Assembly: GCA_963669155.1 (NCBI GenBank) | Contig: OZ022584.1 | Span: forward strand, 4,440,724 to 4,504,723 | DNA length: 64,000 nucleotides | Reading direction: 5' to 3' | Origin: Arbacia lixula | Lineage: Eukaryota; Echinodermata; Echinoidea; Arbacioida; Arbaciidae | Shown here: positions 1 through 64,000 of the stretch, piece by piece | Layout of the letters: every line of letters begins with the position of its first letter | How positions within the stretch are numbered: position 1 is the first letter of the stretch | Program-made: the position numbers and the translations under genes | The notes under the pieces: model-generated | Database searches by the model: none | What the model was told of the DNA's origin: nothing | The model's input: the letters and a program-made list of their open reading frames with translations, nothing else

Positions 1-602
1 AGTTGATGAACAGGATGATCTTTAAAAAATGAATCAACATTAATTTGTATGATATAAGGTGAAGAAAGCTATCCTTTTGACCTTTTGTGATGAATTTTTC
101 TTCTCCATCTTCTTTACCTATATCTTTGCTTCTATTTTGTGGTCCTCTTGTGCTTCTTCCTTCTTTTGGAAAGTCTTGTATTTCTTCTTCTTCTTTCTCT
201 TCTTTCTTTTCTTTAACGTCTTTCAGCTCCTTCTGTCTCACTTTTCGTTTCCTTTTCCCTATCCATATTCCTCTATACAAAACACCACAGCCCAACTGAG
301 AGAACACGGGTACAAACAGGAAGTAGGTTGGATAGGCCAGTAAAGAAGAGCAGAAAGGTAGAGAGGATGTAAGAGGATGGAGTGATAGAGGGAGCAATAG
401 AAATAGAAAGAGAGATGAATGACAGAGGGAAGGGAGGAAAGAAGAGAGAATGTGTGGGGGTGGGGGCAGACTAAAGAGGGAGAGAGAAGAGAGTTTTGAG
501 TTCGGAAACTAAATCCGCATCTATATTTTCAGCTCTTGAGTTACAGCCCTGGAGCTTGCAGCCAGATAAAAGGCACTCTCCACTTCTCTCTCTACATTTC
601 TC

Positions 603-627
603 ACCCTCTCACCCTCTCTGTCTGTCC

Positions 628-658
<31 letters not shown>

Positions 659-935
659 CTGTCTGTCTGTCTCTCTCTCTTCCTCTCTTCCTCTCTCTCT
701 CTCTCTACCTGTCTCCCTCTCTCTTCCTCTCTCACTCTGTCTCTGTCCCTCTCTCGCTCTCTCCCCCCCCCCTCTCTTACATTTCTCTCCCCCCACTCTC
801 TCTCCCCTGTCTCTCTCTCTTACATTTCTCTCCCTCTCCCCTCTCTTTCTCTCTCCCCTCTCTCCCTCTCATTCTCCCCTTCTCTCTCCCCCTCTTTCCC
901 TTTCTCTCTCCCTTTTCTCACCCTCTCTCCCTCTC
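603..935 (+). repeat. CT/TCTG-rich microsatellite
   Basis: About 330 bp of (CT)n with TCTG and CCCTCT variants. Long Ser/Leu-rich reading frames across it are artefacts of the repeat. Confidence 0.95.
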
Positions 936-1105
936 TCTGCTAGCTCACAGGGTGCGTGGTGTGTATCACATGGCATAGCCGAGCCACCATAGTCACAGGG
1001 GCAGGCAGGCAAAATTTCCCCAAACAAATTGAAGCTACTATACTCCGCTAAAAATGTTGATCTTTTTTTAGTCTATTCTGCTATTTCTTACATTGTGGTT
1101 AAGGA

Positions 1106-1512
1106 TTGGGGGGGGGGGGGGGGGTGGATTGGAGGAGTTCAGAAATTGATATAAATTTACCTGGTGGTAAATGGATAAGAAAATCAATGGTTAGCCAAGG
1201 GTTATCCCTGGATAGGTTATAGTGAAACACCTTGCATTTGGGATGTCAGTGGAAGAAAGACAGTGGAGAGTTGGGTAGATATACCACAGGAGAAAATGCA
1301 AATATGAATAATTATGTACTATTTATTATAGATTAACAGAGGGTGGGGGTGGGGGGGGGGAGGACCAAAAAAGGGAAGGGCAAATATAGAGAGGGGGAAG
1401 ATGAGTAGAAAGAATATGAGCTGAGAACATGGAGTATGTGTCTGTGAGTGAGGTAAGGAGGGGTGGGGGGGGGGGGGGGTCGGGGGGTAATGACATTAGG
1501 GGGAAAGGGGGG
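1106..1512 (+). repeat. cluster of poly-G tracts
   Basis: G runs near 1108-1124, 1339-1361 and 1463-1512 in G/A-rich sequence. The + strand would be G-quadruplex prone. Confidence 0.85.
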
Positions 1513-1799
1513 TGGGGGGTGTGGAATGGATGGAGACAAGAAAATATATAAAAAGGGAATGTGTGAAATATGCATGGTAGGGGAGATGAGATGGAGGTGG
1601 TAGATGGGGTAGGGATGGGTGGAGACCATTTCCTTTATACAGTGATTTGGTGATGGCTCTCGCCTACAGGGCCAGATGTTCCAACCGGCTTATTAGCCAG
1701 AGAGAGAGAGAAAGAGAGAAAGAAAGAGAGAGAGAGAGATGCAAGGGGGGAACTGTGAGGATGAACTGCTCACATTTCACAGCACTAATTTAGCCGGTT

Positions 1800-2260
1800 G
1801 AAGACTATCGCTCTCTCACTCGCTCTTGTTTTGCACGATATCGCCGCCGCTGCACGGAGACACCAAACCCCAAAGATATCTGGAGGGGGGCTGGTGCTCG
1901 CAAGCGGGATGCGATCCCCGACAGACGAGCTCCCCGCTCACAAACACACGACATCTCGGGCCTTGTAATGATATGTAGAGAACCAGTCACATACTCGGGT
2001 CTGGATTGAGCTATCACTGGTGCTCTTGAATACAAATGAAACACCAGTGATGCGGCAAAAGCGAGACTCCTCTCTGTAGCTCTTGAGAAAGTCTCGGGGA
2101 TCGGGTGACCGTGTGTCTCTCAGATTGCCAATATTTTGCTCGGCATGATGGGAAAGCTGTCAAAAAGAATCTGTAATCGGATAGAGTCCCCCCTTCACGG
2201 GATCGCGGCTCTCCTCTATAGCCCTCTACTGAATGACGACGAGTCCCACACAGAGAAGAC
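1800..2260. promoter_or_regulatory. CpG-rich, non-repetitive patch; possible promoter or 5' exon
   Basis: The stretch contains many CpG dinucleotides (for example atatcgccgccgctgcacgg near 1840) in otherwise AT-rich or microsatellite DNA. A short Met-led frame starts at 2144 but has no signal peptide and no good donor. No TATA box or initiator could be assigned. Confidence 0.2.
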
Positions 2261-2947
2261 ACGTGAAAAGGATGCATCATCTATCCTGGGAATAGAATGT
2301 GATTAGAGTGTAACAACTAACAAGGGAGGCATTATCACGTTGGGATGGTGCTCATTCACAGATCAATGATAACAAATGCTTTCATGACATGGTAAATCAC
2401 TAGCGCTAGCCCTTTGTTTTTCACTGGCAAAGCGTTATCAAAACTCTTAAAGGGATTTTATGATCATATCATTAACTATGCAAATACTGTTGTTTCCGTT
2501 TTTGGTAAGGATGGCTCATGAAAAATGTATGGATATTGCTGAACTTGTCACCTATCAACTGTTGTATTGAAGGGAAAAGGAAACTTACAAATGCAGAACC
2601 CAGCAGGAGACAAGATGAGAAGGATATATCAGAGACATCCTATCTCGTTTCTCTGAGAAGATCAGCTTTCTAGTCGCCATACTGTTGATGACTCCCGTTT
2701 CATTGAAGTAATACATGATAAGTGTTTGAATGATATTTAGGGAGAAGATTGACGCAAAGAAAAAGGATACTATGAAGCCCCTTTTGACTTCCACTCATCA
2801 AAAGATAACCTGGGTATAAAGTTAATGCCCAAATAACAAATTAAATATATGCGACATAGGCTGATACTATCACTGAATGATGGAATTCTTGATTGCATAT
2901 GAACTGAATATATTAGGTCATCCTGATCAGCATTCAAATGGTGATTG

Positions 2948-3070
2948 CCCCTCCCCCTTTTCCCTCCCCCTTTCCCCTCCCCCTTCTCCCTATCCCTTCT
3001 CCCTAACCTCTATTCTTTCTCCCCCTTCTCCCTCCCCGTTCCCTCTCCTCTACTCCCCTCTCCCTCCTGT
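2948..3070 (+). repeat. C/T-rich low-complexity tract
   Basis: Imperfect CCCTCCC/CTTTCC repeats. A G run follows at 3229-3251. Confidence 0.8.
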
Positions 3071-6000
3071 TTGAATGCCTGTGACCATCCCCCTTTCACT
3101 CCTGCCTGCCTGCTAATAGCGTTATGTGGCAGCATGCAGTCAGTCTTGCAGGCAGTCTCAGCCAGACGTAGCCTTTTGTCTGACAGGTGCCAGGGCCCAT
3201 TGTGTGAGGTGCAGGAGATGGGCGGAGGAAGGGGGGGGGGGGGGGGGGGGCTGGGGCAGCCACTGCCTTCCTTCCCATTGATTCTCCCACACCTAACCCA
3301 GTTGACAGGAAATAATTGCTGCGCAACACACAAATCCAATTAGACTCCCCGATGGCGCGATGTGCAGACAGCCTACTGCTCCAGCTTCTTCTTGTCCCCT
3401 GTCCAAATTCATTTACCCTCCACAGGAGCGTGCCTGTGCCTTGCAGTGTGCCTACCCCCTCCCTGACACCCCCTCTAAACCCCCCGCCCCCTCCACCATG
3501 TACCCTCTTCGGGAGAGTGCCGTATGCCTTGCAGTGTTCGGACCCCCTCCCTCTCCACTTTTCCCCCCCATGTTTCATGGAGAGATACGAAGTCGACTTT
3601 GCCGAGAAACGACAAAGTTACGCGCTGGAATTAGAGCATGCTTGCGACTGGAGAGAAACATGGTTGGGCGATCAATAAGACTGCCTGCTCAGGGGGAAGA
3701 AAATACGTCCAGGCCTGATAACTTGTAATGATTTGTGCTGCGCGCCGTCATGAATAATATTCCATCGATTCGCCGCCGGGTGTTAATGAGGTGATGCTGA
3801 ATGCAGGGAGAAAGCAGAGGAAATTATCTAAAGACTCTTCAAGTTCTTAACAGCATGGGGGGCTTTCCGTGCGTAATATGCCCCCTGTAGCCGCATGGGG
3901 GGTCTAATCAGGGGTGGCAGAGGGAGAAGGGAGGAGTAGGGTGCATAGGTAATTGGCCCCCAACACCATCGATTAGTTCATGTTTCTTTCACTGCTTGCA
4001 TCGGTGACTGCCAACGACCTGCAGCTCAAATCAGTTGTCTAAATTTGATTCCGACTTTCTACGCATACAGAATGAGCTTGCCTGTGTACTGCATGCATCT
4101 CAATCAGGTTCAAGCCCATACAGGCCAGATGACTGAATGATTGAAATACAATGTCTGTGCATCGTTTCTATTTACATGTTCAATATCAATCGGCACTTCA
4201 AGAAGTACTGGGTAAAGCTAGATTCAGGTGCCCTTATAGTTATGGCGCATGGAAAAGTTTCTCTCCTGGGTGATAGTGTCCCCAGGTACAGCTGGTCATC
4301 AGTGGCTAGTTATTTGGCAAAATATGAAAATTGAGCAAAAAGTGTCCATATGTTGGTCAGAAACTGTTTTACAATATGTCATAACCACCTTGATAGGTTT
4401 TTCTGTGCCCACTTACATGTGTGTCTTGTAAAGATCTGTGTAGGGGGATTTACTTTTCAGACATCAGGTTGGATCAAAATAACTTTTTTTAGGACTTGTT
4501 ATTTAGAGCATCAGCTCATCCAGATCTCCAGTATTTTTGTATCCCTACAAAGAGAAGAAGAAGACAAATTGTATAAGGTGTACGAGACAAGCATTGTTGT
4601 GCTAGCAAATTCCTTCAGATTTGATAAATGAGGTTAGATACACTTGTGGTGTATCCAGCAGTTGGATCTGAGCTGGGAACCCCTGTGTCTGGCTCTATCT
4701 ATGAAGCCTGTGTCAGATTAGGGTTTGAAGTCACAAGAGATCTGGGATGTGGCGTGTGATTCTACCAGGATCAGATGCTTCTGCTACACATGTAGCTGCC
4801 ATCAGGCTTTTTCAGATCAGATGTCTAAATGGATTGATGCTGGCTGGTTCTTATTTCTTCCATGTGTTGCTCTTTCTTGTGCTTCCCACCTCCCCATCAT
4901 CTTTGTCATCTTCTGTGACGATTTATCTCCTGTTGCTTGCTGTAACTCCTCTTCTTTTCCACTGTGTTAATTTTTCTCTCCCTTTATCCATTTCTCTCCA
5001 TCTCCAGTTCCTTCCCAACACCATTCCTTTCTCCCCTCCCTCCCCCTCCATCTACCCTCTTTCTCTCCTTTTCTCTCTCTCCCCCTTCCTCTCTACCCCT
5101 CCCAACATTTCAACCCTTCCATCTCTCCCGCACTAACCCCCCTTTTATTCTCCCCACCACCCTCGTCCCCCCTTACAATGTTTATTTATCCCTCTCCCCA
5201 TCCATTCTGCCCTCTGTATATCTGCAGCAGCCAGTCAGCCAGTCTATTCCTAGCCGTAATGTTACAAACAATCATTTCTCATCTGTCAGCTTGGGATCAC
5301 TTTCCTAGTTTCACTGATAAGATTGGAGAAAATGACCATTCTTCATCACAGTTTATTGTTCAAAGCATGAGTCCTAACCGGCGCTCTACACCAATTGGCC
5401 TTTCTAGTCTGCCAGTTCAGACCCTATTGAGTCACTTACTCAAAACATCTGTCTGTTCCTTAGACTAGTGTCTTTGAATGCCAATTGTGTTTCAGTGAAA
5501 GCATGTAGAAACGTAAGAGTTAGTCTCTCTATTTTAGACCTCTTTTTCAGACTTGCTTGCTCACTGACTAACTGACATGGGTTTGTGCCCACGAACTAGG
5601 GCCTTTGACGATTCATCCGAGCTCCAATGACACTCCAAATTAGAATCTAAACCATTTCCCTTACCCAGTCAACTAATGAGGTCGTCTTTCTTCTTACATC
5701 ATGCACTCTAAACATCAGAAAATTGATTATGCCCAATTTAGATGTGCATATTACAAGTTCATTCAAACTGCTCTTAATAAAAAAGACCAGGAATAACTGT
5801 CACTCAAAGTGCAGAATCTTTTCCTTTCAGAAATGTGTTTGTTTGAAATATTTCTCCCTCATTGCTATTCTTAGAATTCCCAGACCCAGTACAAATATGA
5901 AACTGGTATCCCTCTGTGCAAACAATGTATGTGTTGCACTAGCTATTGCGTCTACGATACAATGTAGGCAGCCCAGTGTGTCAGGGAGAGGGAGTTGGAG

Positions 6001-6599
6001 CGTGAGCCATCTGGGTATGTGGTATTGCACTTGACAGACAAAGCCTGTGTAAACCCACGGCATACCCCGCTCATCCCCGGTCTCAAGCCTGTGATGCTGG
6101 CCCAGAAGCAAGCTCAGAGATGACCCATTCACATTGACCATGAATCACTGGCTCAATGGGGTGGGAGCCAGGGAAAAAAATAATTCAAAATTTTTGGGGG
6201 CTACTTTTTGAGCACATTGGTCTGTGGGAATTTTGGGGGCTCTTTTAACATTTTCCCTGGTTCTTTTAAGCATTTTCGGGGCTGAATCGCCCAATGTATT
6301 TTTTTCACTGATGGGAGCTGCGTAGCGTTCCTATCGTCACCCCGGGTATCTTGTAGAACTATGCAGAATTATATTAGATAGTTTGAAGATAATTTGTAGA
6401 ACTAGGAAAATTTGCAGCACAGTATCCACTGACTCAATAGACCGTATATTTATGGGCAATCTCTTTACGTTTAATCACTGATTTGAAAGGTTTGTTGGAT
6501 GGGTTTGTGTGAGCATTGAGAATGTTTTCTAAGTAATGGAACATACACTGCATGCATTGCATTGACCTTAAATTATAAACTTAACATGAAATGTGAATA

Positions 6600-7110
6600 T
6601 GGGAAACGGAAGCTTCATCACGTTTGCTCAGGACTTGACAAACTTGTCTGAGGGAACATGACTAAAGATGGGACCACTGATAGAAATACAAACTTGCACA
6701 AAGATCTATCTTGATACACATAATTCCTGCTTGTTATTACTATAGGAACTTGACAGGTCCTTGGCGGATGAAATATATCATATCATATTAATGTATGTAA
6801 TAAACATGGAAAAGGAAAGCTACGCCACAACAGACAACTTCTACCGCAATGACATAGGGTGCCTGGGTGCATGTGAATGCGACCGAAGATGGGTCAACTG
6901 GAAGAAGTACAGTCTTGCACAAAGAACTCTTTTGATGCACATAGCTCTTACATGTCATAGGTATTGGTACCTGACAGGTCTTTGTCAGATGAAATATATC
7001 ATATTGATGTTCATGTCCGTGGAAAACGAAAGCTAAGGATGACTTCTACCAGTGAGGATGAGAGGCGTGTGTGAACGCGACCGAAGATGGGTCGACTGGC
7101 AGAAAAGTTG
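6600..7110 (+). repeat. degenerate tandem repeat, unit about 200-220 bp
   Basis: The words tgacaggtc...gatgaaatatatcatat recur at 6751 and 6972 (offset 221). The words gcgaccgaagatgggtc recur at 6879 and 7077 (offset 198). A weaker match, actaaagatggg, lies at 6661. At least two full diverged units and a partial third are seen. Confidence 0.7.
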
Positions 7111-8329
7111 ACATGACTCACGGTGACAATGGTAAAGCCTAGTGATGATGTAGGGGATATTGAGGAATGTCACCTTGTGCAGGCGGGAGACACCGGGATG
7201 TGACAAGGAGAAACCAGAGGAGGGGAGGGGGGATGCCAGCCCGGCTGCAGAGAAACATATGTAAATATGACGGCCGGAATTTTCTTTGCACTTTTCCTGC
7301 CTGTCATCTGGCTACCATCCTTGTCTCTCCCTCATATCTATAGTCTTAGCCCTGGCTCTATGTGATGCTCATCAAGGGGACTTTGTATGTAAGATGGTAA
7401 CTCCTTGATTCAACATGACGCTGAGAAGGGTGTATTTAGAAGTGGATAAAGAGGACATAGATACGGGACTTGTATGCCCTACAGAATGCAAAACTAACAG
7501 AAGAGAGGGTCTGTTCAGACGAGGGAGAAGGGATTGCCGGCCTTGATCAGACATTCAAAAGAAAATGACTGCATAACTTTCAATGATCAGATATGCATAA
7601 AGAAAACGACTGCATAACTTTCAATAGGTCGTTTTGCTACATAACCGGTAATGTCCTGTGGTCATCAAAAGGACATATAATTTGGTTATATGTAGTGTTA
7701 AAAGAAATGGAGAAGGCCACTTTTTTTGTGAGTTACTTGATCAAAAATTTGATATAAATAATCCAAACTACTTTTAATACACTTATTTATTACTGTGGGC
7801 GTTAAAATTTGTTGCACAATATGGGCCTATAAAATGATCGAATAAAGGTTAATAGCAGTTGTCTCATTTACCATAGCCTTTTATCGTTCTCCTCATTTAT
7901 TTAATTCCCAACTTTACTGGTATATTGTCCTTTTTTAAGGCCAACACTATTCTTCTAAGGTATTAACGTCAATTTTTATTTACGATGAAATAATTAAATT
8001 ATAAGATGACAATTTATTACTTATCTTCCAAATAACATTTAAAGATAGAGTCTATGCAAGTAGGAGTATTTGCATTGTTTTTTAAGAACTTTTTGAAACT
8101 TGTAACATTGTCTTAAAGTATGTAGACTACATAGACTAAAAATAATATCTGAACTCATGTACATTTTTTTCTTAAAAAGATAGGAGCTTGAAATTAATTT
8201 GTAGAAAACATATTTTCTGAGTAACAGCCTCTTGTGCTCAAGTCGCAATGAGAGAGCGCAGCATTCATGGTGATGTAGTCTGTATCCATGGGGCAGTGTG
8301 TGTTGGTAGAAGCCATACCAAACATGGTG

Positions 8330-8462
8330 GCGTGTCGTTGAGCCCAGGCCTAGCCGTTAGGGCGACCCTGCCGGCCGGTGTAGGGGTGTAACGGGGCACT
8401 CAAACCAGGATTCCCCGATCGGGAGTGACAAGTCTAAGACGCTGCAGTTGACGTTGCACCTT
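8330..8462 (-). mobile_element. possible tRNA-derived SINE fragment
   Basis: Read on the - strand, the block has a tRNA-like order: an A-box-like start (caactgcagcgtcttagac), ttgtcactcccgatcgggg in the anticodon and variable region, then a B-box-like tggtttgagtgcccc. Box matches are imperfect and no target duplication or tail was identified. Confidence 0.35.
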
Positions 8463-8514
8463 GCCCGTCACTCTCCATTCCTCATCTTGTCATCTGAGTC
8501 TCTTCCACTTTATC

Positions 8515-8823
8515 TCCACCTCTCTCTCTTTCTTTTTCTCTTTCTCTTTCACTTTCTCTTTCTCACACTTTCCCTTTCAAGTTATCTCCTTGCTCTTCCT
8601 TTTTCTCGTGTTGTCTCTTGCTTTTTTATATCTCCTCTTTCTCTTTCCTCCTGTGTTTCTGTTGCTCTCTGTATCTTTCAATTTTGCTCTCTCCCTCTTT
8701 TTACATCTCTCTCTCTCTCCTTGTTAATTTCTTATGATCTCCCACGTTCTTTCTTTGTTCTTTCCCCTTCTGTCCTTCTCTCTTTTTTCTCTCTCTCTGT
8801 TTCTCTCTGTCTCTGTCTGTCTC

Positions 8824-8854
<31 letters not shown>

Positions 8855-8875
8855 GCCTGTCTGTCTGTCTGTCTG

Positions 8876-8939
<64 letters not shown>

Positions 8940-8945
8940 TCTATC
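8515..8945 (+). repeat. CT / TCTG / TATC microsatellite
   Basis: CT-rich sequence passing into (TCTG)n at about 8813-8880, (CT)n at 8881-8925 and TATC units to 8945. Confidence 0.95.
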
Positions 8946-10436
8946 TGTAGGAATCAAAGTGGGCCTATCCTCATTATCTATCTAATCTATATATTCAAAA
9001 ATCTAAAAGTTCAAGTACACATTTTCATTCTCTGCAATCAATTTCATTTTTTCATTTTGTTCGCAAGAGTATATCCAAGGCAAGATGTACATCTGTTTGA
9101 TATAAGCTGTTTGACAATGTCTGTGATAATAAACCAAACATGGAAAAAATATGTCCCCATTACTAGCCATCTCATCAACACCAAAAGCCCTTTTACAAGG
9201 CCCAAATACAGCTTTGCTTGCTCTCCACTCCTTCATTTCCGGTCATGGAGTGAGAGAGAGAGAAAAAAAGCCCTTTCCTTGAGAGTGACAACAACCAAAT
9301 ATCAGCCTGCAGCAAGGTAGCATGTACTTCTTCCTGCCCTGGCCCTACGGCCAACCACAATCCACAATCGGAGCAAAGCTGGTCGCTAGGGCCGATTCAG
9401 CTCGCAAATATGATGGAAGAAAGAATATTCATGCTCGCACATGCACAAGCTAACCACTTGGCAAGCTGACTGTGTACATAGTACATATTTTCACCAATAC
9501 TTTGACCAATGTTTTTTTATGTTTCAGCAGCAGGTCAGTCCACTGAATAAGTGGAACTTTGCGATGATTTATGCTAGAAAGTTCTGCGAGTGGAAACAAA
9601 CAGGATGATAGTGTATAATCTATTCTGTCGAAAATTGGATCATTATGTTTCATACATCTATAAAGAAATGTATCACAGCATGAGGAACTTTTTGATGATA
9701 ATGATTGAATTAAAATGTCGGAGTCGATAATTGCGAAGTTGTAATGATTTTATTTTACTCTGAGAATAGTGATGTGTACAATGGGATAATGATCCATTCC
9801 ATGGTGAGACTGGTTTATGATCATGTCATGTTTCACAGAAAGAGTGTCTGTGGGTGGAAACACAGCAAGTAGTGCCAGTGGCCAACCTACAAACATAGTA
9901 GAACCTGCGTTAAGTCTGTCAAAACCAGCCGCATCAGGCAAGCTGGCTGAGAGACGTGGCTGCCCGGGCCATGAGTGACCATTAGGGTGATACGGGCAGC
10001 GAGCGATCAATGCCCTTCAGCCATGTCTGCTACCATTAGGCTGATAGCACTAGGGGCATGCCGTCCCTGCTATCATAGATTGAGATCTCTACTGTCACTC
10101 ATCTTTTTTATCAATGAAGGAACGAAGAAGGAGCTGAATGTGCATTCACCTTTTCCTCCGTTCGCCTTGAGAGTAGAAGCGAGAAAGCTTGGCCACGAGT
10201 TCGCAACAACACGTGTCCTCTGCCCTCATTTTTACAAGCGTCCAGTCTGATCTTCATCATATTTATCCAAGCGGAAGTTTCTTAACCCATCCTCTGCCAG
10301 ATCGAATGCTGCTCAATGAGATGTGTGTGCATTATTGGTGTCAAAATGTGCACTTAGCACACACAGTGTTTATCATGATGTACACTACAGCTCAAAGGAA
10401 TTGGCATAGGGAAAGGGAAGAAAGGGAAGGAGCCGC

Positions 10437-10547
10437 AGTTTTAAATCGCGGTATATTTTGTCCAGTTCAGCATGAAACAAGATGCTGTTTAGGCTAAAGC
10501 ATCGTGTTTCATGCTGAACTGGACAAAATATCTTGTGGTTTAAAACT
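10437..10547. repeat. long near-perfect inverted repeat (hairpin)
   Basis: The core arms 10453-10486 and 10498-10531 are 34 bp each with one mismatch and an 11-bp loop. Weaker pairing extends outward (agttttaaa on both sides) to about 50-bp arms. It may be a small MITE or a foldback RNA; it lies about 460 bp upstream of the FGFRL1 Ig1 exon. Confidence 0.85.
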
Positions 10548-11008
10548 TTAAAAAAAATTTGGATAGTTTTGAACATGACTCATGATGGAGAAGGGAATAT
10601 CCAGTATGAATAATCTCTGTAGATTAGGATTGTCATGCAACATTGCTAGTTTTTCCATGTTTGTAGAATCAAGTCAAGTAATAAAACAAGTTGTTGTTGC
10701 TTATTCTATTCAACCCTTGCAAATGGACCTGGAGCCACCATGTTCATTCAACATTACTAGCCAAGCAAGGTACTCAAAATGCATGTACCTGAATGCATTT
10801 TAGTCCTTAATAGGCTAGTAAGCCTCTATGAATATGGCCCCTGTTCTAAGAAAGACCGCTTCTTTGATCTTCATGGAGTTGTAGTATGTGATGTTGACTA
10901 TACTACTATACCAAATTCTATAATGTCTTGAAATGAATAGGTGTTCTTCTGCCTGTTAACCTAAATGTTAATCATTCTCCCATCCTCCTCTTCTTTCTCC
11001 TCCTGCAG

Positions 11009-11281
11009 AACCACCCAAGATCTCTGAAGAGGTGATCGCCATCCACAAAGCAGTGGTGGGCCGGACGGTCAAGCTGCGCTGTCCAGTGACAGGCAACCCC
11101 CCTCCGCTGACCATGTGGCAGAAGGATGGGGTGACCATCAACCGTGGCTGGGACCGCTTCAGGCTCAAACCAGAAGGCCTCAAGATCAGCCGGGTGGTCA
11201 TTGAGGATACGGGCACCTACGTCTGCCGGGCCACCAATGGCTTCGGCAGCATCAGCCTCAGCTTCAACCTCACCGTCACAG
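11009..11281 (+). CDS. FGFRL1: FGFRL1 exon: Ig-like domain 1
   Basis: The acceptor is a tcctcctgcag tract ending at 11008 and the donor gtaagg begins at 11282, giving 273 nt, phase 1 on both sides. The translation begins PPKISEEV and holds a complete Ig fold: cysteine in KLRCPV, tryptophan in LTMWQKDG, and the DTGTYVC motif followed by RATNGFGS. The PPPLTMW and ATNGFGS stretches are what I recognise as FGFRL1/FGFR Ig1. The missing first nucleotide comes from an upstream exon, presumably the signal peptide. Confidence 0.95.
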
Positions 11282-14200
11282 GTAAGGGTCACCCTTGGCT
11301 TGCTGGCATTACATCTGGTTTATTCAGGCTAATAAATGATGATATACAATGTTTCCAGGACTGTCTTGGATTGGAGACATTACGTCTGGACCTTGTCTTG
11401 TAAAAAAAGTATAATTGCATCAATCCTGCCTTATTTAAATAATGCTTGTTTGCAACTAGACTTTGTCTTGTGGTCACCATTGGTCACAAACATATTAAAG
11501 ACTTGCGCTTGATATAAATTCTGTACATTTGAGATAAGGAATTGGACTTGCGATCGATTCAGATCAACTGCAAGTCTTGATAAGATTGGGCCCCGGTTTA
11601 TTCAGACCAATGAAAGATGATATTAAATGTTTCCAGGATTGTCGTGGATCGACGACATTTTATGTGGGCCCTGTCTTCATTAAAAAAATTCAATTGATCT
11701 CTACTTGACTTGCAATTGATATGAATGGAAACTGTAGGTTTGAGAGGGGGGGGGGGGGGGGGGTTGGACTTGCGAATGATTCAGATCAACCACAACTATC
11801 TACTAGATGGGGTCCTGTTTCATTTGGCCCAATAAATGATATTCACTGCTTCTTAAAGGCAGGTGTTGGCATGTTGAGGATGATGTAAGCTGAGTTTTCA
11901 GGGTACACCATGCATAGTCCTGAAACACCCTCAGGAGAATCAGGAGCAGCTCTTTAAAGAGGGTATTGTTGTCTTTCTTTGTGTTTGCCACTCATCTCAA
12001 ATCTGGACATCAGCATTCAGTGGAAATATTATATTGGGTGGCCTTCTGTTGGACACATGTACAAAAACAACCCAAATTCTGCAAAAGAGAGATGACGAGA
12101 GAGCAGAAGAAAGTTTTATGTGAAAGAGGTAAAGAACAGAGGGAAAAAGGATGAAAGAGAGAGGAGAAAGGGAAGAAGAAGAAGAAAGATGTCATCACCC
12201 CCATTCCATTGAGTATACTGTAAAGCTGGCTACGTCATTACTGCCATTCAAATGCGTCTCGAATCCTGTAGAATAAAGAAAACAAGAGAGAAAAAAAGAG
12301 GAATATGTTTTCCATTCGAGATGCTAAATTAGCTCAGCAGATGTGTGGGGCGTCTGGTGAAATTATGGTGAGACGTGTGGTGACCATGTCTCATACACTG
12401 CTACCTGTTGATCCCATAGGAACTATGTTTTTCTACTTTCTTCTTTTCTCGCTTTTGATGTAATCTTGGTAGCTGTCAGTAATGAACTTTAGAATTTCAC
12501 CTTCTCCTTCCTTTCCTGATTGCTCTGGCATATGTCTGGAAAACAAACCTCAACATGACAAAAGGAAAGTGACTTAGTTTCAAGATTGCTATTTGATTTC
12601 AGTGATAAAGGATTTGAGGTATACTAAGCATTCTTAACAGACCTTTTTGTTGGAATTTGAAGTGATTTTTATGCTCCAATTTGGGAGCAGAGGTGGAATA
12701 GATAGGGATGGGGTACAATAATGAAATTAGGAAAAGTATGGACTTAACATGAAAGATTCATAAATCATGTTCACATAGCTCCATGACTCGAGCATTCCTA
12801 TGTGAAAAGATGCTAAAAAGCATCACAAATTTAAAAAAAATGTAGAAATTACACCCACGTCATGCTCTCTCATTAAAAGGCATATACTGTACTGGAATGG
12901 CAAAAAGGTCTTCAAAAGGTGATCGTGAGCAATCTTCTTGCCAATGGTCTTAAATTCATGTATTGTCCATTTTAGAAACTTCCAGAAGGTTATTTGCCCT
13001 AAAGTTATCCACACTTGGAGTAATCAGTGATAAAATCACAAATCCTCAAATTGTTCGGGCCGAACATTTCGAGGATTAAGCACTTATTACTCTATATGTG
13101 AATCAAATAAGGGCGAATAACTTTCAGCAAGTTTCCAAAAATGAACAATACATGAATGTAAGACCATTGGCAAGAAGATTGCTCACGATCATCTTTTGAA
13201 GGCCTATTTGTCTACCCAGTACAGTATATTCCCTTTAAAGCAAAAATATTAGTATATTGCATGTAAATATCTGGATACCCTAGTAGCCTACTAGCCTCCA
13301 CTGAATGATGCAAGTATTTTCATGATACACCAATGTTTGGAGCTTGGAAATAGAAGAATGAATATGTTTTTCACTCCAGTTACGGGTTCACCATTGACTC
13401 TTCTGTCTGTGCGTGAATATCACAACCTCCCTGGCATCAACGTGCAGTGGCCGAGCAGAGTTTTGATTTACGACAAACATTTTTACTGCAGGGTCGTAAG
13501 GCTCTTCACAAATTTCAGGGGGGCTGTAAATTTCCCAGCCAGGTCTGTGCGGCTCTGCGATGTGAAGTACAAGCTATTCTGCTCTCTCCAAAGCCAATTC
13601 TACTGTCAAGTGGTTCTGGGGTTGACAGACATTCATAAAACTATCAATTGGGGTGATAATTACCCCTAAATCAGCCAGCCGTGGAATGTGTCCCTTGATA
13701 TGGGGGTTAGAGTGGAGGTATGTCTAGGTTAAGGAAGCGCATACTCAGTAAACTTTTAGCTGTCACTGAGTGATGGGTTATCTCCGAATACAGTAAGTCG
13801 GCTTGTGTGACATGAAAAGAAAGCACAATGGTAAGATGGCTGTACAATGTTGAAGCTCAATGGTACAAATTATTGATAATATATTCAAAATTTGTCCATA
13901 TTCATGATCAACCATTTTTAACCACTTTTTGTGACAAAAAGGTTACCTGATTGTTTTTGGATGCAAAGCTTAAATGTAGGCAAGATTCCGAAATATATAT
14001 TAATGTCTACTTCCTTCAACATGACAAAGTAAATCTCAGAGCATCATGAAACTGTTGAACTGAATATGGAAAAAATGATACTGAATTTGAAGAGATGTAT
14101 GTACTTTGCACTGTTGTGCAGACAGGTAGAGGCACATTGGTGTTATGATAATTGAACTGAAACCTTATGGCTGCTAGGTTTCTCGGGCCTCTACCCAAGA

Positions 14201-17200
14201 AAAAACTCTCTTAAATTTAAGTACAGATTTAGATATTGTAGTGAAACTGTTTATGGCAAATAATAATGGTAAGAATACTGTCCTTTATATAAGCGCTTAA
14301 TATTATTATGCTCTCTAAGCCTGATCAGATAAACACATTGAATAAGTTAGTAAACACTCATGGTGTAGTTTTGTGAGTGGTAAAGTTGTGACCCTGTACA
14401 TGCCTACCTTCCCTTCTGTAAGAAATATTTGTTATGATTATGTTTGCTGAATCAGTAGAAATCTGTGAAGTTCCTGCTTATTTGCTAGGAAGAAGTTTTA
14501 AATTTTGTCCTGTAATAGTGTATTGAAAATAAGTTGAAACTTAAATGTGCAGAAATACTATTCCATATGCGTGCCCCCCCCCCTCTCTCTCTCTCTTTCA
14601 CTCTTCCTTTCTCTTTATTTTCTCTTTCATACAATGTTCATCCCTACCCACATCTCTCTCTCTCCGCTTTTATGTCTCGTGTCTTCTTCTTTCTTTCTAT
14701 TAATATTCCTTTTCTCCCTCTCTTTCTTGAAATATTCCTCCTCTTTCTCTTTCTCTCCCCTTCTCTCCATCTTATTCCCCCTTTCACTTTATGTTTTTCT
14801 TCCTCTCTCTCTCTCTTTTCATATCTCCCTCTCCTTCCTTCCCCTCCTGCCCTCCCTCCCTCTCTCCTCCGTTCTTCTTTGTCCCACCCTCCTCTTTCCC
14901 TGCTCCCTAGCCGGAGGGTTGGTGCTGTTTGATCTTGCCGCCTCTCCCTCTCGGCACACAGATGAGTGCAAACAGTTCCCACACAATGTCCTTCCCTTTG
15001 TGTCCCTGCCACTCTCCCCTGCACTCTCCCCGTGTGCCTGCCCGGCCCAGCCCGGCCAGGCATGGCCCGTCTTAAAAAAAACCTCACCCATTTCAAGCAG
15101 TTGTTTAAAGGTGTGTTTTGTCACATTAGCCAATCATATTGCTCGGGGTTGTTAATCGAAGGAGAAGAGGGGGGGGGGGGGGGCGAAATATGAAATTTCA
15201 GAGATTATCTCTCCGTGCCGTTTGTGAGTCATCATCTTCTTTGCTGAAGATCATCAGATGGAATATCGGCAGATGATTGCTGTCAGTGACTGACTATTAC
15301 TCTCTGCCTTGAAAGGAAATGGAAAAAGGGAGCAAGTTACACTAGACAAGTTACACTTCTAGTTAGACTAGAAGGAATTGGATGGTCAAATGCAAATGAC
15401 AGAGAAAGACATTTACAGTGAGGAAGTTAGATTTCTGAAGACATTGAGGGTGTATCCACATGATGTACAAGCTTATATTATAAAGACTTATCTCATTTGC
15501 ATGAGAAGACTCAATGAATAAGGTAATTTCTATTCTGATTAAAATGGATAAATACTCAACTTAATAACAATTTGCGAAGACACATACTGCGCCAACAGTT
15601 AGTGCGGAAAAGAGGTCATTTTCCAAGAAATGTCAACTGAACTTTGAAAAGAATTATTTCAAGGTGAATCAAGCTTCTTTTATTAACCAAGTAATACTTA
15701 TGTACAGACAAACATTGTTTGTCCATACATTCATGCTATTGCTTATAGAGTTGCAGTGACAAAGAAGTGCAGGACTACCAATGGTGAGATGTCAAAATAT
15801 TTAAAGAAATTTCCAACACAAATGTCCGTCTTTCAAAGAAAAACAAATCACAAAAGTAATCAGCATATATCTTGAGCACCCCAGACAAACTGCCTTATCC
15901 ATGCATTCTCCGAGGATTGCCAATCAAATCTTGTTTATGTTTTCAGCCTTATAATTCCCCCTCTCCTCACCCAACAATAGTACTAATTGGCTGTAATTGC
16001 AGGCTGTTTGGTGGGTACCCTTCCCCCCCCCCCCCCCCCATCCCCCATCCCAGCACCTCCAACAAAAGACCAGGGGTGCGCGGGGAGCACCCCTTTCTCA
16101 GCACCTCTTGGTGTGGAGGGGATCAGTGAATCCCCTGGACAGGACCCGTTGGTGTGATGTGTTAGTTCAGGAACCAATGTTTAGCTGGCAGTGGATTGAC
16201 CCTGCATGACCTCTGTCATTCTACCCCATGCCCTGTCTAAACTAAATGCTCCCTATAGTAGACTCACTCTACTCTACCCTCTCAATGCTCTTTACTTTCT
16301 CTTCTACTCCAGAATATGAAGTGAAGCTCAATTCATACTAGCGGAGGCCAATTTGTCATGATATTCAAATTCATTACTTGTTTCTTTCCCTTAAAAATAA
16401 CTATTAAAGGAGGGTAGAACTGTGATGTATATGTTGATTTGAATAACATCATTAGGATCTGAGAAACAGATTGGTGAAAGTGTGAGAGAAATCTGTTAAA
16501 AAGTGATTAAATCACAAATCCTCAAAATGTTCGGCCCGAACATTTTGAGGATTTAATCATTAATCATTAATTACTCCATACGTGGATCATTTGAGGGCAA
16601 ATAACTTTCAGCAAGCTTCTACAATGGTCAATACATGAATTTAAGACCATTGGCAAAAAGATTGCTCACAACTACCTTTTGAAGGCTTTTTTGCCTTCCC
16701 AGTACAGTATATGCCCTTAAATTAATCTTGCTCTGTAAATTCAAGGTAGACAAGTGATGCTCTTTGTTTTATCATCTTGGATGGGGATGGGAATTTTTAA
16801 TGGTCATCACTATTAAAACTGTTACTGACATATGAGTCTGAGTACATGAGAACAAAATTAATTGATGTGATAAATGAACAGAAATCATTGCTACTGATCA
16901 AGATTTTCAAAGAGTCACAACTTGCTTGTAAATATGTTTGATTTCTCAAACTTTTGCCAATCTTTGTCTTTTGCTTTTATTTAGTTAAACTTATTACAAG
17001 TGTTTCATTCTACTGTAAGAGAATTATTGCAATAGTAGCAGGAAAATTGAGAAATAGAACAAGAGAAAGTGAGAGGCAAATATGCTACACCCCAAAATAG
17101 TAACAAACTGAAGATGTTGTAATAAGGCATTGATTATTCTCTTCAAGATTATGTCCGATTTGAGAATGATAGGCAAAGACAGAACCAGCCCCCAAATGTG

Positions 17201-20200
17201 GAAAATGATTGGACATTCCTCTCCATTAGTGTGTGTTGGGAGGGGGGGGGGGGAATAATGGGGGGGGGGGGGGGGGGGGATATAGGCAGAGTAAACATGG
17301 GAGAAGGGAAAACAGAGGACTTCTAAAAGGGGCCGAAATTTAAGCCCCTCTCCACTCTGGGTGCCAGAGTCTGTGTAGAATGCAGACAAAAGAGCTGCCA
17401 TCTACATATGAAAGGACTGGGACTGTGGCTTGTAGGGTGGCTTGTATGCAACCCACATAGGCTGGGGCATGGCCAGGCTTATTTGTAGGGGGATTGAGAG
17501 GAGTGTGGAGAGGGCTGTGGACTTCTTTTTTGGCACCTCTTGCCTTGAATCTTCTTCCTTCTTTTCCTTGTTTCCCTTCTCCCTTCTCTATCTCCCTGTT
17601 AATGCGTCTTTTTTTATCTCTCTATTTCTTTCTCTCATCATCTCTCTCCTCTCTCTTTCTCTCTCTCTCTCTCTCTCTGTCTGTCTGTCTGTCTGTCTCA
17701 CTCTCTCTGTCTGTCTGTCTGTCTCACTCTCTCTGTCTGTCTGTCTGTCTCACTCTCTCACTCTCTCACTCTTTCTCTCTCTCTCACTCTCTCTCTCTCT
17801 CACTCTCACTCTCTTTCTCGCTCTCTTTCTCCTCGTCCTCTCCTTTTGACCATTCTACCCCGCTATGTGTCTATCCATCTTTATAAACTCCTTCCCTCTC
17901 AAGTATACAATGCATAAACCCATTACCCTCTGTCTTTCTTGGTCTCTCTTTACATAGTCCCTCCATATTTTTTTTAACTTTATCTATCTTATCTCAAATG
18001 TTTATCAAGTGCTGTTCCTCCTTCTTCTTTGCATACTTTCATTCTTCCCTTTCTCCTTTCTGCCTTTCACTCTCACATGTTCCATTTCTCTCCTTCACTT
18101 CAAATACCTATCTGTTCTCCCTCTCTCTCTTCTGAAGCTGAGATGTTTAAAGAAGAAGAAGGACAACGTTCCTTAAGATGGAAGAAGGACACGAAGGAAG
18201 GCAGGCAGAGATTCTCTCTGCTGAAATTGAGATCTTAGAAGAAAATGAAGGACAAAGTTTCTCCATTTTTAAGTTAAGATGTTAGAAGGAAATGAAAAAA
18301 GACATGAGTTGCTCTCCTCTTGAGTTGAGGTGTGAAAAGAAAATGGAGAAGGACAAAGTTTGACGGGGGTGGTGAGGAGAATAGAGACTTCACAACTTCG
18401 TGTTAAGTGGTGTGGGGCATTGAAGAAAGTGACTGCAATTAAGGAATGTGTGAGGGTGATTCAGGGGACGGAGGGTGGAGGACTCCTCAGCAAATATTGA
18501 ACATTGCTGCCTAAAACCACTCAGTTTGTCTTTCCCTGAATTTACATACATTCTTTATATCCTGACTCAGCACCTCAATTAGGAGAAGAACCTTTAATAT
18601 TTTTTTTTACCAACATCTGTCCTGACCTTTCACCTGTTTGCTGAAGGGGATTGGTCAGCTTTAGAAGGAATCAGGATGCGAGTTATTCTTTGTTGTCAAA
18701 TAACAGCTTCTGCATAAATTTCATTCTGGTATGTCTAGCTCCCAATATTTGTTTAAAGAAGTATTATCACTGAAGTTATCCAGGAAATAGCATTTGCTAT
18801 TTAGAATTACTGTAATTTTTTTTTCAGTTTGAATCATTCACTTATTTCAATTAAGATCATTTTACATCTCATGAAACACAAAATAGAACTCAGAGGGAAA
18901 CTTTGTAAAACACTTCGTATTTTTTTACATATTTCCTAAAATATGTGAATTAAATTGCATCTGACAATATACAGTGACACCTCTCTTTAAAGACTACCCC
19001 AAGAGGCAGTCTTTCTGGATAGGTGGTCTTTATAGACAGGTGTAATTACATGCACTCTGTTCTGTAGGAATTGAAGTTCAGTGGTCTTTACAGACAGGTG
19101 GTCTTTATAGACATGTGGCCTTTATAAATATGTTTTCCTGAACATGTATTTGTTGTAAGTAGCTATTACATTACTCACTCAATGGCATATTCTCTCTATT
19201 TTTCTCTTTACCTGTAATAGAAGAGGCGATAGTTGAAGCTGCCGCACCAAGTATCAACTCACCAGAAATCACAACGACAGGAAGTAAGTATCACCATGGC
19301 AACATTTGTGAATATACTTTTCCAATTCTGTTGGTCAAGAATTATAGCAGCTTAATTATTCTGTACCTGAGAGAACCCAGGGACAAGCAATCATACCAGT
19401 GAACCAAGCAATTACATTTATCTCCAGTGTGTTCCTACCTTGTTTCATTACAGTTGTTTTTTGCATCACTTCTGAAATTTGTAAGTGCCATGAATGAAAT
19501 GTGACATAAGGCATACACATACATCATGTATAGCAGTATTCAGGCTGGCGCTCAAAGGATTTAAAGGGATGTTTGACCCCTGACAGGATATTGCTTTCAT
19601 TAGCAGTAGAATGATCAAAATCTCAAAACATTGTATTATAAAAGTGGTTTGAATGTGGCTGGTCGGTGAAACCAGAAATGTCTTGTCACACCAAACAATA
19701 TAAGGCAAAAATGGCAGCGTTACAACTGAAGACCACCTGATTAGAGAGGAAGGGTGCAATTGGTAGAAGGGTTGGATGGTCACTGGTGTCCGTATTGTGC
19801 CACTGGTTTTTCTCACTTTAGTTGTAGCTAGTTGTTTCGGGGCAGGCCTTTCTCCCAGTTGCTACTGTAGTTCGCAGTCAATAAACCGGTTTAAATAGCA
19901 TATTCACATTTGATTTTATGCTTGGTAGTATCAAAATCTTTCTCCTCAAGCCTTGAATGCATCTTGTTGCTTTGATCAGGGAGGGAAGCATGCTGCTAGC
20001 ATACAAAACAGCTTTTGCTAAGTCAGGCAAACCTTAGGAACGTTTTTTGAGAAAGTAGCATGCATAAAGTGTGAATATGTTAGTAAACCAGTTTAGTTGC
20101 TGAGATGCCGGTGCTTGTAACGTCTTTCCTTCATTGCAGTAATTGTCATTCGGATGATGAAAAAAATATCACCTGGCGTCCTTTGCAATATTATTGTCCA

Positions 20201-23200
20201 GCAAGTTTGAATTTGTCACGTTGGCTTTGTAAAGGCAAGCTCAATTTCTGAATGGCTGTTGTTAATTAAACATGTTTTAAAGAACAGGAAGTGTGACATG
20301 TTCAGTAATATGTGGCATTGTAAATTGTAAATATGAAATGTAGGTATGCTCCAAGTAACTTTTTCATGCTATATGCCTTCACAGTTGGTAAAGTATGTAT
20401 GCTTTATGAGTAATGTAGGGAATCAGCCAAGATGACATTTATAGCAGTTACATGTAGGACCAGTCTTCAGCAATGCATGAAGTACTCTTGGTCTGATCAT
20501 CGTAAACAAACGGTGTGGTTTGAAAGACATTAGTCCAATATGTAGTGTATGGTGCGTAATGGTCTCACATCACTCGATTATTTTACATCATTCCATGTGA
20601 CACATTTTCTGTTTGATAATGACCTGGTCACAAGACTGGGGTCTGTTCAACCATTCGACCATTTGACCATTTGACCATAAAAGGATAACACTTAACCTAT
20701 ATTTTAATAGTTATATTAATCTTGTGCATTATAACAGTAACTGGTAGTTCTTATCAAATAAAAAAAGTACTTAAATTTAGCACAATTTTACAACAGCAGT
20801 TTCCACAGATGCGATAGTTTACGATTAGAGTGCATGTTTTTTGTCTGTATTGAAAGCACAAATTTACAAGCTTTTGGCTTTAAAACTGTTGTGCTTTTGT
20901 GAAGACTTTTGGTCTGAAAAATGTATCGTGCCAAGTGACAATTGTGCACTAGAATGAGCCATTTGAGAAGTGAATTTTGGAGTGCATTTTCCATGCCAAA
21001 TGGCAATCTTGCACTCGAATGAGCCATTTGGGAAGTGAGTTTTGGAGTGCATTTTCCATGTGTCTCGGAGTGACCATTTGTTTGTCTGTTTGTCACCCAA
21101 AGAATGAGTTTATAGGAGTTGTTACAATGTCAGTTCTCAGTTTTTATTTTGTCATTGGATTTAGATATCATCTCACCCTCCCTTCCTCATTTAGTTACTC
21201 CCCCTCTCAGCGCCATAATGACAACCCCTTTCACTCCTAATCATTCCAAGAGCCCTACTTACATGTATTGACCCATGACCTTTAGTCCCAGTAGAGGAGT
21301 AACCAAACCATTCTAGCATCTTAATCCTCATCACATTAAGAAACAAACTATTCCACACTTTTTCATTTCTCCTATTTTTTTCTCCATGTTTTCTCTCCCT
21401 GTTTGTCCGTCTGTCCGTCTGTCTGTCTGTCTCTTGTGCATGTCGTCTCTCCATCCGTTCCTTTCTCTGTGTTTATTATAGCAATGCCTCAATTTACTGA
21501 GCCGAGCAAAATGCTGAAGACCAAAAAGATAATGCAGCCCTTAAACAGTTCAGTGCGGCTAAAGTGCAAGGCCTCTGGCCACCCGCGCCCCGAGATAGTT
21601 TGGGAAAAGGACGGCATACGAATGGTCATTCCTGAGGGCAAGATGGGCAAGCAGTTCACTCTCAAGTTGAGCAACTTAAAGCCAGATGATAGCGGCTTCT
21701 ACACGTGTATAGTCTATAACAAGCACGGCGGAATAAACGCCACCTATGAGCTAGATGTAGTAGGTGAGTGATTCAGTCATACTACACACCTTCTCTCCTC
21801 TTGGGTGGCTTGTTAATCTCCTACTCTCACTTCCTATCTCTCTCTTGCTCTCTCTCTCTCTCTCTTTATCTCTCTCTCATGTCATTTCCTGAAACATAAT
21901 CTTACAAATTTGCAAGTTCAAGTTCAAGCTGCAACTTTCCAACATTGCCTATATTGATGTTTAAAAGAGACAAACTTTTAGAAGGTAGTGGTGGTGGTGC
22001 AATACAACAAATATTATTCATACATGTACTTGAAGTTAAAAAAAAAATGTGTCAAGTGTCATTGACAAGAAAAATGGCTTGTTTGGTTCTATGACTGGTG
22101 CAGTGTATAGCGCTAGTTCATAGAAATACATGTAGTTTGTTAGTACACTGTATTCAGTAGACTTTCTTTTTGTCTTGTGTGGCATTTATTGCATGATTGG
22201 CCTTCTCCCCTGCATTCTTCTTGTATCATCTTAGTGGTGGTGGTGTCTTGTTTTGATCATCTTGTAGTGACTAGAAATAAAAGGTCATTCTAACCATGGG
22301 CAAGGATGGTAACTCCATTGAATGATGCTGAATACACAGCTAATTTCAAAACTGCGTGGGCAGGTGTAGAGATTTGGAACTGTAGGTATGAACAGTGAAG
22401 GATGCGAAGCCATTGCCACAGGTAAATTAGGCAATGATTTGTTCCTTCACCATTCTTCTTCTTTAGAAGGAGAATTTGTCAATGCACAAATTATTGAAAG
22501 CGTGCAATATTTGTATGAAATAACTGTCAAACTTATAGCTGCCCTGAGTATGGATTCTCATTCTTCTCTTGATGGTGTATACATGTAGTGCAATGATACC
22601 AATAAGAGATGGGAATATGAAGGGGGAAAAGTGCACCTTGATTTGTTCAGATATGCAGTGGATTTGCAGCACCTTTGCACAGTCCTTTGTTTGCATGGGA
22701 GTTAATGCAGAAAGGTATCTCCATGGTAGAAATCATTGATTATTTTGAGCATGTCATTATGTTCAGTATCAGCTCATATGGGGGTAAGGGGTGTGTGAAA
22801 ATAGTATTGAAGGTCTAATCAGCTACTGCTTGTCACAAATACCCCAGGGCAACGTTGCATAAGTCTTAACATTGATGGTGACTTTGCTCCCAATGGCAAC
22901 TTCTCCAGAAACCTTGAATTTATCAAGTGATGTTACTCTGATAGTTACCATTGATAACAGGATTTCCATTAATGGTATGTTTGATGCCACAGGGCCCAGA
23001 ACCATCATCTGTGGAGAGGAATTAACCATGTGCCATTCTTCCTTTTTATTCCTGTCATGCCATCATCAGATAAAGTCAAGCGAAAGCCGGACCTGCTTGG
23101 TGAGCACCCGGTGAACACCACGGTGGCGTACGGTGGGAGCGCATCGTTCCAGTGCCGGGTACGGAGCGAGATCAAGCCTCACATCCAGTGGCTGAAGCGG

Positions 23201-25376
23201 GTGGAGACGTCGCGTGGGGCCACTCCCACCTCCAACGCCACCATCACCATGCGCAACCAGACGTACGTGGTGCTGCCAGCTGGCGATGTGTTACGGCGCG
23301 GCGACGACTCTTACCTGAACAAGATTGTGATTGGTTACGCCACGGCCGATGACGCGGGCATGTACATCTGCCTCGGGGCCAACAGCATGGGCTACAGCTT
23401 CAAGAGTGCATTCCTACAGGTTTTACCAGGTACACATTCCACCTCACAGCTTGCTTCCCTAACTGTGTGTTGAGTCACCAGTAGAGGGAGCCAGACTCTC
23501 TCTAGTGTCCATTTCACATGTGGCATGAACAAACACTATGTGAAAAGTCAGGACAGAAAGTTGTGGCCCTGCATGATCGCTTCTGTCAAGGGATATGGTA
23601 CTTAGATAAATGGACAAGGACAAGATTAAGATTTATAACAGAAATTTCTTGAATATATAGCGCAATAATTGTAATTAGAATGTATTGCCAACCCTACAAC
23701 TTATCTGGGTTGTATTCTGAAAAGAAACTGAAGTTTTTACAAAAAAAAAAATTCTTTCAACTTGAAGTCCCCTTCAATCTGATTGCTGCAGTGTTTCGAT
23801 CAGCTTTCAAAACACCACCCCTGGTTTTGAGTTGAACATGAATAGTTTGCCCAGAGTGTGCATCAGACTTGATGAGATGTTCTCAAGATATAAAGTTTTG
23901 ATCTAAATGCATAATTTAGATAAAATAATTTCCCGGCTGAAGTGCTGAAGTGCAGTGGATCAAAAGTTTAACCCTATATAGCACGTTTTTTTTTTAAATT
24001 GCATAGCCCAGAAGGGGGGGGGAGGGGGGAAAAAACATCCCCCCTCCCCTAAAATCTCGATCTTTGATCGTGCGATCGTAATGAAAATTGGCACTTACGT
24101 CACCCATGAAGTAATCTCCACAATTCAATTATCTATGCACCAAAATTAATTAATTAATTATGTTAATTAATGCATAAAATTATAGGATGGCTGTAAAACT
24201 TAAAATATAGCTCCAAAACTGCTAGATTTCAGTCCGGGCACCCTTCTTAGGATTATTATCAAATTAGGATTTTAAAAAATGGGAATATGACATTTTTTCT
24301 TAATGTGTTTTATTGTTTTTTTAATTTCTTGTGCATTTCTTCATGTTTTTCATTGTTTTTCTATGGAAATCGTTGGCAAAACTATTTCAGTCATAAATAA
24401 CATTAAAATCTATTGTTTTTCATAGTGAAAATAAAAATAATGATACATTTATGAATTTTGGCTAGATACAGAATTTGCATTGGATTTGTATATGAAATCA
24501 CGTTTTTAAGCAATTTTTGGTCTGACATGCATGTACAAAATGTTTCGTAACGTTAAAACTGCGTACCCCCGCGTCGCAAATTTGGTCTTAAAAGTTGCGT
24601 GAGACTTGGAGGAAAAAAGTCATGAAACATTGCGGCCCAATCTTTTTGTGTTACAAATTTATCGCGAAAAATGGCGAGGGGGGGAGTGCTGTTTTTGCCA
24701 CCCCTCCCCCCCCCCCCCCCCCCCCCCCCCCGGGCTAGATAGGGTTAAATCTTGATATACAGTGTAGTTAACAAATGCAGTTCAACTTGCATTTGAATTT
24801 GAATACTAATGAGTTGTTGTTTTTCTTCTCCCTCCCCCTCCTCACTTCCTAGATCCTAACCTGGCCGTGCCCACGTTACACCAGACACCTCACAGCCGGC
24901 CTGTAGAGCAGCAGGGTTGGAGTCAGACTGAGAAGGGCCTGCTGATCGGGGTCCCCCTCGGCCTCGCGCTCCTCTTCATAGTTGCCATTATCGCCTGCAC
25001 CGTCAGCCGCAACAAGGCACAGCAGCGCCACCGTAACGCCGCCACCCCACCCCCTCAACCCCACCCGCCCAACCACACGGTCAAGAAGGACTACGGCCTC
25101 CACCGTGACTACCTCCACCGCTCCAACCTCTCGCAGCCACAGAGCGTGGACTTAGAACAGTGCGCGCCACTGACCGCTGCCCAGTGTGCGCCCGTTGTGT
25201 CGCAACAAACTCTGCATATTTACCCCATGGCGAGTAGGGAAAATGTCTTGAATCGCTATGATGTCCACTCCCCGAGCAGCTTCACGGACACGCTGAACAG
25301 CAACGGAAGTCTAACCAGCAGCAGCCATCCCAACATGCATCACCATTTACATCAGCACACCATCCTCCACTGCTAG
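11009..25376 (+). CDS. FGFRL1: FGFRL1, fibroblast growth factor receptor-like 1 (5 exons seen, start exon missing)
   Basis: The coding span joins 11009-11281, 19221-19283, 21482-21763, 23070-23429 and 24853-25376. Every junction is phase 1 and the join reads 500 residues, close to the usual FGFRL1 length of about 500 once a signal peptide is added. Numbering from the first split codon, Ig1 is 1-91 (C25, W37, C73), a linker is 92-112, Ig2 is 113-206 (C141, W153, C188), Ig3 is 207-326 (C235, W247, C307), the membrane span is about 356-377, and the cytoplasmic tail is about 122 residues with no kinase. The tail ends in a His-rich stretch, a hallmark of FGFRL1. Family knowledge: a single-pass cell-surface FGF/heparin-binding receptor acting as decoy, adhesion or modulatory partner of FGFRs. 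Each Ig domain sits on one exon, unlike the FGFR on the other strand. The signal-peptide exon must lie upstream of 11009 and was not recognised. Confidence 0.95.
11313..11860 (+). repeat. degenerate tandem repeat starting 30 bp after the Ig1 exon
   Basis: The pattern tttattcag..aataaatgatgata..atgtttccagga recurs at about 11319, 11597 and, partially, 11819. A second shared word, ttggacttgcga..gattcagatcaac, lies at about 11542 and 11764. Units are about 220-280 bp; a G17 run interrupts the second. Confidence 0.7.
12874..13238. mobile_element. foldback (palindromic) element, about 180-bp arms
   Basis: The left arm (from taaaaggcatatactgtactgg) is reverse-complemented in the right arm (ending cccagtacagtatattcccttta). 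The words gcaatcttcttgccaatggtc and their complement, and ggttatttgccctaa and its degenerate complement, fall at mirrored places. The centre is ttgttcgggccgaacatt at 13051-13068. No coding capacity. A partial second copy is at 16505-16720. Confidence 0.85.
14570..14900 (+). repeat. CT-rich low-complexity tract
   Basis: About 330 bp of CT/CTTT/CCCT-rich sequence. Ser/Leu-rich frames over it are artefacts. Confidence 0.9.
16505..16720. mobile_element. second, truncated copy of the foldback element
   Basis: It shares the centre (aaatcctcaaaatgttcgg / ccgaacattttgaggattt) and the full right arm (taagaccattggcaaaaag, cccagtacagtatatgccctt) with 12874-13238. The left arm is retained only for about 30 bp. 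Confidence 0.85.
17590..17840 (+). repeat. CT / TCTG / TCAC microsatellite
   Basis: The tract contains repeated blocks of (TCTG)3-4 followed by TCACTCTC, a higher-order unit of about 32 bp seen about three times at 17683-17755. Confidence 0.95.
18975..19130 (+). repeat. short repeats of a gtggtctttatagacag-type motif
   Basis: At least four variants of ggtctttatagacaggtg occur (about 19023, 19081, 19099, 19115), with an opposed copy, taaagactaccc, at 18990. It ends about 90 bp before the linker exon. It may be a fragment of a mobile element. Confidence 0.6.
19221..19283 (+). CDS. FGFRL1: FGFRL1 exon: short acidic/alanine-rich linker between Ig1 and Ig2
   Basis: This 63-nt exon follows a ttacctgtaatag acceptor and ends at a gtaagt donor. 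It is phase 1 on both sides, so inclusion or skipping keeps frame. It encodes 21 residues starting [10 protein letters not shown] and ending in a threonine-rich stretch. The position matches the acid-box linker of FGFRs, but it holds only three to four acidic residues. It could be a cassette exon. Identification rests on splice signals and phase, since so short a linker has little family signature. Confidence 0.8.
19284..21481 (+). other. FGFRL1 intron (2.2 kb) between linker and Ig2 exons
   Basis: AT-rich, no further exon seen. It holds a 65-bp tandem duplication at 20926-21060 and a short (TCTG)n stretch just before the Ig2 acceptor. Confidence 0.8.
20926..21060 (+). repeat. two-copy tandem repeat, unit 65 bp
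   Basis: The unit begins gccaartggcaat and includes gaatgagccatttg and gttttggagtgcattttccatg; copies start near 20931 and 20996. Divergence is about 10 percent by eye. Confidence 0.85.
21482..21763 (+). CDS. FGFRL1: FGFRL1 exon: Ig-like domain 2
   Basis: The 282-nt exon lies between acceptor tttattatag and donor gtgagt, phase 1 on both sides. It encodes a complete Ig domain with cysteine in RLKCKASG, tryptophan in EIVWEKDG and the DDSGFYTC motif. A lysine cluster ([10 protein letters not shown], residues 121-130) occupies the place of the heparin-binding helix of FGFR Ig2. A (TGTC)n tract lies about 60 bp upstream of the acceptor. Confidence 0.95.
21764..23069 (+). other. FGFRL1 intron (1.3 kb) between Ig2 and Ig3 exons
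   Basis: No extra exon recognised. It contains a short CT tract (about 21840-21880) and an interspersed repeat at 22845-22998 shared with the FGFR intron at 43643-43783. Confidence 0.8.
22845..22998. mobile_element. short interspersed repeat (MITE-like), copy in FGFRL1 intron
   Basis: It begins cagggcaacgttgcataa and ends atgccacagggccc, so the ends are roughly inverted. The inner words cattgatggtgactttgctcc and caatggcaacttctccagaaacc match the element at 43643-43783 almost base for base. Confidence 0.65.
23070..23429 (+). CDS. FGFRL1: FGFRL1 exon: Ig-like domain 3
   Basis: The 360-nt exon starts after catcatcag and ends at donor gtacac, phase 1 on both sides. It encodes an Ig domain with cysteine in SFQCRVRS, tryptophan in HIQWLKR and the DDAGMYIC motif followed by [15 protein letters not shown], the typical FGFR-family Ig3 end. 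Sequons at NTT, NAT and NQT are visible. In the FGFR gene the same domain is split over two exons; here it is unsplit, so an IIIb/IIIc-type choice is not possible at this locus. Confidence 0.95.
23430..24852 (+). other. FGFRL1 intron (1.4 kb) between Ig3 and transmembrane exons
   Basis: More than half is a single 773-bp TTAA-flanked element (23972-24744). No alternative exon was seen that could give a secreted form. Confidence 0.8.
23972..24744. mobile_element. TTAA-flanked MITE, piggyBac-like (copy in FGFRL1)
   Basis: The element is bounded by TTAA at 23968-23971 and 24745-24748, with terminal inverted repeats CCCTATATAGC and GCTAGATAGGG. Inside each end is a G-rich or C-rich block that can pair with the other end. 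It has no ORF. The TTAA target duplication and CCCT ends fit piggyBac-type elements. A relative lies at 50639-51389. Confidence 0.75.
24853..25376 (+). CDS. FGFRL1: FGFRL1 terminal coding exon: transmembrane segment and His-rich tail
   Basis: The acceptor is ctcacttcctag and the exon continues in one frame to TAG at 25374-25376. It encodes a juxtamembrane stalk, a hydrophobic span ([20 protein letters not shown] core) followed by SRNK as stop-transfer, and a tail of about 122 residues. The tail is rich in Pro, His, Ser and Asn and contains several tyrosines ([17 protein letters not shown]). It ends in a cluster of eight histidines among the last sixteen residues ([17 protein letters not shown]). 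There is no kinase domain. The His-rich end is a recognised FGFRL1 feature. Confidence 0.95.
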
Positions 25377-26122
25377 CGACGCATCCCAGTCAACGCTGGC
25401 TCATAGATAGTATTTTTATATCAAACTTTTTGACACAAAAATGATCAAGTCAGAACAAAGAGTAGAAAGAACATGTAGTCCCAAACATGCCTTTTTATGT
25501 TGCTGTCCTTTTCACCTATCTGTGGAGGGTACGGTTTCTGGCCTGGCATACACAGATAGGCTTGTACATTTTGCTCATAGACTTATGTATAGAGAGATTT
25601 ATGAGAGCAGTGTGCAGGTATTTGTCTAGTCATATATAGAGCGGTATGACGTCCAAGAAATCTGTTTTCTCACAACGTGTGCACTGGGGTGCAAGTGTGT
25701 GTTGTTGTGCCTATGGCTCTTTGTGCATAAACTATAAATAGTTGTAACTAAAGATATTTATATATATTATTATTATTATTATTAAGACTAAATTAACTCC
25801 TATAGCTGTATAGCACTCTTTGAAATACAACACCTCTGCTGATTAATCGAGAAGCTCATTTTTACCAGTATTCGGGGAATTAGTCGGGCTCTTTATTAAT
25901 TATTATTTAAAATTTATTACTACAGGCGAGAATTGTATTTCCCTGCAATGATATCTCACTGTTGTATTTGCTTGAATATTTAGCTCTATTTCTTGCTCTG
26001 GTTTAGCAAACATTTAAGAACAGAAATGTTGGGAAAAGTTCCCGAATGTTCTTCAGTTCAGATATCTTTCTATTTACCATTGAAAAGCTCCAGAGAGAGA
26101 AATTGGGGACCTGCTAGTAGAG

Positions 26123-26166
26123 CTACCTCTTTCTGCATGTGTGAACTCACATGCAGAAAGAGGTAG
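26123..26166 (+). repeat. perfect 19-bp hairpin in the FGFRL1 3' UTR
   Basis: The arms 26123-26141 and 26148-26166 are exact complements with a 6-nt loop (tgaact). The left arm starts CTACCTC, the complement of the let-7 seed. Confidence 0.85.
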
Positions 26167-27044
26167 AGGGAAGCGAATTATTTGTGTCTATGATCTTTTG
26201 TGAGGCAAACGGTAACAAATATAACAATTGACTCATCAAGTATCAATGTTTTGTTTAATAGAAGCATGAACCTTGGTAGTGATATTGCCAGTACTTTGTG
26301 TTACGAGTGAGATGAGAAAGAATCATGAACCATGCATAGATCGCAAAAAATGCTGCAAACATTTCCAAATTTTCTAAATATTACCTAACTCATGCAGTAC
26401 AGTTGACTAGTCAATAGAATGTTGAAGCAGGATGGTTACATTTATGTATTATCTATTCACCAATCAGACAATGGGATGATTAAGATGAGGAATATAGAAA
26501 AAAAATGTCGCTGTTTGGCTTAAAGTACAGAGGAGAATGGCAGTACTATTTATCCTGTAATTAATGCAGGACTCAAACCAGCACTTTGTTTCCATGAAAG
26601 ATATCATAGCACTCCGGGTAGGGTTGCTCGAAACCATGACAACTCTAATCTCATCAGGGTGCACTATCTGAGCTCGAGTCCTTTTTGTTGGGATATGCAT
26701 ACCTAGTCGGATCTTACTGTGTGTTCGTGCAATGCTGCTGATTGTTGCCAAGACATGAATATGCATATCTCGTCATATGGAGTAACTTGACTGATACCCA
26801 GAGAATGCTCTTGGAGTTAAAACTCAGCTGAGTTGTCATCCTTTCAAGCAGTCCGCCCAAGCCATATATGATTACTGAAGTGTCTAACTTGCAAATCTGC
26901 AATCCTGTATATCAAATTGAAAAGGAAATTTTGTTTTGGTATTTCTATTCTTGTTAACAACCAGTCAGCACAAATGCACCCCAAGAGTCATTGGACTATG
27001 TTTGGTACTATGGTTTGGATTAGTAAAAGTTGTTTGTCCCCAAT

Positions 27045-27200
27045 CAGGGTGTATATCATTGAGACAATTGATTGCAGCCAATCAAGAAGAGTGTACCATA
27101 ATGGACCTTGTTGAGGTAACTGATAGCAACCAATGAGGATGAGTGTACCATAAAGGGGCTCATCTATACAATGAATTGCAGCTAATCAAGGTAAGTGTAT
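27045..27200 (+). repeat. degenerate tandem repeat, unit about 55-65 bp
   Basis: Variants of gattgcagccaatcaagaagagtgtaccat occur at about 27069, 27122 and 27174. Confidence 0.6.
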
Positions 27201-27706
27201 CAGGAACCCATTGATGACAATTGATTTTCTTCTCAAAATGGGTTATTTTTGTGGGATAAGAATCTCCTATTTTTCAAGTTTTCAGGTTTTAAGATATCCC
27301 AGATATGAGCAACAATTATTGTAAAGTGATAATCACCTCATTGCCCAAATATATTCAATGATCGTGAGCCAACACCTTATTCCTTTGTGGGAAAAAAAAG
27401 AATGGTTCTATTTTATATAGTAGTGGTTTAGTTACAGTGCATGAGTATGTAGTCCTTCCTTTGATTATAGATTTTTTTTGTTATCTGATCATAATTGATG
27501 TCTTCCAAGATTTCCCCCAAAGAAAATTGTCCTTTCTTTGTACTGTAATTTGATTGCTTGTACGTTGAGATTGAAATCAGTGAAAAATGTCAAAGTATTT
27601 GCAGCATCCCTAGGTTATGATCTTAGACTGAAATATTTGCTGTCATGCTTGGATACTAAACTCATTGTCTGAGGTAGCCAGGTAATGTACCCCTGACACA
27701 CATACA

Positions 27707-27712
27707 AATAAA
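27707..27712 (+). promoter_or_regulatory. candidate poly(A) signal for FGFRL1
   Basis: AATAAA, the first exact hexamer after the FGFRL1 stop, followed by a G/T-rich stretch (gttgtggatggtgggttg). This predicts a 3' UTR of about 2.3 kb. A second AATAAA lies at 29785-29790. Confidence 0.45.
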
Positions 27713-27841
27713 GTCAACTTTCTAGAGAGTTGTGGATGGTGGGTTGATGCTATCAAGATATTGTTTCATCAAAACATTTCCAGATAAACTCATTTCATTA
27801 AACTGTCCACTCCTGGTTTAATCAACATGGATACAATATGT

Positions 27842-28326
27842 GCGTCTTCATTAGCCCGATCAGACGAAATAGCGAGCTATTTTGCTGATCCGGGGAACTA
27901 GCCTGAACTTGCAATCGCGTCTTCATTAGCTCGAAACTCGGGATACGTAAGCTCGAAACTAGGGATGCATAAATTATCCCGATGTTCGCACATGCGTAGT
28001 GTGCGACGGGAATAGGCCACGACGGCGTGGCTTCGGTTGTGAGCTCGCATTCACGTACGTATAAAAACCTAACGTAAACAATGCCTCGTGCGCGCTGATG
28101 CGTGCCGGGGTGGAAAAATTTTCGGGCTAATGAGCTATTTCGCGAACTAGCTCAAGCTAGCTCCATCTAGCCCAAGATTTCTTGGGAAATTTTCTCGACC
28201 AAATAGCTCGCTATTTTGCCTGATCTGACTAATGAAGATGCAAATAGCTAGCTATTTCGTGATCTAGCTAGCTAACCCGATCAGAACAAGCTAGCTATTT
28301 TGCCCACATCAAGCTAATGAAGACGC
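27842..28326. mobile_element. 485-bp terminal-inverted-repeat element (MITE-like)
   Basis: The ends are gcgtcttcattagc and gctaatgaagacgc, extended by a looser inverted match (cgatcaga..aaatagc against gctattttg..tgatc). The interior is full of agctagctattt/aaatagctagct words and is CpG rich. No ORF and no clear target duplication were seen. It sits just downstream of the FGFRL1 poly(A) signal. Confidence 0.75.
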
Positions 28327-30459
28327 CCCTAATGAGACTTTGCTATAGCGACATCATAATTTCAATTTTTAGTGCAGTTTACAAGCTGAGTATGAGATGA
28401 TATTATTTTATTTGGGTTGAAATAATCATAGTTCTTGAGGTCTTGGCATTTCATTATACTTGTCCTGAATACTGAGAATTGCCGTTTTGCCTTACATGTA
28501 TATCTCATTAGAAAGTTAACTTTTTTCAACTGTTTCCTGTTTTGCTATTTTACTTTTTTTCATTGAAGTTGAAAATGTGCACATGATGGGCCATTTGTTT
28601 AATATTTGTAAGATACACCAGGCTTCAATCAAACCCACAAAGTCTGAAGAAACCCTTTTCTTGGTTTAGGTGTTTGATGATATTTGGGTCTTTGAGATAT
28701 GTTACAATTAACTTCTGTGCTGAAAGGTTAATTTATAATAGTGGAATAAGCTTTAAAGGGAGTGTGTAGACTTTTATTGAGGGTACCCAATGTTGCTGCA
28801 AACTGTGCACTGGTCTAGGTTTTGATAATGGATGGGAATGCAATGCTGCATGGCGGTCAGTAAACGTTTTCTGAATACTCATATTAAATAGTGACTATAC
28901 ATCCTGCTTAAGTTCAAGTTCCTTCGGTGTGAATTTGCTCCTCAGAGTATTTATTTGTATTTATAAAGGAAAAGATGAGTTGAATAGTTGTCAATATGCA
29001 ATATTTGGCATACTTGTAGTATGTCTAAATATTGTTCTTTTAGTACAAATTGTTTTTAGCTTTTCCGAGACTGAGCAGTTTTTTATATGAGGCCTATAGT
29101 AGAAAAGGATACTTAAAATTGTGGACAGTAACTCAACTCTTTCTAAAAAAAACCCTAGATGTGTTGCTGTATGCACCACTTTTTAACCAAAATGAAGGGT
29201 TTTACCGTTATTTATTAGCTACTGTGTATCTACAGTATGCCAAATTTTATATCTACTAGTGTCATATGAAGATTTGCTTTCTTCCATTGTACAAACTGTA
29301 AAAAGTTCGAAGTCAAAGAGAGTAGCCTGTGACTTTTTCTGTTGCAGTTACTGTTTTGTATAGTTCAAATTGATGTTGTATGAAAGTTTGTAAGAAAAAA
29401 AGATATGAAAAAAAGGAAAATGGTTTCCTATCAGCATTAAAAATATCAAAAGAACTAACATTGCTTGTGTGTCTTTTCCTTTTCAGTTTTTCTCAGACAA
29501 ATTTCTGCTCTATGGATATGTTTGTACACATGGCACATAGAGAGTTAAAGGTAATTACTTTTGAAATCATGAGTATGGCAGAATCATGTCATCATTTTAT
29601 GCAAATATAAATCAAATGCAGGCCCAATATTGCCAACATTTAATTCCCACATAATGAAACATGATGAAACATGTAATGTCCTGATAAAATTAATCTTGAC
29701 TATGTGTTTGTGAGTTTATTTTGTTTGCAATACTCGGTCATATTTTCTAACCGATGGGGTCCCGATTCCAGCTCTCCTTTGTACAATAAATTTATACTCC
29801 TGATCTTACTTGAGTAACATAATTTTTCCAAATATTATGTCCAGGTGGAGTGTAGCATAAATCGATTCTCCCCAAAGAGTGTGAAATAGAAATCAACTGT
29901 GCAATTCATGACTCTCCAGACTCGCCACACAAAATTGGAGACGTCAAAATGTCATGACAACAGGGACACCATAGAAACGAGTTATCCGTCATAACCTAAT
30001 GCGGCCAAGGCTGAAAACCTGAAGTGTATGGAAACCAGACGAAAGCTTCATCCATGTTTCTTTTGACCCGCGTTAATGCGGTATATAGAGGCTCGAGCAT
30101 GTGGTTAGGAAACATTGCCCCAATAAATTACAAAAAAAACGTGCTCCTATCCATGGATTTTCAATTTCTCAACCTTGTAATCTATCTTTGCAGCTGATAA
30201 TTGTCAACTCAGACTATTCACCGAAAGAGAATAGAAACATGGTTTTTGTTGAGTCAAGCTCATGATCCATCAATTATTTTCATTTCAATAGCAATGTTTT
30301 TGCATTGGAGTAGGATAGAAACTGCATTTGATATACCCTTGTTGGTGTTCTGGAGCCACAGTATGGAAATGATAGTCTACATCTTTCTTCTGCAAATAAT
30401 ATTTATCCTGATTTGTAGGTACAATATATTGTACATATCCCTTTCTCCTGTTTTCCTTT

Positions 30460-30638
30460 ATCATTCTCTTCTCTTCTCTTCTCTCACTCCCTCTCCCTCT
30501 CTTCCTTCCTTTCTTCCTCTCCTCTCTATCATTCTCTTTTTACTCTCTCACCCACTCTCTTTTACTCTCCTCCCATTCACTCTCACCCTCTCTCTCTCTC
30601 TCTCTCCCTCTCTCTTTCTCGCTCTCTCTCTCTCCCTC

Positions 30639-30676
<38 letters not shown>

Positions 30677-31015
30677 CCCCTCTCTCTCTCTCCCTCTCCC
30701 TCTCTCTTTCTCTCTCTCCCTCTCTCTCTCCCCCCTCTCTCTCTCTCTCTCTCCCTCTCTCTCGCCTCCCTTCTGCCTCTCCTCTATACATGTACAGTGT
30801 ATCATATTTTCTCTCACTCGCCCCCCTCTCTGTCTTCCTATCCAATCTCTCTCTCCCTCTCCTCTCTATCATTCTCTTTTACTCTCTCTTTCACCCCTCT
30901 TCTCTTTCTCACTCTCACCCCTCCTTCTTTCTTCCTCTTCTTTATCACCTCTCTCTTTCACTCTTTCACCTGTTCTCTCTCTTTTCCTCCCTCTCTTTCT
31001 CACTCTCTTCTACCT
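30460..31015 (+). repeat. CT-rich microsatellite
   Basis: About 550 bp of (CT)n, CTCC and CTTT variants. The long Ser/Leu (sense) and Glu/Arg (antisense) frames over it are artefacts. Confidence 0.95.
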
Positions 31016-34000
31016 AGTTCACTGCCATATCTCTGTCAACTTCCACTTTTGATTTCTTTTCCAACATCAACTAGCATTTGTTACTTAAGGGTCACATTTT
31101 CGCCAAAGAACACAAAACCCACACCAAGTCAATCTACACTCCAAACACTTCTACTAAAAAATCTACACACTGCACGCAACCACACTATTACAGATTACTA
31201 ATCCTTACACAACACGATTTTGTGTTCCAAACAATGATTTATTATAATACATGGAACAACCAACATATTATACATGAAACATATCTCATGTGTGTTCAAA
31301 TCAAATGCATACATTTCCTCTTGAATGCCAGATATAGGGAAAATAATATTAATAATCATTATTATTATAACAAGGTGCTTTTATTAAAATGCAGGAAGAA
31401 TTGTTTGCAGTCTTTCATGAAATTTATAGCCACAGGGAGAGATAATATAAAAACAAGAGATATTTCCATGGCAATACTCATTAACTTTAAGAACAAATGA
31501 TATAATTAAATGGTCTACACAATAAGAACAATATTTCTCCCTGACTTTATAGATATAAAGCTAAAAAGAACAATAAATGATGTTTGCTGTGAACAAACTG
31601 AATTAGACAAGCACCTTGAACGTTTCTATGGATACATATCAAAGTAATTGGATATGTAAAGCAACCAATGTACAACACAAAGGTGTCTTTCCATGACAAC
31701 ATGTCTTACATTACTTGAATACAAAGCGCTCTATGGTAACATACCTACAATAGCAGAGGCAGAGAGAAAACGACTCAGTCCATGAAATCAAATTCAGGAG
31801 ATATTTTCCCCCAGAGCAAGGTTCACATATTGAATGATAGACCATCCTCTGCAGCATTTGCATGAAACAAAAAACCTGCGAGAGTTATGAAATTGGTGAC
31901 ACATTTCATAAATTGATATGATTCAATCAACCAAGGTGTAGCTACAAATATGACTTGAGGAGTCAATACACATTTGAAAACAAGATTCAGATCATTTTGA
32001 GTACTGTTATCAACTTATTCCATACCCATAATCACTTCTCAGCCATGTTTTGTCAATACTGGGTAATTCTACATTTTAGGGTAATTTTTTTTTATGAAAC
32101 AATGTCAAACATACCGGGTACTTCTTTTAACATCCATGCATTATGCTAAGAAAAATTTTGAAGAAAATACCAACTCCCAAAATGCATTGTACAACTTGGT
32201 AATTATTTTACTGAGAATTTAAACTTTTCAAGTGATGTAGCAATTAGCCTACATGAATAAATCACACCTCCAATAAAGATGACCTCAAAATGTCCCATAA
32301 AAATGATAAAACTCTCATAATTGTACAGAAAAGGACTGAAACTCTGAAATTCATTGCAAAGTGTCAGTGATTTCAAATAGTTCATAAAAGAGATATAACT
32401 CTCATAATTGTAACAAGACTTATTGTTCAATGTCAACACAAACTCTCTACCAATTTCAAAGCAGTGATCGCGCATCTTCCCAGCAAATAGTGAAGCTCAA
32501 ATTTCTTTTCATACAATATCTTTCTTTCATAATTAATAGAAATTCCATTTCTTTTATTTCAATGGTCATCAAAACAGCAAATACAGGTGACAACTGTTTG
32601 AAATTACCAAATGAAATTTAAATTGCGCTGACAAGATTTTTGAGCAACATCAAATACAAAAATATTTTGTTAAAATTCAGTGGAGCTGAAACTTAACGCA
32701 ACAGATGAACCTGCGATGCTGCCAAACATTTTAGCAGAAAAAGTCAAACCCATTATACTTTTCCAGAGACAGATAAAATGACCAAAATAGCGAGCACAAA
32801 AACACTGCCGGTGGTACTATCATTCCAAGAACATCTTTAATCCATAGGCAGAAATATATATATATATCCTACTCAAAAAGGACCAAGGACTATAAGTGAC
32901 TAGATTTGGTCTTTTTTTTTTTTGCTAAGGTGCGTGTTTAGATCCACCAGATTCATTACTAACGCCTTAATGTTACCAACACCAGAAATGAATATACAAC
33001 ACATCAGAAATAATGCTACCATTTGGTGGCAAATGTTACGCTTTGAGGAGGTGGGAAGGACAATGTGCTACACATGTAGCTTTACATGGTAAAACTGCAT
33101 GTGCATTGTAATAGCTCTTCATATCCCTTCCTGAGCTGAAATGCTGCTCTATGTGATTCATGTGCATTATTAGTGACAAAATGCACCCCTGGCATATGAA
33201 GAGTTCAATGTCTCTCGTGGCCTTTCTATATCATATTGATGATGGCAGGCAAAAAAGTATAACAGGCCTGCCAATGTCCCAATGTATTCAGTATTTTGCT
33301 GTCTAAAAATCAAGATTCTGATGAGAAAAAACAATATGGGTATGTAACCTCTGCATGAAAGAGATTTACACATAACCTTGGTTGTGAAAAGTGAGTATGT
33401 TCATTCGGGTTAATTTTCAGTATGAAGTATTGACAATGTTTACTCCTACATGCATATGAAACACTACAGTGCGATGAGTATTAGATGGAGACAAGGTGAC
33501 TTGATGTGATAGGGAACAACTGAAACAAAATGATGAATGAATGAATACAACATGCTGGCGAGGCCATGCATTATATTACCACTACAGCCGGCCTACAAGG
33601 AAAACCCTGCAAGGAGACGTACGGGGAAGATAGTTCACACAGTCACAAAATACATGCATATCTTTATCACCATGCGCTGTGCACAACCCCTTTGTATACA
33701 TATTTATGGTCTTCTTAACATTTAACGATACACTCATAAAGGATTATAAGGCTGGCAGAACCAACAGACTTTTAAAAAGAAATGCCTACTGTACAGTGAA
33801 CCATATTGCTTATGTGCTACATGTATTTCATAATACACTACCGAGTATAAGCAGTAATGTTAACAGGATTGAGGAGTACAAATACAATCTTTCAGGAAAC
33901 TTTCCTACTCAGGGACTCGATGTGCAAGGCAGTGATAAACTTAAATGGGGGCTCAGAGCCCCTGCGTTGCTATAGAGCACCCCTGCGACCCCCTCCCCCC

Positions 34001-36706
34001 TAAAGAAATCCTCCTAGGCCATTCTTTTCCAAACACAGGGATTACCCAGTGCACAAAGAAACAAATGACTTCTGGTAAACAACAACCAGCCATGTCTGGA
34101 TTACATACACCTACTTCACCACTACCACCAACAGATGGACATACTGTCTTGTCAAGTTGAGTTATTCTTACTACAGTAACAGAAATCCTAGTCGTGCACT
34201 TGGTGTACACTGAGTGAAACCAGTCAGGTACTGCAACAAAATATGCTAAAACATAATACATGCGTTATGTCTCCCTGAAAAGATTGATTAAAACAGCGGT
34301 GTTTCACATTTGCTTTCGGTTCAATCTACGAACTAAGACGGTGAAATGACCAGTGAAAGACCAACAATGCTTTATAGAAAGTCACTTCTGATTTTGAGAA
34401 TCAATTGGCAATAATTTGTTTTTAATTACATTTCATACAAAAATAAAATCACATATGTAGAATTATTACTCAAACACACATGGCTGGCTTTCAAATTTGC
34501 ATAGAGAAAAAAATAAATTATGATTTCATATCCAATCTAAAACTCAAAATCATAGTCATGTGCATATGTTTCTTTTTCATGTGCAATTACTCATTGTAGC
34601 ATAGTACAAAACTGAAAGCTATGGTTACAATGAAAGAAGAAGAAAGGCAACTCTTCTGCTTCTATTGATTGATCTGATAATAGTTATGTCTTTTAATCAC
34701 AGAAGAAAGGCAGTACTTGCAGGAATCAAGAAAAGAGAAACAGATAAAAGCTTGTCGACAGCACTAAAATTCTTGTCAAAGTTACTGCAGCAGTTATCCT
34801 GTCATTTTGAATAGTTCTCAAGCTTGCATACACAACATCCAAATACTGTACTCCCACAATTGATCTACCAACCAGTTGCTTCCAGACAAAATCAGTGAAA
34901 ATGAAATTTTGTTGCTGTCCAATATTCTATTCTGCAACACTTTTTCAACACATATGTACCTAAAAAAGGAGATATTTTAAGCAACTTAAATAAGATTTCA
35001 AAATAAATATTTAAACTCAGAATTTCATTCTTATTCAATTACGTAATTCCACCTTTTTTCCCAAAACATGGATTATACCTGGCGTTTATATAAAAAAATA
35101 TAACTACCTAATGGGTTCAATATCGTAACAAATGTATGCACACAATAGTATTCTCTTTTACACTTGATTCTTGAACTCAGTAATTTACACAAATTTGCTG
35201 GTTCCCTTTGCCTGCATTTTGCATTGTTTGCTTATTCCTTTCAGCTCAAATTCTAGACCAGCTAACTTCTTAAAAACACACAAGTGTAAAAACAAAGGCT
35301 CATACATCTCAACTCTGATAATCATTTTTGTTGTAATTTATGAGATAACAAACATTTATTTTCACAATACAGGCAGATATCGCAGAATGATTGTTTATAA
35401 AAAAAAAACTGAGATCGTTATTATGATATGTTGTCCACTTTTTATCTGAATTTCGTGATAAAACATGCACATATGATTAATGTGAAACTTAGCATTAAAG
35501 TTGTGAAAAATACTCTCACGTATTGGTCCATACTCTTTAATGGAATAAACACTTTAAAACATGTATATAGGGTACAATGAAAACGCACATCGTTTGGGAA
35601 ACGTCAGGTCTAAAAAACAGCAAGAAACGTGACTACATAATCCTCATGAAAACGACTGCCAAATATCATGAATACAAATGTGTGATTATGCCAAAACTTC
35701 CATTAATTGAGTCATGAGTCTTTACACCACCTATCCATTTGGTCTTTATTTGTGTACATAACCTGGATTACCATGCCTTGATCACAATCAATGCATTTAT
35801 CTGCTTACTAAATCTATATCTACATGTGAATCAATTCTAAATCATTATCATTGCATCTCATTTGCATCTAATTCAATACTCTTATTACATATATCTTGAC
35901 ACAGAAAAGGAGTAAGCTACATTTTGGTCGATGTCATAGTTCAACACACACAATCTAGCCACCAATACGTTTTCTTAAAAACAAATAAAATTGGGAGCTA
36001 AATATGAAATACGATATCAATGCTAACATTTTAAATTCAGCATTTATGATTAATTACGTAAGTCAAGAAACCAGTTAGCAGCCCCTGCAGAATCTAAAAC
36101 TAGAATGGATTTGCTTCTTCAAAGGATCAAATATGAAAGAAGAAATCCCGCACATTATAGCTCTGTGTGTTCCAGTAAACATGCTTTGTAAAATCTTCAA
36201 CCTCAATATGAGAGTTTGGCCATTACCCATCACAATACTTACTAAATATTTCTATATTTCTAATCAGTACTTTTCCTTATCACAAGAATATAGTTGGTAC
36301 GTTAAAGATGCTATACGATAAGAAACCAACAGAAACTAAAAACAATGTTTATAGCTGGCAGTGAACACATGGCAAGTATAAAATAACTGACCCTTCTGTT
36401 TACTCCATAACCAGAAGACTGAAGAACACCAAATACACAATATAATGATATATCCTATATATATATGTTCCACTTTCTCTTCAGTCTTTGTAATCAACTT
36501 TTGAGGTCACATCTCATCATCAAAAGACATATTCGTGTTCCAAGCAGCATAATCTACAAGTCACTTCTTTTTTTTTTCTTCTTCACTTTCATATTTGCAG
36601 CTCATAAAATTCACCTTAAATTACACAAAATGATCATTTTTCTTTCCCAGTATTGAAGCATCTCTTTTGCTGAGTGCCCTGAGCTGGTGCAAGCACACGC
36701 TCCAGG

Positions 36707-36712
36707 TTTATT
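36707..36712 (-). promoter_or_regulatory. candidate poly(A) signal for FGFR
   Basis: TTTATT on + (AATAAA on -), followed on the - strand by a G/T-rich stretch (gcgtgtgcttgc). It gives a 3' UTR of about 1.1 kb. Further TTTATT copies near 35744 and 31240 allow longer forms. Confidence 0.4.
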
Positions 36713-37799
36713 ACTGTTACAGAGTTTGCTTGGGTCAGTCCTGTCAGAAACATAACCTTCTTCATCTTCATCACAAGGCGGCTGAAACTGTCCGATAAAG
36801 CACAATACATCGCAAAGGCCGTTAGCTCCTATGGCTTTTGAACCACACGTCGCAACATACTAATACATCAATGTGTATCCATGGCAACAAAACTAACTCT
36901 GAGAGACAGCCCTGCTGTATCCAAGCTGCTTTGCTCCTTTGTCCATCTCGTTATGTACATTCCTGCCATGTCTGATCCAAACCGATTCACAGTAACATAT
37001 GCATGAGTCTGGTGCTGGTCAGGACACCCTTGCACAAGCTCAAAATAATAATACTGAATCTGCGCATCAGCTCCAAACCAAACACATTCCATAGTGTCTG
37101 CTTGTGTATGCCCCGTTTTTTTTTTTTCCGAAGTCTCATCTCGCGAATAGCACCAAGAAAATTCTCTCACAATGAGGCGAACGTACATGGAGTGAGATAA
37201 TGGGTTGAGGGAGGTGTTGCACATAACATCCATTACGGTCACGCAGGCATTGTCCCGTTTTCACTAATCGGCGCCTGCTGTTCGCTCTTGTACGGGATAC
37301 AGTCCCGAGTTTGTGGCACTTTGTAATAGACCTGCGGCGATAGAGGTGCTCTGAAGCCCATAAAAGCCATTCGCTAGGGAGAACACAAGACAGAGGTTTC
37401 ACTTTAGTTAGTCTGGAGTCCTCAGGGGTCCACATTGCATACATCACCCCTACAAGAGTCCTTCTCTTCCTTCTCAACTTAACACACTTCCTCACACTTA
37501 CTTAACAAACAAGGCACTGTTCTACTGTAATACATAGCATAACTCTTTTCACCGACACCTTACACGTGACGTATGAGCGCCTCTCTGCGTCTAAGTTTCT
37601 TGTCTTCAGTTTCATAATCTTTTACTTAAATTCAATCAGAAAGTTCATTTGTTACAAGGGAGTGATCGCTGCTTAGGTAAGGTATGGGGGTTGTGCGTAG
37701 TGCAATAGGAAGGGTGGGTCTGGCAATGGCGCTTAAATTAGACATATCACAGATATGAGGCTTGGTGGGGTAGGGGCAGGGAGGCACATGGGGTAAGGG

Positions 37800-37832
37800 A
37801 AGGGGTGGGGGGGGGGGGGTAGGGGGAGCAGC
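37800..37832 (+). repeat. poly-G tract just downstream of the FGFR stop
   Basis: A G-run begins about 10 bp beyond the stop codon in transcript direction, giving a C-rich start to the 3' UTR. Confidence 0.85.
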
Positions 37833-37842
37833 GGGGCGGGGT

Positions 37843-37959
37843 CTATACAGTGGATTCACTACTGTGTCTACTGTGCTGACTGGCGTAGCCTGAGTCTACC
37901 TCGCTCTCTTGAAACGTTTTCACCGGTGCATCGCCCACTGCTTCCAGGTCAAGATAATC
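37843..37959 (-). CDS. FGFR: FGFR terminal coding exon: C-terminal tail
   Basis: The acceptor is ctaaattttcag and the frame runs 38 residues to TAG at 37845-37843. It begins DYLDLEAV, the PLC-gamma docking tyrosine motif of FGFRs, continues with EVDSGYAS and ends SSESTV. The tail is short and Ser-rich. The terminal STV fits a class I PDZ-ligand pattern (S/T-x-hydrophobic), which is my inference only. Confidence 0.95.
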   Translation of the reverse strand, partial: DYLDLEAVGDAPVKTFQESEVDSGYASQHSRHSSESTV

Positions 37960-40900
37960 CTGAAAATTTAGAAAAAAAGTGAAGAGAGTCATGTAAAAAC
38001 AAACAAATCCAAGGTATCATACATAGTTTACAAGTATTTGATTATCCTGTTAATTTAAATACTCTTTGTATGGAGCTCACATTTTATTTCCACAGGAATT
38101 TGTAAGCATAATATAAACAATTCAATTTCACTAAAAGCATTAATATTATCATCAGTGTAATCCTTATCATAATCAGTGTAACAACTACTTTCATTAGTGC
38201 TGATGTCCCTATCATCTTAATCGGTATAATCATCCTTATTTGCAAAGAGAATTCTTTCCCAGAGTAAGATTCAAAAACCTTTGAGTTGGGGTAATGGAAA
38301 ATGTACCTGGTTTGACGAGACAGAGATAATGCGGTCCAGTTCAGTACACTATCATTTTCGTAAGAACTGATATCATCATCACCTTCATCATTATTGTCAT
38401 CCATATTTGCACTGTGAACTCTTTATTAGAGTAAGATAAAGCTTGTGAGTTGGGGCAAGGGATAACGTACCTGGTTTGATGAGACTGAGATGATGCGGTC
38501 CAGATCCTCCACCAGCTCACTGAAGTTTGGTCTCTGTCCGGGAGAGGTCCTCCAACACTCGCACATGATGTGGTAGCTATGGCAACAGAGGAAAGACAGA
38601 GAAACACACATTCAAAAGGCTATGGGCTCAGCATAAACAGCGTGTAGCAGAACTGGATTCTCATCACCAAAAATTACAATAATGTCTATGACAAAATAAA
38701 TCAATACGTATACAATAAAGGTTGAAAGGGATGAACACGTTGTTCACACTTTGATTTCTGTCTTCGTGAACTCTTGTCCTTGTAGGATGTCCACATTTGC
38801 CATGGAACTGTAGTAACCAATAGGGTGTGGCTTAAAATCACCCAACAGGTTTTCACAATTTAAAGTTTACTCATAGTCTACTGTCTGTAAAGGAGATTAT
38901 GCAAGAGTGGTCATGCTTAGTTTCTGATAGGAAAAAGCCATCCCACAAATACACGGGCTCAGTAAAGAATGGGTGAAAAGGGAGGGGCGCTCACATTTCG
39001 AGGGAGGTGTTCTGGGGCTTCTCCAGCCGCTTGCCGGACCTCAGGTAGTCAAACATCTGCTCCACGGGTACGCTGGGGTAGGGGGTTCCCCCCAGCGTCA
39101 TTGTCTCCCACAGCAGGATGCCGAAGGACCACACGTCGCTCTGCGTGGTGAACATCCGGTCAAACAGAGCCTCGGGAGCCATCCACTTCACTGGCAGTCG
39201 CCCCTACAGGGGAGAAGGACGGGGAGAAATGGAAAGCGGGTCAACACGGTGTTTGCCTTTAAAGCTGTGATGGCATCTTATAACTATTGTGATCGTGATT
39301 CTGTTTGTTAATTTAACATTCTCAACACGATATACTAGAAGAGAGAAAAATAAATCACCCATTGCATATTTCAGTGTTACAGTTCTTTAAAATTTGAAGT
39401 TAACAAATTATCCTAGTCACTTGCTGACTGGCACCCCTACTACGGGAATATAAAATGGATGTTGCTGATATCCAAAGACAGCAAACATTAGGGGGGCTGG
39501 GGGGGGGGGGGGGGAGGGGCATTACCCCTATGTAGATCATGTCAGCCTTATAAAGGGTCTCTTTCAGTAGGTATGGGGGAAACAATTCCCCTCTTCCCTC
39601 ATGTCTTTCTGAGCATGAAGGCTCCTAAGACTGCTTGAGGACTTGCAGCTTACATCTGTGGTCTTGCGGTAGAAGTCGATGTAGTGGATGTCTCGGGCCA
39701 GCCCAAAGTCACAGATCTTCATCTGGAAATCTTCCGTCACCAAGACGTTCCTGGCTGCCAGATCTCTGTGGATGCACTGCAGAAGGCAAGGACAGGAAAC
39801 AATCAGACATCGCTGATCATAAAATCCATCTCATATCAATTATTTCTTCTCTTTCCTGTTATCAATGTTTCTGCCTCAAAACCTTTCAAAAATATGAGGT
39901 TTCCTTCTCCAAAATGTCTGTACAACTTTATGCTGTAATTCATTATCTGTATAGACATACACAACTTTAAAAATGTTTGGAAACTCAATTGTTTGATTAT
40001 AGCTCAGTGATTGTTTTGCTGTCATCAAGAAAAGTGTTATCGTTTTCCCCATCAGAATATAAGGCATAGGTCTTGCAGTGGACTTTGTCGGTCAAAGTCA
40101 GTTATCCTAACCAGCCTTAAGGATGGGTCAATAATGCCCAGTGACCGTGCACTTACCCTCTTAGATGCAAGGAACTCCATTCCTCTGGCCACCTGGTAGG
40201 TCATGGACATCAGGTCCTTGTTGGTCAAGGTCTGGGCTGCGGTCAGCAGCACGGATCGCTCGTATTCTTCGGGTGGACGACGTGACCGCAGGAAGTCTCG
40301 CAGGTTGCCGTGGTGAGCAAACTCAACAATGACGTATGGGGGTCCTGGAGGGAGAAGGAGGAAGGAAACCAACAATTGGGTTTTTATAAAAGCCTTTTGT
40401 AAGAAGCCTGCTTTACAGAAACATTTTCAATATTTATGTGTTCTTTTAATCATTACATTTATATTGAAGAAATGAGAGGATTTTTATGACACCAGTATGA
40501 GCTTTGTGCGTACTTACTCTCTCCTGGTTCTAGAAAATAAGGATATCAACTGGTAAGGAAGCTTAGTGTGGAGTTCTGGTGTCATGTATAACATATTTCA
40601 AGTGTTTCATTTCATGACATCAGGCTTCAACAATAGCCGAAGCAAATATTTGTAATTGGTTCCTCTGGCTCTCAGAGTTGGCAATGCTGCTGTGATTTTT
40701 TGGAGATGGTCTGGAGAGCGCTTTGCTTACCTTCTTGCGTGCAGCAGCCGAGCAGGTTGATGATGTTGGGGTGCTTGCCAATCATCTTCATCATACATAG
40801 CTCAGAGATCAGGTCAGACAGCTCACGGTCCATGGCATTAGCTGGGCAGAAGATGGATAGGGAGATTGATAGATCGCTTGCTTGATTGGTACATTGCATT

Positions 40901-43900
40901 ATATAATACTTGATTGATTAAATAATTGATGGTGCATTAACTGATTGCGTGATATATTGATTGACTGATTTGATTGTTTCATTGATAGATTGATTTAAAG
41001 ATAAGGTCATAGTTTCATCCTTTGATACATTGAATGTTTAAAACCGTGTTTGATGCATTGATTTGATACAGTGTAGGTAAACTGATATATTGATTCATTG
41101 ATTGAAATTCATGAATGGGATCAAAAACCACAAATCCTTTAACCATCAAGATTAAACAACGATTTGATCAGAAGTATCCAATATCGTGTGTCCAAGAGCA
41201 ATGCATGCTGGGATACCCTTCCCATGAGCCTTTACCTTTGAGCATCTTGACGGCTACAGTGCTGGTCTTCTCTTGGCAGACGATGCCTACGGCTTCTCCG
41301 ATCACCACTTTACCAAAGGCTCCTTCTCCTATCGTCTTACCCACCGTCAGCCTACAAAGAAAGTTGGATTAACTTTTAAGTTTCTCCTATAAATTGTGTA
41401 CCCTAAAATATGGTGAATACGTCTAAATGTGAAAAAGGGTGCATTCAAATTTAGTCTCCCAGAAAGAGACTTGAAAATATATGTTGTAATATATAGTCTC
41501 GTATGGGAATTTCTTAAGTTTACATATCAAAAACCTCATTAGTGACATTCAAGTATTAATTTACAAATTCACGCCGAAAGAAATATACAAGGGAATAAAT
41601 AATCTAGGCCTCTTACTACCAAGCCAGGAAAAGCCTATAGACTTATTACATTTTGCGTGCACCTATGGTACTGAGAAGATTGTTCCAAATGGACCAAACA
41701 AAAATATAACCAGAATAATTCAGCAGTGTCTAAATGAATATAATTTCCCCTTTCACTGCTGTATGTTTGTGGGGGCTTCTCAGCTTTGCACCCCCCCCCC
41801 CTCCCCACCCCGTCCTGAGCATGTTTCGCCCCACCCACCTGTCTCTGGGAAACTCCCACTCTGGGTCCAGGGGGATGTCGTACTCCGAGATGACGGTCAG
41901 CGAGGAGGTCAAGCGGGTTCGGCCAAACAGAGGGGCGTTGGACTTGGTCGAGTCAACGGACATCTGGTAGAGACACAAGCAATTGTGAACATAGACTTAT
42001 TAATTCATTCAAATCATTCTACAGGTGGGTATCCCACTAAATCCTGGGGGGTAACTTAAAAGTACATCCATTATATTCATATCTTTTTCCATTTCTGAGA
42101 AAAGATGAGATATGCTTCAGAGACATGCATAGAGCTGTGTTTAGAGTCCGCCACAACCACTTGATACCTAACTGTGAAATTGAAGGCTAAATGGCCTTCT
42201 GGGTTGAACCGTTGATCAGTTTTCAAGTGCTTTCTGTCTGCTCCATCAGGTTTTGACCCTGATTTTAATCGAGAAGTGAAGAAGGGTCTTTAACATGCTG
42301 AGAGTGTGCCTCTTCCATTCACTGAACCTCCATTTAACGTTTTATTTTCTGATGCATGTGGAGGCATTGATCCTCTTTCTACAGCTGTGCAACATGAAGT
42401 TTTTCATCATTTAATCTTTGTTGCCCTTTTCGTTTATAGCCTTATTATAAGCATTTTTTTTGTGTTAACTAAGTTCATGTCAATATGTATAGCATCATTA
42501 TTTGTACACAGGGCCCCATGGTAAAACAGTGCAAGCTTACTGAAAGGGCTGCACTGTATAAGAAAGATTGAATACATAAAATATTGAATCACTAAATCTG
42601 AGGGATGGAATAGGAGCATACCTGTCGGTATGCCAGGGGCTTGCTGATGCCAGGCTTGTCTCCTGGAGGTCGCTGATGACGGACCTGGGTCTGACGGCAC
42701 AGAATGATGATGCAGCTGAGCAGGATGAAGATCACCAGCGTGCCCACCACCCCGAAGATGATGAGGGGCGTCTTTGACCTGTCCAGGGGTGTCTTGGGGA
42801 TGATGACGGCCGGCGGATGGGCAGGGGGTCGTTGCGTAGTCACAGCAGCTGTAAGATAGATGGAGGGAAGATTTACACTCATTATGATGAACATGATGCA
42901 TTCGACTTTGAAGTACATGTGCGCTAGGATCATTTGAGCTGTTAGAGAAGTCATTAATGGGCTTAGTGCCGTGACCTCCATAGAGGTATATGAGATGCTT
43001 CTAGCGTTGTCATGTTCATGATTAACTTGGTAACAAATTGCAGTGTTCTCCTAACCAAAAGTATGAAATAGATGGCTCTGATAACTTTATCTCTGCAATG
43101 AGGGTTATTCACATTTCTCAATTCACTCTTGTCCAAGCCGCTTTGGGTGTTATCACTAGTAAAGTTTAACCTGATTCAGAGACCATCTGGATAGACCGAC
43201 CACCTTCCTGTAAAGACTACATTGGTTGTTTCCCTTCAATGATATTCAAAATGAAACCTGCATTTAAAGGTAGCTCGTCCCTTTTGCAGACCTAATTCTG
43301 AAAGTTCCCTGACTTTGTTATCATTTGAGAGAAAATGGCTACATAACCTTTCCCTTGAATCAACAAAACGTAATATTTGGCTTTGAGGAAATAATCTTCG
43401 ATGAATGATCCAGCTTTCTTTTTTCATACCACGAAAATAATCAAATCTCAGTGAAAACTAGTTAGATTTTCACTTATTCTATGGGAGTTATAGTACCTCT
43501 GACCTTAAAATTTCACAATTGGTATCCCAAAGATAAGTGCTAAATATGTGCAAACTTTCATGAAATTTGCCGATGTTTGTAAAAGGGACGGGCCATCTTT
43601 AAGTAATCTGTACCACTAAAGACTATCTGCCCATATAGTCCATGGCCATATTACATAACAAACTTTAATACCATTGATGATAACTTTGCTACCAATGGCA
43701 ACTTTTGTGGAAACCACGATGTTACCAAGGTAGTTACCATAAATGGCAGAGTGAACATTAATAGTTTTATGCAACAGGGCCAATATATATTGTCTCCTCT
43801 GAGGGGTCTTTCTATACAGGTTTCATTAGGGCAGCGGTTTTCAACTCACGATCAAGGACTGTCAGGAATGTTTCCTCCCAGCTAATCCCATAGTAGTTGC

Positions 43901-45257
43901 CTGCTCCGCACACATACATCCCTGCATCCGCCTTGGTCACGTTATACAGCACCAGCTGGTTGGCCTCCTCGATGCTCTTTGGTGTATCAAGCTGCTCAGA
44001 GAGAAACCAGCCAAGAACTCACAATTAGGCACTAAACCTCCATGGGTTTGGACACCCTATGGTAACTAGGATCACTCTGTAAGCATTTGTGTACCAGATG
44101 AACTGTTTCTCTTCAGGGATTGTGTGTATTACAGGTGAAGAAACTCACTTGTAGCACTCAGAGAGTTAGGTGTCATATTCATGAGACATTACTAAGCTGC
44201 ATGAAGTTTTAGCAGCTTGCTAGGTTAGAATCGTTTTGTGAATATGGTCCTAGGCTACCAGGAGTCACATCAGAAGTAATACATGAATCTGAGGATATGT
44301 TAGGCATATCTCTGTATGGTTGCACAAGGCTTTAAACTCGCATTTGGCATTGGCTAGTGATTGGTGACTGAGTTACCATAGTTACCATAAGGCACCTTGC
44401 AATCTAGCAGGGTATCGTTCACATACACCTGCTTAATCACCACAACAACGTAGTCGTCTTTTCTTCACTTTGCTTACACAAAAAACATTTTCAGTATTTT
44501 GAAGTCGAATCTAAATTTAAGGTAAATGCTTTTTGCAATTAATGGATCATGAAATCTGTTGCCTTTTTTTGTGCATCATTTACAAAAACCCTGATAAAGC
44601 GTGTCCACTGGTACCTCCAATTCAATAAGTGTAATTACATTACATGTCTACAAATTGATTTAATAGTTAAGGAAGACTTTTACACTTTATATTCATGTGA
44701 CTTGAATACTAGTTTGATCACGTAGGTTATCATATGGAATGTTTCTGTAAGAATTTGTTGCAATCTTTGAACATTATGCTACTTTCGTTAGAACTGTAAA
44801 AACCTATTCAATCTGGATCTCTACCAAAAATTACATAAGCACAGAAAAGTGACAGCATATTAAACAAATTGATACATTGTAATTGAAAAACTGTGCAAGA
44901 TGTGTGGAGAGTATCTACACAACATACAAAGTTTAAACCATGTTGCCCAGCTTGTGCATAGATGGGTACAATTTACATTTTTTTATATCTTTTAACAATC
45001 CATGTTCAGAGGGCATTCGTAGTGATCTTTCTTTAGTAAATTTACATGCCAAAAGAATGATATTTTGTGCAAAGCCTCATATACATTTTCTAAAACAAGA
45101 AGAAACATACAAAGTGATTTTTTCAAAGCACTGTGAAGTGAAATAATACATCATACAATAGACATGAAAGAATGCTTTGGAGATATAAAAGTGCAACCAT
45201 TTAAGAGAGGGTGAGAGACAGAGAGAGAGAGAGAGGAGGAGGAGAGGGCAAGAGAGC

Positions 45258-45295
<38 letters not shown>

Positions 45296-46034
45296 CCCAC
45301 CAATGGCCAGATAAAAAAAAGAAAGAAGCATTTGAAAGGAAAATTGTGAGCAGATAGTAACATCACAGAAAGTGTGGGCTCTGAAACACACAAAATCAAC
45401 AAGATAGCAGAAAAAAAGAAGTCAGCTATGAAACACATAAATAAGGAGACTAGATCAGGTATGAATATAATCAACCATGATAAACAAGTCCTGGAAAAAA
45501 AAAACTTTTTCATAAAAACATTATCATTTTGAAATACCAAAATAAATTTTGCAATAGAACATGCGCCATGCAACATGCAGGATGGTCATAAATTCATCGT
45601 AAAATTTCATAACATAACATTAATGCAGCATGCAAAGTAGTAATAAATGAGTCATAAATGAAGTTTGGAGTTAGTCTTTCATGGAACAGGCTGGTATGCT
45701 GTTAGCTTTGACTGCTTTCACAGTAAATTTCAGTCATTCTGGTTCATGCAGAAAAGTCATGCAAAAGTCAAAACAAAATAGCTTATCCTAAAAGGAGGAG
45801 AAAAAAGAGCTAAGAGCTGACCTCCCTGCTGCCTGGAGAATGGAAGAAAGAGCAGAAGAATTTAATATCCAAAATACCACAAATACAGCAGAAATCATGA
45901 ACATTGAACAGTTTCACTGAAAGAAAAGAGAAATGTAAAACACAATCACAGAAATGAAGAATCCAACATTGAGGTAATAGATACATGTATGGAGCAAGAA
46001 AACCACTGGAGAGAACTAAACACACATCAACATA

Positions 46035-46099
<65 letters not shown>

Positions 46100-49000
46100 A
46101 GGGCATTGTAGGTATTCAGGGGAAAAATGATGCATAAAGAAATACTGCAAAACAACTGTGCCATTACATTAGCTGAAACCCCCAATGTATTGTATACACC
46201 ATACCCTGCTCACCATAAGTAATAGGTTTAAATGCCTAAAATGTGTTGCACAACATTACAAATTCTAAATGACTTTGAATTTGTTAAAAGCATCTGATGG
46301 ATACGGCGTGAAACACCGTAAGTCAGACCAAATATATCAAGAAACAACATTGTAACAGATAATAAAATGTGTATCAATAAATGCAAGCTTGACAGCTCAG
46401 AAATATATGATTTTAATACTGGAAATGGCTGATAATAAACTACATGTATTTGAATAAAATATGAACAAGCGAAAATGGCTCATTGTAAATATTTTGCGAG
46501 AAACCAATGAAAACTAGAAAAGAGGAAATAACTTGTTTACATTTGATGGGCCTGAGGACCAAGCTGTGCATGACATATAAAAGCAAAGAAGAAAAGGAAC
46601 AATGACAACTGATACAATACAGCTCGATAAATAATATGACAGAAATATCAGAACCAAGTACAAACAATTGAAAGAGAATGGAGACAGAGGAGATAGTGGA
46701 CCATTTTCCATCTGAATGCAAATTCCTGATCATATTGTCTAAAAGGGGAAAATTGAATGAATCCTATTAAAGCTCCATTTACTTTCTTATATCATTGTTT
46801 CTAGTGGACAGACTCAGATATGCCAATTCATACAATGCATACAAATTAACAAAACAATAAATAAATGAACAAAAGTATTTTGGCTTGCCACTTGAAAAAA
46901 AATGTATTTTCACTCCTTTTTAATAATAGTGTTCATAAAATGATACAATAGAAGAGAGTATATAGAGGCATTTTGCTGGCAATAACAAATATTTGAAACT
47001 TCAAAGAAGTACTAAATACTGAAAAAAGGAAGAGTTGGCATCTCTGCAGACAAGCTCTTCACATGTCAAGACCTTCCTTCGACCAATATGACTGGTATAT
47101 ATGCATACATCATGAAAATGGTCCGTTGCAAGAGGTACATGTAGACTAGACTTCCATACACACACAAAGAGAGCTGAGAGAGAAAACAATACCAAAGAGG
47201 AAGGAGTAGAGGTTGAGTGCCCTGTGCGGAGAATAAGGAAGGTTAGAGGTTCAATACCTGGACGAGATGAAGGCACTCCAGCAAGCGCTCGGTGGTGTTG
47301 CGATAGAAGATATTCAGGAACTCAGCACAGGTCATCATCGGCTGTTCCACCCACCGCTTCTACTCCCCCAACACCCCAACACACAACCACAACAATAATG
47401 ACCGCACCCGGGGTATGGGGCGGTACCAAAAAAAAAATGGCCATTCCGTGGTAGTGGTAGTGGTGGTGGTGGTGGTGGTGGGGATGGTGGAGTTGAGCCA
47501 AAAATTGATGAGGAGGGGTAAAAATGGGAGCATGGGTCCAATACCGGGGAGGAGGATGATGATGTTGATGGAATATGGGGAGGGCAGGCATGCACGTAGG
47601 GGAAATGGAAGAGGGAGAAAAAAATGGGGGAATGTCATGTTAGTGTTAAATTGACAGACAATTACATTCCGTACCAAAACATGTGAGACAAATAATAATA
47701 TTCAGCACTTGTGTGGAGAAGGCTTCTTTGAGTTTGGACAGTGGTGCGTGACCATTTTTGCAGAGCTTCCATCAACTTGCTATAATTATCCTACTTTCAC
47801 AGAAAAAAAAATGTCTGCAGATCTGTGAGTAGTGGAATTTGCAAACAATGACATAAGTTCCAATAAGCAAAATTTGGTACACAGTATATTTGGTACCACA
47901 TTGAAGGCTTCTTCCACGTTAGTGAGACAAAACAAACAAAATTACCATGCAAACAATCATCAGCATCACCCCTCACATTTCCCCAACTCCACTGTATAAC
48001 TTTCCCCAGAACTTAATTATGTGTTACAAATCTGGGTACAAAAACAAGACTTGAAAGCTATTGTACCTCAGTGGTTGAATATTTACTGTAAATCATTACT
48101 CATTTCATTCTTTCACACACTATTTAAACTATGACTGCCAACATAGTTTGTCTAGGTCCTTTACTTTCAAAACACGCATACACACACACGCACACACACA
48201 CATGCACACCCACACCCACACGCACACACACACACACACATATGTACATAAACACACCAACATGCAGAAAAACACAAACCAATTACATAATATATAGCGG
48301 AATGTCATTCCCTCAATCTTAAAATCAATATCATCTACATAACTTTGCTCACTGTGTCGACATTTGTAATCTTTTAGAGTAATAATAGCAAGTAATCTTT
48401 TCCTTTTGTAAACTCTCCACATTACTAGTACTGTAAAATCATACCATGGTATTTGACTACTACCATCAAAACAATAAATTACATACATTTGCTAACCAAT
48501 AAAAATTGACAGAAGGTATTCAACATGTAATGAAATAGCACAAATGTTTAAGATATGATGAATGGTTAAGATACCTGTACATTATCATTTTTTTCCATCT
48601 CAGTGACATTCATCAATACATGTACCAATGTTTAATGTACATGTACTCAGGAAAAGCTACATGTATTGCATGCATGTTGAACAATTACCAAACAAAATCA
48701 AACTAACTTAACTAAATGGGTACTGAAATCAAATCATTGAGATAAAGTGTTGTCTAATTATTCTTTCTAAATTGCTTTCTCTTCTTGCTGATGTGCTACA
48801 TTGTACATGTTCAGTGTACCAAGCTACAATTTGGACAGCAATCCCATCCTACAATGGTACCGTATGTTTGTAGTTCAGTTACATCATTTTGTCAGTGCAT
48901 GCATGTACATGTATGGCCTGATCCATTTTTCAACCAATCACCGTCAACCCACTCCCAACCAAAAATAAAACATTATTACTGTTGTGTAATTTATTATCCC

Positions 49001-52000
49001 ATTGCCCACCAGCATGCTGTGTGCCTGGTCTTACCTTCCATGAAATCTGAGTTCAGTATTGAAATTTACATAAAGAACATCATTAGGAATGGTTCTTGTT
49101 CTCATTATTTTATGTCTATTTTAATTGCACATATCGTGCCAAACAATATGCACCAACAAAATAGTAACTGTGGACTGTGGTGTAACTTGTATCACAAACT
49201 CAATCCATGCAAACTTGGCAATTTTTGTGTTCTTTGCCTTGGATCCAAGACGAAATTACTGGCACAATAATAATTTTTGTTTTAAAAGTATTGTGGCAGT
49301 TCATCATTACTTACTTCAAAATCTCTTGAGCTTTTTATACCCATTTGTCTACCATCACCACCCTCATCCAAAATAAAATCAATAATGTCACTTTAATTTG
49401 GTTGCAATCATCAGAATTCTCTATCAAATTATATGTAAATAGAACAAAGAAAGAAACAGAAAATCACTGGTACATGTACTATGGACATAAACAAACGTAA
49501 CTCTGATGCATGCAACATTCTTTAGCTTACCTTGTATAGAACCTGAGTTAGTATGGATAATGTCCGCATTGGTTTGATTTAATTTCGGAGAGATAATCAA
49601 AGATTTGTTAAATAACTGGTTTATTTATTAAATGTTTGATTTAACACAGATTCAGAAATTAACTAGTTATGACAATTGTTACATAGTAAAAAGTGAATAA
49701 ACATATTGCACAACTCATAAATGAAGTACAAATATCATGTTCCACTTTTGTCAAATATGATTTCATATCATCTTATTCTGGGTTGAAATTCTTATACAAT
49801 TTTGCTAAAATTACAATGAAAAAGAAGACTTGTATAACAAAAGTACATCATTAATGAATGTACCAGTCATTTTTTTTAACGTTGCTGAACTGGAAATCTC
49901 ATTAATGACTGTACCATATTTGTAACAAAACTAGCAGGGTAAAATGCATTGATGTACAACGATACCACTACTATAAACAAACAACTACATGTATGTCAAT
50001 CCAAACATTTCTAAATTGTACTATACTACTAACTGCTTACACAACAGAATACAATTGACACTGTGACATTATCTTATGTAAGGTAATGTAACCATCTGGT
50101 ATACAAGCTACATAAACATCAACTAATATTCATTTTCACAAATGAAAGAAAATTCACAGCACTTTAAATGGGCACTTCATATTGAAAATAAGATGCTTTT
50201 GAAAAAAGAAGAAAACCAAAGAAGCAAATTAGTGAGTAAATTTAAATGCAAAATTGGACTAGCCATAAAAAAGTTGTCTTCTTAGATTCGACAGCTGAAC
50301 AATACTCAAGTTTGGTTGTTCTTTGCCAATCTGTTTGACTCATATTTCTGCTGTTATTGATAAATTCTCATTGGAGTGAAGTACCCCTTTAAGAAGAAAA
50401 ACAACATCATCATCTCATCAGCAATCCCCAAATAGCATGCTTTTATATTTACATCATACCCATTGCATACCTTTCACCACCAATCATAATCACCTCCAAT
50501 ATTAACGCCATCATCATCACCACCATCACAGAAGCAACTATGTAACAAGCATGCTGACAAGAAATGTGCCATTTTTATACTTGGAATTTGCTGGGTGTTA
50601 TGTCAAATTTTGAAATTCTGATTTATGGTTTTCCTTAACCCTAATACTCTCGGGGTATTTCAAAGCTTGTTATTACGGGGGGGGGGGCCATTATGATCTC
50701 AGCCATGGGTCCCCGATTGCCTCAAAATTTTGCACATGGGTAAAGAATTATGTAATCTACTAAGTTGTATAGCTAAATTTACAAAAGTCCTTTTACTTTT
50801 TTTAAAACCAATTAATTTATGCTAATTTATGTGAGAAATCATAGATTTTGGTATTTCTCATTAAATAAAGCCTTAGGAATAGCAATTTTTGGTACAAATG
50901 TCTTTCATAACTCCCTCATCAATTCTTGAAAGAAAAAGATAGGCTGTGGTAATTATTTCTTATGTATTTTATTGTTTTTCAATTTTCTTATGTATTCCTT
51001 TGTTTTTTGTCAAGCGTCTTTTGCTATTCGACAAAATTACAACCACATTTCATTTTATATTGCTCAAAAATATTTGAAACAATGATAACACTTATTAGAA
51101 AAGTATTTACATAAATTGGAAAAGCTCCTGATTTTATCCATAGGGTTATACACAGTCATATAGAGAAATAGCGTAATTTCAGTGACATGTGTTTGGTAAA
51201 CGTAATCTGACACCCGCACGGTAGATCCGATCGCCATAAATTTGGTATCAAAATGTGCGGGAAGGATCAGAGAAAAAAGTCAAGAAATTTCGTTTCGAAA
51301 TATTGAGGCGTTAGGAAGTACCGACAAAACTTTGACAGGGGGGGGGGGGGGGGGCCCATAATGCCCCCCCCCCCCCCGGAGTATTAGGGTTAAATAATGT
51401 TTCCTTTATCAAGAAAGTGTAAGACATGAAGGCCATTTTTTTTTAAAGCCTTGAATATCATGAGATGTTCAAAATAATCAAACTAATTGCATTAAACCAA
51501 GTAAGGCACAAATCTGACACCAATGTACAATACAGGTAACACTGGTACAATGGACAAACAATATATACAAAAAACATAAAAGATAACAAAAAATACATTA
51601 AAACAAAATCATTATCATGCAATTCATGACATGCACATGCACTGAATATTCAAACTAACAACAAGAATATGTATAGAATGAATAAATTTTTGAAAACATA
51701 TTGATTCCCTTTCCAAAGTAATGACAATAAAATCTTTAAATAAATGTCCCAAAGGAATGCGTTTCACTGCAGTCTGTTCTATGTAAATAATTGGTATTAG
51801 TTAGCTAATCAACGTCAGCTGCATTAGTGTCATAAAGCCAAGAATTAAAATCAGGCATTGCATTCCGAGTATAAATGCTCTCCGTTCAACTGCCTAGTTT
51901 TTCTCAGGCTAAAATCCTCTATCCAATTTTGAGACAATGTTATTCCATTCAGCATCACTTCAGTAATAAGTCATCATGCTCTATATCAATACTGGGCGTG

Positions 52001-54619
52001 ACATGCCTCATGCAAATTAAAAGAGGGTTCGGCATTGCCGCGGTTTTTGCTAGACTCACCTCCAGGAGCTTGATGTGATTCTCGACATCGACCACGGTGG
52101 TGTTGGAGTTGCCGTTGTGCCGCAACCAGGCGAAGTGGGGGGTGAGGTCGCTGACAACCCGGCAGACGAAGGACACATTGGACCCCACCACGGCCGTCAC
52201 GTTGGGGATCTTGGACATGATAGGCTTCACCGCCAGCCGTTCTGAGAGGACAAACAGGAAACAAGTAACAATCAACCTATCCTTTACTGAGCTCACATTT
52301 ATTCATGCTGGCTTTTCTCTGCTCCATATACAGGAAAGCTTGAATCCAGTGTAATCTGTTGTACTGACAATAGCGATATGCTATGAATAAACTTCTAATT
52401 ACTTACCTGGCACAATAAAGCCATGCCCATTTGGTTACTGCAGTTCCATGTTAAATGTTGACATCCTAACTGGACTGGGATTCATAAAGCCTGAAAGCCT
52501 GAAAGTCTAACTGTGAGAAATAGGCTAAAACCCTGAATCACCAGATTTGTACCTCCACTGGCCGACATGGGCAAATACTTTGCAAAAGTGATAGTTGCAC
52601 ATGTAACAAAGTCATGAGAGACTCCCATGGCTAATTCTTTGGTGCAAATTACTACATGGGACAATAGTTTGAAATGCCAGGACATGGAGCCGAAGATTAC
52701 AAATGATAATCAACATTTTTACTTTTGTATGTTTGTTTCTTTTTAACATTCCAATCAAATCCTTAGAAAGGATCCAATGTAGAACACCCTTGCCATGCTC
52801 TCTGCTTAAGTTTCTGGTTTCCCAAGTGAGAATTTTCTGCTGGTTCTTACCGGTAACCTTGACATCATAGCTGAACCGAATGGTGCCATAGATGTTGCTG
52901 ACAACGCAGGTGTACTTGCCCGTATCCGAGACAACCGCCTTGCGAATCTTCAGAACGTACTCCTTCTTCTCCATCTGGCCACACACAAACCAATAAAATT
53001 ACGCAAAATTTGGACTCATATCATTCAAGAATGCAAGACATCATATCCATACACATACGATTATTCATTGCGCTTCAATAGAACAATTTTCATATTCATT
53101 TTGAAAATAATGAGAAAATTTGTAATGTCATAATTGAATTAAAGGGAATAGGTAAATTCAAAAAGCTTGATATTCTACCCGTCCAAAACATACTAAGAAC
53201 AATATAATTCCACTCTAAGTCAGTTTCCTTCTCTTATATTGTGACGGAAGTTCTTTTACAGTATTTTCTTCCATTTTCCGTGGTTGGTACAATTTTTTTT
53301 TTACCCGTAAATGGGCTACAATGTCTTTGAGCGATTGGTATACTGGTTGTAAATCATTGCACATGTTTATGACTGGCTATGAGTGGTTGTTAGAGGTTAA
53401 TGTAATGGTTGCGAGTGGTGTACCCATTTGTACAAATATTTTTTTTATTGACGTGCAAAAGGGCTTCCCTGTCCGTGAATGATAGGTTTTCCAGTTGTGA
53501 GTTTTTGAACATGGTTAGGAGTAGATATGAGTGGCTGTGAGTGGTTCGTGTAATGGTTCTGAGCTGCATACCCGCGAGGCCCTGATGATGTGGTCCTCCC
53601 AGTCTGCCCGGTTATCCTTGAGCCAGTGGATGGTGGGCTTGGGAAAGCCCCGGGCGTGGCAGGCCAGCTTGATGTTGGTAGTGGAGGGGAGGGGCCTGTC
53701 CGGCTCCATGTCCTCCATGTGGACGAACGAGGGGGCCGACCCCGCTCCATTGGTCCCATTCAGGGTAAGGTTGGTACCCAAGCTACCCTGGTCTGGCCCC
53801 TCCTCTTCAACCGACGAGAAGGATTCCACGATGCTCGATTCGTCATACGGGTCAAACAACTCATCTACAGATTAGAAATAAAGGAAGAGCAAAACCACTT
53901 TGATTGAACAGTAGTAATATAAACAGTACTGATAATCAGTACATTATTTCACCACTTATCAGTTACTGGATCAACTTAAACCATCATATTAATTTTCTTG
54001 TACAGATTTCACTTGAAAATATATTTTAAACAAACTTGATTAAGAAGTACTAAAGATTAATAAATACTACAGCACTGCTCCAAATACTCAAGGGTTAGTC
54101 TAAATCTACTTAAGAAATTTATGTTATGGGAGATATTATATAAAATATTTACACGCTTTTAACAAAAAATGATATCAATCACCGACTAAATAAAAACAAA
54201 TCAAAATCAACTGAAGAGTAAAAATCTAGCATGCACTACATGTATTTGGCTTTTTGCAAACTGCTCCTACACTAGTTCATGCAGTTCACAAAGCTTGAAT
54301 GAAACATTCGGCTACTCGCGACTGCTCTTTGGCTAGTTCTTACCCATGGCCACCACCGTGAAGTTGACCTGGACGGTGGGACCGAAGCCGTTGGAGGCCT
54401 TGCAGGTGTAGACGCCAGCATCGGACTCGCGCAGGTACTCGAAGACGATGGCCGTCCTGGTGAAGGTCACATTGGGGTCCTTGGTGTTGAGCAGCACACC
54501 GTCCTTCATCCAGGAGGTGTAAGGCCGCGGGTCCGCCTTGACGGGGCACGGGATCCGGTGCTGGCTGCCCAAGCTCAGCTCCACCACATGCTTGAAGTTG
54601 CGCCGTAACGTGGGGGGTT
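37843..54619 (-). CDS. FGFR: FGF receptor tyrosine kinase (14 exons, start exon missing)
   Basis: In gene order the exons are 54619-54344, 53864-53572, 52974-52851, 52241-52060, 43991-43850, 42848-42622, 41963-41839, 41351-41236, 40841-40731, 40344-40157, 39776-39654, 39203-38995, 38576-38471 and 37959-37843. All phases agree and the join reads 779 residues. Numbering from the first split codon: Ig1 1-92, acid box about 93-118, Ig2 to 231, Ig3 232-339, membrane span about 368-390. The kinase has P-loop GEGAFGKV 465-472, lysine 492, helix-C glutamate 509, HRDLAARN 598-605, DFG 618-620 and APE 645-647. Tyrosine 743 lies in YLDL, the phospholipase C-gamma docking motif. All catalytic residues are present, so an active receptor is expected at the plasma membrane signalling through Ras/MAPK and PLC-gamma. 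Intron positions match vertebrate FGFRs. The signal-peptide exon was not found between 54620 and 64000. Confidence 0.96.
38176..38503 (-). repeat. two-copy tandem duplication, unit about 164 bp, spanning an exon end
   Basis: Copy 1 (about 38176-38339) and copy 2 (about 38340-38503) share catcc.tatttgca, agagtaagat, gtgagttgggg..., and the block gtacctggtttga.gaga.tgagat.atgcggtccag at an offset of 164. Copy 2 contains the last 33 nt and donor of the real FGFR exon; copy 1 is intronic. Confidence 0.9.
38471..38576 (-). CDS. FGFR: FGFR exon: kinase C-terminal helices
   Basis: The 106-nt exon (acceptor ttgccatag, phase 2; donor gtacgt, phase 0) encodes [18 protein letters not shown] and [17 protein letters not shown], the end of the kinase domain. 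Its last 33 nt and donor are duplicated 164 bp downstream in the following intron. Confidence 0.96.
38995..39203 (-). CDS. FGFR: FGFR exon: kinase APE motif and C-lobe
   Basis: The 209-nt exon (acceptor ctcccctgtag, phase 0; donor gtgagc, phase 2) encodes [29 protein letters not shown] and [17 protein letters not shown], then KPQNTSLE. All typical C-lobe motifs of FGFRs are present. Confidence 0.96.
39654..39776 (-). CDS. FGFR: FGFR exon: catalytic loop and activation loop
   Basis: The 123-nt exon (phase 0 on both sides; acceptor gccttctgcag, donor gtaagc) encodes [23 protein letters not shown] and [11 protein letters not shown]. The catalytic aspartate and DFG are intact. The activation-loop tyrosine pair of vertebrate FGFRs (DYYKKTT) reads DFYRKTT, so the first tyrosine is phenylalanine, while a new tyrosine appears three residues earlier (HYID). 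Confidence 0.96.
40157..40344 (-). CDS. FGFR: FGFR exon: kinase hinge, insert and helix E
   Basis: The 188-nt exon (acceptor ccctccag, phase 1; donor gtaagt, phase 0) encodes [20 protein letters not shown], a kinase insert containing one tyrosine (PPEEYERS), and [20 protein letters not shown]. The gatekeeper is valine, as in FGFRs. Confidence 0.95.
40518..40529 (-). CDS. FGFR: candidate 12-nt FGFR kinase microexon (unproven)
   Basis: Between the beta-4 exon and the hinge exon, AACCAGGAGAGA is bounded by a good acceptor (ttattttctag) and a full-consensus donor (gtaagta). Both neighbours are phase 1 and the length is a multiple of three. Inclusion would change CTQE-G-PPYV to CTQE-EPGER-PPYV, a net gain of four residues just before the hinge. 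Support is splice signals and phase only; twelve bases carry no homology signal and chance is possible. Confidence 0.35.
40731..40841 (-). CDS. FGFR: FGFR exon: kinase helix C to strand beta-4
   Basis: The 111-nt exon (acceptor cttctgcccag, donor gtaagc, phase 1 on both sides) encodes [20 protein letters not shown] and [12 protein letters not shown]. The helix-C glutamate is in LISEL. The vertebrate glutamate after it is a cysteine here (ELC). Confidence 0.95.
40848..41110. repeat. cryptic TTGA/GATT-rich repeat
   Basis: Dispersed gattgatt, ttgattga and tgatagattgat units through about 260 bp of an FGFR intron. Confidence 0.7.
41236..41351 (-). CDS. FGFR: FGFR exon: kinase P-loop and catalytic lysine
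   Basis: The 116-nt exon (phase 2 to phase 1; acceptor actttctttgtag, donor gtaaag) encodes [20 protein letters not shown] and ends TVAVKMLK. Both the glycine-rich loop and the ATP-binding lysine are intact. Confidence 0.95.
41839..41963 (-). CDS. FGFR: FGFR exon: juxtamembrane segment
   Basis: The 125-nt exon starts phase 0 after gtctctaccag with MSVDSTKSN and ends phase 2 before gtgggt. It includes [17 protein letters not shown], the conserved lead-in to the FGFR kinase. The first two residues, MS, stand where vertebrate FGFRs have the alternatively spliced VT pair needed for FRS2 binding. The methionine is internal. Confidence 0.94.
42622..42848 (-). CDS. FGFR: FGFR exon: transmembrane segment
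   Basis: The 227-nt exon runs from acceptor tatcttacag (phase 1) to donor gtatgc (phase 0). After a Pro-rich stalk ([16 protein letters not shown]) comes a hydrophobic span, residues 368-390, beginning [13 protein letters not shown] and closed by [10 protein letters not shown] as stop-transfer. It ends KPLAYRQ, matching the vertebrate junction just before the FRS2-binding juxtamembrane region. Confidence 0.94.
43643..43783. mobile_element. short interspersed repeat (MITE-like), copy in FGFR intron
   Basis: It runs from ggccatattacataa to ttttatgcaacagggcca, with inverted ends and the inner words ccattgatgataactttgct and aatggcaacttttgtggaaacc shared with 22845-22998. Confidence 0.65.
43850..43991 (-). 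CDS. FGFR: FGFR exon: second half of Ig3 (IIIb/IIIc equivalent)
   Basis: The 142-nt exon starts in phase 0 after ctctgagcag and ends in phase 1 at donor gtgagt. It encodes [12 protein letters not shown], then [11 protein letters not shown] and [17 protein letters not shown], the closing half of Ig3. Only one copy of this half was found, so the vertebrate IIIb/IIIc pair is not present. The acceptor is gagcag; use of the upstream gag would add one glutamine in frame. Confidence 0.93.
45210..45292 (-). repeat. (CT)n on the FGFR sense strand
   Basis: (GA)n on + with GGA interruptions. Confidence 0.95.
46038..46105 (-). repeat. (CT)n on the FGFR sense strand
   Basis: Nearly pure (GA)n on + for about 50 bp, then GGGAGA units. 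Confidence 0.95.
47258..47359 (-). CDS. FGFR: candidate FGFR alternative cassette exon inserting 34 residues into Ig3
   Basis: Inside the long intron that splits Ig3, 102 nt of - strand sequence lie between an acceptor ending gggggagtag and a donor gtattg. It is phase 0 on both sides and open throughout in the receptor frame. It starts [14 protein letters not shown] and ends LLECLHLVQ, with two cysteines and an NTT sequon, so inclusion would add exactly 34 residues between IKLLE and LDTPKS. The acceptor has a poor, G/T-rich tract, as expected for a regulated exon. From memory, unverified, a published sea-urchin FGFR has long and short Ig3 forms differing by about this many residues, which is the main reason for the confidence given. 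Confidence 0.75.
48175..48242 (+). repeat. (CA)n microsatellite
   Basis: Interrupted CA/CG/CCA repeat. The Thr/His and Val/Cys frames over it are artefacts. Confidence 0.95.
50639..51389. mobile_element. TTAA-flanked MITE, piggyBac-like (copy in FGFR)
   Basis: It is bounded by TTAA at 50635-50638 and 51390-51393, with ends CCCTAATACTC and GAGTATTAGGG. Inner G and C blocks lie near each end. Internal words (tttattgtttttcaatttt, cataaatttggtatcaaaa, agaaaaaagtcaagaaa) correspond to similar words in 23972-24744 in the same order, so the two are one family. Confidence 0.8.
52060..52241 (-). CDS. FGFR: FGFR exon: first half of Ig3 (IIIa)
   Basis: The 182-nt exon runs from acceptor gtcctctcag (phase 1) to donor gtgagt (phase 0). 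It encodes RLAVKPIM, the Ig3 entry, with [15 protein letters not shown] and FAWLRHNG giving the first cysteine and the core tryptophan, and ends IKLLE. Sequons NVT, NVS and NTT are visible. The exon ends at the conserved IIIa junction, followed by an 8-kb intron that holds a candidate alternative exon. Confidence 0.94.
52851..52974 (-). CDS. FGFR: FGFR exon: second half of Ig2
   Basis: The 124-nt exon starts in phase 0 after gtgtggccag with MEKKEYVL and ends at a gtaaga donor in phase 1. It contains the SDTGKYTC motif and [15 protein letters not shown], the typical end of FGFR Ig2. The split of Ig2 at this place matches vertebrate FGFR genes. The methionine at the exon start is internal, not a start codon. 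Confidence 0.94.
53572..53864 (-). CDS. FGFR: FGFR exon: acid box and first half of Ig2
   Basis: The 293-nt exon runs from acceptor taatctgtag (phase 1) to donor gtatgc (phase 0). It starts with an acidic linker ([13 protein letters not shown], then VEEEGPDQ), equivalent to the FGFR acid box, followed by two overlapping sequons (NLTLNGTNG). The Ig2 half has cysteine in IKLACHARG and tryptophan in TIHWLKDN. Where vertebrate FGFRs have a basic heparin-binding segment, this protein reads [10 protein letters not shown], which is acidic. Confidence 0.94.
54344..54619 (-). CDS. FGFR: FGFR exon: Ig-like domain 1
   Basis: The 276-nt exon lies between acceptor ctcccctcag and donor gtaaga, phase 1 on both sides. 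It opens with PPTLRRNF and carries cysteine in RIPCPVKA, tryptophan in TSWMKDG, and the SDAGVYTC motif followed by KASNGFGP. That ending closely resembles Ig1 of the neighbouring FGFRL1 (ATNGFGS). A 740-bp CAY microsatellite begins about 100 bp upstream of the acceptor. Confidence 0.94.
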
Positions 54620-54739
54620 CTGAGGGGAGAGAGAAGGCGGAGAGAGGAGAAAGGTTAGTGATTGGTGTCTGCAGCAGAGGGTGTAGCATCATTATTGTGA
54701 TTGTCATTACCATCATCATCACAGTAGACATCCTTACCA

Positions 54740-55480
54740 CCACCCACCACAATCATCACCATCACCATCACTATCACCATCATCATCACCATCATCATCA
54801 CCACCACAATCATCTCCATCACCATCACCATCACCACCACAATCATTACCATCACTACCACCACCACTACTACCATCATCATCACCATCACCATCACCAC
54901 CACAATCATTACCATCACTACCACCACCACTACTACCATCATCATCATCATCACCATCACCACCACAATCATTACCATCACTACCACCACTACTACCATC
55001 ATCATCACCATCACTATCACCATCACCATCACCATCACCATCACCATCACCATCACCATCACCATCACCATCACCATCACCATCACCATCACCATCACCA
55101 CCACCACCACAATCATTACCATCACTACCACCACCACCACTACCATCATTATCACCACCACAATCATCACCATCACCATCACCATCACCATCACCATCAC
55201 CATCACTATCACCATCACCATCATCATCACCACCACAATCATCACCATCACCATCACCATCACCATCACTATCACCATCACCATCATCATCACCATCACC
55301 ATCACCATCACCATCACCATCACCATCACCACCACAATCATTACCATCACTACCACCACCACCACCACAATCATCACCATCACCATCACCATCACCATCA
55401 CCACCACAATCATTACCATCACTACCACCACCACCACTACCATCATCATCACCATCATCATTATCATCATTAAAATATCA
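54740..55480 (+). repeat. (CAC/CAT)n trinucleotide microsatellite, about 740 bp
   Basis: Almost uninterrupted CAT, CAC and CTA/CAA triplets in a higher-order arrangement: caccaccacaatcattacc and catcactaccaccacc recur many times. Both strands are open for about 300 codons (His-rich on +, Met/Val-rich on -) purely because the unit is three bases. Confidence 0.97.
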
Positions 55481-57624
55481 TCAAGATCACCATTAAAATC
55501 ATCATCACTATCACCTACATGGTCACCACTACTTTCTTCATAGTTCTCTGCTAGCTGTATTTTCCCAAGTGAAATCATTGTTGTGCCAGAGTTTTCATCA
55601 TAATCTATGTATTTATTGTAGCTTTGTTTTGAAGGGATTTAAAACGTTTCAGACATTATATCGCTATCTGTATTTAATTTGTATGTGCAGTCCTGAGCAT
55701 AACATACATAGTATTATAGAAAACAAAAATCTTTGAAGGTAAGGGGACAGGGGAAGAAGCAATTCATGTAATGTCATTCCATTGGGTTGGGGCAAAGTTT
55801 TCAGGCAATGTCCATGTAACGGAGGTATCAACCTTTGCAGTTCACCATGAAGATCAATTCAGATGTGGTTAAGTTTTAAGTTCTCAGGAATAGACGTTAA
55901 AATTGGAAATCTTTTATGGATTTGGAATCACCCATCTACTACATCTAGCAATAACTGCTGTCAGCCAAACAAAGTTAACCTGCGTTCACTATCATGTTCT
56001 CATTTTCATGATAGCATCCATGGACGATCGTCACCTCCTGTTCAATCGCCTGACATCACTACACATGCAGCATTCCTTCAAACAGCCCTCTTTCCAAGAA
56101 GGGCTCCCCAATATACATTAGTGGTCATCTCTCACCTCACAACTCTATCATGCCATCAGCAGTAGAATGTAATAATTGGAATGACTTCACCACTGACTGG
56201 ATGTGTCCTGCTATCATCCTATCCACTTCACCTATCAATAGTCAATTTACTATCACGATGGGAATATCAATCAAGAGGGTATGTTTATGTTAACGGTATG
56301 GTTTGGTTGATCTCTTGGAAGAGTGACTGCTCAAACAAATGAATTCTTGTAAAGCCGTGTGGGCAGGGGTGAAGAACCGCTTCAATTCTCTGAGCCAATC
56401 AGCCACGGCATTATAAAGTTGATAACTTATCATAGAATCAATGAAAGTTTGATGAGGGAGTAAGGGGGAAAAGGAATGTGGTAAACCTGTGAACAGCTAT
56501 TTTTGAACAAGTACACCATCAGAGAAATATCACACCCAATAGACCATTTTTGTTGTGTAGCCGAATTTCATGCATGTCGTTCAAGCAATTCATTTCTAAT
56601 GGTGACCCCAAAGCTTGTACGAAGTTTGTCTGAATAGCAACAGCTAATGAATTCAGAGTGCATTCCACGAAATTGAATCACGAAATATGGGTGAATGTCA
56701 TAACATATTACAATACAGCTAGGGGGGAAAGTTGTGAAAAAACTATGAAAACGGTTTGTTCCCACCCACAGATGTTCTCTTTGCATTATAACAAACGCTA
56801 AAACAGTATGCATAGTAAGTTCACAATTCCCCACTCACAACTACAGTGCTTCACTTCCTACTCTACTAGTATTACAGATCCAAATACCAGTTCCGTAAAA
56901 CCTTGAACCTTTATTATATGGGGATCAAATAGAGGAACGCTGTAAACAAGTCCATTGTACACAATCCTTCGGGAGATACCTGGGAGTTCATGTCCATGTA
57001 ATCTGATTACACAGACATCATTAGATATATTCTGTCTGTAGACTATTGAATTACGAGCCCTTACTATTTTGAGGAAAGGCCTACGATCAATAGACCCGCA
57101 GCTCCATAACTAGTTTTCAAGGTGGAAATAGATTCAATGAAAGCTTCTTCATGCATCGTCTCCCTAATTGGGTAAGAGGTAAAGTGCAACAAAATCCAAA
57201 ACATTTAATGTAAATGATCAGAGAAATGTGAAGTAATGAAATCAGTACATATGGGGGTAAGGATTAATCCCTGCATAATTTACAAATACTGAAAAATGTT
57301 GATTTTTACATTTTTCAACTAATGTTTATTTTCAGTACTCTGCTAGATATAATTAAATCATTGGTTCTAATAAGCTGATAACAGGATTAACTTTCCAACA
57401 ATCAATTAGTCTCAACAGGCCAAGCATTGAGAAGAAAGTAAAGTTGTTATTCTGTTTGAACATGACAATCACCTTAATGACCTCTGATTGGTCCACAGAA
57501 ACCTCTCAAAAAGAGCTGAAATGGCCATCTCAATTAGGCTCTCTTCCTCTGCCTTCCTACATACCTGTCTGCCTCCCTCTCTCTTTACATCTGTCCATCT
57601 CCGTCACGCTAAAATGTGTGTATG

Positions 57625-57626
<2 letters not shown>

Positions 57627-57680
<54 letters not shown>
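57627..57680 (+). repeat. (CT)n microsatellite
   Basis: About 50 bp of pure (CT)n, followed by G/T-rich sequence (tgtgtgtg words). Confidence 0.95.
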
Positions 57681-57683
<3 letters not shown>

Positions 57684-60600
57684 ACACTATGTCTTCTCAA
57701 TAGTATATACTGCGTGTGTGTGGATGTATTTATGGATGTATGCAAGTATGAATGATTCGTGGCTGTTGATGTATGTTTGTGTGTATGTGTGTGATATGAA
57801 CTCTTGGGATGTACAGCTGGTAAGCAATGTACCCCAGTTGAAGAAACAACAATCATAATTTAGCACGGTGATGCCAGTAGTAACACAGGTTACATGTATG
57901 CATTGGATCATTTCAAGACCCCAGTGAAACATAGACAAATGTTAAACATGTCCACCTAAAGGGCTTGTTGGCCACCAAACAACATGCTCAAAACTCAACA
58001 TGTACTTCCAATTTAGCAGAAAAGAAGTCAAGTGCCCACCTTCATACTAAATTCAAAGGAGATGTTTGACATTTTAACAGAAGTTCTGCTAAATCTATAG
58101 AGTCTATTTCCCACTAAAGTGATGGAACACATTTCCTATAGATCTTCTTTTAAAAACTAGGCTATGACGCCTACTTGTCTGAATTTCTGTTGGTCTTAAA
58201 TATTTCTCCCTCATTCACCAACCGCAAAGCTAAGATGTCGCTGTTCCACTCGTTTATTGATTCTTATCAGCTCTGCTAATCTCCAGAGATTTCAAGTTAA
58301 ACAGAATGCCTAGTCCACCATAAACCTGTAAAAATACTACAAGTGCAAGAAAGAAAGACAAATACTGGCAGATTTCTTCTCATTATCTTGATTTTGGCGG
58401 GAAGGAGAATGAGTCCAATGTCCAAGGAGAGGTATAATAAAAGATAAATGAGTTCCATTCTTTATGCGTCTCTTTTTATAATAGTATCCGGAGATGCCCT
58501 TGATAATACTGAGTCAACACAGTGAGGCACAGTAACACTGCCTGCCTCTATTTCTTTGTTAGACCTGCATTTCAGTAAACAATGACGAAAAGCCCACACA
58601 CTACTGCCAGCCTTCAGTGAAATCTGCCTGCATTTAACAGTACAACATATATAACGATCAAGAGTTTTTAAAAAAAACTTGCTTGATTTATGTACATTTG
58701 TATAAGGTTTGCTATTCTAAACAGTTAATTCTGTACAGTTTGAAATGACTCAGTTTGAAAAGTTTGTTTCCTATCTTTTCTTTCTTCATTGTACTAAATA
58801 CAGTAAATATGTACTGTTGTACTTTGACCGCTTAATCTTAATCTTCATTGACGGGTTGCAGGTGGCATGACTTGAATTTAGACTGGCTCTCTATGTCATG
58901 CTGTTATATACCAGCCACGTGTTCTTAACATGTATACCTAATGCTAAAACAGTGCAACTTGTTACAAGTATGGAGGACCATGTGAATGAAGTGTACCTTT
59001 TAACATCAATGACTCCATTTACATGTAATCAAATTTTGGCAACAACTTAATCTTCTTGCAATGTAAGCATGAATATGAAGCTAAGGGGGAGACTTTAAGG
59101 GGATATTCTAAATGGTTTGAATTTGTATGGGATCTTGTGATTATTGTAACAATGCAGAAGACTATTCCCTATAAATAAATCACATGATATTGACTATTTA
59201 TTGGTTCTAATGGAAGCTGTATCAGTAAAATGTCAACAACTTTCACATCATGTTTGAAATCCGTTCATAAAAATATTTTTCACAATGTGACACATATTTA
59301 TAGACAAATGTCTGTGATAATTCTTGTCCAATGAAACTGAAACTTGATTGATCATTCTTAAATAACTCCACCAGATGTGCCGTTTTCAGCATCTTGGTCC
59401 CCGAGTATCATCTGTCAATGGCTTACTCATAACAAAACACACCAATCATTGAACATGACCATTCAGTGGGGAACAGAAGCTCGTGATCAAACTTCCAATG
59501 TATCAGCAAAGATCAAAAACCAGTCACACACATGGCAGAGCCAAAAGGGTGAAATTTGAGATGAATTATCAACGTGACATAAATAGAAGCAGATCTTCAT
59601 TCCACTTCATCAAATGTTACATTTCCATGACATATGGGTTTCCCCTTCTATTCCCTTTCCACTACTACTGCCTTCCATTTCCGGTTTCTAGTGCGTAAGA
59701 CGTTTTTAAACCCGTCCCTCACATCACTCAACAGTCAGAGACAGCCCTCTTGTATTCCAAGAGAAGTAAAGATAGAAAGTCCCCCCCCCCCCACCCCACC
59801 CCAATATCAAAGGAACTTGAGTTTAGATCACTTTATATTAGGCCTTTTCTCACCATTAGAGTCTCTATCTTACAAAAATACCATCCATGAAAGTTTACCA
59901 CAAAGAATAATAAAACAAATCAATCTTTTACTGCCAGCTTCAACAAAAGGGTGATACTGGTAATAGGGGCAATAAAGCCCCCGCTAAAAAAATAGCCCCC
60001 ATGAATGACAGAAGAGCCCCTGTGAGCATGTTTTTATCCTCTTATATTAGTAAAAAAAAAAATAACAATTAGTTCACGGTGTCTATTTATGACATTAGGC
60101 TTAAAAAGTAGCCTCAGATATCATATTGTTCTCTTTTACCCACAGATGACTGGAAACTAAGCAAAAATATACAAACTATGAATAAATTATTCACTTTTTT
60201 CACCAGAAGTGCTGAACAAAAACACCACCACCCACCAGTATTGAAGAGCCATCCATACCTGCTCAATATTGGCAACTCAAAAACACTTCAAAACTGGGAT
60301 TTTTTTTACTCTTTTGCTTTTAGTAGGCCGTTAATCACTCACCCCATTCCCCCAAACAAACACTCAGTCAATCACCACACTGATTTCGCCATCAATTATC
60401 TGCTTGGATAATTGGCAAGCATCTATGTGCTCTACTTAAATGCCTGGAGGTGTCAATTACACATGATTTGACTTGTTTGTGACTTCTGTTTGTTAGGGTT
60501 CATGTTTAACTGGAAAGCAATTCATCATTCCGACCATAAATCACACTCTGCCAGTATACTGCAATATGTATGTCATCAAATTAAATCTCACTGCCTTTCA

Positions 60601-60819
60601 CATTGTGGAACATAAACTCTGCGTCCATCTCAAATACTACCCTTTTTACTTTTTACCATGTTTTATTTTGAAATGTTAGGGGAAGAGGTGGGGAGGAGTT
60701 TTCTCTCCTCCAGACATGTCCAAACTGCACCCGGAGAGTATATATGAGGTGTATAAGAGTTAAGTGAACATATTACAGTGATACACTGTAGAGAGAAAAG
60801 GAAATTTACACATGTAGGT

Positions 60820-61035
60820 AAAAAGAGAGAAAGTGAGAGAAAGATAGGAGTGAGAAAGATAAGAGAGAGAAGAAAGAAAGAGAAACATAGGAGAAAGAGG
60901 AATATACATACATAGAGAGAGAAAGCATGTGAGGTTGAGAGAGGAAGTAAATGAGGTAGAGAGAGGAAGAGAAAGAGGGATAAATAAATATAAATACAGA
61001 GAGAGAAAGCAAGAGAGGTAGAGAAAGAGGAGGAT
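60820..61035 (+). repeat. GA-rich low-complexity tract
   Basis: Imperfect GAGAGAAAG-type units with AAATA interruptions; a Leu/Ser-rich frame on the other strand is an artefact. Confidence 0.85.
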
Positions 61036-61353
61036 TGAGAGTTCAACTATATATTACAATAAGCTTTCAAATGCACATCAAAAAGCAAACTGTTGGTTAA
61101 TGGAGTACAATACCAAATTTATATAGCTCCAAGAAAAACTGAGAGAAAATGTATAAAAATAATAGGACAGGTAACCTGTAAAGAGCACACGACACCTATT
61201 TGTTTTCGTTTCTGGGTCTTGGCAGGGTGCCACCAGAATGCCTATAAATTGTCAAAACTAAATATTAGTTGTAGTGGAATAATTGTTTGAGAAATAGCAG
61301 TGACTATGAAGGAGTATCCTATATAAAAAAAAAAAAGGGTAGAGGAAAATGGA

Positions 61354-61354
<1 letters not shown>

Positions 61355-61395
<41 letters not shown>
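61355..61395 (+). repeat. (CT)n microsatellite
   Basis: About 40 bp of (CT)n. Confidence 0.95.
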
Positions 61396-61397
<2 letters not shown>

Positions 61398-63344
61398 CAG
61401 GGTCACACTAGTCTTAGCCTATCTCCCAGGCTGAGGGATATTGCTAATGCAACCTAAGAGACAAATAGTACATTCAGGTCTAGCATCACCAAGACTAAGT
61501 CTCCTACTCTGCTATTTCCACAAGGACAAGTTGGAGAAAGGCTTCAGAGTGACTAGTCTAGAGCAGCCAGACATGTCATGTTTGAAGTTGGACTTTGGCA
61601 TAGACATGGTCTATTGCCTTGATGTGAGGCTAGCCTGTTGTGTGTCTCTCTCACAAAAAAAGTGTGAGATCTGCAGCAGAGGTAAGCTGTCTCCAGAGCT
61701 GGGCTAATATTTGTGTAATCAAGTTCATACACTTCTCTTCACACTTCAAAAAGTGGGTGTGGAGGGTTTAGTCCACTGACTAGCCTCAACACCATACACA
61801 AGTATGTCTCATCGCTGCTTTTAAACTTAGGACTCTTTCTTCTTGAGGAGACAAAGGATATTAACCAATTGCTGATTCTCAATTTTCCAGGTTCGGTGAA
61901 AATTTACCATGGAACTCAATAACCAAAGGGGTTATTGCGCTCTCTGAGGAATTTGAAGTTTATTCCTAGTTTGTCATCTACTGTCCACACAACAGATTTC
62001 GCAGGAGTCGCGCTGCTCAGTATCTGAGTGGGGAAAAGCCAGCCCACAAATGCAGGCTCAGTAGAGAATGTGTGAAAAGAACACGCTCTACCATTCACTG
62101 GTTTTATATTAATTTTTTTCTTTTCTCTTTTTTGTATTTGATGAAGCAGCTTGTTTAGATGATTTAATGCTCTATCGGACAAACACCACACCAGACTTTG
62201 AGACTAACAATACATTGTATTTCTTAGTTGAAGTATATGCAAAATGTGAAACTATTTTAATATAAGAATAATGGTCCATTTAAGACATTGTCCCTCGACT
62301 TTAAAATAAATACTCCAAAGCAGAAAATCACATACCCAGAAGTCTGTATAAAAGCACTCCACAGGATTCAGCCAATCAGGGTGTAGGCTACAGCATGAAG
62401 AGAGTTCTGAACTTTGCACTTGAACAATGAAACATCCGTAACATTTTCTTCAGATTTATGACAATGTGAAGAGCTTCTGGGCAAACAACCCTGGGCATCT
62501 TTCTTTACAGGACCTACAGAAACATGATCCCATCATCATAAAACAAGCAATGTAGTACTAGTACATTGACTTTGTGACCCAACAATATGTAACTGACATC
62601 TGACAAAAATGTTTGACGCTGTTGTTCATATTGTCAGCTTGTTTAAGAACCATTAACTCTGAATATAGCATACAGCACACGGATTTGATGGTTTGCAAAT
62701 ATGCAAAGAAACAAGATCATATATCACCATAAAAAGGCATTGCAGTTCAATGACTTTGCGACCCTACAGTACATAACTGACATCTGACTACATGTCATTG
62801 TTGATCACATTTCATACAAAGTGCACATTGTCTCATATGATGGCGTCACATGAACTCTGAAAGTTGATGTGTTCTTTGTGCAGTTATGTAAGTTGTGTAA
62901 ATACCGTGGTATGTAGAAGGAAGTAAAAACTGACTTCATGGGTTTAAAATAAAAATTGACTTTAATATTTCAAATTGCTCTGGGGATGGGTTAGTCATAT
63001 GCATGCCCTTACACTGACACTGTGATTTTAAAACATCACAATCTGCTTGACTAAATCAGATTCCTTTTCAAGTTCGCAATGAGATAAAAATTTAGGGGCA
63101 AAGAAATAGATTCAACATGCCGATGGTAATTAAGCAGAAGATGCAGATTCAAGTCCTTATGATCTTTTCTTTCGGTGCATATTTTTTTCTCTCACAAATT
63201 GACCAAACCAATCTTATCACTAAAGAGAGTAACAGCTAAACAAAGATTTTAAAGGTAATGAAAGGGTTAGCCCAAAACTGACAGGTGGGCTGCATGTAAA
63301 GTACATGTACAGAGTGACAAGACTTCACATCCCACTGGACACAT

Positions 63345-63600
63345 TATCACCTCCCCATTCCCAGCACTAGCTGGCGGTGTGATTGGTGGAAGGCGACGGA
63401 CGCATCAGTGGGATAAGAAGATGCACCCATTAGTGCTCCCTCGCTGCTGTCGTCTCGGTACACCCCATCGGTGGAGAGGCAGGGCTTATCAAGCGTGACC
63501 AAACACCAACCAGGGAGGCAAATGGTGATGAGATGGAGATATGTCCTGATGCAAAATTTATCTCCAATTGCATGCACCAGACGCGTTCACACAGGATATC
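63345..63600 (-). other. GC-richer island with exon-like open frame, identity unknown
   Basis: On the - strand an open frame of about 75 codons (63577-63347) starts at a GTG, with TGA three codons upstream of that and no ATG near the beginning. It includes a mildly hydrophobic part (HLITICLPGWCLV). A weak donor (gtgata) at the end would leave phase 2 in that frame, which does not fit the FGFR Ig1 exon (phase 1). A CCAAT word is present. It might be a promoter or an exon of another transcript; no family is recognised. Confidence 0.2.
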
Positions 63601-64000
63601 AAACTAAAATAGAACTTTATGAATTAGATATAGTTTGAGCAGAACATTATAGAAAACCCTGAGCCAAATTGTGTTAGGTCAGCTTTGAGTTAATATTGTA
63701 GCATTGAAACTGATATCTTGAACAAGGAATGGGGCATCACACACACGATGATATCATGTTAATGCTGATAAAGTAAAAATCAAGATCTATTTCAATAGGC
63801 TTTTTGAGATATTTACATTACCTCATCATTCTCCTATTTATCTTCTGTGTTTATTATCAGTAGTATCATGGGGATCACCCCCTATGGATGAACACACAAT
63901 GTACTTTCTTTACAAGTTGAATTTTGCAATAATATTTGTGTTTCTTATAAGAAACACAAATATAAGAATAGACTTTACATACATGTAGGCGTATGCGACA

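Follow-up and report, generated by a model that had tools for sequence, protein, structure and literature searches.

FGFRL1 and a kinase-bearing FGFR lie tail to tail in the echinoid Arbacia lixula

Results

The stretch of DNA analysed here, a window of 64 kb from the echinoid Arbacia lixula, carries two intact paralogous receptor genes that stand tail to tail with no intervening gene detected. One is FGFRL1 on the forward strand, which within the FGFR family is the member without a kinase, and the other is an FGFR with a tyrosine kinase on the reverse strand. Spliced gene models for both confirm the convergence described in the initial annotation, which had FGFRL1 ending at 25376 and FGFR at 37843, about 12.5 kb apart. 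The interval between the two stop codons (25377..37842) measures 12,466 bp and should contain the 3′ UTRs of both genes. Within the limits of the tests run, these two genes make up the coding content of the window. The initial coordinates hit the Ig I exons and the stop codons exactly; the true gene starts lie further outwards. As described below, the signal-peptide exons of FGFRL1 and FGFR were not found, so both genes must extend beyond their first modelled exons.

The FGFRL1 model consists of five exons that are open throughout and flanked by AG/GT splice sites, encoding 499 aa up to a TAG stop. The protein has three Ig domains and a transmembrane segment, the latter identified by eye from the translation; the tail behind it carries no kinase. 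Exon 2 (11009..11281, +; 273 bp, phase 1-1) encodes Ig domain I, and its enclosing ORF matches the Pfam family I-set with 2e-16. Ig domain II is located on exon 4 (21482..21763, +; 282 bp; I-set 3.8e-14) and Ig domain III on exon 5 (23070..23429, +; 360 bp; I-set 1.8e-9), which gives three stretches of I-set in the ectodomain, with each Ig domain on one exon and every junction in phase 1. The linker between Ig I and Ig II is assigned to exon 3 (19221..19283, +; 63 bp). This is the weakest exon call, being the second of 12 candidates ranked by acidity and picked because its 3′ end resembles exon 3 of Strongylocentrotus purpuratus. Exon 6 (24853..25376, +) encodes the transmembrane and cytoplasmic part with a histidine-rich C-terminus (six His among the last 12 residues) and the stop codon; its 174 aa to the stop matched no Pfam family at E 0.1. 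The closest PDB match of FGFRL1 is the FGFR3 ectodomain (6.8e-43), and no FGFRL1 chain occurs among the best 60 of 200 matches. A comparison of the ectodomain with bacterial and archaeal contigs gave 51 pattern places and no confirmed match, as expected for an animal gene. One FGFRL1 intron contains a 65-bp unit in two head-to-tail copies (20929-21060).

A scan of the 10.9 kb upstream for an ATG followed by a hydrophobic stretch and a phase-1 donor gave no convincing signal-peptide exon for FGFRL1, the candidates at 4821 and 5897 (+) being unconvincing. The GC-rich segment 1751-2250 shows the highest CpG observed/expected ratios in the left flank (0.95 and 0.77) and may hold the promoter and first exon of FGFRL1; no signal peptide was seen within it.

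The FGFR model comprises 14 reverse-strand exons between 54619 and 37843, joined at AG/GT splice sites and closed by a TAG stop. It encodes 778 aa with three Ig domains, a transmembrane segment and a tyrosine kinase, and nothing is missing between Ig I and the stop. The kinase matches Pfam PK_Tyr_Ser-Thr with E=1.1e-96, and the comparison with human FGFR1 (8jqi_B) gave E=1.7e-180. In the direction of transcription, the ectodomain begins with the exon for Ig domain I (54344..54619; enclosing ORF: I-set 3.6e-11), followed by one exon for the acid box and the first half of Ig II (53572..53864), the second half of Ig II (52851..52974) and the two halves of Ig III (52060..52241 and 43850..43991). 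The acid box between Ig I and Ig II has 10 D/E within the 26 residues after Ig I, as counted on the translation. The transmembrane exon (42622..42848) and the juxtamembrane exon (41839..41963) lead to the kinase, which is distributed over exons for the glycine loop and VAVK (41236..41351), the N-lobe (40731..40841), the hinge and kinase insert (40157..40344; enclosing ORF: Pfam kinase 1.9e-11), the catalytic and activation loop (39654..39776, with 11 motif residues), a further kinase part (38995..39203, likewise with 11 motif residues) and the end of the C-lobe (38471..38576). The last coding exon (37843..37959) holds the C-terminal tail with DYLDL and the stop codon. The kinase motifs looked for, 15 residues in all, are present.

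Two adjacent tyrosines in the activation loop are typical of FGFR kinases but do not define them. The loop on exon 39654-39776 reads DFYRKTT compared with DYYKKTT in human FGFR1, the first tyrosine being replaced by Phe; one tyrosine of the usual adjacent pair is kept and the kinase is otherwise complete. No further copy of the IIIb/IIIc type was detected for the second half-exon of Ig III; at E<1 it matched, besides itself, just Ig III and Ig I of FGFRL1 within the window. The intron that follows the penultimate FGFR exon contains a degenerate tandem duplicate of this exon's 3′ end and splice donor (38292-38510), with 17 aa at 71% identity (38342-38292) and a DNA alignment that extends into the intron. 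Upstream of 54619, no convincing signal-peptide exon was found for FGFR by the same combination of ATG, hydrophobic stretch and phase-1 donor. The candidates on the reverse strand, one at 55777 and many within a microsatellite at 54.7-55.5 kb, were not convincing. This long ATC/GGT-rich microsatellite (54736-55507; 63-bp consensus, 11.6 copies) lies about 120 bp upstream of the Ig I exon. Since two FGF receptors with full domains have been reported in echinoderms (PMC8180256), a second FGFR should be located elsewhere in this genome.

Further genes in the gap and flanks were searched for by a coding-score scan, based on codon usage trained on FGFRL1 and FGFR and compared with a null of 200 sequences, and by a Pfam scan of ORFs. 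Among the matches listed, the exons of the two genes and their mirror frames rank highest. In the gap, the top scores of 12.5, 11.8 and 10.3 (null 95% point 9.1, null maximum 11.6) are three frames of one C-rich tract at 37757-37842, directly behind the FGFR stop, and the next score of 10.1 falls in a transposon-like palindrome. The best scores in the left flank were 12.4, 12.4 and 11.3 against 11.8; in the right flank the best two, 167.8 and 64.5, both lie inside the 54.7-55.5 kb microsatellite and are followed by 10.6 against 9.1. As a positive control, models trained on the other gene scored the 14 FGFR exons at 6.4 to 51.3 and the five FGFRL1 exons at 3.4 to 61.9. As real exons score as low as 3.4, a gene composed only of very short exons could escape detection in the gap.

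The Pfam scan took in 30 of the 87 ORFs of the window, namely 10 that hold exons and 20 others (seven of them in the gap), and none of these 20 reached a curated cut-off. Seven of the 12 gap ORFs of at least 100 aa were scanned; the other five belong to a TC repeat at 30.2-31.2 kb. A weak match to mitochondrial carriers at 27822-28151 (-; E=0.03), which scored 14.5 bits where 22.3 are required, was rejected because it lies inside a palindromic transposon-like element. This element (27834-28334) has arms of 46 nt that are 87% complementary (27837-27882 and 28201-28246) and carries further nested arms. Across the whole window, neither Rfam at gathering thresholds nor a tRNA scan gave a match. 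The initial statement that no gene lies between the two receptors agrees with the outcome of the coding-score scan and of the Pfam scan of gap ORFs.

The relationship of the two receptors was studied at the level of single domains and of whole ectodomains. Domains of the same rank score highest between FGFRL1 and FGFR (52.8 bits for Ig I, 50.1 for Ig II and 55.5 for Ig III), and in either gene each of the three Ig domains ends at a phase-1 junction. The initial annotation had pointed to Ig I domains that start with PP and end with A[ST]NGFG, and these letters are present as described in both genes. The likeness of FGFRL1 Ig I to FGFR Ig I (52.8 bits) is barely above that to FGFR Ig II (48.1 bits), so the NGFG motif says little and is no special sign.

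The human FGFRL1 sequence used in the tree and in the BLAST comparisons is a provisional one. In an unrooted tree of six ectodomain sequences, the two FGFRL1 rows separate from the four FGFR rows with a support of 100. The ectodomains of FGFRL1 and FGFR from the window are 28.5% identical, compared with 54.5% between FGFRL1 of the window and the provisional human FGFRL1. Because of the provisional row, the tree serves as a lead that the split of FGFRL1 and FGFR may predate that of echinoderms and chordates. Published orthology and the exon plan point the same way (PMC2754479, PMC2806250).

Raw scores run counter to this: in BLAST comparisons, the FGFR ectodomain of the window reached 162 bits with the provisional human FGFRL1 and 141 bits with FGFRL1 of the window, compared with 127 bits for human FGFR1 and 128 bits for FGFR3, both of which lack the start of Ig I in the rows used. 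For Ig I alone, 32 of 90 positions (36%) are identical with the provisional human FGFRL1, and 16 of 68 and 17 of 72 (24%) with human FGFR1 and FGFR3; these two human receptors share 18 of 67 positions with each other. The FGFRL1-like character earlier ascribed to Ig I of this FGFR is therefore real in terms of identity (36% vs 24%). Rapid divergence of Ig I among vertebrate FGFRs accounts for it no less well than a local event would.

Discussion

Linkage of FGFRL1 with FGFR genes has been known in print since 2009 (PMC2754479). Bertrand et al. 2009 place FGFRL1 near FGFR1 (sea urchin), FGFR3 (human) and htl and btl (Drosophila); in Nematostella, C. elegans and Ciona they report FGF8/17/18 genes, rather than FGFR, in its vicinity (PMC2754479). 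The same source proposes linkage of FGFR, FGFRL1 and FGF8/17/18 in the ancestor of bilaterians and suggests that FGFR and FGFRL1 may stem from a duplication that shortly preceded the split of diploblasts and bilaterians. Its threshold for linkage is a distance under 10 Mb, from which adjacency in other animals does not follow (PMC2754479). The locus described here is probably the FGFRL1-FGFR1 pair reported for sea urchin. An ancient duplication with linkage preserved in at least two deuterostome lineages, as put forward in the initial annotation, is supported by the paralogy, the tree and the linkage published for sea urchin, human and fly (PMC2754479). This was the one paper on the linkage that the literature search brought up. 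No statement of a direct or tail-to-tail adjacency of FGFRL1 and FGFR was found in the literature searched, a search that had figures and most subscription papers outside its scope.

The convergent adjacency could be ancestral or the product of a later local inversion. A local inverted duplication of an FGFR, of which the tail-to-tail pair would be the relic, was the origin of FGFRL1 favoured initially. We regard it as unlikely, although the convergent neighbours without a detected gene between them, their homologous Ig modules and the phase-1 junctions in both genes speak for it, as does the linkage known from an echinoderm, a vertebrate and the fly (PMC2754479). The two halves of the locus were compared at the DNA level (10,001-31,600 vs 31,601-56,000; blastn, E 1e-3 or better) and gave no antiparallel homology, only three short same-strand matches that lie outside the exons. 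As survival of such homology is not expected at this age, its absence is weak evidence against an inverted duplication. The FGF8/17/18 neighbours reported in place of FGFR in Nematostella, C. elegans and Ciona (PMC2754479) speak against it as well. So does the orientation in human, as set out next.

Human FGFRL1 and FGFR3 are both on the forward strand, in tandem, separated by about 0.8 Mb and many genes; given this order, convergence would have been either lost in human or gained here. Such a loose linkage, under 1 Mb, would suit a pair of any orientation that once lay further apart and that a local inversion, or loss of intervening DNA, brought together in the echinoderm lineage. The 2009 survey, which counts any distance under 10 Mb, leaves room for this as well (PMC2754479). 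No mark of a breakpoint was seen in the window, and we give this later juxtaposition close to, yet somewhat below, an even chance. A recent duplication within echinoderms could appeal to adjacency alone and is extremely improbable: the 28.5% identity between the ectodomains of the window falls far behind the 54.5% shared with the provisional human FGFRL1, and the structure of FGFRL1 with one exon per Ig domain is common to Nematostella and human (PMC2754479). On the grounds of ectodomain identities, exon structure and literature it was rejected.

Taken together, the locus very probably represents the echinoderm form of a very old duplication whose products have remained linked on one chromosome in several bilaterians; the convergent spacing of 12.5 kb is most simply one arrangement of this old pair. 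How the pair arose is not revealed by the locus, while the known picture is sharpened by it. Direct adjacency in an echinoderm provides a firm landmark for tracing the origin of FGFRL1 in chromosome-scale animal genomes, and it suggests where shared or antagonistic regulation could be sought.

Regarding function, family membership suggests that FGFR signals via its kinase, and both the 15 motif residues and the DYLDL tail have been preserved. FGFRL1, which has the Ig part for ligand binding but no kinase, may, judged by its family, temper or modify FGF signalling; a role as decoy receptor has been proposed for the family. An overlap of the FGFRL1 and FGFR 3′ UTRs in the gap is possible. The S. 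purpuratus FGFRL1 mRNA has a size of about 8.5 kb on a Northern blot, of which the authors estimate about 6 kb to be 3′ UTR (PMC2806250), and a UTR of this length would reach to about 31-32 kb of the window, half of the gap. AATAAA signals are located at 31572, 32256 and 32272; the frequency of this signal in the gap is near chance, with 11 seen and 11.2 expected on the forward strand and 13 and 10.1 on the reverse strand. It appears very improbable that the genes have been convergent neighbours since the founding duplication, with long 3′ UTRs that meet or overlap and through which the receptor and its kinase-less antagonist would restrain each other's transcripts.

Comparison with known systems

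For FGFRL1 of S. purpuratus (FN252817), Zhuang et al. 2009 provide an exon table with boundaries and sizes (PMC2806250). The exon plan, the phase-1 junctions and the sizes of exons 2 and 4 (273 and 282 bp) are the same in both species, whereas exon 3 has 84 bp there and 63 bp here. Exons 2, 3, 4 and 6 were compared; exon 1 was left out as not found here, as was row 5 of the table, which repeats the acceptor of row 4 and gives 281 bp against 360 in the window. The first ten bases of these exons are identical at 7, 4, 9 and 9 positions and the last ten at 6, 8, 10 and 7, so that one of eight exon ends is identical and seven show 1 to 6 mismatches in ten bases; exon 3 has the same donor as its S. 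purpuratus counterpart. The S. purpuratus protein ends with six histidines in twelve residues, three of them consecutive (PMC2806250), and the protein of the window shares these six histidines with three consecutive, together with a Leu-His-Cys end. This near but incomplete agreement of exon boundaries, exon sizes and tail points by itself to an echinoid, or at least an echinoderm, distinct from S. purpuratus.

The FGFR of the window aligns with human FGFR1 (8jqi_B) over residues 21-759 of its 778, covering the Ig part, the transmembrane segment and the kinase. In human FGFRs, the acid box and the first half of Ig II are encoded on separate exons, in contrast to the single exon found here (53572-53864). 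The activation-loop tyrosine pair of human FGFR1 differs by the Phe at the first position in the window.

At the level of gene order, the sea urchin FGFRL1-FGFR1 pair is of the same kind and lies close together; it is described as "close", meaning under 10 Mb, with neither orientation nor distance stated (PMC2754479). The direct convergent adjacency is a useful refinement of this known linkage. In human, at 4p16.3, FGFRL1 is likewise linked to an FGFR, namely FGFR3.
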